Shown here: piece after piece, positions 1 to 49,113 of the stretch
How the letters are laid out: each line of letters begins with the position of its first letter
Numbering within the stretch: position 1 is the first letter of the stretch
Assembly: GCF_000949295.1 (NCBI RefSeq)
Contig: NZ_JXYS01000073.1
Coordinates: 1 to 49,113 of the forward strand
Source of the DNA: Acidithrix ferrooxidans
GTDB lineage: Bacteria; Actinomycetota; Acidimicrobiia; Acidimicrobiales; Acidimicrobiaceae
Reading direction: 5' to 3'
DNA: 49,113 nucleotides
The notes under the pieces: generated by a model
Database searches by the model: none
Told to the model about the DNA's origin: nothing
What the model saw: only the letters and a program-made list of their open reading frames with translations
Translations under genes and position numbers: made by a program

Positions 1-478
1 TCGGGCGCTGCAATCAAAGAAGTGGTCTACGGAGAGGGCAATCGCACCAGAGCTAATGGACGAGCTCCCCAACATCCATCACAACGGCCAAAAGAAATCA
101 TCACCGAAGATCTGTCTCACCTAGGGGGTAAGGGCTAAGTCTAAGAAGATATCTCGACTCTGCTCATCGTGGGCAAGGGACGAGAACCAAGAACGCATTA
201 TGGTACATGCGCATGTCGGAACCTCCGGCATTAAAACGGTCAACGCGGCCTACACCAGCCAAACATCTCCTAATCCAACGTGTGGGTATGTCTCTTTCGA
301 CAACCGAAGCGGGGATGTGTTTCACTGTCGTAACCCTTATTGGGATTGCAATTGGCAGGGCGATGCAGATCACGTAGCCTCCATGAACATCAAATCAAGG
401 ATCCAAGATCACCAGATCGACCGGTTCACTCCCTACACGGAAGTGAGAAAGATTCTTGACGCGAGGTTCCTACGCTAA
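1..478 (+). pseudogene. C-terminal remnant of an IS200/IS605-type TnpB (OrfB) transposase-associated nuclease, frameshifted
   Basis: Two reading frames join into the end of a TnpB protein. Positions 1-138 carry a RuvC-II-like stretch ending in ITEDLSHLGGKG and a stop. From 137 the next frame reads KSKKISRLCSSWA, then AAYTSQT, then a zinc-ribbon-like region (TCGYV, FHC, WDC) and the last RuvC Asp motif, GDADHVASMNIK. The order EDLS, W, AYTSQT, Cys knuckles, DAD...NI is the usual order in OrfB/TnpB. Decay is visible: the frame changes near 137, and the first Cys of the first CxxC knuckle is lost (SPNPTCG). The beginning lies outside the window. The protein is unlikely to be active, although a perfect hairpin typical of an element end follows at 594-619. 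The family call is secure; which subgroup it belongs to is not. Confidence 0.72.
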
Positions 479-593
479 ATGGAAAGCCGGAACATCCTCG
501 AAGATGCCAAGGATAGCGCTCACGGCAGGACTCCAAGGATACCACGACAACGCGAGTTGGACGTGGGAGGTGTGCAACCACCGACTCGCCCTA

Positions 594-619
594 GTTCTGC
601 CCCGTGGATGGGGCAGAAC
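594..619 (+). repeat. Perfect 10-bp hairpin downstream of the TnpB remnant (possible IS200/IS605 right end)
   Basis: GTTCTGCCCC (594-603) pairs exactly with GGGGCAGAAC (610-619) across a 6-base loop. No T-run follows, so it is a poor intrinsic terminator. IS200/IS605 elements end in subterminal hairpins, and TnpB guide RNAs end in such structures, so its place about 115 bases after the tnpB remnant fits an element end. This is inference from position. The rest of 479-924 holds no convincing gene. Confidence 0.45.
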
Positions 620-938
620 ACGCAAAGGCGTCTGGAGAGCGAAAACAAAAGAGGTGCATATGAATGTATATGTATTTCGGAGCGGATTGGAACTAGGGCG
701 CTGGGACCCTACTCTCCCTATTCGAATAAGAGCCTAAAATAAGCACTCCAAAAAATAACCATGACGAGAGAAGATCTTGAACGAACTGATGATTGTTTGG
801 TGTTATTGAACCTAAATCGGGTGTGGTTTTCGAACCGGACTTGTAACGGCGACTGGGATAAGGAATATCTCTTTAGTTCTTCAGTTTGATATGATTGGTT
901 TGATCGGACCCATGACCGACAGATAAGGGAGGTCGAAG

Positions 939-1265
939 ATGACAGCAACCCTGAAGATGACGCATAAATCCATCGGGGCGGAAGTTAGAAGGGGTACCTA
1001 TGATATTTTAGTCGATGGCCGACTGGCGGGATCGGTTAAAATGAATGCAACCACAGAGATTAAAATTGTCCCCGGACCCCACAGCTTGCAACTTCGCAAT
1101 GGTCGAAATTCCAGCCGCGTTCAGAAGTTTGAGGCTGCCGAGAGTCAAACCGTCTCTTATCGATGCACCGGCAAGAGCTTTCTCCCTATCTTCCTTGCAT
1201 CTTTTGTCATCTCCGATTTGGCCCTTCAGCTACGTCGTGTCGATGATGGCCACTCTCAATTGTGA
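939..1265 (+). CDS. Small PEGA-like protein with C-terminal membrane segment
   Basis: A 108-residue protein preceded by a good ribosome binding site (AAGGGAGG at 925-932, six bases before the ATG). Residues 15-75 look like a compact beta domain: GTYDILVDGRLAGSVKM, then VPGPHSLQLRNGRNSS. This resembles PEGA-type or small actinobacterial domains in which a short ligand-like strand is presented. Residues 80-98 (FLPIFLASFVISDLALQL) form one hydrophobic segment, so the protein is probably anchored by its C-terminus. It stands alone, with no partner gene next to it. The function is unknown. I am fairly sure it is a real gene because of the RBS and the protein-like composition. Confidence 0.6.
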   Translation: MTATLKMTHKSIGAEVRRGTYDILVDGRLAGSVKMNATTEIKIVPGPHSLQLRNGRNSSRVQKFEAAESQTVSYRCTGKSFLPIFLASFVISDLALQLRRVDDGHSQL

Positions 1266-1484
1266 AGCTTTTGCTAGTGGGTATTTAGCCATTAGTGCTG
1301 AATTGGATGACCCGGAACTAATTCTTCCTAACTGCGACCCCCAACTTCTTTTTTTCATCTTCATATCGGGTGATTTTGACTCCTTTATATCTTTCGATAA
1401 CCCCAATGGCTGGTAGGACTCTCCTTGTTTATTTGCCGAGCTGTCCAAGGGGTGCCAACACCAGAGTGTTCTTGTGGTCGACCT

Positions 1485-1799
1485 CTAAAATATGGCTTTG
1501 TGGGAGATACTTAAATTGGAGAGGTCGAGGCATACTGCCCCTTGATATGCCTGACTAGTGGACCTTGGCAATCGTTGACAATCATTTGAAGGAGACTTCC
1601 TTGGGAGTTGACGATAGCGATGAAGGAAGTTGACGTTCTCTCCAACATAGATCTTTCTATTCTTGTCGAGTAGGTACACGACAGGCCAATTTTGAAGTTT
1701 GTATGTTACGGAAACTACTGCTTCGTCGAGCAATTCTTCTGGACTTTTTCGTATAATAGAGAATTGAGCAGGTCCGCTAGGGGCAATTTCAATGTTCAC
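1485..1799 (-). pseudogene. N-terminal remnant of a GIY-YIG-domain protein (DUF2075-helicase type)
   Basis: The first 55 residues carry the GIY-YIG core: NWPVVYLLDKNRKIYVGENVNFLHRYRQL, matching the pattern (G/P)xxYxLx...xYVGxTxxxxxRxxQ. In many bacteria this domain opens a large DUF2075 helicase/nuclease. Here only 104 residues remain. A later segment, AVCLDLSNLSIS, resembles the 'FNKSAxLDLExxLI' part that usually follows, and then the frame closes. No helicase portion exists downstream on the minus strand. I therefore read it as a truncated relic rather than a stand-alone nuclease. No clear Shine-Dalgarno is visible. Confidence 0.45.
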
Positions 1800-2334
1800 T
1801 TTACCTCGATACCTTTAGGTCGATATTTTCTAGGCTATCTGATTCGAGTCCGTGATGGGTGAGGTGTAACGCGGATTTTATTTTGAATTACTCGTGTCGA
1901 TGCGATGGCACTGATTCGAATTTACAGCAATATTTTGATTTGTGCTCCTACTTAACGAGAGATAAATTCGGCCATACGAAATCAGATCGATCATCCGGAT
2001 TATTAGGCGCGCTGAAATCCACAGATTTAGTTTTAGGTACTCGCAACGCGAATCTCGAATCTTATCGCTTGAGCATTAATAGTTGTATTTGTTATGGGAT
2101 TTCCGTAACAGGAAGGGTGGCTGAAAATGTTAGTGCAGGAGGCTCTCACGACCGGACCCTACGTGGAAGCCATGGAATGAGAGCGCTTGCCTGTCTTCAA
2201 GCGATTCTTGACGTGATCCAGCCGACAATGGAAAAGGCGGAACTGATGCTTCTTGGATCGATATTGAATGCTGATCGATCCAAGAGGGTTCGTTTTTAGA
2301 TATCTCTGGTTTGAATCTCAATATATCAACTTTC

Positions 2335-2367
2335 AGATAAAGTAGCACTTAATGTGCTACTTTATCT
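2335..2367. promoter_or_regulatory. Operator palindrome of the toxin-antitoxin operon
   Basis: AGATAAAGTAGCAC (2335-2348) and GTGCTACTTTATCT (2354-2367) are exact inverted copies separated by TTAAT. The palindrome ends two bases before the antitoxin ATG at 2370. Type II antitoxins of the Phd/VapB class bind such sites to repress their own operon. A weak -35-like TTGAAT lies at 2311-2316. No Shine-Dalgarno separates the palindrome from the ATG, so translation is probably leaderless or controlled by this structure. Confidence 0.7.
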
Positions 2368-2369
2368 AT

Positions 2370-2648
2370 ATGATTAGGATTGGTGTTAAAGAGTTGCGGC
2401 AGAATGCCAGTAAGTATCTAGAGCAAGTGAAGCGCGGCGAAATTATTGAAGTTACCGCGCGAGGAGCTTTGGTAGCACTTATTTCTTCTCCCTATCGAGA
2501 GTCCGACGGATTCGAAGGGCTCGTCGCAAGGGGCCAAATAATTCCACCTGTCAATCAATTTCAAATCCCTAAGCATCGACGCAAGTTATCGCCGGGTGTC
2601 GTTTCCGATGATGTCCTTAATGATCTGCGTGAAGAGCGATTCGAATGA
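2370..2648 (+). CDS. vapB: Type II antitoxin, Phd/YefM (VapB) family
   Basis: A 92-residue protein. The start MIRIGVKELRQNASKYLEQVKRGEI is the classic N-terminal DNA-binding part of Phd/YefM antitoxins (consensus ...VxELRxNxSxYLxxVxxGE), followed by VTARGALVALI. The C-terminal half (residues about 50-92) is charged and would wrap the toxin. I chose the ATG at 2370, not the upstream in-frame ATG at 2352, because 2352 lies in the loop of the operator palindrome and would add a non-conserved MCYFIY leader. Its stop overlaps the toxin start (ATGA at 2645-2648), so the two are translationally coupled. Confidence 0.88.
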   Translation: MIRIGVKELRQNASKYLEQVKRGEIIEVTARGALVALISSPYRESDGFEGLVARGQIIPPVNQFQIPKHRRKLSPGVVSDDVLNDLREERFE

Positions 2649-3046
2649 TTTATTTGGACACTTCTGCCCTTGTCAAGCTGGTCATCGACGAGGAGGAAAG
2701 TGTGGCTCTGATAGATTGGCTCGGGATAAATGCAGATGCCTTGAAAGTTACTAGTCAACTAGCTCACGTTGAGCTGATTCGAGCGTGCAACCGACTTGAC
2801 GATACTTTGACTCCCTTTGCCCGATCTCTTTTATCTGGCATTGGTAGCATCCCGATAACTAGCAATGTCTTGAATATTGCTTCTGACCTAAAACCATATG
2901 AGTTACGAAGTTTAGATTCGATTCATTTGGCAAGTGCGATCTCAATTGGTAGCTCACTTTCATATTTTGTTGCGTATGATTTGCGTTTATGTGCAGCAGC
3001 TGGCGAAGCGGGGTTCAGCGTCGAGTCGCCATCGAGAGTGGATTAG
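2645..3046 (+). CDS. vapC: PIN-domain ribonuclease toxin VapC
   Basis: A 133-residue PIN-domain protein. The acidic residues expected to hold Mg2+ are in place: D5 in MIYLDTSALVKL, E43 in HVELIRA, D91 in SLDSIHLASA and D112 in VAYDLRL. Length and motif order are typical of VapC toxins, which cleave RNA (often tRNA or rRNA) when freed from antitoxin. The start codon overlaps the antitoxin stop by four bases, giving the standard antitoxin-first operon. Nothing suggests it is broken. The RNA target cannot be read from the sequence. Confidence 0.9.
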   Translation: MIYLDTSALVKLVIDEEESVALIDWLGINADALKVTSQLAHVELIRACNRLDDTLTPFARSLLSGIGSIPITSNVLNIASDLKPYELRSLDSIHLASAISIGSSLSYFVAYDLRLCAAAGEAGFSVESPSRVD

Positions 3047-3405
3047 AGTCCGACTTCGGATTAGCAGCGGTCAATTGTGTTGCAACTATCAGGTAGTTCC
3101 AGCCACGCAAATCGGAAGTGTCGCATAAGTCGATGAGCGTCGGAAACCCTTAGGGGACTAAAGCTTAAATTAGATCGTTTTGAATCGTTCGTTGGCAGTG
3201 AGGGCGACGTTTTAGTACGCCGATTGCGATTTCCGACCAATTGCTCAAGGCGTTGTATTTTTCGAAGTTGCCTTGCGCAGTGATGGCGTCTCCAAATTTG
3301 TATCAGAGGAAGTTCACGTAAATCGCTCAAATTCATGTGCCAATAATCTCCAAGGTGACAGTACGTCTTTCGTTGGCGTAGGAAGAATGTAGCAATGGTT
3401 GCTGC
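3047..3405. other. Gene-free stretch after vapC
   Basis: No convincing gene, RNA or repeat. The open frames here lack ribosome binding sites and recognisable motifs. Confidence 0.5.
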
Positions 3406-3846
3406 CTAAATGCCACCAATTTTTTGCGTCAAAGTCGACGTTAGGATGCCGACCAATACTTCTCGACTAACGCCGACGGCTGAGTCAAGGAACTGCTTAA
3501 GTTTGGAACGTTTTTCAGGATCCGTTTCCGATTCAATGGCAATTGGAACGCCACGAATTAGAGATTCAATCACTAACTCCTCGGATGGCCACTGCCCGGA
3601 TGCGCGCCGTGCGGCTGATGTGACTAGGTAGGGTCCAGGGTCTCCTCCATTAATGAATTCTCTGAGGGTGATGTACTCCTCTCCGAGAGCATGAGTAGCT
3701 GCGCGGACTTCCTCTTTTGATCTGGACAAGTGCTCGGCGACCTCGTTTATTGAGAGTAAACTATGGGGCCTTTTCTCATTGAGAAGCTCGATGATGGCTT
3801 CAAGTACCGGAAGGTCTCGTTCAAACCAAGTGGACGGAACTGACAT
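3406..3846 (-). CDS. Hypothetical winged-helix-like protein (conserved in actinobacteria)
   Basis: A 146-residue protein with an excellent start: AAGGGGAG six bases before the ATG. The N-terminal part (residues 10-60: FERDLPVLEAIIELLNE, SINEVAEHLSRSKEEVRAATHAL) reads as a helix-turn-helix or winged-helix fold. A short acidic loop (GGDPGPYLV) and an amphipathic helical C-terminus follow (EKRSKLKQFLDSAVGVSREVLVGILTSTLTQKI). I recognise the overall pattern from actinobacterial hypothetical proteins but not a named function. Possibly a DNA-binding regulator or an effector of a mobile or defence region. It is transcribed alone, toward vapBC. Confidence 0.65.
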   Translation of the reverse strand: MSVPSTWFERDLPVLEAIIELLNEKRPHSLLSINEVAEHLSRSKEEVRAATHALGEEYITLREFINGGDPGPYLVTSAARRASGQWPSEELVIESLIRGVPIAIESETDPEKRSKLKQFLDSAVGVSREVLVGILTSTLTQKIGGI

Positions 3847-4434
3847 GTAACTCCCCTTCTGAGCCCGATTGATGGTGGTAAGTTCAGCTTCCCACTGTTA
3901 CCTGAGAGAGGTGCGGTCGGGAAAGGGCAACTGAAATTTGCCACTCCCTTTGCTGTTTTCATTGCTGTAGCACCTTTGTAAGTCACCATTATTATTCTGC
4001 CTAGCGGCAGTTACAGTCTCTGCGCCCATTAACGTTCCTGTGCTAATGGGGAGCGAATGTCGCACCGCAGCCTTTTGTAAACCTTGTTACTAGATCCAGT
4101 GAGAATGTTGTGATTCCTTCGGAAGGCACTCGATACTTGTTACGTAGGTCGCTCGAGCACTGCTACGGTTTACGCATGTTGCGGTGTTGTGTTCACGACT
4201 GCAACTTTCGCTCCGCGCAAGAGGCCCTCGACTTTTTGAGCAGCGTCTTTCATGAAAATCAGCTTGATGCAAGGTCGAAGTTCGCACTGTTGGAGATGCT
4301 TGAGAGCTAAGTTGCACCTTGGAGACTTGACCCAGGGAAGGTAGATTCCAGGTCCGCGTTGACGCTTTGGTGAAAGCCAGTTCTCTGCATTCATAGCGGT
4401 TGGTGCGTTAATGTACGAAAAACAATCCTTTAGA
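3847..4434. other. Gene-poor stretch with a weak 66-residue frame
   Basis: Between two divergent genes. A GTG-start frame at 4110-4310 (ending QEALDFLSSVFHENQLDARSKFALLEMLES) looks somewhat protein-like but has no ribosome binding site, so I do not call it a gene. The minus-strand promoter of the winged-helix gene must lie near 3850-3950. Confidence 0.35.
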
Positions 4435-4473
4435 TACTAACATTTATGTTACTTACATTAATGTTAGTAACAT
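4435..4473. promoter_or_regulatory. Two nested palindromes upstream of the AAA ATPase gene
   Basis: TACTAACATT (4435-4444) is the exact inverse of AATGTTAGTA (4460-4469). Inside the same segment, ATGTTACT (4446-4453) is the exact inverse of AGTAACAT (4466-4473). The two right arms overlap, so only one palindrome can form at a time. This looks like an autoregulatory operator, 24 bases before the ATG at 4497. Confidence 0.5.
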
Positions 4474-4496
4474 GAATTATTGGCTTGTGAGGTATT

Positions 4497-5915
4497 ATGC
4501 CGGGCTTTGTTGGTCGTCAGACTCAGTTGAATTCGCTTGATCGATTGCTAGGGCGTATTCGGTCAGAGATTAATACCGATCTTCCGGGACGTTGCATACT
4601 CATGCGTGGTCGACGTCGGGTTGGCAAGAGTCGACTGGTGGAGGTCTTTGCCAACCGTTCGGGGATACCGACGCTCTATTTCACGGCATCGCGCCAGCGA
4701 AGCCATGAACTGGAGTTGTTTGCAGAAGCGGTCGTGGAGTCGAATCTTCCGAATGCTGATCTGTTCAGAGGTACTCACCTGGATAATTGGGATGTTGCAC
4801 TGCGATTGCTCGGGCAGACTTTGCCGCACGACACTCCGAGCATTGTGATCTTTGACGAGTTTCCGTATCTTGTCGAACAAGATGTGAGTATCGAAGCTAT
4901 CTTCCAAAAGCAGTGGGACCGTATTCTATCCCACAAGCCAGTTCTGCTGATCTTGGTCGGTTCTGACCTCGCTATGATGGAGGCTCTGAACTCTCATGAC
5001 CGGGCGTTCTACCAGCGGGGAACCGAGATGATAATCCCGCCGCTGTCACCACTCGAGACGGCACAAATCGTTGGTTCACCTGATGAAACATCGGCTTTCG
5101 ACTCCTACCTTATCACCGGGGGACTTCCACTCATCTGTGACGATTGGCCTGTAGGTCTTCCTATGTGGGATTACCTCGAAGGGGCGCTCTCAGAGACAAC
5201 GTCAGCTCTGATCGTCAGTGCCGAACGGTCTTTGGCCGCCGAGTTCCCGGTAGAAGCATTAGCCCGTGAGGTTTTAGGAAAGATCGGGGCAGGGGAGACG
5301 ACCTTTACCAATATTTCGCGTGCTGCCGGTGGGCTCCAAGCAGTTAGTGCTTCCCGAGCACTTGAACTACTTACCGCGAAGCGAATTGTCATTCGAGAGG
5401 TTCCATTATCGACCAAGCCCTCAAAAGAGGCAAGATATCGCGTCGATGATCCCTACCTGAGATTTTGGCTTACCTTCATTGGACCTCATCTAGCGGAAAT
5501 CGAACGTGGACGCTCCGATCGGGTGTTGGCGCGAATAAAAGCTAGCTGGACCTCTTGGAGAGGGCGAGCAATAGAGCCGATAGTTAGGGAGTCTCTGGCC
5601 CGACTTCTTCCACTTGATGGCCTTGTTGCGGAAGCCGTAGGCGGATACTGGACCCGAACTAACGTCCCTGAGGTTGATATCATCGGCGCCGACCGCAATC
5701 CCTTAGCGAAGGTGATTACCTTTGCAGGCTCAATAAAGTGGCTTGAAACCGAACCTTTTGACAACGGCGATCTAAACGCTCTAGCTGCCGCAACTCTTCA
5801 GGTTCCGGGCGCTAGCAAAGATACGCCGTTAATCGCTGTTAGCCGTAGTGGGGTGGGGCCAAACGTCAACGCTGCGTTCAAATTTGGCCCAGATGACCTG
5901 ATCAAAGCTTGGTAA
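4497..5915 (+). CDS. Archaeal-type AAA ATPase with DUF234-like C-terminus
   Basis: A 472-residue protein. It opens with GFVGRQTQLNSLDRLL, the usual start of 'archaeal ATPase' STAND-like proteins. It has a Walker A-like RGRRRVGKSRLV (residues 38-49) and a Walker B-like IVIFDEFPYLV (about 117-127). LILVGSDLAMME (about 150-161) is a sensor-like strand. The C-terminal third has YRVDDPYLRFWLTFIGP, the hallmark of the DUF234 region, then a restriction-nuclease-like segment (WRGRAIEPIVRE...PEVDIIGAD). These proteins are often linked to genome defence or mobile DNA, but no defined role is established for most. TGTGAGG precedes the start, and a double palindrome lies upstream. The gene is intact and alone. 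Confidence 0.82.
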   Translation: MPGFVGRQTQLNSLDRLLGRIRSEINTDLPGRCILMRGRRRVGKSRLVEVFANRSGIPTLYFTASRQRSHELELFAEAVVESNLPNADLFRGTHLDNWDVALRLLGQTLPHDTPSIVIFDEFPYLVEQDVSIEAIFQKQWDRILSHKPVLLILVGSDLAMMEALNSHDRAFYQRGTEMIIPPLSPLETAQIVGSPDETSAFDSYLITGGLPLICDDWPVGLPMWDYLEGALSETTSALIVSAERSLAAEFPVEALAREVLGKIGAGETTFTNISRAAGGLQAVSASRALELLTAKRIVIREVPLSTKPSKEARYRVDDPYLRFWLTFIGPHLAEIERGRSDRVLARIKASWTSWRGRAIEPIVRESLARLLPLDGLVAEAVGGYWTRTNVPEVDIIGADRNPLAKVITFAGSIKWLETEPFDNGDLNALAAATLQVPGASKDTPLIAVSRSGVGPNVNAAFKFGPDDLIKAW

Positions 5916-7110
5916 ATTGAACGGGAATGCTCGTAGTTGCTGAAGGAAAATCTCCGATCGTATTGATCCGTGTGTTCGAGGTATAGTTTGCGCCAACCGC
6001 TAAGTGACGGATTGGATACGTAATCCACGGTAACTGCACAATTTGTTTGATAGGGATCGAAATCGGTCACGCTCAATCGTCCGAACTTTAAAAAGGTCCT
6101 TTGGTCCAGCTGTAATTCGATTACTGCTCTGAATCTTAGATTGCCATTTTCGTGTACAGCATTTGAATTTAAGGCGCGAGGTCGAGGCTCGTTCTATCGA
6201 GGTACGTAGCCCTGTACCTAAATCACCCAGGAAGGATTGACGACAGGTGGCTCATCCTCCGAGCCGACGAAGTGACTCATTTTGAAGACAACAATATTAG
6301 TGCCCGCCATTACAGTCAATGAAATGTTGCCGACACCTGTGCCCCAAGCCTAACGCCGGAATCAATGACTTCGCGGTGAGGCCATTAGTGTGACGAAGGG
6401 ACTTGACTACAGTTGATCAAAGGCTATTGAGACCGAAAATGCCAAATACTTCAAATCGAATGGGTTGACCCCCCCCATACGCTTCCTGGGAATGTCCATC
6501 CGCAAGATCAACTTTGGTCGGGCAAGACGGATCACTTTCGCCCGTGTTGTACATCGGAAGGATATGGGGCTCACTAGGGGTTTATTTCTCAATTACGGCT
6601 GTTATTGGTGGCGTGAGGTGATTCACAAAGTCCATACGATCTGTCTGGGTGACTTCGTTTCTCATCAGGCGCACCAAGTCATTGAAACTATACAAAAACT
6701 TAGGTGCTTGCGATTATCGCGGCGAACTTTTCGTTGGTAAAGAACGCGAATCCCATTGCCAAGCTTTCATCCTGGCGAAAACCGATCGAGGATAAGAAGA
6801 ATGCCATAAACGAATTGATCATTAGAGACCAACTGTTATGATCGTTCTGGAGATCCTACCCACAGCCCACAACTCCTATTGTGTCTTGCTTTGGCCCGTA
6901 TAGTTGCCGACGCAGTTTTCCATGGCGCTGCTATGAGGATAGAAAATATCCGCCCTTTTGTGGGTTCAGGGCCCAAATGGTATCGATACAGACAAATCGA
7001 GTAACTGTGAGAACAGAAGTGGCTATGGCATTGATGAACTTTGGGTATGAATTGTTTTTTGGAGTGGATCTTTGCGACGTCTTTGAATCTCTTTTGTGAC
7101 GAATCGCACA
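5916..7110. other. Gene-poor stretch, about 1.2 kb
   Basis: Open frames here have no ribosome binding sites or known motifs. One minus-strand frame starting at 6076 (MSVTDFDPYQTNCAVTVDY...) looks mildly protein-like and may be a relic. Nothing else is supported. Confidence 0.4.
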
Positions 7111-7121
7111 GCTAAGGTAAC

Positions 7122-7132
7122 TGTCCTTACCA
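7122..7132 (-). promoter_or_regulatory. Candidate FadR-type operator upstream of the MFS gene
   Basis: On the minus strand the site reads AGTGGTAAGGACAG, sharing the nonamer AGTGGTAAG with sites at 11080, 11218 and 20013. It matches TGGTAAGACCA at 9 of 11 positions. A weaker half-site (AAGTGGTAA on the minus strand, around 7181-7191) lies closer to the gene. These are the only repeated motif-like elements before the MFS start at 7234. Confidence 0.5.
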
Positions 7133-7233
7133 CTAGGATGGAAGTCGAAGTTGGGCCGAGTGGCTAATCTCTCATTGTCAAGTTACCACTTGTGCCTTTT
7201 TCCCTTTTCTGTTCGTCTATCCTTGGAGATCAA

Positions 7234-8460
7234 GTGAATGAGACAAGAGGCATAGCTGCTTCAGTGCGGCGTCTCTTAGAGTTATCTGGTCAAGAGCTCT
7301 TTATTATTGCAACTTACCTGATCGTTACCGGCCTCTTTAGAGCTAGCCAGAACGCAGCACAGACCACTATGCCATTGATCGGTCACGACCTGCTTGGAAT
7401 TGGTGTTAGCCAGATTGGCTTGGTTGCAACGATCTGGGGTGGCGCAAGTGTTGTTACCAATATTTTTATAGCATCCATTCGAGGATCTAGCCGTTACATC
7501 TTTGTTGGTGGTTTGATTGCATTTCCATTTGGAATCTTGGCTCTTGTCTTTTCCCACACCTATCTCCAATTGATAGCCTCTATCTTGCTTTTGGCAATTA
7601 GCGGTGGGATAGTAATGCCTGCGCTAGCGAGCTCATCAGCAACCCTAGGATCGGTTTCCTCCAAGCGAGGCGCAGTTGCCTTTACTGTTGCACTCAGCTT
7701 GAGCCTCGCCATTGGTCCGCTAATCGAGGCAGGCGCCCTGCGCGCAAGTCACGATTCTTTGCGCATTGCGCTCGCTTTCTTTGTGCCATTGGCAGCTGTG
7801 GGATCTGTCCTTGGGATATTAAAGTTGGGTCGCACCAAAGATCAGCCTTCTTCAGGGTCATCCGCGGGCCAAAGAGCTTACGTGCTCTTTCGACAGCGAG
7901 ACTTTCGCGACGCAGTCTTTAGCCTTGCCCTGTACCAGTTTCCATTTGTCGCAATAATCAACTTTGGTGCAATCTTGGCTCGCACCCGCTTTGGTGCCAG
8001 TGCGGCCTTTTCACAAGAGGCATTGACTTCATTCTTTTTAGTTTCGTTTATCTCACGGGCGGTCTTGTTATTTCATCCAACCAAAAATAGAGATAAAACT
8101 TGGCTTAGAGGTGCAGCGATCTTGACGATTTTGGGTGTCGTTATAGTTGGGTTGGCTGGAAGTTCTCTATGGTTTGTAGTTGCAATGGGGCTTCTTGGGA
8201 TACCTCATGGCCTCACATATCCGCTGGCCCTCAACCTTTTGAATGAGTCGGCTACTCCGGATCAGCTCGCAAAGGGAAATTCAATTCTCTCGGCTACCAC
8301 TGGATTGATCTCTTTGACTGGGCCATTTGTCATCGGCCTTTTATCTGCTAGTTTTGGTATCTCAACTATGTTTTTGTTGATGGCGCTTCCAACTATTGGA
8401 TTTTCTATGCCGCTATTCTTTCACCACCATAAAACTGCCTCTGGGGCCCCAGTACTTTAG
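7234..8460 (+). CDS. MFS transporter of the sulfosugar island
   Basis: A 408-residue membrane protein with about 12 hydrophobic segments and a loop in the middle (GRTKDQPSSGSS, before RAYVLFRQRDFRDAVFS). I chose the GTG at 7234, which has GGAG at 7225-7228 in front. A longer frame begins at 7192 but adds a non-conserved leader. The family is the major facilitator superfamily; the substrate cannot be read from motifs. Its stop codon overlaps the stop of the convergent lactonase by three bases, and operator-like sites precede it. In this context it could import a sulfonate or export a product such as sulfolactate. Sulfoglycolytic loci normally need an exporter, and no TauE-type gene is seen here. 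Confidence 0.78.
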   Translation: MNETRGIAASVRRLLELSGQELFIIATYLIVTGLFRASQNAAQTTMPLIGHDLLGIGVSQIGLVATIWGGASVVTNIFIASIRGSSRYIFVGGLIAFPFGILALVFSHTYLQLIASILLLAISGGIVMPALASSSATLGSVSSKRGAVAFTVALSLSLAIGPLIEAGALRASHDSLRIALAFFVPLAAVGSVLGILKLGRTKDQPSSGSSAGQRAYVLFRQRDFRDAVFSLALYQFPFVAIINFGAILARTRFGASAAFSQEALTSFFLVSFISRAVLLFHPTKNRDKTWLRGAAILTILGVVIVGLAGSSLWFVVAMGLLGIPHGLTYPLALNLLNESATPDQLAKGNSILSATTGLISLTGPFVIGLLSASFGISTMFLLMALPTIGFSMPLFFHHHKTASGAPVL

Positions 8461-9320
8461 AGGCCGCTGTAAGCGACACTGGGCAGACCCTGGACCCCTG
8501 GTTCTAGAACAAAGATTGATCCGGCTGTTGGGTAGTCTTGTCTTTGGTCGGTTGGAATCAGAAATGCTCCACTTGTGACGTAGAGCTTTTCAAGGTTTTC
8601 TCCGCCAAAGCAGCAACTTGTTGTACCAATGTACCCAAGGTTGATAAGACTATCAAGGCTTCCATTTGGGTGGTAACGTCGAAGATCCCCAGAACGGATC
8701 ATAGATACCCAGATTCCTCCTTCGCTATCGACGCAAAGGCCATCGGGGTTTCCTGGCAATTCACCAAAGTCCACCACGATTCGAGTGGCCCCTATGGTAC
8801 CGCTCGATAAGTCGTACTCAAATGCTCTTAGTTGTCGGGTTGGGGTATCGATGAAGTACATCTCATCTCCAGCGGGACTCCATCCCATTCCATTGGAGAG
8901 TGTTACATCCTCTATTACGGGCACTAGCCCATTATCAGCCTCGTAACGATATAGACCACACGCTTTAGGAGTTCTAGCATAGGAGAGGGTCCCGATATAA
9001 AATCGTCCCAAGGGGTCACACTTTCCGTCGTTGAATCTATCTCCGCTTGGCGCGCTACATAGTTTTGCGGTGGAGCCATCTGTTTGGAGGTGCAATAGAT
9101 CGAGGTCAACGCCGACTAAGAAACCACCGCTTGTTTGTGGAATTGCGGGCGTACATTTGCCCTTGAAGGTCGCAATGTTGTGGTTTTCGTGGTCTCCACT
9201 GAGACAATTTAGACTGGAGCCGTCGATGTCGACCCAAAAGAGTGATTGACTCTTTTGGTCCCAAAAGGGAGATTCTCCCAACTCGGCTTTGGTCTCAATA
9301 ATCTCTATCTCTAGTGTCAC
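8457..9320 (-). CDS. SMP-30/gluconolactonase-family lactonase (candidate sulfogluconolactonase)
   Basis: A 287-residue six-bladed beta-propeller hydrolase. The divalent-metal ligands of the SMP-30 family are visible: E16 (LGESPFWD), N97-D98 (RFNDGKCDPLGRFYIGT), N143 (LSNGMGWSP) and D193 (PGNPDGLCVDSEGGIWVS). The start is GTG, with AGGA seven bases upstream. Members hydrolyse sugar-acid lactones. In a sulfo-Entner-Doudoroff route this enzyme would open 6-deoxy-6-sulfogluconolactone to 6-deoxy-6-sulfogluconate, after the SDR step. It is separated from the main dehydratase operon and is transcribed toward the MFS gene. Substrate assignment rests on context; gluconolactone, xylonolactone or arabinonolactone are the ordinary alternatives. 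Confidence 0.85.
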   Translation of the reverse strand: MTLEIEIIETKAELGESPFWDQKSQSLFWVDIDGSSLNCLSGDHENHNIATFKGKCTPAIPQTSGGFLVGVDLDLLHLQTDGSTAKLCSAPSGDRFNDGKCDPLGRFYIGTLSYARTPKACGLYRYEADNGLVPVIEDVTLSNGMGWSPAGDEMYFIDTPTRQLRAFEYDLSSGTIGATRIVVDFGELPGNPDGLCVDSEGGIWVSMIRSGDLRRYHPNGSLDSLINLGYIGTTSCCFGGENLEKLYVTSGAFLIPTDQRQDYPTAGSIFVLEPGVQGLPSVAYSGL

Positions 9321-9828
9321 TGTGATTTCCTAAAATATAAGGTTTGAACTTCAAATTAACGGCCATAGTCTGGCACGTATCGCCTCTTGAGCTTGGTTGT
9401 TTCAGTAACCTCAACCTTTAGATAATTGGACGGCGCAAGGCATGCTCGTCTTTAGGTATGGCCCAATTGGATTGGGTTCGACTTCTAAAGTGGAAGCGGT
9501 GATACCAAAGTCACGAGGAAGCGCCATATCGACTGCCATCTTTGGGGCGACGATGAGCCTATGAGGTTTCGGCCACTATCAAACCAGTTAGCGATCTTAC
9601 TTTTTTGCGATCCGACTTGAACCCATTGGGTCAGTGTTTGCCTGGAGGAACGCCCATGGCTAACTATAGGAGCCATGGGCGTTTGCCTATCGAACATATC
9701 TCCAATAGCTCCAGCTAGCAATATCTTCTAATGGATGGCGCTGGTTCTGCTCAGATAACTGCTCAATCAACAACGGGAGAGTCTCTCAATCGCTCTAGCA
9801 CTTTGGGTATTAGATTGCATCTAGGGTC
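9321..9828. terminator. Gene-free stretch with a 13-bp perfect hairpin at 9649-9683
   Basis: AACGCCCATGGCT (9649-9661) pairs exactly with AGCCATGGGCGTT (9671-9683) over a 9-base loop. It lies about 150 bases after the end of the ABC ATPase gene (minus strand). No U-tract follows on either strand, so termination by this hairpin is likely but not certain. The remainder must contain the lactonase promoter; I see no copy of the island's operator motif here. Confidence 0.5.
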
Positions 9829-11001
9829 TTAGATTGCATCGCCTGTTGCGATATCAAAGAAGTGAATTCTTTGGGTGTCAAGGTTTAGTTCCAGAGTTTG
9901 TCCCTGTTGAAATTGGTAATAGGGTGGTATGCGAGCTACGCCAAGGCCAATGCCGGCTCCCTTTTCAACGCCGACTTCAATGTCGCCCAAATCCTCTTCC
10001 TCTGCAATTGCACCAGCAACTTTGATCGCCTTAGCATCAAATCTAAAATAGACCAGTAGTTCAGAACCCAGTGCCTCAACCAGGTCGATTTGAACCTTCA
10101 ATTTGGCAGCTCCTTGTGCTGTTGTTGCTACCGATAAGTTTTCAGGACGAAAGCCAACTGCAATCTTTTTGCCTCGATATTTTCTGAGATTTTCACTATA
10201 GCCCATAGGGTCAAGTTCGAGACGTTGACCGCCCATGGCGAAGTAGGTTCCATCTTCGGAGAGGCCAGCTTCAAAGATGTTCATCGAAGGTGAGCCGATG
10301 AAGCTAGCTACAAAGAGGTTTGCTGGCTTTGAGTAGAGCGTTTGTGGATGATCGCACTGTTGAAGATCTCCGGCATGCATGACTGCAACCCTATCGCCCA
10401 TGGTCATTGCTTCCACTTGGTCGTGGGTTACATAGAGTGTGGCAACGCCGAGTTTTCGCTGGACTCTAGAGACCTCTGCACGCATTTTAACGCGAAGGTT
10501 CGCATCTAAGTTGGAGAGGGGTTCGTCCATGAGAAAGACTGCAGGATCTCGAACTATCGCTCGACCCATGGCCACTCGTTGACGTTGTCCTCCCGAGAGC
10601 TGTCCCGGCTTTTTATCGAGCTGCTCCGTTAGGCCAAGGACGTCAGCCGCATTGGTGACTGCCCTTGCTATCTCATCCTTGGAGGTCTTTTTTAATTTGA
10701 GTGCAAAGCCAATATTTTGAGCCACCGTCATGTGGGGATAGAGAGCGTAGTTCTGAAAGACCATAGCAATATCCCGCTCCCTAGCGGGTAGGTCGTTTAC
10801 GACTCTATCTCCGATTCTAAGGGTGCCATCGGAGATTTCTTCGAGACCGGCGACCATTCTTAGGGTAGTGGTTTTACCACATCCGGAGGGGCCAACCAAG
10901 ACAACAAATTCACCCTCTCCGATAGTTAGATCTAAACCGTGGACAACCTTTTGGCCGTTCGGATAGACCTTGGTCAGCTTCTCCATGGTGACTGTTGCCA
11001 T
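9829..11001 (-). CDS. ABC sugar importer ATP-binding protein (UgpC/MsmK/SmoE type)
   Basis: A 390-residue ATPase. I use the ATG at 11001, preceded by GAGGAG, because family members begin like MATVTMEKLTKVY; the open frame extends 30 codons further upstream without support. It has Walker A at residues 37-45 (GPSGCGKTT), the Q-loop region MVFQNYALYPHM, signature LSGGQRQRVAMGRA, Walker B VFLMDEPLSNLD and the switch His in YVTHDQ. A C-terminal TOBE/OB extension (GFRPENLS) is typical of carbohydrate importers with regulatory tails. It is separated from the permease genes by about 14 kb but is the only ATPase in the island, so it probably powers the importer encoded at 21362-27249. It lies divergent from the regulator gene, with operator sites between. 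Confidence 0.92.
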   Translation of the reverse strand: MATVTMEKLTKVYPNGQKVVHGLDLTIGEGEFVVLVGPSGCGKTTTLRMVAGLEEISDGTLRIGDRVVNDLPARERDIAMVFQNYALYPHMTVAQNIGFALKLKKTSKDEIARAVTNAADVLGLTEQLDKKPGQLSGGQRQRVAMGRAIVRDPAVFLMDEPLSNLDANLRVKMRAEVSRVQRKLGVATLYVTHDQVEAMTMGDRVAVMHAGDLQQCDHPQTLYSKPANLFVASFIGSPSMNIFEAGLSEDGTYFAMGGQRLELDPMGYSENLRKYRGKKIAVGFRPENLSVATTAQGAAKLKVQIDLVEALGSELLVYFRFDAKAIKVAGAIAEEEDLGDIEVGVEKGAGIGLGVARIPPYYQFQQGQTLELNLDTQRIHFFDIATGDAI

Positions 11002-11079
11002 TGAAATCTCCTCATTGCCCACCTTCGCCTTCGCGAAGCTTCGCCCCCCATGGCGAAAATTCTTTGCTAAGCAGTTAAG

Positions 11080-11090
11080 AGTTCTTACCA
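11080..11090 (-). promoter_or_regulatory. Candidate FadR-type operator before the ATPase gene
   Basis: On the minus strand it reads CAAGTGGTAAGAACT, 9 of 11 matches to TGGTAAGACCA. On the same strand a promoter-like TTGTCA precedes an AT-rich spacer and TATGCT, just upstream of this site, so a bound regulator would block or control ATPase transcription. Confidence 0.55.
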
Positions 11091-11217
11091 CTTGCGTTAT
11101 GCAAATGCTAGCATAGAGGATAATTTATATTGACAATGACAGTTTGTATTTAAAGTCCTAGAATGGCGAAAATCATTCAAATAGGCGATTAGATGATAGA
11201 TTGCTACAAAGATCAAG

Positions 11218-11228
11218 TGGTAAGACGC
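11218..11228 (+). promoter_or_regulatory. Candidate FadR-type operator before the regulator gene
   Basis: AAGTGGTAAGACGC, 9 of 11 matches to TGGTAAGACCA and the same AGTGGTAAG core as sites at 7122, 11080 and 20013. It lies 158 bases before the regulator start and fits autoregulation. Confidence 0.55.
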
Positions 11229-11385
11229 TATATGAGGGGGCCGAAATGAATGCGAATCTGATATGTTGTGCACTGGCTGGCGCCCCGGTAGAGGTCAATT
11301 CAGTCCGATTTGGTTCAAGAGATAATCGTCAACGCTAGGTCTTTGTTATTTTGACTTTAGCCCAAAGAGCGACCCGGAGGAAGCA

Positions 11386-12105
11386 ATGGATACCATCTGG
11401 CGGCCCATCAAAGAGACGGGCCATCTAACCGAGAAGATCGTCTCGCGAATTGAACAGATAATCGATGAATCTAATTTAATTGCAGGATCACGTCTTCCCT
11501 CTGAGCGGGACTTAGCGAGACTCCTAGGGGTCTCTCGACCAGCACTTCGGGAGGCTGTGAAAACCCTTGAAGCACATGGTCGAGTAGTAGTTCGCCATGG
11601 TCAGGGTGTCTTTGTCAACGCAAGCGCCGATGAGGTTATGAGAATCCGGCTCGCAAATCAAGAGGTTTCCATGACAGAGCTCTACGCCATGCGAAATGTA
11701 CTTGAGGCACCGGCAGCCGGTTGGGCTGCAAATAGCGCGACCGATGAAGAGATAGAACGCCTTCGCGTAGCACTTGAGGCAGAGGAAGAGATCAGAACTC
11801 AGCCCACCGATTATGGGCGTCTTGCCGAATTAGATGCCGGTTTTCATCTAATGATAGTTGAAATCGCCAAGAACCGCTTTCTCCTGCAGACTGTTGGGAT
11901 CCTACAGGAGATGATGGCTGCCGGTATGGAAACCACGCTGACTGTTCCGGGTCGTCTTGATCGCTCCCGTCAAGACCATCGGGCGATCTTTGAAGCTATC
12001 CGAGATCATGATGGCGAAGCTGCTCGAATTGCATGTTCCTCACATATCATTGGAGCGCGGGAGGCCGCTTTGCTCAGAATACGTGGGGTGGAATCGCCCG
12101 AGTGA
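11386..12105 (+). CDS. GntR-family transcriptional regulator, FadR subfamily (FCD domain)
   Basis: A 239-residue regulator with GGAGGA before its ATG. The N-terminal GntR winged helix spans residues 15-75: SRLPSERDLARLLGVSRPALREAVKTLEAHGRVVVRHGQG is the textbook pattern. The C-terminal FCD ligand domain carries the Asp/His set that often binds a metal and an organic acid: D and H in LDAGFHLMIVEIAKN, then H in SRQDHRAIFEAI and H in ACSSHIIG. It lies immediately upstream of the suyAB operon and is divergent from the ABC ATPase. FadR-subfamily operators follow TnGTnnnACnA, and sites of this kind recur across the island. I infer it controls the island and senses a pathway acid such as sulfolactate or sulfogluconate. 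Confidence 0.92.
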   Translation: MDTIWRPIKETGHLTEKIVSRIEQIIDESNLIAGSRLPSERDLARLLGVSRPALREAVKTLEAHGRVVVRHGQGVFVNASADEVMRIRLANQEVSMTELYAMRNVLEAPAAGWAANSATDEEIERLRVALEAEEEIRTQPTDYGRLAELDAGFHLMIVEIAKNRFLLQTVGILQEMMAAGMETTLTVPGRLDRSRQDHRAIFEAIRDHDGEAARIACSSHIIGAREAALLRIRGVESPE

Positions 12106-12175
12106 GAGTTGCTATTAAAAGAGTCAGTCATTTCAATTGACAGAATGCAAATCAGAGGCTAAGGTTATTGGACAG

Positions 12176-12186
12176 AGGTCATACCT
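12176..12186. promoter_or_regulatory. Palindromic GGTnnnACC site before suyA
   Basis: AGGTCATACCT is a perfect palindrome with the GGTnnnACC core expected of FadR-type regulators. It lies 30 bases before the first gene of the catabolic operon. It is a weaker match to the island motif (8 of 11). Confidence 0.5.
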
Positions 12187-12216
12187 TGAAACCAAACTTA
12201 GACACTGAGGTGACAC

Positions 12217-12513
12217 ATGAGTGATGAATTGGCCTTATTGGCCCATCTAGCGGGGGATTCCGTGGCTATCGCGGTGAGAGATGTTGAAGTCGGGCCTGCC
12301 CGATTGGCGTTTCTTGACTCTGAGGATCAAAGAGATATTACCGTTGCAGAGCCAATTCCGCTCGGACACAAAGTTGCTTTAGTGCAGATTCCGGCGGATG
12401 CCCAAATTATTGAGTACGGAGAGATTATCGGATCCTCTCGCCAAGAGATCGAAGTTGGAGAGTTGGTCCACATCCATAACATTAGGAGCAATAGATGGCA
12501 AATCAAGGCCTAA
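12217..12513 (+). CDS. suyA: SAF-domain small subunit, candidate (2R)-sulfolactate sulfo-lyase alpha (SuyA)
   Basis: A 98-residue SAF-domain protein. Features are GDSVAIAVRDVEVG, PIPLGHKVALVQIPADAQIIEYGEIIG and a C-terminal HIHNIRSNRW, matching the small-subunit or N-terminal domain of UxaA-family lyases (altronate and galactarate dehydratases, sulfolactate sulfo-lyase). In UxaA itself this domain is fused to the large domain. A separate subunit of this size, followed directly by a 385-residue partner, is the SuyAB arrangement. SuyAB splits (2R)-3-sulfolactate into pyruvate and sulfite. GAGGTG precedes the ATG. The end overlaps the next gene by 19 bases. The family is certain; the sulfolactate substrate is inferred from the large subunit and from the gene context. 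Confidence 0.72.
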   Translation: MSDELALLAHLAGDSVAIAVRDVEVGPARLAFLDSEDQRDITVAEPIPLGHKVALVQIPADAQIIEYGEIIGSSRQEIEVGELVHIHNIRSNRWQIKA

Positions 12514-13652
12514 CCGGTTTTCGTCGCGCAAATGGCGCTGTAGGTATTCGTAACTATGTGGTGATCCTAGCCGTCGATGATCTCTCGAACGCAGCGGTTG
12601 AGGGAATCGCCGCACTGGTTCCAGGGACGATAGCGATACCTCACTCCTATGGTCGTCTTCAATTTGGAGAGGATCTAGAACTTACCTTCCGAACCCTAAT
12701 TGGAACTGGCGCAAATCCAAATGTCGCGGCTGTGGTCGTAGTTGGTATTGAACCATCGTGGACCGATCGGGTAGCCGATGGCATTGCCTTAACTCAAAAG
12801 CCAGTTGGGCGCCTCTCGATCGAGCGAAATGGAGATCTCAACACTATCGCTTCAGGAGCTCGTATGGCTGCTAAATTTCTCCAGGATGCCAGCGAGATTC
12901 AAAGAACACCTGTTGAACGACATGAAGTGATGATGTCAATCAAGTGCGGGGAATCCGATACCACAAGTGGCCTCGGGGCTTGCCCTACGACATCGCAGGC
13001 TGTTGATCGCACTGTGGCCGCCGGTGGAACTGTTTTATTTGGAGAGACCACCGAGCTGACAGGAGGAGAGCATCTTATCGCCAAGCGTTGTATCAATGAC
13101 GCTGTAAGGGATAAGTTTATGGCTTTCTTCGACGACTATATGGCTACGGTAGAAGAACAAGGCGTAGATCTATTGGGTTCGCAACCTACCCAGGGCAACA
13201 TCAGAGGTGGTTTATCTACCATTGAGGAGAAGGCGATGGGAAATATTGCTAAGACCGGTTCGGTGCCAGTAGTAGATGCCCTTGAGCCCGCGGTTGCACC
13301 TAGTGTTCAAGGCTTAAATTTCATGGATACCTCTTCGGCCGCTGCGGAATGCATCACCCTTATGGCCGCTGCGGGAGCCGTGATTCACCTTTTTCCAACT
13401 GGACAGGGCAATATTATTGGCAACCCAATCGAGCCAGTAATCAAGATCACCGCCAATCCTCTTACTGCTAGTACGATGACAGAGCACATAGACTTAGACG
13501 TCTCTGGCCTTTTGCGCCGTGATTATGGCCTAAAAGAGGCGGGGGATCAGATCATGGAGTTGATCGATCGAACCATCAACGGTCGCCTTACAGCTGCTGA
13601 GGCGATTGGTCACAAAGAGTTCGTGATTACGAAACTTTATCGGAGCGCATAA
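12495..13652 (+). CDS. suyB: UxaA-family large subunit, candidate (2R)-sulfolactate sulfo-lyase beta (SuyB)
   Basis: A 385-residue lyase subunit overlapping suyA by 19 bases in another frame, so the two are translated as a pair. It begins GFRRANGAVGIRNYVVILAVDDLSNAAVEGIA. As I remember the SuyB group, it shares the variant 'DDxSNAA' here, where altronate dehydratases show 'TVNCS', and also PHSYGRLQFGEDLEL, GIEPSWT, SIKCGESDTTSGLGACPT, FGETTELTGGEH, GNIRGGLSTIEEKAMGNI and SSAAAECITLMAAAGAVIHLFPTGQGNIIGNP. The Cys residues in KCGES and GACPT are candidate iron ligands. The product would be pyruvate plus sulfite. An altronate, galactarate or other sugar-acid dehydratase is the alternative; those are usually single chains near 500 residues. 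The call rests on memory of motif patterns, without an alignment. Confidence 0.7.
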   Translation: MANQGLTGFRRANGAVGIRNYVVILAVDDLSNAAVEGIAALVPGTIAIPHSYGRLQFGEDLELTFRTLIGTGANPNVAAVVVVGIEPSWTDRVADGIALTQKPVGRLSIERNGDLNTIASGARMAAKFLQDASEIQRTPVERHEVMMSIKCGESDTTSGLGACPTTSQAVDRTVAAGGTVLFGETTELTGGEHLIAKRCINDAVRDKFMAFFDDYMATVEEQGVDLLGSQPTQGNIRGGLSTIEEKAMGNIAKTGSVPVVDALEPAVAPSVQGLNFMDTSSAAAECITLMAAAGAVIHLFPTGQGNIIGNPIEPVIKITANPLTASTMTEHIDLDVSGLLRRDYGLKEAGDQIMELIDRTINGRLTAAEAIGHKEFVITKLYRSA

Positions 13653-13654
13653 AT

Positions 13655-15127
13655 ATGGCAATTACAACTCGCGCACTTTTAGATGCGGGGGCGGTAGTTC
13701 CGATGTTGATTGGAGGCGAATGGGTTCCTTCGTTCGCCTCCAATCTTCGAGAGGTCACCAATCCAGTAGATGATAGGGTTATTGCTCAGATCGCCTACGG
13801 TGGTGTCAGCGAAGCTCAAAGTGCCGCCGACCAAGCAACAGCGGCATTTGAGAGTTGGTCTAATACCTCGAGCCGCTATCGAGCTGATATATTGTGGCGA
13901 ACATACGAATTGATTCTCGAGCGCGCCGATGAGATAGGCGCGCTTTTGTCTTTAGAGACCGGCAAGCTCCTCTCAGAGGGGATCGGCGAGACTCGCTTTA
14001 GTGCCGAATATTTCAGATGGTTTAGTGAAGAGATTCGCCGTCCTCAAGGTGAGGTCTTCGCTAGTGAAGATAGGAGCCGCAAACAACTTTCGATCTCGCG
14101 TCCAATTGGTGTAGCTGCAACGTTGACTCCTTGGAACTTCCCCCTTTCGATTCAAGCTCGAAAGGTGGCTCCGGCGCTGGCTGCTGGATGCACCGTAGTG
14201 GCTCGTCCGTCCGAAAAGGCACCCTTGGCTGTTGGGGAGCTATTTAGAGCTCTAGTCGATGCGGGTCTTCCCCCAGGAGTGGCGAACCTTATCTATGGCC
14301 CAGCATCAATACAGTCCAATGCGCTAATCGACCACGATGGCATAGGCGTGATCAGCTTTACTGGCTCCACTCCGGTTGGGTCGGCCCTTATGCGTCAAGC
14401 CTCTAACCGAATCGTTAGATGCGCCCTTGAACTTGGGGGAGATGCCCCCTATATCATCTTTAGCGATGCCAATATAGATCGAGCCATTGAGGGGCTAGCT
14501 ATCGCTAAGTTTAGAAATAATGGCCAGTCTTGTATTGCTGCAAATCGTGTCTTTGTAGAGGACTCCATTATGGATCAGGTCTGCGAGAGGCTCGCAAAGC
14601 TCACCTCCTCGATGCGAATTGGTGATCCCCTAGGGCACGAAAGAGTCGACCTAGGTCCGTTGATTGATAGTAGTCGGGTTCGTGATGTCGATCGAATTTG
14701 TAGAGATGCTCTTGATAGTGGTGCTAGTTTTCTAGGTGAATCTCCGATTGTTCCTGATGGCGCTAACTTTATGCGCCCTGGCTTTTTAGTTGATGCGGCT
14801 TTTGACTCTGCTCTCGCCAAAGAAGAGGTCTTTGGTCCAATTGCTGGAGTATTTTCTTTTTCAGACGAAGACGAAGTTATCCATCGGGCAAACGATACCA
14901 AGATGGGTTTAGCGGGTTATGCCTATACGAATAATCAAAGTCGAATTTGGCGCCTAGCCGAAAAGCTAGAGGTTGGTATTTTGGGGTTGAACCATCCACT
15001 TCCGTCGGTGGTCTACTCCCCAATGGGTGGCCTCAAAGGTAGTGGACTCGGTCGTGAAGGAGCCCATGACGGTCTCTTAGAATATCTAGAGACCAAATAT
15101 ATCTCTATAGGCATCGAGGAAAAGTGA
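13655..15127 (+). CDS. Aldehyde dehydrogenase, GabD type (candidate sulfolactaldehyde dehydrogenase)
   Basis: A 490-residue NAD(P)-dependent aldehyde dehydrogenase two bases after suyB. Landmarks are PWNFP (159-163), FTGSTPVG (235-242), the general base E259 in LELGG and the catalytic C293 in NNGQSCIAANRV, then KEEVFGPI. The usual Lys in the cofactor-binding 'KPxE' motif is Arg here (R184 in ARPSEKAP). It resembles succinate-semialdehyde dehydrogenases. In sulfo-ED pathways a GabD-like enzyme oxidises 3-sulfolactaldehyde to 3-sulfolactate, which is the step needed between the aldolase and SuyAB. Alpha-ketoglutarate semialdehyde dehydrogenase (Weimberg route) is the main alternative. Its end overlaps the dehydratase start by four bases. 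Confidence 0.87.
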   Translation: MAITTRALLDAGAVVPMLIGGEWVPSFASNLREVTNPVDDRVIAQIAYGGVSEAQSAADQATAAFESWSNTSSRYRADILWRTYELILERADEIGALLSLETGKLLSEGIGETRFSAEYFRWFSEEIRRPQGEVFASEDRSRKQLSISRPIGVAATLTPWNFPLSIQARKVAPALAAGCTVVARPSEKAPLAVGELFRALVDAGLPPGVANLIYGPASIQSNALIDHDGIGVISFTGSTPVGSALMRQASNRIVRCALELGGDAPYIIFSDANIDRAIEGLAIAKFRNNGQSCIAANRVFVEDSIMDQVCERLAKLTSSMRIGDPLGHERVDLGPLIDSSRVRDVDRICRDALDSGASFLGESPIVPDGANFMRPGFLVDAAFDSALAKEEVFGPIAGVFSFSDEDEVIHRANDTKMGLAGYAYTNNQSRIWRLAEKLEVGILGLNHPLPSVVYSPMGGLKGSGLGREGAHDGLLEYLETKYISIGIEEK

Positions 15128-16842
15128 GCGATCAACTACGCAGTTCGAATTGGTTCGCCCAAACCGGTAAGCTGGGCTTCTATCATCGGTCACATACTAA
15201 ATCAGAGGGCTTTCCCGATGATATGTTCTCTGGGAAACCCGTCATAGGAATTGGGGCATCTTGGTCTGATCTAGCTCCATGTAACGCCCATCTCCATGAT
15301 CTTGCCCAGTCGGTAAAGGCTGGAATCTACGAAGCGGGTGGTTTTCCTTTTGAATTTCCAACCATGGCTCTCGGTGAGACCCTTATGCGCCCTAGCGCGA
15401 TGCTATATCGCAACCTCGCAGCCATGGAGATCGAGGAGCTGATTCGTTCTAATCCTCTAGACGGAGTGGTTCTCCTTACCGGCTGTGATAAGACCACTCC
15501 AGCTGCGATCATGGGTGCCCTAAGCGTCGATCTCCCGACGATTATTTTGACCGGCGGACCGATGATGAACGGAGTCTTTCGTGGTGAGACCGTGGGCTCT
15601 GGGACCGATCTTTGGCGATTCTCCGAAGACGTCCGCGCAGGAGTGATGACCCAGGAGGACTTCGTCTCCTCGGAGGCGTGTGTCTCTCGAAGTGTGGGCC
15701 ATTGTACCACCATGGGTACAGCTTCTACGATGGCCTGTTTGGCTGAGGCGCTTGGACTCGTTCCAAGTGGAACTTCCACAATTCCAGCGACAGATGGTGC
15801 TAGAAGAAGCGCTGCACAATTGGCAGGTAGGCAGATCGTCTCACTGGTAGCTAAGGATCTTCGCCCTTCTTCGATACTTAGTCGCGAGAGCTTTGAAAAT
15901 GCGATAGTTGCCAATGTCGCTTTGGGTGGCTCAACAAATGCCATCATTCATCTCTTGGCAATTGCCGGTCGCGCTGAGATCGACCTAGAGCTGGAGGACT
16001 TTGATCGGCTGGGCTTGGCGATTCCGACCCTTGTAGATCTAAAGCCGAGTGGCCGTTTTCTAATGGCAGACTTCCATGGTGCTGGTGGTCTGCCTGCCCT
16101 TCTGAGCGAGATCTCGGAGTTTTTGCATCTTGGGGCACGGACCGTTTCTTCTAGGACACTTGGTGAAGATATAGCTAATGCTAAGAATTGGAATCAAACG
16201 GTAATTCGAAAGGTGGATGCGCCTCTTTTACCGCCTGGGAATGGGAGTGTGGTTCTCTTTGGGAATCTAGCTCCTAACGGGGCAGTCCTAAAGCTTTCGG
16301 CCGCCGATCCAAATCTTTGTGTTCATCGAGGGTCAGCTTTGGTCTTTGACTCAATTGAAGAGTACAACTCTACGATCGACCAGGAAGATTTTATCGTGGA
16401 TCCAAACAGCGTTTTGATCCTTAGAAACGCGGGCCCAAAGGGCTATCCCGGAATGCCCGAGGTGGGCAATCTTGCAATTCCAAAGTCACTAGTAAAACAG
16501 GGCCTTCGGGATATGGTTCGAATCTCTGATGCGAGAATGAGTGGTACCTCTTTTGGAACAGTGGTACTGCACGTAGCGCCGGAATCGGCTAGTGGCGGTC
16601 CTCTTAGTCTGGTCCAAAATGGCGATTCGATCTTTTTAGATGTTCCAAATAGAACTTTGTCACTTGAGGTATCTGAGGCGGAGTTGCTCAAACGCAGAGA
16701 AGAAAAATCCCCATTTAACCCAGATGATAGCGGCGGTTATGTCAGCTTGTATCGCACTCATGTGATGGGGGCCGAGACAGGAGCGGACTTTGATTTTCTT
16801 CGCGGACGTAGAGGATCTGACGTACCAAGGAGATCGACATGA
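15124..16842 (+). CDS. IlvD/Edd-family sugar-acid dehydratase (candidate 6-deoxy-6-sulfogluconate dehydratase)
   Basis: A 572-residue Fe-S dehydratase, GTG start overlapping the previous stop. The three cluster Cys regions of the family are present: APCNAHL (C53), TGCDKTTPA (C120) and GHCTTMGTAST (about C193). The C-terminal signature SDARMSGTSFGT is also there. It is similar in length and motifs to the pentonate/gluconate dehydratase branch (arabinonate, xylonate), rather than dihydroxyacid dehydratase of branched amino-acid synthesis. In the proposed route it would convert 6-deoxy-6-sulfogluconate to 2-keto-3,6-dideoxy-6-sulfogluconate (KDSG). Ordinary xylonate or arabinonate activity cannot be ruled out from sequence. 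Confidence 0.88.
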   Translation: MSDQLRSSNWFAQTGKLGFYHRSHTKSEGFPDDMFSGKPVIGIGASWSDLAPCNAHLHDLAQSVKAGIYEAGGFPFEFPTMALGETLMRPSAMLYRNLAAMEIEELIRSNPLDGVVLLTGCDKTTPAAIMGALSVDLPTIILTGGPMMNGVFRGETVGSGTDLWRFSEDVRAGVMTQEDFVSSEACVSRSVGHCTTMGTASTMACLAEALGLVPSGTSTIPATDGARRSAAQLAGRQIVSLVAKDLRPSSILSRESFENAIVANVALGGSTNAIIHLLAIAGRAEIDLELEDFDRLGLAIPTLVDLKPSGRFLMADFHGAGGLPALLSEISEFLHLGARTVSSRTLGEDIANAKNWNQTVIRKVDAPLLPPGNGSVVLFGNLAPNGAVLKLSAADPNLCVHRGSALVFDSIEEYNSTIDQEDFIVDPNSVLILRNAGPKGYPGMPEVGNLAIPKSLVKQGLRDMVRISDARMSGTSFGTVVLHVAPESASGGPLSLVQNGDSIFLDVPNRTLSLEVSEAELLKRREEKSPFNPDDSGGYVSLYRTHVMGAETGADFDFLRGRRGSDVPRRST

Positions 16843-17630
16843 ATAACCTCCTTGACTCTCAAGTCTCTCTGGTAACCGGTGGAGGTGGAGGTATCGGTGC
16901 AGCTATATCGATGACGCTAGCCATGGCCGGAGCTAAGGTAGCCGTCGTTGATCGGGACCAGGTTGGAGCTGATGCTACAGTTGGGGCGATCCTAGAGGCT
17001 GGCGGAGTAGCTAGTAGCTTTGTTGGCGACATAGCAACTTCGTCCGAGCGTATCGAGATCTACAATCGCGCTAAGGGGGCTTTGGGTGAGATTGACATCT
17101 TAGTGAATAACGCCGCCGATCATGGGTCCCGCCTTAGTTTTTTAGAGATCGAAATCGATGAGTGGGAGAGAATCCTAGCCACTAACTTAGGTGCTACCTG
17201 GCATTTTTCTCAATTGGTGGCCCGATCGATGATCGAGCGCCAAGGTGGCGCTATCGTCAATCTCGGTGCTATTCAAGCGTCGCTTCCAGTTGCAACCTAT
17301 GTTTCTTACGTTGCTACTAAGGGCGGCATCATCTCACTCACCAAGGCTTTAGCGGTTGAGCTTTCTCCCCATGGAATTAGGGTGAACTCTATATCGCCAG
17401 GAGCCATTGCCACTCCTTCTACACAGAGTGCTCTTTCGAACATTGGTACCACCGAGAAGGCTCCCACACTGTTGGGGAGGATGGGATCGTCCCGCGACAT
17501 TGCTAATGGCGTCTTATTCCTGGTTTCACCAGCTTCATCTTTTATCACAGGGGAGAATTTGGTGGTGGATGGGGGCCGCTCCCTCTCTAGGGATCCCGAT
17601 CCATTTTCCTCTTTTGGAAGTCGGACGTAA
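16839..17630 (+). CDS. SDR-family oxidoreductase (candidate sulfoquinovose dehydrogenase), catalytic Ser replaced
   Basis: A 263-residue classical SDR overlapping the dehydratase by four bases (ATGA). The cofactor motif TGGGGGIG is at residues 13-20. D38 ends the second strand, favouring NAD+. NNAA is at 90-93, catalytic N116, Y157 and K161 (YVATK). The catalytic Ser, expected 13 residues before the Tyr, is Ala144 (IVNLGAIQAS). So one member of the Asn-Ser-Tyr-Lys tetrad is missing, which is unusual and may alter activity. In the sulfo-ED scheme this enzyme oxidises sulfoquinovose to its lactone. Xylose, arabinose or galactose dehydrogenase are alternatives. It is the last gene of the suyA operon. 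Confidence 0.85.
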   Translation: MNNLLDSQVSLVTGGGGGIGAAISMTLAMAGAKVAVVDRDQVGADATVGAILEAGGVASSFVGDIATSSERIEIYNRAKGALGEIDILVNNAADHGSRLSFLEIEIDEWERILATNLGATWHFSQLVARSMIERQGGAIVNLGAIQASLPVATYVSYVATKGGIISLTKALAVELSPHGIRVNSISPGAIATPSTQSALSNIGTTEKAPTLLGRMGSSRDIANGVLFLVSPASSFITGENLVVDGGRSLSRDPDPFSSFGSRT

Positions 17631-18021
17631 CTTTAATTCGCTTTCGAAGGGGTAAAAACTAAAGATCGCCTTGGGTATCTAAGTGGTCGTAGCGCGAGGA
17701 TTTTGGATCGTAAGAAACCCATTGGGTGGCCTTTTAGTTGATGACCTATGGTAATCTCCGACTAACTCCTGTTTTTGGGAGGATATCGGACCATTTGTTC
17801 GCCCTGTGTCTTTGTAGATTGGCTGGTGACATTAGTCGCGCGCAAGTATTAGATCCGCAAGTATTAGATGTGCACAATTAGATGCACAATTAGAAAGAGT
17901 TGGCTTTTTGAAAGTTAGGCGAGCTTATTCGATAGGGCGTGGGTTTGATGTGGTGTGAGATGACGGACCTAACTTGCACAGGTGGCGAACGAAATTTGTT
18001 TAAGAAAAGGAATTTGATCAG
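17631..18021. repeat. Spacer with two short tandem duplications
   Basis: CGCAAGTATTAGAT occurs at 17841-17854 and 17856-17869, and TGCACAATTAGA at 17871-17882 and 17883-17894. No gene lies here. The region must hold the promoter of the aldolase gene. I see no good copy of the island operator, only weak resemblances such as ATGGTAATC near 17748. Confidence 0.6.
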
Positions 18022-18930
18022 GTGAAGCAATTAAAAAAGGCGCCCGAGGGCGTTTTGGGAGCCTTGGCTACCCCGTTGAATTTAGATGGAACTATAGACT
18101 ACGACTCGCTTGAGAGTCTTGTGGCTCACATGGTGAGCGGAGGCGCAGATGGAATCTGTCCGGTTGGTTCAACCGGAGAGGGACCCCTGCTTGACCGTCA
18201 GGATCGCATTGGTGTGACCCGCCACGTAAGGGCACAAATTGGCCAAGAGCTTCACCTCATCCCTGCTACCGTTAGTGTTACGCCTGGTGATGTAATGGCC
18301 GATTTGGCTGCATACCACGAAGTCGGTGCAACTAGTGCTTTGGTGCCACCCCCGTTTTACTATCCCTTAGATGCAAATGCTACCAAAGACTTCTTCCTTA
18401 GGGTGGCAGACGAGTCGCCGCTTCCAATAGTGATCTATAACATCCCTCAAATGACCAAGGTAGCTGTAGCTCCAGTGATCGTTGGTGAGCTGGCGAGGCA
18501 TGAAAACATTATCGGAATCAAGGATTCAAGTAGGGACTTTGAATACTTTTCTAGCGTTTGTGATCAGGTGACTTTGCTAGAGCCGGAGAACTTTAGTGTC
18601 CTAACAGGCTCTGATACCATGCTTAGTGCATGTAACTTGGTGGGTGGTTCTGGGACAATTGCTGCATCGGTTAATTTGGTGCCAAGATTGGTGGTAGATC
18701 TTCATCTAGCTAGTAAGAGTGGTGACCTAGACAAGGCTCGCATAGATCAGGCACGACTACTTAGAATCGTCCAAGCCTGTCGAGTCCCGGGTTTTCCGGC
18801 AGGGTGGAAGGCGGCCCTTTCGCTCATGGGCCTTTGTGGAGCGACGCCCGCCAAGCCAGCTAGGACGGCCCAGGATCAGCAAATTGAGACCTTGAGAGTC
18901 GCCCTAGTGGCTCTTGGAGTGCTTGACTAG
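18022..18930 (+). CDS. DHDPS/NAL-family class I aldolase or dehydratase (candidate KDSG aldolase)
   Basis: A 302-residue TIM-barrel enzyme of the dihydrodipicolinate synthase/N-acetylneuraminate lyase family, GTG start with AAAGGA upstream. Schiff-base K167 lies in GIKDSSR, proton-relay Y139 in IYNIP, and the carboxylate-binding loop is GSTGEG (49-54; the second Thr of DHDPS is Ser here). It is not a lysine-pathway enzyme by context. In a sulfo-ED locus it would split KDSG into pyruvate and sulfolactaldehyde, as KDG aldolases of this family split 2-keto-3-deoxygluconate. As I recall it, the characterised Pseudomonas putida KDSG aldolase belongs to the HpcH/HpaI family, so this would be a family replacement. 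Alternatively it dehydrates 2-keto-3-deoxy-pentonates. Its stop overlaps that of the convergent gene. Confidence 0.87.
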   Translation: MKQLKKAPEGVLGALATPLNLDGTIDYDSLESLVAHMVSGGADGICPVGSTGEGPLLDRQDRIGVTRHVRAQIGQELHLIPATVSVTPGDVMADLAAYHEVGATSALVPPPFYYPLDANATKDFFLRVADESPLPIVIYNIPQMTKVAVAPVIVGELARHENIIGIKDSSRDFEYFSSVCDQVTLLEPENFSVLTGSDTMLSACNLVGGSGTIAASVNLVPRLVVDLHLASKSGDLDKARIDQARLLRIVQACRVPGFPAGWKAALSLMGLCGATPAKPARTAQDQQIETLRVALVALGVLD

Positions 18931-19967
18931 AGAGCTAGTTCCCAACTCGGTGGCAACTCGATATTTGCTGTTTTTGCCATTTGGACTATCTCTTTTGCCA
19001 CCGAGTCCGCGATTTGGATCTTTGTCTGTGGCGTTATCTCATTGGGTAGTGGTCGACCCGCACCAGGAAGGCGTCCGTTGGAGGATACAACTTGATGAGC
19101 CATCTCATTTAGGCGTTCGGTTGAGGAGCTATCTATCCCAAAGGCACTTGGATCGATCGCCATGAGCAGGTGACTCAATCGTTGCGGAGTAGCTATGGCA
19201 TCCAAAGAGAGCGGATCAGCGACCTGTGTTGAGAGGGATGGCCCGACTAGACCGCCAGTGAGTGCCTCGACCATCAAAGCTAACGCAAAGCCCTTGGCTC
19301 CAGCCATTGGAGCCAACATCCCATTTAGCGCTATCTTGGGATCGTTTGTGGGGATCCCGTTGGAATCGAAGGCCCAGCCATCTGGGATCTCTTCGTCGGC
19401 GGCTGCTGCTTGGGCGATTCTACCTCGTGCGACAGTTGAGGTTGCCATGTCGATAATGGTTGGTCGTGGCTGACTTGGAATTCCAGCAGCTAGGGGGCTA
19501 GTCGAAAGGAGTGGTCGATTTCCATCCCATGCCGGCATGACAGCTGGACCGTTTGTGAAAGCCAATCCAATCAGCCCTTGCTCTAACATCTCTAAAACAT
19601 ATAGTCCCAAGACGCCACAGTGGTTGGAGTCGGCGACTGAGACGACTCCAACACCATATCTTTGTGCTCGCTGGGTGGCTAGAACGCTAGCTCGATGGGC
19701 TTGGAAGTGGCCCATCCCACCATGGCCATCGAGAGCAAGGACGGCTCCAGTCTCTTTTATCACGCTAAGTTCCGCCTTAGCGTTGATTCCGCCTGCTTTG
19801 AGACGCCTAAGGTAGTGGGGGAGGCGGAGCAATCCATGAGAGCCGCGACCCCAGGCGTCCGCCATAGTTATCTCATGTGAGGATCGTTCTGCCACCTCTG
19901 GACTTAATCCATATTCGCATAGAAGTGCTTTGGCGACCGATTGTGACTCGGAAAAATTTGATTGCAT
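18927..19967 (-). CDS. LDH2/MDH2-family dehydrogenase (candidate (R)-sulfolactate dehydrogenase, ComC-like)
   Basis: A 346-residue NAD(P)-dependent dehydrogenase of the malate/L-lactate type 2 family. It has the N-terminal GRGSHGLLRLPHYLRRLKAGGI, a conserved DSNHCGVLGLYVLEM in place of the usual SNHFG, and PLAAGIPSQPRPTIIDMATS. The start has GGGGG five bases upstream. ComC, the (R)-sulfolactate dehydrogenase of archaea and of Chromohalobacter, belongs to this family. It would reduce sulfopyruvate to (R)-sulfolactate, the substrate of SuyAB. It is divergent from a D-2-hydroxyacid dehydrogenase across a spacer with a near-perfect FadR-type operator. Ureidoglycolate, 2,3-diketogulonate and Pip2C reductases are other family members, so specificity is inferred. 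Confidence 0.83.
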   Translation of the reverse strand: MQSNFSESQSVAKALLCEYGLSPEVAERSSHEITMADAWGRGSHGLLRLPHYLRRLKAGGINAKAELSVIKETGAVLALDGHGGMGHFQAHRASVLATQRAQRYGVGVVSVADSNHCGVLGLYVLEMLEQGLIGLAFTNGPAVMPAWDGNRPLLSTSPLAAGIPSQPRPTIIDMATSTVARGRIAQAAAADEEIPDGWAFDSNGIPTNDPKIALNGMLAPMAGAKGFALALMVEALTGGLVGPSLSTQVADPLSLDAIATPQRLSHLLMAIDPSAFGIDSSSTERLNEMAHQVVSSNGRLPGAGRPLPNEITPQTKIQIADSVAKEIVQMAKTANIELPPSWELAL

Positions 19968-20012
19968 TTTACCCCCGGGGTATGGTAATTATTTGTGGTT
20001 TAATCCTAGCAG

Positions 20013-20023
20013 TGGTAAGACCA
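20013..20023. promoter_or_regulatory. Best FadR-type operator, between the two sulfolactate dehydrogenase candidates
   Basis: CAGTGGTAAGACCAATT contains TGGTAAGACCA with symmetric TGGT/ACCA arms and matches the known PdhR/LldR-type site almost exactly. It lies in the 158-base divergent spacer. On the plus strand, TTGACG (20035-20040), a 17-base gap and AATAGA form a plausible promoter next to it. One site could control both genes. Confidence 0.65.
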
Positions 20024-20125
20024 ATTGGCCAAAATTGACGATTAGCATAGAGATAGGAATAGACCAGCTCTCTAGGGCATCAGATGAAAACCCCTTGGAG
20101 TGCAATTGAATAAGGAGTTATCGCC

Positions 20126-21121
20126 TTGAATGAGAAGTCGCAAGAGTCGACGTCATCGCTACCCATGGACGTCTTGGTGGTTGAAGACGTTTGGGGTAGT
20201 GCATTTGATGAGATTGGTCAGAGACTAACCATCACCTACTTGCCTCAACTTTGGGAGGATGATTCGGCCCTTAAAGACTACATTGGCAACGTCAGAGCGC
20301 TGGTAATTCGCAATAGGACCCAAGTTACTAGAGACCTCCTAGCTGCCGCTCCAATGTTAGAGGTCATCGCCAGAGCTGGTGTCGGTCTCGACAATATCGA
20401 CCTTGTTGCAGCTAATGAGGCAGGTGTTGTTGTGGTAGCTGCCCTGGGAGCAAATGCCACAAGTGTAGGTGAACACGCCGTTGGTATGGCCTTTGCCTTT
20501 TCCAAAAACCTTATCAGCCAAGATCTCAAGACAAAAGAGGGAGGTTGGGATAGGCGCCTTGGCTTTGAACTTCAAGATCGATCTTGGGGGGTTATCGGCC
20601 TTGGAGCCACCGGACGCGAGACGGCTCGAATTGCCCATGCTATTGGCATGAAAGTCTATGGCTATGATCCAAATATCCCAATCGATAGATTCATCGAGGG
20701 CGTTGACACAAGGGTAGATACTATCGAAGAAACGCTCGCCTCGTGTGATTTCATCTCATTACATGTCCCCCTTACCCCAGGGACTTCAAAGATGGTTAGT
20801 TCTGGCTTTTTATCTAAGATGCGGAGGGGCTCTTATCTGATCAATTCATCAAGAGGTGGCTTGGTAGATGAGGATGCTCTTCTTGAAGCCCTTGACAACG
20901 ACCATTTAGCTGGGGCAGCCCTAGATGTTCGAGTTAGTGAGCCTCCTGCTTTGCATCCTTTGAATTCCCATGCCAAAGTGATTCATTCACCTCATGTGGC
21001 GGGGTTGACCTATGAGTCGCAAGATCGAATCACTGAGATCTTGGCCTTTGAGATTGATACTGTTCTTGGAGGAGAACCAGCGACGATGAATGTAGGAATT
21101 CACCAGATCGCCAATAGATAA
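20126..21121 (+). CDS. D-2-hydroxyacid dehydrogenase (candidate (S)-sulfolactate dehydrogenase, SlcC-like)
   Basis: A 331-residue NAD-dependent dehydrogenase of the D-isomer-specific 2-hydroxyacid family. The Rossmann motif is GVIGLGATGRETA. The catalytic trio is Arg in NSSRGGLVDEDAL, Glu in DVRVSEPPALHPL and His in IHSPHVAGLTYES. A TTG start with AAGGAG nine bases before it (20111-20116) fits best; the next in-frame ATG is 13 codons later without an RBS. The length is that of short-form PGDH-like enzymes without an ACT domain. SlcC, which oxidises (S)-sulfolactate to sulfopyruvate in Chromohalobacter, belongs to this family. With its divergent neighbour it would invert sulfolactate stereochemistry. 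A strong terminator follows. A hydroxypyruvate or phosphoglycerate dehydrogenase is the fallback reading. Confidence 0.84.
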   Translation: MNEKSQESTSSLPMDVLVVEDVWGSAFDEIGQRLTITYLPQLWEDDSALKDYIGNVRALVIRNRTQVTRDLLAAAPMLEVIARAGVGLDNIDLVAANEAGVVVVAALGANATSVGEHAVGMAFAFSKNLISQDLKTKEGGWDRRLGFELQDRSWGVIGLGATGRETARIAHAIGMKVYGYDPNIPIDRFIEGVDTRVDTIEETLASCDFISLHVPLTPGTSKMVSSGFLSKMRRGSYLINSSRGGLVDEDALLEALDNDHLAGAALDVRVSEPPALHPLNSHAKVIHSPHVAGLTYESQDRITEILAFEIDTVLGGEPATMNVGIHQIANR

Positions 21122-21176
21122 ACCTAGTATCTCGATCTTTCATCTTTAGATAATTAGAGAGATCCTATTTGTATAG

Positions 21177-21224
21177 CCCCCTTGATTCCCCTGTCTAGGC
21201 TGGGGAATCAAGGGGGTATTTTCT
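21177..21224 (+). terminator. Strong intrinsic terminator after the SlcC-like gene
   Basis: CCCCCTTGATTCCCC (21177-21191) pairs perfectly with GGGGAATCAAGGGGG (21202-21216), followed by TATTTTCT. A 15-bp stem with a T-rich tail 55 bases after the stop. Confidence 0.85.
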
Positions 21225-21225
21225 C

Positions 21226-21258
21226 TGTGCCAAGGTTCGCTGTGTGCCAAGGTTCGCT
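21226..21258. repeat. Tandem duplication, period 17
   Basis: TGTGCCAAGGTTCGCT occurs at 21226-21241 and again at 21243-21258, between the two terminator hairpins. Confidence 0.75.
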
Positions 21259-21280
21259 TTATAAAAGATCTCATCCATAA

Positions 21281-21331
21281 CAAAGACTCCCCAGTTCGCA
21301 ACCTTTTGGACGCGTAACTGGGGAGTCTTTG
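21281..21331 (-). terminator. 16-bp hairpin after the substrate-binding-protein gene
   Basis: CAAAGACTCCCCAGTT (21281-21296) pairs perfectly with AACTGGGGAGTCTTTG (21316-21331), loop 19 bases. It lies 30 bases after the end of the minus-strand gene that stops at 21362. There is no T-run, but position and stem strength argue for a terminator or mRNA 3' end stabiliser. Confidence 0.7.
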
Positions 21332-21361
21332 GGGGTGTCACCGTGAGGGGGAACTTATTTG

Positions 21362-22738
21362 TTAGGCGACTACTGCGCTAGCTACTGCTGCTTGCATCGC
21401 TGCGAGTCCTGCTGAGACCGAAGATTGGTTCGCCATTACCGAGTTGAGCGGAGCTTGTAGCGTAGCTGAGACCGCAGGGTAGTTTTGAATCGATGGACGG
21501 GCTTTAGCACTTGCAAGAATCGTAGGTAGATTCTTTAGATTTGGTGATTTGAGCACTAGTTGTGTATCGGTCTGAACATCTTTTCGAGCAGATAAAAGGC
21601 CAGCTCCGGAGGTGAGCTGAATCTGCTGGGCTTGGGAGGTTAGATACTGGATTACTCTCCAAGCCGCCTCTGGTCGAGCTGACTTAGCGTTGATGCTATA
21701 CATCCAGCCACCGGTGCAGCCATGGCCGCTTCCATTGGTCAGACCAGGAAGAGGAGCATTATTGACCTTACCAGGTACCTTGGATTGCGTTGGACTATTG
21801 GCCAGCGTATAGGCATAAGTCCAGTTTCTCATAAAGAGAGCATTACCATTTTGCATCAATACCAAAGCATCGTTTGGCTTCATTGTAGAGGTTCCAGGAG
21901 GCGAAATCTTGGTAGTATAGACGGTGTCATAGAGAAACTGTAGCGACTTATTCCCGGCTGGAGTATTTAGGGTAACCTTGGATCCGGAGGAGATTTCTCC
22001 GCCGTAACCCCAGGTGTACTCACAGAATTCATCGACAATAGCCTCAATCTGTGCGCCTTCCCAGACGTAACCCCAGAAGTTAGGATTGGTTGCCCTTTCG
22101 GCAGTTTGAATCTTTTGTGAAATTCGAACTAGTTCCGCGTAGGTCGTCGGAACGGTCTCATTGTACTTTGTCAATAGATCGGTTCGGTAGTAGAGCTGGC
22201 CGACATCGATCGATTGTGGAATTGCATAGAGCTTACCCTTATACTTGCCTATATTTAGAGCAGTTGGGATAAATGCCGATTGGAATGCCGCACTTGCATA
22301 TTGATCAAGTGGTGCAACCCATCCCGCTGCAGCGAAGGTACCTGGGTAGGTAACGTCCATCGTCAATATGTCCGGAGTAGATGCCCCACCAGCTAAAGCC
22401 GTTACGTATTGATTATAGACGTCGTTGGTCACTGGCGGGATTGTCTGGAAGGTCACAGGAGTCTCTGGGTTGGCATTGTTCCACTGATTGATCAAAATAG
22501 TGGTGGTCCCTGAGTTATCCTGAGGACCTGCAATGACAATCGGTCCAGTCTGGCGCGCTGGTGCACCTGAAGTTGTGGTTCCAGCAGCTGCAGCGGCAGT
22601 TGTGGTACTCGATGAGGTTCCACTACCGCAAGCTGCTAAAACTGCGCCACCAACGGCCGCTACTCCAAAGCCAAGAAATTTTCGCCTTCCAATTCCTCCA
22701 TCTGAGATTATCTCATTGCCTTCAGTTTCTGAACCCAT
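21362..22738 (-). CDS. ABC sugar importer substrate-binding lipoprotein (family 1)
   Basis: A 458-residue extracellular binding protein. The N-terminus has both a twin-arginine motif (GRRKFLGFG, residues about 17-25) and a lipobox (VLAACGSG, Cys about 37). It is followed by a Ser/Thr/Ala-rich linker and a long periplasmic-binding-protein-like domain (DILTMDVTYPGTFAAAGWVAPLDQ, ...GCTGGWMYSINAKSARPEAAWRVIQYLTS). AAAGGGAG precedes the ATG. It is the binding component for the permeases at 25367-27249, in the same orientation but after the glycosidase, with its own 214-base leader containing a palindrome. In sulfoglycolytic loci such as the Agrobacterium smo cluster, the equivalent SmoF binds sulfoquinovosyl glycerol. 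Here the ligand is inferred. Confidence 0.9.
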   Translation of the reverse strand: MGSETEGNEIISDGGIGRRKFLGFGVAAVGGAVLAACGSGTSSSTTTAAAAAGTTTSGAPARQTGPIVIAGPQDNSGTTTILINQWNNANPETPVTFQTIPPVTNDVYNQYVTALAGGASTPDILTMDVTYPGTFAAAGWVAPLDQYASAAFQSAFIPTALNIGKYKGKLYAIPQSIDVGQLYYRTDLLTKYNETVPTTYAELVRISQKIQTAERATNPNFWGYVWEGAQIEAIVDEFCEYTWGYGGEISSGSKVTLNTPAGNKSLQFLYDTVYTTKISPPGTSTMKPNDALVLMQNGNALFMRNWTYAYTLANSPTQSKVPGKVNNAPLPGLTNGSGHGCTGGWMYSINAKSARPEAAWRVIQYLTSQAQQIQLTSGAGLLSARKDVQTDTQLVLKSPNLKNLPTILASAKARPSIQNYPAVSATLQAPLNSVMANQSSVSAGLAAMQAAVASAVVA

Positions 22739-22824
22739 CGTTTGGCTCCCTTTCCCCCGTGCAGGTGCACATATTCACTAAATCGCGAGATTTCCCACAT
22801 CGATAGTGAAGTTTATAAACTAAG

Positions 22825-22841
22825 CAGTGGCCTGTCCACTG
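22825..22841. promoter_or_regulatory. Palindrome upstream of the substrate-binding-protein gene
   Basis: CAGTGG (22825-22830) and CCACTG (22836-22841) flank CCTGT. The inner TGGCCTGTCCA matches 8 of 11 positions of the island's operator motif. It lies about 90 bases before the start codon. Confidence 0.45.
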
Positions 22842-22952
22842 ACCAGTTATTCTAACAGTTCTTTACATGTATGTCAAGTATTGAAGTGGTTGCGAAGATA
22901 GATATGTGCTATATGACTCTAGTTGATATCTATCCATCTCATAACTGTCCAA

Positions 22953-25367
22953 CTAGTGTTGGTGAATCAGTTGGATCTCTAGATGCACTACTGTCCCATC
23001 AGTTTTATGCAGATGGGCCTGAGTAGTCCTAGGCATTGGTTCGTCACAGATGAGCTTTGGCGCGGTCCCAAGCTCTGGGTTTGATGGAATATAGCGGTAT
23101 CTAAATTCGTGACCTTCTTGGTAGATGGTGCTCTCACATTGAGGGCTTTCCCAAATCTCGATCTCCCAAGTATCGCTTGGGATCTCTCCGGTGTGTTGGC
23201 CTAGGGGTCCGAATGCTATGGCTGCGCCGCTTCGTACAAAGATGGGAATCTTGTCCAGCGGAACCTCCATCTCAAATTTCTTTGGACCAAGGTGCGACTC
23301 TCCACTCCAAAAATCTGACCAATGCCCAGATGGAAGTACCACCTCGACCGTTGCAGTTGGTGCGTCGTTTGAGAGGACTGCGACAACCAGAAGGTTTGAT
23401 CCGATTAGAAATTCATGTTCAACTCGATAGAGGTCTAGATTTGTCTCGTCGGCGAAGATAAGTGGCCTTAGCATTGGCCACCCGAACTTTTCGCCTTCGA
23501 ATGCCGCACTGATCAAGTTGGGAATAAGTTGATATCGAAGGTTTACAAAGCGTCTTACGATATCGCAGGCTTCTTCTCCAAAGTGCCATGGTTCTCTAGG
23601 CGTGAGACCGTGAAAGCGAGTTAAGGGAGATAGGGATCCAACCTGTGCCCATCTTATATATAGCTCCTTAGAGGGACCCATTCCATAGAAGCCGCCGACG
23701 TCATGTGACCACATTCCTGGAGCAGATAGTGCCCAGCTCAAACCACCCCTTAGGCTATTAGCGAGGCCGGCAAAGCTTGCTTCTGGATCTCCGCCCCACT
23801 GAGCTGGATAGCGCTGGGAAGATGCCCATCCACTACGACTCCAGACCAATGGGTTTGAGTCACGCTCTTCATCGATAGCCTCAGATACAGTGCGTGAATA
23901 CCAAAACGGGTAGAGGTTGCGCCAATTTCTACCCGTCCTCCCGTCTGACATTAAAGCAGAGTTGGGAAGTCCTTCGCCGAAGTCACACTTGAGAACTGAG
24001 ACACCAAGTGCAAGTAACTCCTTGTTCTTTTCTTTCCACCATTGGCGTGCGGCGGGATTTGAAAAGTCTAAAAGGCGTCTAGGTCGACCGTCTCTGGAGA
24101 AGGTTCGATCGACTTTGGCAGGTGCGCCACTAGAGTCGCGGACCAAGTACCCATTTTCTTTGGCTTCGGCGGTAATGGGTGATGCTTCATCTAGGTAGGG
24201 GAGTTCCCATAGTGAGATGTGAAAGCCTTCCTCCAAAAGAGTCGCCATCATCTCCTTGGGATCTGGATACTTCTCCTGCGACCAGATAAAGTCACAATTC
24301 AATCGGTCTAAAACAAGCCAGTCGGGGTCAATGTGCAAGACGTCGCATGGGATCTGATGGTCTCTCATCCCATGGGCTGCTTCCTCGAGAGAAGCTCGAT
24401 TTGGATAACGACATCTAGACATCCATAGGCCAAATGCCCATCGAGGTGGGACTCGCATGCGACCAGTTAGTTCGGTGTAGAGGCTAAGGCGACTTGGCAG
24501 ATCGACGCCAGCTATCAAAAAGAGATCAAGGCGGGCCTCCTCATTTGCCACCTTAAGAACGCTTGGATATGGATTTCCAACGTCGACTTTCATCGGTCCG
24601 GGGCCATGAACAAAGGCGCTATAGCCCCTTGAGGAGTGAAAGATCGGAGCTGGTTTATAGACGAGCCCCGTCCCAACCCCTAGGCCATCGTTGGCTATTA
24701 ACTCGAATGAGGCGCCATTGTGGATAAAGGGTGTGAACTGCTCGCCAAGGCCGACTATGTATTCGCTGGGTTGAATTTCAAGCGAGAAGGTCGATGCGTT
24801 ATCGCTAAAGCCGATGGTGGGTTCGAATGGAAAGCCAGCTACTTGACGGCGATTGCCACCGCCCATGGTCACTACGTTTCCAGATAGGTCGAGAAGTTCG
24901 AAGCTAAAGGGTTCTTTGGTAAGGCGCAAAGTTAGCTGGGTTGTCGAGATGTCTAAGTGGGTGCCGGTCTCGACAAGTGTAACTGGTACGAGCTGCGGTA
25001 GTCGATCTATGAGAATCCCAAATTCTATACCATCGTGGTCATTTGTCTTGAGATGGTCAGGGACCATTGTGATTCGGATGGTATTTGGGCTATATGCACG
25101 AATATAGAGGCTCGCGCTTGCTCTTACCGTGGGGTCTGGTGCGTCGTCATCTGAATTGATGCTCGGAGCATTTGGCAGTAGTGATTCGAGTCCCTGCTTG
25201 TTTGGGGGCTCCGAGGTTATGATTCCTGCAACGCTTCCTAATGGTTGGTAACTTACGGCCCCGAGACGTAGCTGGACGCCACTGGCATCTTGGCTATAGC
25301 TCTCGATCGTTCTGATCAAAAAGTCGCCCTCGAGCTCTTTGGTATCTAATCTCTCAACGTTGGTCAT
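22953..25367 (-). CDS. Glycoside hydrolase family 31 (YicI-like alpha-glycosidase)
   Basis: An 804-residue GH31 enzyme. The ATG at 25367 shares its A with the TAA of the permease upstream (TAATG), so I reject the 37-codon longer frame. The catalytic nucleophile is D462 (LKCDFGEGLP) and the acid/base D527 (QWGGD), 65 residues apart as usual. IDPDW and W..CDF.W line the -1 site. The pattern VLKCDFGE, WGGD...SLRGGLS, WSHDVGGF is closest, by eye, to the alpha-xylosidase YicI. The R-x-x-W pattern of known sulfoquinovosidases (YihQ, SmoI) appears only partly, as R355-L-N-C. It lies in the importer operon and would release the sugar from an imported glycoside. Sulfoquinovoside, isoprimeverose or another alpha-glycoside are possible. 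Confidence 0.88.
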   Translation of the reverse strand: MTNVERLDTKELEGDFLIRTIESYSQDASGVQLRLGAVSYQPLGSVAGIITSEPPNKQGLESLLPNAPSINSDDDAPDPTVRASASLYIRAYSPNTIRITMVPDHLKTNDHDGIEFGILIDRLPQLVPVTLVETGTHLDISTTQLTLRLTKEPFSFELLDLSGNVVTMGGGNRRQVAGFPFEPTIGFSDNASTFSLEIQPSEYIVGLGEQFTPFIHNGASFELIANDGLGVGTGLVYKPAPIFHSSRGYSAFVHGPGPMKVDVGNPYPSVLKVANEEARLDLFLIAGVDLPSRLSLYTELTGRMRVPPRWAFGLWMSRCRYPNRASLEEAAHGMRDHQIPCDVLHIDPDWLVLDRLNCDFIWSQEKYPDPKEMMATLLEEGFHISLWELPYLDEASPITAEAKENGYLVRDSSGAPAKVDRTFSRDGRPRRLLDFSNPAARQWWKEKNKELLALGVSVLKCDFGEGLPNSALMSDGRTGRNWRNLYPFWYSRTVSEAIDEERDSNPLVWSRSGWASSQRYPAQWGGDPEASFAGLANSLRGGLSWALSAPGMWSHDVGGFYGMGPSKELYIRWAQVGSLSPLTRFHGLTPREPWHFGEEACDIVRRFVNLRYQLIPNLISAAFEGEKFGWPMLRPLIFADETNLDLYRVEHEFLIGSNLLVVAVLSNDAPTATVEVVLPSGHWSDFWSGESHLGPKKFEMEVPLDKIPIFVRSGAAIAFGPLGQHTGEIPSDTWEIEIWESPQCESTIYQEGHEFRYRYIPSNPELGTAPKLICDEPMPRTTQAHLHKTDGTVVHLEIQLIHQH

Positions 25368-26272
25368 TACTTTACTGCTCCTAGTGTCATTCCACTTATT
25401 AGACGCTTTTGAAAGACTGAGACTGCTAATGCGACGGGAACGAGTGCCAAAACCGTTGCGGCTGAGATAATTCCCCATGGGAAGGTATATTGGCCAGGAT
25501 ACAAAGCGATACCTACTGGAAGGGTTCGCATTGAGTTGTTGGTCATGAAAGTTAGAGCTAAGAGAAATTCATTCCAGTCGCCGGCGAAGATGATAAGGCC
25601 CGCTGTGACGATTCCAGGTACCGAGACCCTCAAGATGATCTTAAAGAAGGCGCCAAAATAGCCAAGACCATCGACCATTGCCGCCTCTTCAAGCTCCTTG
25701 GGGAGGTCTTGAAGGTAGGCATTCATTAGCCATACGCAGATTGGAAGGCTCAAAAAGGTATAGGGGATGATAAGAGCCCAATAGGTATTTAGGAGGTTGA
25801 AGTGGCGGAATAGGTTAAAGAGTGGAACGACAAGCGTTATAGGTGGCAGGAATGAAAATGCAAGGATGACCAGCAAGATCACCTTTTTAAATCTAAATCG
25901 TAGACGCGCTATTGCATATCCAGCAAAGGTACCTAAGATCAGGCTTGCCAAGGTGGCAGTTACGCTGACGACTAGGGAATTTATGTAGTAGCGACCAAAG
26001 GGTGCCTGGCCAAGGGCCGTTCGGTAGCTACCCAGTGTCAGCGATGATGGTATCAAGGTGACCGGCTGAGTTGTCAACTGGGCCTGTGGCTTTAGGGATG
26101 TTATCAGGATCCAAAGGACTGGAAAGAGGGCGTAGAAGCCTAGAACTATTGCACTAGCGTTGAATAGGCCCATTCGAGCTTTCGCCCACGCTCCTCTTTT
26201 TGATCGACGAACTGGGCCACTTTTATAGGCCCGCTTAGAGATCTTTTGATTTGGTATCTTTGTCATTGACAT
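25367..26272 (-). CDS. ABC sugar importer permease, MalG/SmoH type
   Basis: A 301-residue inner membrane protein with six hydrophobic segments. The EAA loop that docks the ATPase is visible: ELEEAAMVDGLGYFGAFFKIILRVSVPGI. The N-terminus is positively charged (KRAYKSGPVRRSKRG), consistent with a cytoplasmic start. It follows the other permease by 20 bases and overlaps the GH31 gene by one base, so the three form an operon. It is the second permease of a carbohydrate importer (CUT1 type). The two small in-frame starts (MSMTK) cannot be separated. Confidence 0.9.
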   Translation of the reverse strand: MSMTKIPNQKISKRAYKSGPVRRSKRGAWAKARMGLFNASAIVLGFYALFPVLWILITSLKPQAQLTTQPVTLIPSSLTLGSYRTALGQAPFGRYYINSLVVSVTATLASLILGTFAGYAIARLRFRFKKVILLVILAFSFLPPITLVVPLFNLFRHFNLLNTYWALIIPYTFLSLPICVWLMNAYLQDLPKELEEAAMVDGLGYFGAFFKIILRVSVPGIVTAGLIIFAGDWNEFLLALTFMTNNSMRTLPVGIALYPGQYTFPWGIISAATVLALVPVALAVSVFQKRLISGMTLGAVK

Positions 26273-26292
26273 CTATTTGCTCAATTCGCTCT

Positions 26293-27249
26293 TTAACCCA
26301 GGGACTCTGGGCGGTATAGGACTTTTACATATAGGAATGCAAAGGCCGAGATCATGATCGCAAGGATAACCCCCATTGCAGAACCATATCCGAAGTTGAG
26401 GCCCTGTATTGCTTGTTGGTATAGGTAAAGTGGAAGGTTCAAAGTTGAGTAGCCTGGTCCTCCTAGGGTGAGGCCATAGATTATGTCGAATGCTTGAAGG
26501 GCTTCAACGGTACGAAGTACTAGAACAACCAAGATGGTGGGGCGCAACATCGGCATTGTAATCCTGGTGAACCTTTGCCAAGCGGTGGCACCATCGACAT
26601 CTGCCGCCTCATAGACAGAGGCAGGAATCGATTGAAGACCGGCCAAGAATACTAAGGCTGCAAATGAGTTGACCTTCCAGATCGCCACGAGAAAGAGGGC
26701 GATTACCGCTAACGTAGGTGAACCAAGCCAGACAAAAGAGTGTGGTAATCCAAGGCGTTGTAGTACTCCGTTGAATAGTCCATAGTTGGGGTCGTACATA
26801 AAGCGCCATACAACTGCGGTGATAACTGTCGGCATCATCCACGGAAAGAGCAGGGCTGCTCGAAATAGACCGCGACCTCGAAACTCTCGATTAGCCATAA
26901 GTGCTACTCCAAGGCCTACCAAAGTTTGGCCAAGCACGCTCAAAATCGCATAAAAGAGGGTGAATTTGAGGGCCAACCAAAAGACATGGTCGTGGATCAA
27001 TTGAGTGTAGTTAGAGAGGGTAAAGTTATGTTGAAGTGGGTCAGTTAGAATATAGTGCTGGAATGACCATGTAATAGTCTGAAGCGATGGATACAACAAG
27101 ATCGCACAGAGTCCAAGAATTGTAGGGAGAATAAGCCAAAAGGCAAATCTTCGCTCCCTAGCACCGAGACTTTTTCCTCGCTTTTTTTTGCCGCTACTTA
27201 CCATGGAACCAGACAAAGTCCTGGGTTCACTACGAGTAATTTCTTTCAA
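26293..27249 (-). CDS. ABC sugar importer permease, MalF/SmoG type
   Basis: About 318 residues with six or more membrane segments and the EAA loop VYEAADVDGATAWQRFTRITMPMLRPTI. I prefer a TTG start at 27249 because GGAGGGG lies directly before it; in-frame ATGs at 27276 and 27267 lack such a site. The basic N-terminal stretch SSGKKKRGKSLGARERR precedes the first membrane helix. It is the first gene of the operon permease-permease-GH31. A PdhR-like operator lies about 120 bases upstream. With the lipoprotein at 21362-22738 and the ATPase at 9829-11001 it completes a CUT1 importer. Confidence 0.88.
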   Translation of the reverse strand: MKEITRSEPRTLSGSMVSSGKKKRGKSLGARERRFAFWLILPTILGLCAILLYPSLQTITWSFQHYILTDPLQHNFTLSNYTQLIHDHVFWLALKFTLFYAILSVLGQTLVGLGVALMANREFRGRGLFRAALLFPWMMPTVITAVVWRFMYDPNYGLFNGVLQRLGLPHSFVWLGSPTLAVIALFLVAIWKVNSFAALVFLAGLQSIPASVYEAADVDGATAWQRFTRITMPMLRPTILVVLVLRTVEALQAFDIIYGLTLGGPGYSTLNLPLYLYQQAIQGLNFGYGSAMGVILAIMISAFAFLYVKVLYRPESLG

Positions 27250-27268
27250 CGATTCCCCTCCTACCATA

Positions 27269-27292
27269 AACCGCATTTTTTATGATGCGGTT
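27269..27292. promoter_or_regulatory. Inverted repeat over the start of the importer operon
   Basis: AACCGCAT (27269-27276) and ATGCGGTT (27285-27292) form a perfect 8-bp hairpin or operator with an 8-base spacer, just before the preferred TTG start. Another AACCGCGTT follows at 27297. It could be an mRNA leader hairpin or a second regulator's site. Confidence 0.4.
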
Positions 27293-27368
27293 AGGCAACC
27301 GCGTTGTTGATCTTGTTTTATGATCAATTAGAGGTTATCATCCAGCGGAGTTCGATCTTGACCTCCGT

Positions 27369-27379
27369 TGGTATGACCT
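27369..27379. promoter_or_regulatory. Candidate FadR-type operator upstream of the importer operon
   Basis: TTGGTATGACCTC, 9 of 11 matches to TGGTAAGACCA and an almost exact TGGTnnnACC core. It lies 120 bases before the permease start and marks the right edge of the putative regulon. Confidence 0.55.
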
Positions 27380-28669
27380 CTGTCCTTTGAGCATAGACGA
27401 ATCATGGTTCACTGTCAAACGACTTTGGCTTGGTTCGTGGAATTTATCATTGAGATATTTGAAACCAGTTTGGGACATCACTAATGTTATGCCAAACCCT
27501 ACCGGCAGGACGCTGATTTTTATGTTTTGAAAGATATGTTGTTATTTAACGGGTAGCCGGGTTTCGGTTGCATGCACTAAAATACCAGTGTTTGCGCTCA
27601 GAGGGTCCCTATCGGAATTCTGACCCTAAACGAACAGGTGAAGGAATTCTTTTGCTCGAGGATCGCCTCGATTGAGTGCCAGCTTGACATAGGCGATATC
27701 TGGAAATCGCTTTTGTACGACTGTCTGCCTAGTTGGTTCGAAATCGTCAGCAGGCTACGATTTCACCGAAGGTGTAATGATTCTGCGGAATCAGTAAAGA
27801 AAGATGCCTGTTGACTTTCACCTCAAACGTCTTTTTGATCCAGTAGCTCTTGGTTGCTTGCGACTTTCTGGCCATCGCTGTTGTTTGACTGGGCGGTCGA
27901 ACCTAACCTAAGAGAGGTACCTCTTCGTAGAATTTGTTATGGCCAGTTCGCTAGATTGAAATATTGTTAGACGATGTTTTCTTGGGCGTATTTTGGGTCG
28001 TCGTTCAACTCTTTTAGGATCGTAGTGCTAGTTTTCTTTTGATAGGTAGCTTTTCTTTATTCTTCGGGCTATTTTTTTTGGACGGAACTATCATCGCTTC
28101 ATCAAAGTTCTCACTCCAAATGCCTACTTGCTTTTCAAAGAGTCAGAGTTGCTGTGATACGTAGGGTCTCTGTCGAAACCGAGGGGTTGGGGACTTCTCT
28201 TAAGTCATTGGACCACCTCGCTAAAATCTTTGAACCATCTAGTTTTACATGATCAGCTTTCTTTGTAATGCCGTAAATTGCGAACTTCAAGGCTAGAACA
28301 GGTCGATGATGGTTGGATTAGGAAGAATTTTCTTGGCTAGCAATGGCGGCTCTCTCTAGATCGCCCGTATAGAAGGGTTTTAGGAATGATTGTTTGAAGT
28401 GCGAGTTATGGGCGATCTTTTCGGGGGCGTTGGCTAGCTTCGTGGCATGTTGGAACGAGAATCTTTTTGGTGAGCCTTGTTTAAAATGAAGTTGTTTGAA
28501 TGAAGTTAGAAGAGTGCAGCAAATCTTTACAGGGTTCTAGCTTGAGTAAGGTTCACATTTTGGTAAAAGTTTCTGGAGCTATTCGATCTTTGTGGATATT
28601 TGTGAGGTATCAAAGTGGCCAAGTGTGATTGCTCAATTGATCTTTTTGCGATTTAACATCAATTTGTAT
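27380..28669. other. Gene-free stretch, about 1.3 kb
   Basis: No supported gene, RNA or repeat beyond the importer leader at its left end. Every reading frame is broken and no motif is recognised. Confidence 0.5.
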
Positions 28670-29269
28670 CTACTCGTGAAGGGCCGATCTTCTTGTGGAG
28701 GAGTTTGAAATGAGGTTCATGTCTTCCATATAAAATTGAACTTTTGGTGTGGATTTTCTTCTTCCCTTTGCACTTCCCCATCCAAAGATAAGTAGTGCTG
28801 CCAGCAGTGTGACCTTCAATCCAGGACTTAGCTCTAGTTGTAGCCAGTAGAGTCCGTAGCTGGGGGAATTGAATATTACCTGAGGAAAACCAAGATAGGG
28901 TATGACGAGTACGACCTTACCTACGATGTTATTAAGGGTACGCGGTGGCACAAAGACGTCGATCTTATTTTGAGGATTGTCACCCTTGGTTACGATTTGG
29001 CCGTTGCTTCGAATTGCCACTATGCGGTGTATCCAAAGCAGCCCATTGCCATGGAATTCGACGACATCTCCTTTTTTGTAAGTGTTCTCGTGCGAGATGA
29101 AGACCATGGACCCAGGATTGATTGTTGGATACATCGATGGCGTGGTTATATATGCGTGAGGATAGAAAATAAACGCACCAATCAAGACGGCTACTCCGAA
29201 AAAAGACAGCCATTTCGTGATTTTCCATTGGGGCGTGTTCTCAATTTGCAACTTAGGACTTCCTGTCAA
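28670..29269 (-). CDS. Signal peptidase I, SipW (ER/archaeal) type
   Basis: A 199-residue membrane protease. One N-terminal helix spans residues 20-36 (WLSFFGVAVLIGAFIFY). The nucleophile is S45 in TTPSMYPTINPGSMVFI. GDVVEF is at 67-72. H81 in LWIHRIV replaces the Lys of classical signal peptidases, and D97 lies in TKGDN. A second C-terminal helix is at about 150-165. This Ser-His layout is that of SipW-like enzymes that process TasA/CalY fibre proteins. The start is uncertain: the frame opens with TTG at 29269, and a second TTG six codons later has AGGA nine bases before it. The next gene upstream on the same strand, 400 bases away, encodes a likely substrate. Confidence 0.85.
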   Translation of the reverse strand: MTGSPKLQIENTPQWKITKWLSFFGVAVLIGAFIFYPHAYITTPSMYPTINPGSMVFISHENTYKKGDVVEFHGNGLLWIHRIVAIRSNGQIVTKGDNPQNKIDVFVPPRTLNNIVGKVVLVIPYLGFPQVIFNSPSYGLYWLQLELSPGLKVTLLAALLIFGWGSAKGRRKSTPKVQFYMEDMNLISNSSTRRSALHE

Positions 29270-29671
29270 AGCAAAGGTATGAATTCTCGGGTCTTGCGCT
29301 CTTTTGGCTAGAGATAATTCGGTTCAAGACGAAATTATTTTGTCATTCGATCGCATCGACCTTGAAAGCGGAGGAATTTTGGATCTTGATAGGCAAAGTA
29401 TTTGGCTTCTCTCTAACTTTTCGCCATAATGGTAGTTTGAAAGCGATTGAACTTAGGACTATCTCAGCCTTCTTGGTCGGGATGGAAAATTATCGATTTT
29501 CATCAGTGCGACTAGCTCTCCAGATGATGAATTTCGTCGATTGGAGAGCTAGTCTAGGTAGTCCCAACTAGCACCTAAACTGGAGTTGGTTAGGACTAAT
29601 CAACCACTTTCATTACCCCCGGATGTTGACTCCGAAGGGCTGATGGCGTCGTAGGTAACTGTAGCAGCTGA
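29270..29671. terminator. Spacer with 12-bp hairpin at 29511-29553
   Basis: ACTAGCTCTCCA (29511-29522) pairs exactly with TGGAGAGCTAGT (29542-29553). It lies about 120 bases after the end of the TasA-like gene (minus strand) and may terminate or attenuate reading into the signal peptidase gene, giving more substrate than protease. No other feature seen. Confidence 0.5.
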
Positions 29672-30277
29672 CTAAGCGGAAGGCGTAGCAGTGACGGTGT
29701 AAGGGATATGAACGGTTGCTCCGTACCATGCATTTTGGATTGCAGTGCTACCAGTTTCGGCTGCCAGCGAGAACTTCAAAGTCACGCTCAAAGAATTAGC
29801 CGTGCTTCCAGTGCTAGATGCGGGTAAGGTGGCAATGTGAAGCACATTATTCCCGGTATTGCCAGAAAGAAGCGATTTGTAACTTTCTGTAACCGTATTA
29901 GCTGAGTTCGTGCTAGTGGGGTCTGGGTAAGTAACCATGAGTTGGTCTAGGTTGTTGGTTGCGCTCGTGGTCCCAGTAGGCGTTCCAATGGTGACATCAA
30001 AGCTCTCTCGGGTGTTCCCTGTGTTCTTTAGAGTGATCGTCTCTGTGCAGGGATTTCCGGAATAAGTCGTCGTATTGCTTGGTGGAATTAAGCCGCTACA
30101 ACTGAAGCTTCCGTTAGTTACCGCCTCTCCCACGGTCCCACCTGTGAAAGTTGCAGTCTGTGCTGAGTTGGCGGAGAATTGTGTATGGGCTGGCGCGCCC
30201 CCGAAAAGTGCAAATGCAGTGCCACCTGTAACTGCTAATACAGCTACTTTTCGTGCAAGATGATTAATAATAAACAT
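29672..30277 (-). CDS. TasA/CalY-like secreted protein with SipW-type signal peptide
   Basis: A 201-residue secreted protein with AAAGGGG before its ATG. The signal peptide is short and basic then hydrophobic (RKVAVLAVTGGTAFALFGGAPAHTQFSANS), as in SipW-dependent substrates. The mature part is rich in Thr/Ser/Asn and beta-strand patterns. ITLKNTGNTRESFDVTIGT and LSVTLKFSLAAETGS...NAWYGATVHIPYTVTATPSA resemble the camelysin/TasA fold. Two Cys (FSCSG and NPCTE) may form a disulfide. Its likely processing enzyme is encoded next. A role in surface fibres or matrix is inferred from the family. The upstream region is AT-rich. Confidence 0.72.
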   Translation of the reverse strand: MFIINHLARKVAVLAVTGGTAFALFGGAPAHTQFSANSAQTATFTGGTVGEAVTNGSFSCSGLIPPSNTTTYSGNPCTETITLKNTGNTRESFDVTIGTPTGTTSATNNLDQLMVTYPDPTSTNSANTVTESYKSLLSGNTGNNVLHIATLPASSTGSTANSLSVTLKFSLAAETGSTAIQNAWYGATVHIPYTVTATPSA

Positions 30278-31725
30278 TTAGCTACCCCTTTAAATAAATG
30301 GATGAGTGGGTGCCGGTTTCGCTATTCGCTACACAGAATTAGAGCGACCAATTATGTATACTGTGTAAATACTTCACCCATTAGAGATTATATCGAATAT
30401 ATATTACACATAGAGACAAATTACTGTGAAATTATTAAATTCAGTATTCTCGTAGTGTATTTTCCTAAATGCAACTTGGTAGAAGATAAAAGTGGAGATA
30501 AAAGTCTAATCATAGAATGATTAATCTGGACCCGGCAGGGGTGACATGAACTGTTATCCCGGGAGATCGAGGATTTTTCCGAAATTGAGATGGAGAAAAT
30601 ACGCGTCGAAATTTGAATGGTCATATGTTTGAAGTGCATGTTTCTCATAAAAAGGTAGCGATTTGATGAGAACAGGAGGATGGAACTCTGCTGCATTGGA
30701 TAGACGCACTCGAGGATGATTTATCGATGTAGTGCCTGACATGCCAAATACTTGGACGGCACCCTTGCATATTAACAGTAATCCCACTTGCTAAATGGAC
30801 GCTAAATGTTTGATATTTTAATCGTGTATTCATCAGAATTTGCTTGAATATTTATATAACGTATCAGTTCGATTTATTTAATTATTTATAAAGCTAGAAC
30901 TAAGCATTTGAAATTTCATGTATTTGATTGAATATGCTATCCGAAAGTTTTCATCCATGGTATCTATCTTTAGTGCCGAGTTGACTTGTTTATTCTGAGA
31001 GTTCAAAAAATGACATTCGGATTGGGGTCGTACATAAAGCGCGTGGTGGTACTTTTAAATGCTTGTAGGCTATCTGCCAAAGTAAGATTCCTCGGCGCAT
31101 GCTCAAAGTCGCACCTATTTATCATGCATACATTAGGTGTTTTGGCACGATCTGTTTTATTACTAAAGGGAACGCCCAGCGGGACTATGGGAGTTTGCCA
31201 TTTTGGCGGCCCTATGTGGAGGTCGTTAATTGACGAGCGGTGAATGCACTTGAATGTATGTTGTGGTCCAAAGATTCTGCCAATGGTGGTCCAGAGAATC
31301 AAAATAGTCAGGCCAAAGCCTTGATCAATTTAGACTAACCCGTACCAATCTGTAACTGTAGGGTTGGGAGTCATATCTTTGACTAACGCTATTTTCTTGT
31401 ATTTGCACTTTAAAATCAAGTGTTAAGTAAATATCAAGTTTTAGTTCGACCGCTTTGGGCCTGTATCTACGTTTCCTGGCGCCGGGAGATATAGTTTTCT
31501 GCTCGCAGCCAAGATTGGAGATAAAGCGAAGCCTTTTATGGGCAAGCATTTTTGATTAGTTCAGATGGTTTGTATCCTCCTAAAGATAAAAGCACTTTGT
31601 GATCATCTGGCTACACATGGCCACTGTTTGGAGCGAAGTGCGGGATATGGCGCCTCGGTACGATTCGAGACGCTCGTCGCTAATCCAAATGGCAATGGTT
31701 CTGGAATAATTCCCAGCTTTATTTG
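30278..31725. other. AT-rich gene-free stretch, about 1.45 kb
   Basis: Clearly lower GC than its surroundings, especially 30280-30960. No supported coding frame. It should contain the promoter of the TasA-like gene and the 3' end of the helicase mRNA. No tRNA or array of repeats seen. Confidence 0.5.
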
Positions 31726-33837
31726 TCATGCTCTTCGATGAATCAGCATCGGCAAAACCATAGTTGCCCCTGCTTCGAGGATCTTGGCTGCGGCGATAGT
31801 GATGGGCCAGATCGATGATGTTGCATCTATGACTAAAAGCACTGATTTACCGGTCAAGGAAGTCTTTTCTTCGAGGGTCAATTGTATCTCGCCTTGCCAT
31901 AGAGCTGCCTCTTGGGAAGAGGATGCATCGGGCGACAATTTAGGGATGACTAATTGGTTGAATTGAAATCTCTCTAGCTTTCCGACTCTGGCGATATGGT
32001 CTGCTAGGCCATCAGTCAGCGCCGGATAACCCCCGGCAGGTAGCGATGCAGCTATTTGGGGTCGAGATCTCCAGCTTGACTTCCATTCGACCATCGTGTC
32101 GATCGCTAATTTACAAAGTGTTTCACTTGGTCCTTGATCGATTCCAAATGCCTCGGTAAGTATCTCTTGCCATTGCGGTGAATCTGCAAAGATTAGGGTA
32201 CGTCCAGCTTCTGGTAATAGATGGCTTGGAATTCTCCCTCGTTTTCCAAAGACTCCGCCTGGCCACATCTTTCGGGGTTCTAAGATCAGGGTTTGGCGCC
32301 TCAGAAATTGGGTAATGATAGAGATGGCCTCTGGACTCACCTCCATCGAAAGCGGCTCGGGTAGTTTTTTGATACAGACCGAGCATCTATTGCACGCCTT
32401 TGCTTCAGGATCGTCCAATGACTCCTGTAGGAGCTGCATTAGACAGCGCTCCTGTCGGGCATAGGCTTTCATGATTGCAGATTCGCGTCGCCTAGCTGAA
32501 ATGATTTCATCGATATGAGATTGATCGAAGTCGTAGCCCTTATTGGTCGAGCGCCAACCTTTTTCGCTTCTTTCAACAGCCTCTGCTACATTCATCTGCT
32601 TTAGGAGGAGCTCGACCATGGAACGTCTAATTCCAGTCTCTGCCTCTAGGGCTGGTATCGTCATAGACTCTTGATTGGGAGATTCTTCGAGCGCCTTGAG
32701 GAGCTTTTCGATTTGATCACCCTTGGGAAGGTTTGATGTAGCAAAGTATTCCCAGAGCCTCTCATCACTCTTGGATGGCAGCAGAACCACCAATGCGTGT
32801 TCTATTGCTCGGCCAGCTCGTCCAATCTGCTGGTAGTAGGAGACAGGCGAAGAAGGCGATCCGACATTGATGACAAAGCTAAGATCGGCTTTGTCGTAAC
32901 CCATTCCAAGTGCCGAGGTGGCAACTACGGCTTTTAGCCTGTTGTTGCGAAGGTCATCTTCGATGACTTCTCTCTCAGACGAGGGCATTTGGCCGTGGTA
33001 GGCCTCTATTTGAATGGTATCTTTATGTACAGCCCGAATGGAGTCACATAGTGCGATTGCATCCGAAACGGTCAGGACATATATTATCCCTGATCCAGGA
33101 AGTATCGGGAGATGATCTGCGACCCAAGCATATCTCTCGATAGGGGAGAGGTCATCTATAACGGCCAGTTGAAGACTTTTTCTGGCAAGTGGTCCACGCA
33201 TGACCAAAGTGGAACTTCCCAACTGCTTTGCGATGTCACTTGTGACTCTTTGGTTAGCTGTTGCCGTAGTTGCCAAGATCGGGGTTGTAGGTTCTAGCGT
33301 GCTTAGGATCTTTGCAATTCGTTGATAATCGGGTCTAAAGTCATGGCCCCAATCTGAGATCGAGTGGGCTTCGTCGATCACTAAAAGTCCTATATCCTTT
33401 GCGAGTGCCGCCAGGACCCTCTTTGAGAAGGCTGGATTCGCGAGTCGTTCTGGAGAGACCAAGATAACGTCGACCCTGTTGTGGGTTATTTCGTCTTCAA
33501 GTTCGGGCCAAGTCTCACTATTGGAGGAGTTCAAGGTGATAGCTCGGAGGCCTGCTTTTTGTGCCGCTGAAACTTGATCTCTCATCAGCGATAGTAGGGG
33601 AGAGATCACAAGGCTAGGGCCGTGGTTGGCGGCCCGTATGATTGAGGTTGCAGCCCAGTAGACTGCAGATTTCCCCCATCCAGTCGCCTGAACCACTAAG
33701 ACGCGCGCTCCTGGAGTGCAAAGGGAGGCTATGGCTGTAGTTTGGTCGTCGCGAAGGGTTGCATCTGGCCCAGCTAGCAGCTTTATGACTTGGGTAGCAA
33801 TCTCTTTTTGTTGGGGGTTTAATTCAATTGGCACCAT
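31726..33837 (-). CDS. recQ: RecQ-family DNA helicase with C-terminal phosphoribosyltransferase-like domain
   Basis: About 703 residues. The helicase core has VVQATGWGKSAVYW (motif I), VIDEAHSISDWGHDFRPDY (motif II and aromatic loop), TTATAN (III), GMGYDKADLSFVIN and QQIGRAGR (VI). The zinc-binding Cys set follows in RQERCLMQLL...KACNRCSVC. The last 180 residues are unlike E. coli RecQ: no HRDC domain, but SVLLVIDATSSIWPITIAAAKILEAGATMVLPML, a typical PRPP-loop-like motif of phosphoribosyltransferases. I chose the ATG at 33837 (MVPIELNPQQKEI); the frame extends 14 codons upstream and neither start has a clear RBS. It unwinds DNA in repair. The tail's role is unknown. Confidence 0.87.
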   Translation of the reverse strand: MVPIELNPQQKEIATQVIKLLAGPDATLRDDQTTAIASLCTPGARVLVVQATGWGKSAVYWAATSIIRAANHGPSLVISPLLSLMRDQVSAAQKAGLRAITLNSSNSETWPELEDEITHNRVDVILVSPERLANPAFSKRVLAALAKDIGLLVIDEAHSISDWGHDFRPDYQRIAKILSTLEPTTPILATTATANQRVTSDIAKQLGSSTLVMRGPLARKSLQLAVIDDLSPIERYAWVADHLPILPGSGIIYVLTVSDAIALCDSIRAVHKDTIQIEAYHGQMPSSEREVIEDDLRNNRLKAVVATSALGMGYDKADLSFVINVGSPSSPVSYYQQIGRAGRAIEHALVVLLPSKSDERLWEYFATSNLPKGDQIEKLLKALEESPNQESMTIPALEAETGIRRSMVELLLKQMNVAEAVERSEKGWRSTNKGYDFDQSHIDEIISARRRESAIMKAYARQERCLMQLLQESLDDPEAKACNRCSVCIKKLPEPLSMEVSPEAISIITQFLRRQTLILEPRKMWPGGVFGKRGRIPSHLLPEAGRTLIFADSPQWQEILTEAFGIDQGPSETLCKLAIDTMVEWKSSWRSRPQIAASLPAGGYPALTDGLADHIARVGKLERFQFNQLVIPKLSPDASSSQEAALWQGEIQLTLEEKTSLTGKSVLLVIDATSSIWPITIAAAKILEAGATMVLPMLIHRRA

Positions 33838-34962
33838 AGTGATGCTAGATCCATAATGAACTAGTTGAACCCTAATCAAAGTCTTTGGGATCGCTTGCGA
33901 ACTTGAATCTCACCAGGAGATAGGGTTCCCGATTGGGTTTTACATTTTGAATATTACTTCGGTTGATTGCCTGCACGAGGAAGCGCCTTGTCGCTCAGAA
34001 GGTGCAGCAAGGTACTTTGGCAGTTTCGTTTTAGGTCAATTCCCATCTCGCGCTCGGATCGTTTTTTCTAAATGATTACCTGGTGTAGGATTCTTTTGCG
34101 GTTAGCCTTGTCGATCACATCGAATTGATACTTCAGCGTGATGAGTGGTTTGGCGGTGTGGTTCAATTAGATCTAAATAGCCCAGGAGTAATGGATTACG
34201 ATCCGAGGCTGCAGATCGCCATGAAGCTTGGTGGCTCCAAATAGTAATTAACAATTTAAATCACCATTTGAAAATGCACCATGTAGACATAAGACGATTC
34301 TTGAGTCTCCTCCAGACCTAATTCAAGTCGGAGACGTTTTTCACCTATCACACGGGCATTATTTTGGCTTAGCATGGCCGGCTTTCCCCTTTGCAAGAAA
34401 ACCCGGCTGATAATCTTCGCCCTTAAACAAATTGTGACGATGTAGAGTTCTTATTCAATTTTGAGCTTTAAACGGTTCCTGCCATTTTGGGGCCAATTGA
34501 GTTATGGACTCAATAGGGGAGCTTTGTCTATCTGAGGTAGATAATAGGTTTATGGACGTCCCCTAAATCTATTTACTCGTAGGATTTCAATGGACAATTG
34601 CTAAACAAATTAAATTCCAAGTGCCTCTTGACCTGGTTCTTAGGCCTCGATCGTAGGTCTGGTTCATTGATCTGATCGCACTTTTTATCCTTTTTGGATT
34701 TGATAGCCAGTTTCTTGCAAGAAACGACAAAAGACCCACCTAGAGATCGATTATCTCTCAGTGGGTCTTTTGCCTCTGGATGAACTGTATGCGAAAAGGT
34801 TAAGTTGATGAGGTTATGGTTACGTTTGCTTTATTTTAGGCTTGATGTCGCCTTTGAAATTAGTATCAATAACGCCATGGTTGACCATTTTCTGAATTGG
34901 AAATCTTTGAACTGGAATACACTATGGGCCAATGGCTCGGTCTTGCAGATCTGCATAGAGCA
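33838..34962. other. Gene-free stretch, about 1.1 kb, with palindrome and terminator at its right end
   Basis: No coding frame is supported. GTTTCTTGCAAGAAAC (34710-34725) is a perfect 16-base palindrome next to the terminator hairpin listed separately. Its partner protein is unknown. Confidence 0.5.
34728..34772 (-). terminator. Long hairpin after the DHA2 efflux gene
   Basis: CAAAAGACCCAC (34728-34739) pairs exactly with GTGGGTCTTTTG (34761-34772), and AGAGAT/ATCTCT pair inside it. A purine-rich/T-rich edge gives a bidirectional terminator look. It lies about 190 bases beyond the stop of the minus-strand MFS gene. Confidence 0.7.
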
Positions 34963-36486
34963 CTAAATGCCAGCGTGTACGAACTCGCCTTCGGACAGCT
35001 CTTGTTTTCCCCACTGTAGAACAATTAGCGAGACGACTGCACCTGCAACAAAGATCACTGCAGACCAACGGAACGCTGTTACGTAGCTATGGATTCCTGC
35101 TTGAGCTAGCAAAAGCTGGTTTGGAACCTTATGAGCCAAATACGCAGTTGCTGTAGTTGCAGCGAGAGTGTTAAGAAGCGCTGTTCCGATGGATCCACCG
35201 ATCTGCTGGGAGGTATTTACCGTTGCGGAGGCAACTCCTGCATCTTCGGGGTCGATTCCAGCTGTTGCTGCGTTCATCGACGGTGCGAAGATGAATCCCA
35301 TCCCGGCTCCAAGAACCAGTAGCGCAGGTAGGATCACAGATACATAGCCCGAATGGAGCGAAATCCTAGTCAGGAGCATTAAGCCTAAAGCTGCAATTAG
35401 CATTCCACCAACAACCATGGGCTTTGGCCCAACCCTAGGCAAAAGGACTGCGGTTCCAACTGCTGCGACGACCACTAGGACCGCAACCATAGGCAGGAAG
35501 GCGACACCAGTCTTGACTGGAGAATAGCCAAGCGTCGACTGCAAGTAGTAGGTCAGAAATAAAAAGACGCCGAACATCCCAACTGCTGCCAAAAAGACTG
35601 CAATGTAGGATCCGCCTCTGGTTCGATCCAAGACGACTCTCATCGGAAGAAGGGGGTGCTCGACTCTCTTCTCGATAAGCACGAAGGCAACGAGCAGTAC
35701 GACGCCAATTGCCAAGAAAGCGAGGGTGATTCCATTTGACCAACCAGCTGTTTCGGCATGAGAAAAGCCATAGACCAACGAGAACATTGAAATAGATGCA
35801 CTAAGGACTCCGGGGAGATCTAGCTTCTTCTTTTCGAGTTTTTCATCATGGCGAAGAAATATAACTGCACCAAATGTTGCGGCGATAGCAAAGACTAGGT
35901 TTACATAGAGGCTCCATCTCCAAGAGAGATATTGGGTCAAGAAACCACCCAGTAATAAGCCAATAGCTGCTCCACCACCAGCAATTGCCCCAAATACACC
36001 AAAGGCCTTACCTCGCTCTTTTGGATCAGAGAAGGTGGTCGTAAGTAAGGAAAGCGCTGTTGGAGCTAGAAGGGCGCCGAAGGCTCCCTGCACTACACGT
36101 GCACTTACTAGCATCGGAAACCCCGTAGCGGCTCCACCGATTGCTGACGCTACGGAAAAGCCTATCAATCCGACGAGGAATACTCTCTTGCGACCAAAGA
36201 AGTCAGCGACACGTCCTCCGAGCAGAAGGAGACTACCAAACGAGAGGGCGTATCCGGTTACGATCCATTGGCGGTCTGCGGTTGAAAAGGCTAACGCCTT
36301 TTGAGCTGATGGCAAGGCGATATTTACGACTGTTGAATCTAGAACTACCATCAACTGTGCAAGAGCAACTACCGCAAGGATCCACCAACGTCTGTTGTAA
36401 ATATGGTGCGCTAGCTTCTCTGCGTGGGTTGCATCTGGTCCCAGAGCGTATCCGGGGCTACCCGGAGCATCTATGGATGACTTCAA
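34963..36486 (-). CDS. MFS efflux pump, DHA2 (EmrB/QacA) family
   Basis: A 507-residue protein with about 14 membrane helices. Signature regions are LAQLMVVLDSTVVNIALPSAQKAL in helix 1, WIVTGYALSFGSLLLLGGRVADFFGRKRVFL (motif A) and ARVVQGAFGALLAPTALSLL (motif B/C). Such pumps export drugs or other hydrophobic compounds by proton antiport. The gene is divergent from a TetR-type regulator 64 bases away with a palindrome between, the usual repressor-pump arrangement. The substrate is not predictable. Confidence 0.92.
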   Translation of the reverse strand: MKSSIDAPGSPGYALGPDATHAEKLAHHIYNRRWWILAVVALAQLMVVLDSTVVNIALPSAQKALAFSTADRQWIVTGYALSFGSLLLLGGRVADFFGRKRVFLVGLIGFSVASAIGGAATGFPMLVSARVVQGAFGALLAPTALSLLTTTFSDPKERGKAFGVFGAIAGGGAAIGLLLGGFLTQYLSWRWSLYVNLVFAIAATFGAVIFLRHDEKLEKKKLDLPGVLSASISMFSLVYGFSHAETAGWSNGITLAFLAIGVVLLVAFVLIEKRVEHPLLPMRVVLDRTRGGSYIAVFLAAVGMFGVFLFLTYYLQSTLGYSPVKTGVAFLPMVAVLVVVAAVGTAVLLPRVGPKPMVVGGMLIAALGLMLLTRISLHSGYVSVILPALLVLGAGMGFIFAPSMNAATAGIDPEDAGVASATVNTSQQIGGSIGTALLNTLAATTATAYLAHKVPNQLLLAQAGIHSYVTAFRWSAVIFVAGAVVSLIVLQWGKQELSEGEFVHAGI

Positions 36487-36508
36487 TTTAACTCCTTATT
36501 AAAGCATA

Positions 36509-36525
36509 TGGAGAAGTTATCTCCA
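36509..36525. promoter_or_regulatory. Candidate TetR operator in the pump/regulator spacer
   Basis: TGGAGA-AGTTA-TCTCCA is a perfect 6+6 palindrome. A second imperfect one (AAATGGAG...CTCCGTTT, about 36549-36571) follows. Two such sites between divergent genes fit binding of a TetR dimer pair. Confidence 0.6.
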
Positions 36526-36550
36526 CTTACTAACAACAACATAGACGTAA

Positions 36551-37279
36551 ATGGAGATATTCCCTCCGTTTATGACTAGATTGTTAATTGTGGAAAAAGA
36601 CCCTGAATGTTCCTTCGACTTGGAAAGCCGCAATGTTGAGCGATCCCTTAGGCGCGATGCCAGCGAAAACCGCGTGCGGATCCTGGAATCTGCCAGATCT
36701 CTCTTTGCTGAACGAGGTTTAGGTGTCACCCTTGATGATATAGCACATAACGCCAACCTTGGGGTGGGCACCGTTTATAGACGATTTCCTAACAAGGATC
36801 TCTTGGTGCAGGCTCTGTTTGAAGAGGCTGTTTTAGAGTTAATTGAAGTCGGCCGTCATGCTCTGGAATTTGAGGATGCTTGGGAGGGCTTTTTATTCTT
36901 GCTGAAGACCATGTTGGACATGGAGACAAAGGATCGAGGCCTTCGCGAAGTTATTTTGGGAAATGACTACATAGAAGGTCGAATTACCGAACTTAAAAAA
37001 GAGGTCGGTCCATTGATCGAAGAGATAGTTCGTAGAGCGCAGGATCAAGGAGGTCTCAGAGGGGATTTCCATGCTAATGATGTTCCTGTTATAGCCGCGA
37101 TGGCGGGCGCCGCACAAGAATATAGTAAGAGTGTTTCGCCCAATCTCTGGAAACGCTATGTTGCCATAGTTTTAGACGGATTACGTGTGGATCGGCCCAG
37201 CCTTACTCCGATGTCAGAAGAGGCTCTGGACCAGGATCAGCTTATCCATGCAATGATAAATTGGAAAGCTCGTAAGTAG
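36551..37279 (+). CDS. TetR/AcrR-family transcriptional regulator
   Basis: A 242-residue regulator. The helix-turn-helix is clear: RILESARSLFAERGLGVTLDDIAHNANLGVGTVYRRFPNKDLLVQALF (about residues 42-90). The C-terminal ligand domain is all-helical and unrecognised. The start is unsure: the frame's first ATG (36551) lies inside an imperfect palindrome, and ATG 36572 is an alternative; neither has a Shine-Dalgarno. It presumably represses the divergent DHA2 pump and itself. Confidence 0.88.
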   Translation: MEIFPPFMTRLLIVEKDPECSFDLESRNVERSLRRDASENRVRILESARSLFAERGLGVTLDDIAHNANLGVGTVYRRFPNKDLLVQALFEEAVLELIEVGRHALEFEDAWEGFLFLLKTMLDMETKDRGLREVILGNDYIEGRITELKKEVGPLIEEIVRRAQDQGGLRGDFHANDVPVIAAMAGAAQEYSKSVSPNLWKRYVAIVLDGLRVDRPSLTPMSEEALDQDQLIHAMINWKARK

Positions 37280-38750
37280 CAAGTTCTTGTATCTAGCTAA
37301 TCTTCAAGTCTCGGAGATGTCGTCTTTTAGCTAATTAAAAATATCGCTCTTAGAGTATTTTGGTTTTGGGAATTGGATTTAATATAATTTGGATATTGTC
37401 TAGATCCTATTGCTTTAATTTGACCGAAATCTTTTAGTATCGATGTTGAGAAATCTCTTATCCGTAGCCTAGCAATTTATTCCGGTGCTCGAGTGCTAAA
37501 GCACCTAATATCTAGGGCACTAAAATACCCGTCTACCAAGAGACTTGCGAAGAGTTCTTCGCTTCGATGATTAAATAATTCGGTCGACCATTGTCTCGAT
37601 CAATTGATAGGTTAGCTCGCGATAGAGGTATCGGTTATCCGATCGATCTCGAGAAATTCCGATACTTTTATCTCAAAGATTTTTTTTGGTGGCTGATAGA
37701 CATTCCAGCTCTATTGCTTTTTCATAATTTAGTTTTTTATGTTTTTCAAACAGGATGTGGAAACACTTGGCCACAATGGCACCAACACGTTTGAGTTGGT
37801 GGCCCCACTCAACTTTCAATCATAATGTCGCGCTATGAGAGGTTTGGTGGTTGTTGAGAGATCTCAAGGAGATCGTTAGATTGCCCTAAGCTTTTAGAGC
37901 GTGGCGTGACATTACCATGGGTCTTGTGATTCATGTACTAATTGGCGTCTTATCAGCTGTTCATTGGCTCTACCGATAGGGTACCTATCAGTCTAGACTT
38001 CAAGCATGGCGCCTTGAGGGTTGACGTTGATGATTGTTTGTTGACAGACATTGTCGATCTTGAACCTGTTTAGATTTTTTGAGTTTAGGTGGTCAGACTC
38101 ATCGAAGGCGATCTCTAAATAGATGTTACTTGGTGTAATAAAGCTGATCCGAGCCAATTAATTGATTTGAAATTTATCGTTTTGAGTCTTGCTATGACAG
38201 TCCAAGCCAACTTTGCGGGCACAACTTCAACGAGGACTATTGCTTGGGACTATTCGATTTTTTAACGATTTCGTTATCCCGTCTTATCAATGTAGGGGCT
38301 GCACACATTAGCAAAGAGCATGTTTGGTATAAATAGTGCGATATAAACGATTACTACTAACCCTATATTGGGTTGCGATAAGAGATGTGGTGCGGCATGA
38401 ATGTGGCAATATGTTTATGATTATAGTTTTTTTAGGTTTTTCAATTTAGATGTTTGTAGGTATAAAGGAGCCAAATAGCTTTGATGATTTCACGATAAGA
38501 GGACCTATGAGGCGTGTTTCAATCGATGTGTGGTACTTATGATTGGTAAAACCACTGATTCGTATAGCTGTATCTGTGCCAACATCATCATCTGTTTGGT
38601 GAACAAATAGGAACTAGGGTCTGGTTATTGTATCCGAATGTGGAATTCGCGCAGGAGAACCCTTGGGTTGGCCAACTTTGAGGGTAAAGCTGGCCAAATT
38701 GTGTAATCTTGTCTAGGTAAAAATAGCCCGGAATGTTCTCTTGTTGCTAG
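37280..38750. other. Gene-free stretch, about 1.5 kb, with a hairpin near 38668-38697
   Basis: AT-rich and without supported genes. TTGGCCAACTTT (38668-38679) pairs with AAAGCTGGCCAA (38686-38697) with one mismatch. It lies about 55 bases beyond the minus-strand LLM gene and is a candidate terminator. Confidence 0.5.
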
Positions 38751-39683
38751 CTATGCTAGCTGTTTTATTAGACCATCACTGAGGTCAGCGAGGTGGTCCA
38801 AGTCGTTGAGGTCTAGGATTTGTAGATAGATGCGCTTCGCACCTATCGCCCTGTAGCTTTCGATCTTTTCAATTATTTGAGCGCTCGATCCACAAAGTCC
38901 ATTTTCGCTCAAGTCGTCAACACTTCTTCCAATTGATGCGGCTCTTCGCTTTAGAGTTTCGGAGTCGTTGCCAAGACAGGTCGCGAGTGCCACTGAATAG
39001 ATTATTTCCGATGGAGATCGATTTGCTTGGTCGGCCGCATTGCTCACCGCGTCGAATTGTACTTTGCAATCTTCAACTGAAGCAAATGGTACGTTATATT
39101 CCTGAGCGAAGGCGCCAGCTAGCGCAGGTGTTTTTTTGGGGCCACGTCCACCTATTATTATCGGAGGATGTGGCTTTCGCACTGGCTTGGGTAATGCTGG
39201 TGAGTTTTCAAGTGTGTAGTAGCGGCCGTGATAACTAAATGTTTCCTCGAGACTTGTGCTCCAGAGCCCAATGATGATCTCTAGTTGTTCCTTGAGACGG
39301 TCGAAGCGTTCGGCGGTATCTGGAAAGTTGATTCCATAGGCGCTGTGTTCCTGCCCAAACCATCCAGCTCCGAGTCCTAATTCCACGCGACCATTGGACA
39401 TCTCATCTACTTGGGCAACTGATATTGCAGTTACACCGGGTGTTCGAAATGTCGCTGAAGTCAAGAGGGTGCCGAGTGCTATGGTAGAGGTCTCTCGTGC
39501 TATTGCACCTAGTGTAATCCAAGAGTCTGTGGGACCTGGGTTCGGTTTGCTGTCGCCCATCCTTAGATAGTGGTCGGATCTAAAGAAGGCGTCAAAGCCA
39601 AGTGCTTCAGCACTCTTAGCAACTCTAAGTTGCGTCGAGTAAGTAGCCCCTTGTTGGGGCTCTATAAAGATTCGTAGTTGCAT
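38751..39683 (-). CDS. LLM-class oxidoreductase (probably F420-dependent)
   Basis: A 310-residue luciferase-like (bacterial luciferase fold) oxidoreductase. It begins MQLRIFIEPQQGATYSTQLRVAKSAEALGFDAFFRSDHY. Family landmarks are LGTLLTSATFRTPGVTAISVAQVDEMSNGRVELGLGAGWFGQEHSAYGI and PPIIIGGRGPKKTPALAGAFAQEYN. In actinobacteria this pattern usually means F420 as cofactor. It is monocistronic, with no neighbour that hints at the substrate. An FMN-dependent monooxygenase is the alternative. Confidence 0.87.
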   Translation of the reverse strand: MQLRIFIEPQQGATYSTQLRVAKSAEALGFDAFFRSDHYLRMGDSKPNPGPTDSWITLGAIARETSTIALGTLLTSATFRTPGVTAISVAQVDEMSNGRVELGLGAGWFGQEHSAYGINFPDTAERFDRLKEQLEIIIGLWSTSLEETFSYHGRYYTLENSPALPKPVRKPHPPIIIGGRGPKKTPALAGAFAQEYNVPFASVEDCKVQFDAVSNAADQANRSPSEIIYSVALATCLGNDSETLKRRAASIGRSVDDLSENGLCGSSAQIIEKIESYRAIGAKRIYLQILDLNDLDHLADLSDGLIKQLA

Positions 39684-40025
39684 TGTTCTACGTTAGTTGA
39701 TGCTCGGCGTCTATTGGTTGGAGCTGATTAATCCATTTTTGTCTTGGCTAAAAGAACCCCGAGGTGGCTAAAGATATCAGCCTCTGTTTTTTTTTAGCTT
39801 TTTAATGAGATATTCGGAGATAGATTTCATTGTTTGTCATGAGCATGCGTGTATTAGATCTAGGTTAGGTAAGATTTGCGATTACCTAAGGGAGAGTCTT
39901 GCCGGGCGCGGCTGCATTGGTTTGAGGGTTAGAACCACGAGTTCCAAAAGCAAATTGGTATTACTTGATGTCACTTTGTTGTTGAGCTGTTTTGGCAACT
40001 GGACCATTGATGAAATCGGAAAGTG
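39684..40025. other. Spacer between LLM and kinase genes
   Basis: Contains the LLM promoter on the minus strand. A plus-strand open frame (39805-40056) runs into the kinase and has no RBS; not a gene. Confidence 0.45.
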
Positions 40026-41684
40026 TTATCGACAGATGGGTACTCTTGGGTCGTAAAAGCGGGTTCCTTCGAGTGGACCTGACGTTTTGCCGTTGTTATA
40101 AAATGCGTCAGCCGTCACATAGAACTTTCCGTTCCACGGAGGTGAGACGATGCGATACCACCATACATTGGAGTCTTGAACTTGAAATCCAGCGATTCTG
40201 CAACTGATTGCAAGTGTTTCCCCAATCTTTAGACTGGGACCTGGCGTTCCGTTTGCTGTCTGGTAGTTTTCTATAGTCTGAGCGGCACCTCCTGGAGTCT
40301 CAAGGTAGAGTGTTTGACCAGTAAGTAGGCTCTGCTTGGTCGTGAGCGCTATGGGGACTATCGTTGACTGTAGGCCTGAGTTAGAACTTTGGCTGTTCGT
40401 GCCGATAATTGTCAGGCTTCCGGTAGTTTCACCTTTTATCCCGTGGTAACTGAGTTTCCATTTTGAATCCTTTGTCCCAGCGGGACAGGTCAAGGGGATT
40501 ATGAAGTTACCAGTGGGATCGGCTATGACTTTTTTGGGATATAGCAATGGGGTAGTGCCACCGAGAATCTTGACCGAAAGTGTCTCTCTGGCTTTTGCTC
40601 CTGTACCGATTACGGCACTATTGATGCCATCGCAGGTGATCACTTGATTTAGGGGCTTTGGCTGAACTTCTGCGGCCAATTTTGAAGTCGATCCGTCGCG
40701 GATTGCTAGTGGAAGGCTAAGTAACGCCAGAACGACAACGGCAGCACCAGAGGTAGAAGTGATGATACGCCGTCGTCTACGTCGATGGCATTCGAGGAAA
40801 TTAGGGTCGATGAGTTGTTCGAGGCGGTCAGCCCAGCGAGTTAGATCGCGGTGACGCAGTGAAGGGTCTATTTCAAGTAGAGAGGTGAGGTGTTGTGCCA
40901 ATAACTTTGGATCTAAGAACTCTAAATCTTGAGCACGTTCCTGAATCTTCATTTGGGTAAATGCGGAACTTTCGACTGCAGGTGGTTCTTCAAAGAGGAT
41001 CCAATAGGCAAGCGAGCCTATGCTCCAGACGTCAGAGACCTTTCCCGGCTCTCCAATTCCTCCAGTCATCTCAGGAGCACGCCATCGATAGGTACCGACA
41101 CCACGTGTTTGATCGGAGCCCAGATGTGGACGTGCAGTTCCAAAGTCAATTAGGATCGCTTCGCCCGACTCCGAAATTCGAATATTTGATGGCTTTATAT
41201 CTCGATGGACGATACCTTCTGGAGCTAAGGGTGTCTTGAGGGAGTGAAGATAGGCGACCGATCGTGCGACCTGTGCGACCCATAGAAACCCTTGTGAGAG
41301 TCCACTGAGCTTGACTGCATTCGCGAAGGTCTCTCCGGGTATCCACTCTGAAGCGCTATAGATGACGTCAAAATCTTCGTCTCTCGGATCGTCGATATCA
41401 ACTAAAGCAGTTCCTATAAAGCTTTCGTAGTAGTGCATTATCCCTGGGTGGTTAATTCCAGCCAGTGTTGACATTCGCGCGAGAAACTGTTCGTATTCAT
41501 TGAAGGTTATATTTGACTGAAGTTTAAGGGCTATTTCATGAGATACCCCTTCGATCTCACGAACGCCACGATAGATGAGTCCCTCGCCTCCCTGGGCGAT
41601 TGCAACTGGGACGCCTTTTTCAAGTTCAACTCGATAACGACGGTGATCTCCAATTGGCCCGGTCCACAATTGATCATATGACAT
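40026..41684 (-). CDS. Membrane Ser/Thr protein kinase with extracellular SH3-like domain
   Basis: A 552-residue Hanks-type kinase. It has a Gly-rich loop near residues 30-38 (AQGGEGLIY), K54 in IALKLQ, HRDIKPSN (160-167), DFG (180-182) and APE in WRAPEM. A basic stretch (ECHRRRRRRI) precedes one membrane helix at about 300-318. The outer part ends in an SH3-like domain: SNVWWYRIVSPPWNGKFYVTADAFYNNGKTSGPLEG...DPRVPIC, a pattern common in actinobacterial secreted proteins. It likely senses an envelope signal and phosphorylates cytoplasmic targets. Its ATG overlaps the stop of the FHA gene by one base (TGATG), making the FHA protein the obvious partner. Confidence 0.9.
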   Translation of the reverse strand: MSYDQLWTGPIGDHRRYRVELEKGVPVAIAQGGEGLIYRGVREIEGVSHEIALKLQSNITFNEYEQFLARMSTLAGINHPGIMHYYESFIGTALVDIDDPRDEDFDVIYSASEWIPGETFANAVKLSGLSQGFLWVAQVARSVAYLHSLKTPLAPEGIVHRDIKPSNIRISESGEAILIDFGTARPHLGSDQTRGVGTYRWRAPEMTGGIGEPGKVSDVWSIGSLAYWILFEEPPAVESSAFTQMKIQERAQDLEFLDPKLLAQHLTSLLEIDPSLRHRDLTRWADRLEQLIDPNFLECHRRRRRRIITSTSGAAVVVLALLSLPLAIRDGSTSKLAAEVQPKPLNQVITCDGINSAVIGTGAKARETLSVKILGGTTPLLYPKKVIADPTGNFIIPLTCPAGTKDSKWKLSYHGIKGETTGSLTIIGTNSQSSNSGLQSTIVPIALTTKQSLLTGQTLYLETPGGAAQTIENYQTANGTPGPSLKIGETLAISCRIAGFQVQDSNVWWYRIVSPPWNGKFYVTADAFYNNGKTSGPLEGTRFYDPRVPICR

Positions 41685-42379
41685 CAGAGGTCAACCTGTT
41701 GGTTCTCAACTGGTATCGCATGGACGCGGATCGCCTCGACTACTGCGACTCTCTTGTCTGCAATGTCTGGAAGCGGTATATCGAGTTCGAACATTCGTAG
41801 CCAAATACTATATAGGATCTCGCGGACAGTATTTGGGTGTCGGTTTAGAATTGCTCCAACCTCGGAATGGGTGGCGGGTTCGAGTCGCCCCCGGCTTATT
41901 GGTCGATAGTATTCGGTCAGAACGCGCACTTGGATCTCGCTCAGCTCTAACTTGAATCGTTGAGTTGGCGGATCACTCGATGGAACGTCTGCTTTTGATG
42001 GATAAGAGAACCGTCCTGCAACGTTTAGGACCCAAGGAGCATTTGTTCCGTGGATAATAACGTCGAACTTTGGTTCACGAGGACTAAACCCCTCGCCAAT
42101 TGGAACCTGTCTTTCAATTGCTCCAGTTCTGACAACCAAAGCACGATTGCCTTGTTCATCATTTGCTTCGATGTAGATCCTGCGGTCGCTAACAAAGAGA
42201 TGGCCAGCAACTCGTGGCACCGTACGATCAGGTAGGGGAGCGTATCCAAAACGTATCTGACATTCGCTTGATCTTCCAAAGGCGACTCGGCTACCAGCAT
42301 AAATAGTTACAGAATCAACTCCATGGGGAGCTTGAAAAATTACACCTGCTGTTGTATCGGTTTTAGGTCCATTGTTCAC
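41684..42379 (-). CDS. FHA-domain protein with C-terminal helix-turn-helix-like region
   Basis: A 231-residue protein. The FHA phosphothreonine-binding domain covers about residues 20-120: GSRVAFGRSSECQIRFG has the conserved G-R-S, then VAGHLFVSDRRIYIEANDEQGN. The last 90 residues (LELSEIQVRVLTEYYRPISRGRLEPATHSEVGAILNRHPNTVREILYSIWLRMFELDI) look like a winged helix found in actinobacterial FHA proteins. It could thus be a kinase-regulated DNA-binding protein. It is co-transcribed with and coupled to the kinase gene downstream. Confidence 0.85.
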   Translation of the reverse strand: MNNGPKTDTTAGVIFQAPHGVDSVTIYAGSRVAFGRSSECQIRFGYAPLPDRTVPRVAGHLFVSDRRIYIEANDEQGNRALVVRTGAIERQVPIGEGFSPREPKFDVIIHGTNAPWVLNVAGRFSYPSKADVPSSDPPTQRFKLELSEIQVRVLTEYYRPISRGRLEPATHSEVGAILNRHPNTVREILYSIWLRMFELDIPLPDIADKRVAVVEAIRVHAIPVENQQVDL

Positions 42380-42927
42380 TGTGATTGGTATTATACATAC
42401 TCTAAGTGAGGACAGGTATCAACAGATTTGTTATTTCGGAATTTAGATTCAAAAATCTTGACATATGACTTCGGCTCACCTTTGATCTCTGGGGAACTAT
42501 TGCTAATTTATGTGAACTCTTTTTATCATACATGAAGTTCTATTCGTTGGTTGGATCCATGAATACTTCTTCCTATAAGCATCTTATACTGGTATTTAGA
42601 CCTGGTTAAGTTGTGCTTTTGGGAATCTGTTGGCAGGGTTTTTATGAAGTTGTTTTTCCGGACTCTAGAAGAACTACGATTGGATACGAGCAATGATTGT
42701 GTGAAGGTTAGGACCGATTAGATCTGGAACAAGAGTCATTTGAAAGTTGCGCTAGCATTTTTGCAATCCTGCAATAATTTCCTTATTTATTGGCTTAGCG
42801 CAAAAGATTGGTAGTAGATAGCCATGTAATCTTGGTGTTGCTGTAGTCTCAATATATTGCGATCGTTGACGATGTTGATGTAGTGACTGCCATTTCATAA
42901 AATTCGGTCTTCTTAGGAAAAGATGCC
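42380..42927. other. Divergent spacer between the FHA gene and the lipoprotein gene
   Basis: About 550 bases with no supported gene. It must hold promoters for both directions. No clear operator seen. Confidence 0.45.
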
Positions 42928-44550
42928 ATGCCTCTTTCTGTTTTTTTCTCTCGGAGTCGTAGACGTGCGACCGGGCTGATCCTTCTCTTTGTGATTACAT
43001 CTCTCTTGAGTTCATGCGGGATTGCCACAGGAGCAAAGGCAAATTCGATAGCAAGTTCGACTGTATTGACCCTTCAAGGACAGTCACAGGTGCGGTTTGG
43101 GGGCAGTTCAGCCTCTGCCGCGAAATGGATAGCCACCACCATCCTGCCAAAGGGCGTCGATGAGAAGGTCTCGGCTCTTACCTGTATTTCCCCTTCGCTC
43201 TGTCTTGTTGGGGGCAATAGGGGAACTCTCTATGAGTTCAACTCAACTATCAATAAAAGCCAAAGCGTCAGTACCTTCGACAAAAGCGCAGTAACTGGCA
43301 TAAGTTGTTCATTGGAGGGCTTATGCCTAAGCCAGAATGCAGACCGAGGGTTTGTCGTCTTCGATAACACCGGTGGTGTTCTAACCAAGGTGGGTCAAGG
43401 CGTGCTGCCTAGCCCCTTGGGCTCGAATTCGATCTCTTGTTCGGGAGCAGCTAACTGCTTGGGCGTTGATCGATACGGCAGAACCTACATTTTCTCAAGC
43501 GGCATTTGGACCAAGGGAACTAGCCAAAATTTACCAAATAATGCCAAGCGCTATCTTTCTTGTTTTTCTCCTGGATTGTGTCTTTCGATAGATTCGCTCG
43601 GTAATACCCGTGTTTTATCGAACAACGACAAATGGGGCGTTGTAGAAAAGGTTAATCTTCCCAAAGGTACTGTTATCAATGGGCTTTCATGTGCCAACTC
43701 TAGCTTTTGCATGGCTACCGATTCCTCCGGTCAAAGTCTTAGCTTCGTGAATGGCATTTGGTATGGTCCTACCTACATTTCCGGATCGAAGGGAGCTGCA
43801 ATTATGGGGATCTCTTGTTCGAGTCGCAATTTCTGTATCGCGATCGATCGTGGCGGCTTTGTCTATAGATACGCTTTTGGCCGCTGGCACCAAAGGGTCA
43901 GGGTGGACGCTGCCAAGGGCGCCTCGCTTAATGGGGTTACCTGTGTTGGGCCGAACCTTTGCATTCTGATCGACAACAAAGGCAGATCATTTGCAAGTCG
44001 GGTTTTCAACTACTCGCTTTCGACATTGAGTTCTGGTGCATTAGGATCATTCGTTCCTCTAGCAACACGATCATCGTCTTCCCCGGCGCCTTCAATTGAG
44101 ATTTCAAGTGGTGCTGGCGGCGCACCGACTGTTTCCTCAGCGAGTTTTTTAGTCTCGGGCTCTACGGTGATAGGGAATACTACTTCTGATCCCGGAATGC
44201 TTGGAAATATCTTTGCCCTTGACCCTGTCCCTTTCAACTGGATGGAATCAGAATATTGGAAGGTCGACTTGACAACAAGCAGCACTTTGACGCTCACCTA
44301 TGTAACCCCAGACCCATCGTCTGTTCCACTTTTGCAACTCGTTGGCCCTGACATAGCCAATCACGCTATTGCTAGCGCAAGTGGTCTCAACTTTAGTGGC
44401 GTTCCAGATGGCAGCCACATAAGCAGTGCTGGTAGCTATACCTGGAATTTGAAGGAGCCTGGAATCTATGTGATTGCCTTAGGCCTTGGAAATCTCCATG
44501 GAAGCAGCGGACCTTACAAGTTCTCGCTCAAGCTCACGAGCACCATTTAA
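42928..44550 (+). CDS. Lipoprotein with Cys-containing propeller-like repeats
   Basis: A 540-residue exported protein. A basic start (SRSRRRATG) and hydrophobic helix lead to a lipobox, LLSSCG, so it is probably a lipoprotein. From about residue 85 to 355 it has some six repeats of about 45 residues of the form SC(S/A)xxxxC(L/M/I)xxDxxGxxxxFxxGxW, for example ISCSSRNFCIAIDRGGFVYRYAFGRWH. Each repeat has a Cys pair that could be disulfide-bonded, suggesting a small beta-propeller. The C-terminal 130 residues form a separate beta-rich domain (WKVDLTTSSTLTLTYVTP...GIYVIALGLGNL), like pre-peptidase or carbohydrate-binding domains. The function is unknown. Confidence 0.75.
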   Translation: MPLSVFFSRSRRRATGLILLFVITSLLSSCGIATGAKANSIASSTVLTLQGQSQVRFGGSSASAAKWIATTILPKGVDEKVSALTCISPSLCLVGGNRGTLYEFNSTINKSQSVSTFDKSAVTGISCSLEGLCLSQNADRGFVVFDNTGGVLTKVGQGVLPSPLGSNSISCSGAANCLGVDRYGRTYIFSSGIWTKGTSQNLPNNAKRYLSCFSPGLCLSIDSLGNTRVLSNNDKWGVVEKVNLPKGTVINGLSCANSSFCMATDSSGQSLSFVNGIWYGPTYISGSKGAAIMGISCSSRNFCIAIDRGGFVYRYAFGRWHQRVRVDAAKGASLNGVTCVGPNLCILIDNKGRSFASRVFNYSLSTLSSGALGSFVPLATRSSSSPAPSIEISSGAGGAPTVSSASFLVSGSTVIGNTTSDPGMLGNIFALDPVPFNWMESEYWKVDLTTSSTLTLTYVTPDPSSVPLLQLVGPDIANHAIASASGLNFSGVPDGSHISSAGSYTWNLKEPGIYVIALGLGNLHGSSGPYKFSLKLTSTI

Positions 44551-45264
44551 ATAGCACCACTTAGTAGGCGTGTGGTCTTATTATTCGTCATAAGTTGGAG
44601 ATGTCATCGCTTTCATTTTGGCGAGTAGTACCTGAAGAGCGAACGCAGATGACAGACTGGTTTTTCAGGTGGCATGGTCTTCAAATGAGACTCTGAAAGC
44701 TCTACTGGCAGATGAGGCCTATCGGCAGATGAAGCCTATCGTCAGATGAGGTTTATATAAAAGTAATTTATTGTTGTCGCTATGATTGTCGTTTTATCTA
44801 TGGAGTGGCGTCGACCATTTGCTTTTGTCGATTCTGACCAGGTAGTACCCCCCCCTAAATCTCGCACCTAAAAGGATAGAACTGCGTTTTTCTCGAGTGT
44901 TGTGGCCAAAATACCTAGCTTGTCTTTTTTTGGCTTTATGGGTCACCACTGCCTAACTCTTTTTTGTTGGTGGCCTCAGCCTTGTTTGATTGGCTCTATC
45001 TGCCTTTGAGGCGATCGTTCCAGATTGGCCAAGTATTAAGGTGGCTTTGGCTTTGGCGGGGGCTGTCTTTGAGGCGATCGAACCTTGCGTGGCTCACATT
45101 TGTATTTGAGCTTTTGCCTTGTTCTTGTCGCAAGCTCAAAGATGGAAGTTGAAGAATCAGTTGAAGAATCATAGGAGTACGCCTTTAGCAATTCCATGGT
45201 TTTTGTCTCTGTGAGAGCCCTTGGGGCTGTATTGTGGCTCAATGAGTTCGATTCGGAGAGTGAC
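44551..45264. repeat. Spacer with several short tandem repeats
   Basis: GGCAGATGAGGCCTATC at 44707-44723 is repeated at 44724-44740 (one change) and in diverged form at 44741-44757, an exact period of 17. GTTGAAGAATCA is duplicated at 45148-45159 and 45160-45171. TTTGAGGCGATCG occurs at about 45005 and 45068. No gene is supported. Confidence 0.65.
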
Positions 45265-46173
45265 ATGTTATTAGTTGCAAGCGAAAATGGCGGAATTGGC
45301 ATCGATGCCGTGTGGGATTTCATCTCAAATGGGGGAGATCTAATCTCTACTTTGGAGCAAGCATGCAAGGTGGTTGAAGACAACCCCAATGACCATAGTG
45401 TCGGTAGCGGTGGCCTCCCAAACTTGGTTGGTGAGGTAGAGCTCGATGCATCGATAATGGACGGAACTACCAGACAGGCCGGTGCCGTTGCAGGACTTAA
45501 GGGCTTCAAGAATCCAATAACTGTTGCGCGCGGTGTTATGGAACTCTTGCCGCACGTGCTCTTAGTCGGGGAAGGTGCTGCTAAGTTCGCTGATGAGATC
45601 GGCGCCCTTCGAGGTGAGCTTCTTAGCGACGAATCCAAACGAATATGGAGCGAGGGTGTCGCTAAGGTTCCAGCCGAGATCGCATCGGATACTCTAGCGC
45701 GGGCGCGTGCGCTTACCATGGATCCAGAGCGTGCAGTGGGTACAGTAAATTTCTTGGGTCTTGATGGCGATTCAAATATTGCTTCAGCGGTTTCAACTAG
45801 CGGGTGGGCGTGGAAGTGGCCGGGACGTGCCGGCGATACTCCAGTGTTTGGTGCTGGGAACTACTGTGATTCGCGTTATGGCGCGGCGGCTTGTACGGGA
45901 TATGGTGAATTGTCTATAAGGGTTTCTCTAGCGAGAACGATTGTCTCACTTCTGGCTCGCGGAGCCTCACCAATGGAGGCCGGATCGGAAGCTCTTTCAG
46001 ATATCTTCAATCTGGGAGAGCCAGTTGAAAACCTCATCATGCACGTTGTGGTTTTGGACAAGGCCGGAAATCACGCCGGTCTATCGACCCAGCCTTCAAA
46101 GTTTTATGCCTGGCGAGATGAATCGGTTGATTCATGTCAAATAACTCCTCGAATTCAGATAGTTCCGAATTAG
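45265..46173 (+). CDS. Ntn-hydrolase asparaginase / glycosylasparaginase family
   Basis: About 302 residues. I prefer the ATG at 45265, with GGAGAG close before it, because it puts the conserved N-terminus [25 protein letters not shown] at the start; the frame opens 23 codons earlier. Family motifs are [24 protein letters not shown], then the autocleavage site G159-T160 ([10 protein letters not shown]), where Thr becomes the nucleophile, and [39 protein letters not shown]. It removes amino groups from asparagine, isoaspartyl peptides or GlcNAc-Asn. The 'PGRAGD' and 'TG.GE' parts favour the glycosylasparaginase branch. It is a single gene. Confidence 0.86.
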
Positions 46174-46516
46174 GAATAGCGTTGAACTGATTCCTTGACG
46201 CCCGTTTTCCCGTTGAAGTTGTTCAATCCATCGAGAATGCGACGGTACATTTTTTAATCGATGGGGACGGATTGGGTTTTTTGATGATGGCTTTTATGTT
46301 GTCCGGGCTCAATTTAGATTCGCCATGTAAACCCAACTAGTTGATCTTAATGAGTTGACTTTATTGGCATTTGTGATTGGGTGAGAGTTAGAAGTTGGGA
46401 TCTGGACACTTGTCACTAATAGACAATAGGTATTGGCAGCATTTGATTTGCCTTTGTACAAGTGGACGACTTTTCGAGGGATTCAACTACGGTATTTTTA
46501 GGAGGTCGACAAAGAG
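46174..46516. other. Spacer before the aldo/keto reductase gene
   Basis: No gene. AGGAGG at about 46500 serves as the ribosome binding site of the next gene. Confidence 0.45.
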
Positions 46517-47485
46517 ATGAAATATGTAAAGCTAGGATCTAGCGGATTAGAAGTATCAAAGATATGTCTAGGTTGTATGAGTTTTGGCGAAGCCAATCGA
46601 GGTTCACACACTTGGACTTTGAACGAGGAGAGTTCCCGCACGATCATCAAGGGCGCACTTGAGGCAGGAATTAACTTCTTCGATACCGCAAATGTCTACT
46701 CGGATGGAACCAGTGAGGAGATTACGGGTCGAGCCTTGGCGGATTTCGCAAATCGAGATGAGGTCGTTATAGCCACTAAGGTTCACGGTCGGATGAGGCC
46801 TGGACCCAATGGAGCGGGCCTTTCACGCAAGGCGATAATGGCCGAGATCGACAATAGTCTTCGTCGTCTAGGAACCGACTATGTCGATCTCTATCAAATT
46901 CATCGACTCGACCATAACACTCCGATTGAAGAGACGATGGAGGCGTTGCATGATGTCTGCAAAGCGGGTAAAGCTCGATACATCGGGGCCTCTTCGATGT
47001 ATGCTTGGGAGTTTTCTAAGATGTTGCATGTCGCAACTCAAAACGGCTGGACAAAGTTTATCTCTATGCAGAACCACTACAACCTCATCTATCGAGAAGA
47101 GGAAAGGGAGATGCTTCCGCTTTGTAAAGACGCTGGAATTGGGGTAATTCCATGGAGCCCACTCGCTCGAGGACGTTTGACTAGACCTGTCAATGAGAGC
47201 ACAGAACGTGCAAATACCGATGAATTCGGAAAGTCGCTCTATAGAGATTATGATAATGAAATTGTAGACCAGGTCGTAGCGATCGCCAATGAAAGAGGCT
47301 CTAAGCCAGCTCAAGTGGCTCTGGCATGGATCCTTTCTAAGTCTGTTGTATCTGCGCCAATTCTCGGAGTGACTAAGTTGACTCAACTTATGGATGCTGT
47401 TGATGCCATTGGCCTAGAACTCTCCCCGACGGAGATCGAGCGCCTCGAGGCGCCATATAAGCCACACGCGATCGCTGGCCATTGA
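46517..47485 (+). CDS. Aldo/keto reductase
   Basis: A 322-residue NADP(H)-dependent TIM-barrel reductase. The catalytic tetrad is complete: D56 and Y61 (FFDTANVYSDGTSEE), K88 (VIATKVHG) and H129 (DLYQIHRLD). The cofactor end reads PILGVTKLTQLMDAV. It is similar to YajO/Tas-type reductases acting on small aldehydes and ketones. It stands alone; the substrate is unknown. Confidence 0.9.
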   Translation: MKYVKLGSSGLEVSKICLGCMSFGEANRGSHTWTLNEESSRTIIKGALEAGINFFDTANVYSDGTSEEITGRALADFANRDEVVIATKVHGRMRPGPNGAGLSRKAIMAEIDNSLRRLGTDYVDLYQIHRLDHNTPIEETMEALHDVCKAGKARYIGASSMYAWEFSKMLHVATQNGWTKFISMQNHYNLIYREEEREMLPLCKDAGIGVIPWSPLARGRLTRPVNESTERANTDEFGKSLYRDYDNEIVDQVVAIANERGSKPAQVALAWILSKSVVSAPILGVTKLTQLMDAVDAIGLELSPTEIERLEAPYKPHAIAGH

Positions 47486-48316
47486 TTCTGCTGGCCATTT
47501 CCATTGGCGGCTAAATCTAATACCAAGAACCTTTTTGGGCTTCATGTGCTGTAACTCATGGAGTCCAATTTCGGCACAATGTGGCGAAAAGGATAAGTAG
47601 CCTTGAGTCAAATTGATCGGAACTTCTAGAAGATCTATTAGCCGTAACGATTTGGACTAGTTCTGCTTTAGCGTTCAATAGTGGGGCTATCCGAAATGAA
47701 TTATCTTTTTACTTTCGATGGCGAACTGCTCTATCGATATGGCATCACTAGCTATTAAGGGTGTTGCCATGTCAATTCGGCAACGCCACTGACCGTAAGC
47801 GACGAGAACTTTAATAGAAATGCATATCCTAAAGATCAAAAGATGGTGTTGCCAAGGCAGAAAGCCCGAGGTATCAAAGGGGGCTGTTGTCTGTGTGATT
47901 TGGACCCATGGTTGAATTGTATCAAATTAGCCAAAATGACGATTCCTAAATTTTGCGACCAGGCAATATGAGATTCGGCCCAAGAACCAACTCAAAGATT
48001 ATCAAAGACAACGCCTCCACGATTGGTTTGGACGGGTTGTGAAATTGCACGTTTAGGAGTCGAATTTATCCAATCGGCATAGCCGTTGGTAGCGCTCAGC
48101 AAAGAGATGTGGTCGAAAGTGAAAGCTGCCACGTGGATTTCTATTGAGTCATCTGATCCACAATGTATGTCTTTATGATTGAATGCTGAGTTGGCCGCTC
48201 GCCCAGAGTTATTGGGGGCTATCCCAATTGCAGGGAGCGGATTGAGGGAGCGAATCCAGGGAGGCTCGATACCCCTTCTGCGAGAGCTTCATGGTAAGAG
48301 TTGGAGTCGATGACCT
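47486..48316. other. Gene-free stretch before the IS630 remnant
   Basis: About 830 bases with no supported gene. The left end of the insertion sequence probably lies in its last 150 bases, but I cannot mark its inverted repeat with confidence because the right end is outside the window. Confidence 0.4.
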
Positions 48317-48427
48317 TTGTTCGATGATGATCCTAGTGTCCCCTCTCATAATTTCCCTGAAACTGAGGAATTAATCCCTTCTAAGGTTGTTCTCCTTGGT
48401 AAGGACATAACCTTGCAAGGGAGAACG

Positions 48428-49113
48428 ATGCAAAGTCACACCGTTTCAGAGGAGCCAAACATTGATGCCAACCAGAGCAAGCCGCCCAAGAAGAGATCTG
48501 GACGACAAGCTTCGGTGGTTCCGCTCAGTCCCAAAGAACGTAGCGAATTAGAAGCAGTGGTAAGAAAGTCCACAGCTCCCATAGGACAGGTGGCAAGGGC
48601 CAGCATTGCCCTATGGAGTAACGAAGGGGTTGGACACCAACGAGATCGCGCAAAGACTTCAGATATCTACAGAGACGGTATGCAAATGGAAGCGGCGTTT
48701 TATCAACTACGGAGTGGAACTTCTCGATGACGCACCGAGAAGTGGAAAACCGAGAAGCATTGATGACGAAAAGATCGCCGAGATTCTAAGGATCACTTTG
48801 GAAGAAGAGCCCCCGCTTGCTACCCAGTGGTCGACGTCTTCAATGTCCAAGCGGATCGGGGTATCACCAGCGAGCATCTCACGTATCTGGAGAACCTTTG
48901 GCCTCAAGCCCCATGTCTTGGGATACTTCAACATCAGTACCGATCCGGCCTTTACCGAAAAGGTCCGCGACATAACTGGGATCTATCTCAATCCCCCTGA
49001 TGCTGCACTGGTACTATGTATTGACGAAAAGACACAGATCCAGGCGTTGGATAGAACCCAGCCACTGCTTCCCATGAGACCTTTTGTTCCAAGAGCGGCA
49101 AACACATGACTAC
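48428..49113 (+). pseudogene. IS630-family transposase, frameshifted at least twice and cut by the window end
   Basis: The start ATG at 48428 has AAGGGAG six bases upstream. The first frame gives [40 protein letters not shown], the normal IS630 lead-in. It must then move to another frame near 48606-48640, which gives [25 protein letters not shown]...[19 protein letters not shown] and the first catalytic Asp in LCIDEKTQIQALDRTQPLLP. That frame stops at 49109, while the next frame carries RQTHDY (49096-49113), the expected continuation. One shift could be programmed as in some IS630 elements, but two shifts mean decay. Confidence 0.78.

Follow-up and report, generated by a model that had tools for sequence, protein, structure and literature searches.

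Full sulfosugar breakdown is usually divided between two microbes, and the question raised by this locus of Acidithrix ferrooxidans, an iron-oxidising acid-mine bacterium, is whether a single gene cluster could carry the whole route. The window that we analysed is a stretch of 49,113 nucleotides (contig NZ_JXYS01000073.1), in which profile matches recovered every gene family that an earlier note had listed for the sulfo-Entner-Doudoroff (sulfo-ED) and sulfolactate steps (Table 1). One cluster does appear sufficient. We consider it likely that the genes of this cluster specify a tandem pathway for sulfosugar catabolism, in which a sulfo-ED-like route is joined to the sulfo-lyase SuyAB. On our best reading this pathway would yield two pyruvate and sulfite, with a front end assembled separately from known sulfo-ED. 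Its substrate is most likely sulfoquinovose (SQ), the plant and algal sulfolipid sugar; the substrate and every activity given here are predictions.

Table 1. Predicted features of the locus (coordinates in the window)
Feature	Position	Strand	Basis
MFS transporter	7192..8460	+	PF07690
SMP-30/gluconolactonase-family lactonase, optional part	8457..9320	-	PF08450, 232.6 bits
CUT1-type ABC ATPase (UgpC/MalK type)	9829..11091	-	PRK11650, 457.7 bits (cut-off 432); syntenic in 3 sister genomes
GntR/FCD regulator	11386..12105	+	PF00392+PF07729
SuyA-like small subunit, SAF domain	12217..12513	+	PF08666, 32 bits (cut-off 21)
SuyB-like large subunit, predicted (R)-sulfolactate sulfo-lyase (to pyruvate + sulfite)	12495..13652	+	GD_AH_second+GD_AH_C; SuyB clade
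Sulfolactaldehyde dehydrogenase (GabD/SlaB type), predicted	13655..15127	+	ALDH clade with sulfonate loci
IlvD/Edd dehydratase, proposed sulfosugar-acid dehydratase	15124..16842	+	PF00920+PF24877
SDR dehydrogenase, proposed sulfosugar 1-dehydrogenase	16839..17630	+	PF13561/PF00106
DHDPS-family class I aldolase, proposed KDSG aldolase (to pyruvate + SLA)	18022..18930	+	PF00701
Ldh_2 family, ComC-like (R)-sulfolactate dehydrogenase, predicted	18927..19967	-	NF040650; PDB 2x06; clade
D-2-hydroxyacid dehydrogenase, SlcC-like (S)-sulfolactate dehydrogenase, predicted	20126..21121	+	PF02826/PF00389; clade
Sugar ABC solute-binding protein	21362..22738	-	PF01547
GH31 glycosidase, non-YihQ clade with Arg357, proposed new sulfoquinovosidase type	22953..25478	-	Arg357 clade; YicI-type folds
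ABC permease	25367..26272	-	PF00528; syntenic
ABC permease	26293..27276	-	PF00528; syntenic

The suyA, suyB, aldehyde dehydrogenase (ALDH), Edd-type dehydratase (EDD), and SDR genes either overlap or are separated by 2 bp, a spacing suggestive of a single operon. Gene order from the ATPase to the permease is the same in three genomes of the genus (protein identity 66-95%), so the arrangement is not random, and the conserved block extends from about 9829 to 27276. A MAG contig (L018) carries GntR, SuyA, SuyB, ALDH, EDD, SDR, and DHDPS genes in identical order up to its end. SuyB was found in 4 of the 12 Acidithrix-genus genomes searched, and the same four carried a SuyA homolog (four of six genomes searched). 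The domain search recognised no sulfite oxidase or TauE-type exporter within the block. The SMP-30 lactonase, counted earlier as part of the pathway, is present in the window but lies outside the block. It is 33% identical to the Shinella sulfo-ED lactonase. In the sister genome G008, an MFS homolog (75% identity) adjoins the ATPase with no match to the window lactonase in between; the contigs of two other sisters (G001 and G007) end less than 800 bp from the ATPase and are uninformative on this point.

The sulfite-releasing step resembles known sulfonate enzymes. Both subunits of a SuyAB-type enzyme are encoded, a small SAF protein directly ahead of a GD_AH_second/GD_AH_C protein, and a SuyA homolog immediately precedes SuyB in five compared loci (L018, L019, L023, L008, and L009); the Paracoccus reference small subunit gave no SAF match at 0.01. 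In a tree of 33 hand-picked rows, most of whose SuyB members were retrieved with patterns from an alignment containing the window protein, the window SuyB fell inside a 27-row SuyB clade (branch 2.15, SH-aLRT 100), far from the altronate/galactarate dehydratases (UxaA/GarD). Grouping with those dehydratases, the outcome that had been named as speaking against a SuyAB-like sulfo-lyase, did not occur. A plasmid search made without these patterns showed the same gap: among the best 30 of 313 records, 13 were 56-76% identical and the rest at most 39.5%. One plasmid copy of the SuyB clade has neighbours annotated as hisD, SDR, and galactitol-phosphate dehydrogenase, which we take to be hpsNOP-like, as well as a sulfate exporter-family gene and a molybdopterin oxidoreductase. 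The window protein is 76% identical to the Rhodococcus jostii RHA1 plasmid copy, 60% to that of Sinorhizobium mexicanum (plasmid search), and 57% to copies from Cupriavidus pinatubonensis and Paracoccus. SuyAB is known from C. pinatubonensis, according to the account in PMC12890257, and S. mexicanum appears with SuyA/SuyB homologs in a list in PMC12421959. SuyB is described in passages of PMC6336799 as lacking cysteines that other UxaA/GarD-superfamily enzymes conserve. The UxaA/GarD cysteines are absent at window SuyB positions 30, 54, and 85 and from four other SuyB rows, and also from a halophile UxaA-type row (L012). Judged from sequence, the window SuyB is a member of the sulfolactate sulfo-lyase clade and groups with sulfonate enzymes.

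Both known ED routes lead to (S)-sulfolactaldehyde (SLA), whereas SuyAB takes (R)-sulfolactate (as set out in PMC12421959), so the presence of two sulfolactate dehydrogenases is chemically sensible. Both families claimed earlier fell in clades with actinobacterial Suy-locus copies, SlcC/ComC-like enzymes that adjoin SuyB elsewhere. The top NCBIfam model for the ComC-like protein was L-sulfolactate dehydrogenase (NF040650, 220 bits against a cut-off of 500), as was its top PDB match (2x06), and that for the SlcC-like protein was phosphoglycerate dehydrogenase; neither protein reached the NCBIfam cut-offs. We counted neighbours in the 52 named SuyB loci that extend 4 kb or more to each side. In 37 of them an SlcC- or ComC-like gene lies no more than 6 kb from SuyB, and 29 have both, compared with none of six UxaA/GarD-type control loci. 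The GabD-type ALDH, proposed earlier as the SLA dehydrogenase, groups with sulfonate-locus ALDHs, in a 7-row clade (SH-aLRT 99) whose references, from predicted sulfo-TAL, sulfo-EMP, and Suy loci, were assigned by context rather than by assay. The arabinose-locus ALDH and GucD stand apart from it, and the assayed-type proteobacterial SLA dehydrogenases form a separate clade with E. coli GabD. Residues given for RlGabD in the account in PMC10599462 (Trp-Asn-Phe, Arg171, Arg289, Glu261, and Cys295) are all visible at the expected spacing, although SSADH has the Arg pair as well, so that the set does not discriminate. These sequence-based results place SuyB, ALDH, and the SlcC-like and ComC-like proteins in sulfonate-locus clades, within a block whose linkage is conserved as a whole.

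The sugar-to-SLA half is, by its trees and motifs, without orthology to characterised sulfo-ED, and several of its enzymes appear to have been recruited independently of the known pathway. In the tree, the dehydratase sides with L-arabinonate dehydratases and falls outside the clade of proteobacterial SG dehydratases (55-58% identity to L-arabinonate dehydratases of arabinose-type loci vs. 50-52% to SG dehydratases). The SDR retains Y-x3-K and, in five of five aligned sequences, Ala replaces the canonical catalytic Ser. In SQ dehydrogenase, Arg152 binds the sulfonate (as described in PMC12133307); this Arg is absent from the window SDR at the equivalent position, which was located via Shinella and rhizobial homologs rather than the P. 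putida sequence. The aldolase is of the PF00701 (DHDPS) type instead of the PF03328-type KDSG aldolase of known sulfo-ED. It has a YNIP..T aldolase-like motif and the Schiff-base Lys, and differs from arabinose-locus KDA dehydratases. Of the complete sulfo-ED pathway read from the locus earlier, the candidate families stand, while these three enzymes depart from the known ones; we infer their reactions and that of the GH31 glycosidase.

The closest folds to the GH31 protein are YicI-type (alpha-xylosidase). It shares the GH31 fold and catalytic Asp pair with the YihQ-type sulfoquinovosidase, but of YihQ Arg301, Trp304, and Tyr508, which we take to be the sulfoquinovosidase residues by role, the Trp and Tyr are replaced in the alignment by Cys and Phe, and the Arg301 position corresponds to window Arg392 in two alignments and not in the larger one. 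Instead, an Arg (Arg357) sits in an 'SRCRY' loop. It is found in 7 of the 70 GH31 proteins compared, all from the window block or other predicted sulfoglycolysis loci; members of the Arg357 clade also turn up in predicted sulfo-TAL and sulfo-EMP loci, and the latter contain YihT/YihV homologs. GH31 proteins without Arg357 occur a few kb from SuyB in two Chloroflexota loci and, in an actinobacterium (G064), near kinase and isomerase homologs.

In the proposed pathway, the ABC importer would take up a sulfosugar glycoside, from which GH31 would release the free C6 sulfosugar, most likely SQ. The SDR would convert this to a lactone, opened spontaneously or by a lactonase, and the dehydratase would turn the sugar acid into a 2-keto-3-deoxy-6-sulfo acid, which the DHDPS-type aldolase would split into pyruvate and SLA. 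ALDH would produce (S)-sulfolactate, which would then pass via sulfopyruvate to (R)-sulfolactate by the action of the SlcC-like and ComC-like dehydrogenases, and SuyAB would give the second pyruvate and sulfite.

The island might alternatively hold two unrelated functions, a sulfolactate module (SuyAB, SlcC, ComC) and a pentose/alpha-xyloside oxidative pathway (GH31, ABC, SDR, L-arabinonate/xylonate-type dehydratase, DHDPS, ALDH). The nearest neighbourhood of the window dehydratase in the tree is indeed the non-phosphorylative L-arabinose kit (L-arabinonate dehydratase, SDR, DHDPS), two of the clustering dehydratases (L138 and L139) adjoin SDR and DHDPS genes, and YicI alpha-xylosidase folds are nearest to the GH31. 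We nevertheless regard this division as unlikely. The window differs from the kit in its SuyAB operon context, with suyB, ALDH, dehydratase, and SDR genes overlapping or almost touching; in its ALDH, which belongs with sulfonate-locus ALDHs and is not of the KGSA dehydrogenase type; and in its DHDPS motif, which is not of the KDA dehydratase type. The GH31 clade, moreover, recurs in predicted sulfo-TAL/sulfo-EMP loci.

The same pathway acting on a different C6 sulfosugar, e.g., sulfofucose, for which archaeal N-glycans have been reported as a source, has in our view only a small chance of being correct. Sulfofucose is reported from Thermoplasma acidophilum N-glycans and its ED-SuyAB degradation from Paracoccus (both in the account in PMC12421959), and the window dehydratase, SDR, and aldolase are unlike the SQ enzymes. 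However, the SGal dehydratase SfcF described there is of the enolase family and the aldolase is PF03328; both are absent from the block, whose dehydratase is PF00920/PF24877, and a GH31 clade common to YihT/YihV-bearing predicted sulfo-EMP loci points to SQ. Very improbable is a cluster that degrades C3 sulfonates only (sulfolactate, DHPS), with sugar genes that are bystanders or act on glycerol conjugates. Of the 80 SuyB loci that the genome collection contributed, most do lack such sugar genes (EDD within 6 kb in 1, GH31 in 3), but here sugar and Suy genes appear to share an operon and synteny covers the whole block, including CUT1 ABC, GH31, dehydratase, and aldolase.

Sulfo-ED is known from Pseudomonas putida SQ1 and Rhizobium leguminosarum SRDI565. 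For sulfo-ED loci, our comparison drew on Shinella sp. WSD5-1 (L101) and three rhizobial plasmids (L102-L104). The tandem pathway that we favour shares with these the CUT1 ABC, GH31, SDR, SMP-30 (in the window but outside the conserved block), IlvD/Edd, aldolase, and GabD-type ALDH roles. It differs in the dehydratase clade, in having a DHDPS rather than an aldolase/citrate-lyase (PF03328) type aldolase, in an SDR and a GH31 that lack the residues known to bind the sulfonate, in the added SuyAB/SlcC/ComC genes, and in its actinobacterial host, although several actinobacterial sulfo-ED members are already mentioned in PMC10599462. All four genes of SuyAB systems with SlcC/ComC are present, each in its expected clade; linkage to a sugar dehydratase is what was rare among the 80 SuyB loci examined (1 of 80). 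The earlier premise that such a route is normally split over two organisms has single-organism precedents: Paracoccus wurundjeri converts sulfofucose to pyruvate and sulfite via ED-SuyAB (as reported in PMC12421959), and a complete SQ-to-sulfite route is predicted for Ensifer HO-A22 (in the account in PMC10599462). Complete sulfosugar-to-sulfite routes are thus not without precedent, and the novelty here would be an independently assembled variant. The P. wurundjeri cluster and, by prediction, the window both take a C6 sulfosugar to pyruvate and sulfite with clustered SlcC, ComC, SuyA, SuyB, and ABC importer genes. The former has an enolase-type dehydratase, a PF03328 aldolase, and, in the passages of PMC12421959 that describe it, no GabD/SlaB homolog as SLA dehydrogenase, whereas the window has IlvD/Edd, DHDPS, a sulfonate-locus-clade ALDH, and GH31.

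More tentatively, we propose that ED-type SQ breakdown arose twice: acidophilic Actinomycetota would have built it anew, using pentonate-type enzymes and a DHDPS aldolase of class I, in operon fusion with a sulfite-releasing sulfo-lyase. Its sugar would be supplied by a GH31 sulfoquinovosidase of a second class with an evolutionary origin of its own (the Arg357 clade), which would also serve sulfo-TAL/sulfo-EMP in other bacteria. If this is true, sulfo-ED has more than one evolutionary origin, a major organosulfur compound can be fully mineralised within one iron-cycling extreme acidophile, and marker surveys based on YihQ residues or proteobacterial sulfo-ED enzymes miss an unrecognised sulfoquinovosidase class. 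The Acidithrix genome paper inferred sulfate as the sole sulfur source and did not mention sulfonate use (PMC4417699), and our search yielded no data for growth on sulfosugars.

Among PDB matches, the solute-binding protein ranked a trehalose/maltose-binding protein first, then MalE3, then the sulfoquinovosyl-glycerol-binding protein SmoF. The MFS transporter is possibly an importer or a sulfite/organosulfonate exporter. The GntR/FCD protein, probably the local regulator, is 48% identical to the GntR adjoining suyAB on pRHL1 of R. jostii RHA1.

The window is part of a 4,019,867-base genome in 183 contigs. Acidithrix ferrooxidans Py-F3, an actinobacterium from a mine stream at pH 2.5 that both oxidises and reduces iron, has a published draft genome of 4.02 Mb in 183 contigs with 47.8% G+C (PMC4417699). 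Family searches of the window recovered every family that the earlier note had named in the island. SuyB is directly preceded by its SuyA partner, a SAF-domain protein of 98 residues; suyA and suyB overlap, 2 bp separate suyB from the aldehyde dehydrogenase (ALDH) gene, and the ALDH, IlvD/Edd dehydratase (EDD), and SDR genes are joined by 4-bp overlaps. The ABC, GH31, and solute-binding protein (SBP) genes are on the strand opposite to suyAB-ALDH-EDD-SDR. Order and strand are kept in three sister genomes (G001, G007, and G008) through the series ATPase, GntR, SuyA, SuyB, ALDH, EDD, SDR, DHDPS, Ldh_2, D-2-HADH, SBP, GH31, permease, permease. SuyB was present in four of the 12 genus genomes searched, eight of which are less than 90% complete, so its absence from some may be an assembly gap. 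Patchy occurrence combined with unbroken synteny suggests gain or loss of the block as a whole.

Positions of the features discussed
Feature	Sequence	Coordinates
MFS gene, outside block	window	7192-8460
Lactonase gene, outside block	window	8457-9320
Syntenic block, ATPase to second permease	window	about 9829-27276
SDR gene	window	16839-17630
Signal peptidase and small secreted-type protein	window	28670-30277
MFS, TetR, and monooxygenase genes	window	34963-39683
ALDH homolog in two pieces	L008 (Rhodococcus jostii RHA1 pRHL1)	24615-27388
GH31 and SuyAB locus	L019 (Thermogemmatispora aurantia)	1-15634
Two sulfite-oxidase-fold genes	G000:C133	13362-18703

In a tree of 33 hand-picked rows, the window SuyB falls within a 27-row SuyB clade, with a branch of 2.15 (SH-aLRT 100) to UxaA/GarD-type rows. 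A tblastn search of 72,556 plasmids returned 13 records at 56-76% identity, headed by two from Rhodococcus (75-76%) and including, at 56-60%, Rhodobacteraceae, Sinorhizobium mexicanum, Methylobacterium, Cupriavidus pinatubonensis, Paracoccus, and Caballeronia; the next 17 (best 30 of 313 records) were at most 39.5% identical. This clade placement and identity gap rule out an altronate or galactarate dehydratase and bear out the earlier note's assignment of a SuyAB-like enzyme. SlcC- and ComC-like genes are close to SuyB in RHA1, and an ALDH homolog near suyAB on pRHL1 is in two separate pieces, probably interrupted. Near the Paracoccus ferrooxidans SuyB are genes annotated as hisD, SDR, and galactitol-phosphate dehydrogenase, which we take to be an hpsNOP set, as well as a nitrate-annotated ABC importer, a sulfate-exporter-family gene, and a molybdopterin oxidoreductase with cytochrome c. 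C. pinatubonensis is known to have SuyAB (PMC12890257), a link to the plasmid match at species level. The UxaA/GarD cysteines at window SuyB positions 30, 54, and 85 are gone in the window protein and four other SuyB rows, and a sulfolactate sulfo-lyase without the superfamily cysteines has been described (PMC6336799); a halophile UxaA-type row (L012) likewise lacks them.

Of at least 586 confirmed SuyB loci in named genomes, the best 80 were kept, and 52 of these had at least 4 kb on either side; a SlcC- or ComC-like gene was within 6 kb of SuyB in 37 of the 52, and both were in 29. Neither occurred in six control loci of the UxaA/GarD type, which span 4 to 21 kb. Both families that the earlier note had proposed as sulfolactate dehydrogenases cluster with copies from actinobacterial SuyB loci, Ldh_2 in a 10-row clade (support 100) and D-2-HADH in a 9-row clade (98), in trees with one E. 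coli outgroup each, a weak control. In the PDB, Ldh_2 matches L-sulfolactate dehydrogenase (2x06) best, barely ahead of a malate/lactate dehydrogenase; neither Ldh_2 nor D-2-HADH reached an NCBIfam cut-off. In a 26-row tree, the ALDH, the candidate sulfolactaldehyde (SLA) dehydrogenase, groups in a clade of seven rows (99) with two sisters, MAG contig L018, L019, G123 (locus L141), and Pseudonocardia kunmingensis, whose copy adjoins SuyB. E. coli GabD and the proteobacterial sulfo-ED ALDHs lie outside this clade, and the arabinose-locus ALDH and GucD are distant from it.

The sugar half only partly matches the sulfo-ED pathway that the earlier note had proposed: each step has a candidate family, but the dehydratase falls outside the SG-dehydratase clade and the SDR lacks a residue of a characterised enzyme. 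The dehydratases of the window, its sisters, and L018 cluster (100) within a 20-row set that includes those of arabinose- or monosaccharide-transporter loci (L138-L140), and the proteobacterial sulfo-ED dehydratases of Shinella and rhizobial plasmids (L101-L104) form a separate clade elsewhere in the tree, which rules out orthology to the proteobacterial SG dehydratase. Identity is 55-58% to L138-L140-type enzymes, 50-52% to proteobacterial sulfo-ED enzymes, and at most 60% to others without an assigned role; the best further match in 396 sampled genomes of the phylum is 60%. N45A, R58H, and S82A are kept in five block dehydratases and present in at most two of 33 others. The annotation L-arabinonate dehydratase alone says little, because the Shinella sulfo-ED enzyme bears the same label. 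In the aldolase, the Schiff-base lysine and the YNIP..T motif seen in aldolase-type proteins are both intact, and two arabinose-locus KDA-type DHDPS proteins have QNAPAL at the motif; presumably, the former motif marks aldolase-type and the latter KDA-dehydratase-type proteins. In the SDR, Y-x3-K is intact, the five aligned sequences all have Ala in place of the canonical catalytic Ser, and an Arg equivalent to Arg152 of the P. putida SQ dehydrogenase (PMC12133307) is absent from the alignment, the position being mapped via rhizobial homologs. Taken together, the dehydratase clade and the aldolase and SDR comparisons argue for a front end that would be sulfo-ED-like in its working, not known sulfo-ED by descent.

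The MFS-ATPase interval of G008 had no match to the window lactonase; the G001 and G007 contigs end less than 800 bp from the ATPase, so this position is not covered there. Sulfo-ED clusters without a lactonase have been described in other organisms (PMC13372026). Other lactonases in genomes of the genus seem unrelated to the window enzyme: of four loci compared by blast, two gave no match, and the other two, a second copy in the same genome and a copy in one sister, were 23-24% identical. An SMP-30 gene above the Pfam cut-off was found in four of four SuyB-positive versus none of three SuyB-negative genus genomes examined.

In the literature covered here, SQases comprise one GH31 class and GH188 (PMC10755693). 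The GH31 glycosidase keeps both catalytic Asp residues; equivalents of YihQ Trp304 and Tyr508 are absent from its alignments, which rules out a YihQ-type SQase. Its Arg392 occupies the YihQ Arg301 site in two alignments and not in the larger one. The AlphaFold model (mean pLDDT 77; residues 549-565, next to the active site, have low confidence) resembles YicI-type enzymes most closely, and none of its 50 top-listed matches is an SQase. A loop, SRCRY, holds Arg357, which occurs in seven of 70 distinct GH31 proteins (window, three sisters, L019, G123, and G209), an uneven sample of mostly best matches to the window protein from which one duplicate row was dropped. At this position, the remaining 63 carry S, T, or Y or, in the five YihQ-type SQases, a gap. 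One alignment placed Arg357 at YicI Phe277, for which our literature search found no role; we dropped this equivalence because the larger alignment moved the register by two residues and the Arg can be placed clearly only against homologs whose loop has the same length (in 25 such rows that lack it, the residue is S in 16, Y in 6, and T in 3).

The three Arg357 lineages beyond the genus are all in predicted sulfoglycolysis loci. Around actinobacterial GH31 genes without Arg357 (L143-L148; 5.7 kb only for L143), sulfoglycolysis homologs were absent in five of six, L145 having kinase and isomerase homologs. The exceptions are L049 and L058 (Chloroflexota), where a GH31 with Tyr at the Arg357 position lies a few kb from SuyB. 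For the genus of G209 (295 genomes), the matches listed include a GH31 with more than 39% identity in G209 alone. Two loci from Chloroflexota MAGs, L054 and L094, have a GH31 with the YihQ hallmark residues R, W, and Y at roughly 4 to 8 kb from SuyB and are candidate SQ-to-sulfite loci.

The Chloroflexota isolate locus L019 combines an Arg357-type GH31, a transaldolase-family gene, ABC genes, and a fucose-isomerase-like gene, followed by SuyAB, ALDH, SlcC- and ComC-like genes, and GntR. Its gene content predicts a sulfo-TAL plus SuyAB locus, a candidate complete pathway. L141 and L142 have YihT homologs (54 and 50%), YihV-like kinases (37 and 33%), the L019 isomerase family, ABC permeases, and ALDH, lack SuyA, and are by gene content predicted sulfo-EMP loci. 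The sole GH31 within the 20 kb examined at each is of the Arg357 type, not the YihQ type.

In P. wurundjeri, sulfofucose is converted to pyruvate and sulfite by an ED-like route with SlcC, ComC, and SuyAB; unlike the Acidithrix locus, that pathway has an enolase-type dehydratase and an SLA dehydrogenase not assigned to a gene (PMC12421959). Complete SQ mineralisation has been proposed for Ensifer HO-A22 (PMC10599462). Because such routes have precedents, the Acidithrix locus would vary on a known type of pathway, the substrates and reactions of its enzymes being predicted. Sulfo-ED is mostly found in Proteobacteria, with several actinobacterial members (PMC10599462, whose main text contains neither Acidithrix nor Acidimicrobi-), and is given as proteobacterial in a review (PMC12890257). 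Our literature search, with subscription papers mostly out of reach, found no paper with both Acidithrix and sulfoquinovose.

In acid streams, algae and archaeal glycans might supply sulfosugars; Sulfolobus builds SQ into its glycoconjugates (PMC4388408), and Thermoplasma contains sulfofucose (PMC12421959). The genome paper infers sulfate as the only sulfur source (PMC4417699). Family searches recognised neither a sulfite oxidase nor a TauE-type exporter within the block; outside the block, the genome contains two genes of the TauE family and two with the sulfite-oxidase fold (Oxidored_molyb). Oxidation of sulfite by ferric iron is a speculation. At G000:C133, two molybdoenzyme genes with the sulfite-oxidase fold, separated by about 5 kb, may serve sulfite oxidation. 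Elsewhere in the window, a SipW/archaeal-type signal peptidase adjoins a small protein that is rich in Thr and Ser, probably secreted, and outside any known family, and an MFS transporter, a TetR regulator, and a luciferase-like monooxygenase lie 3' of the island.
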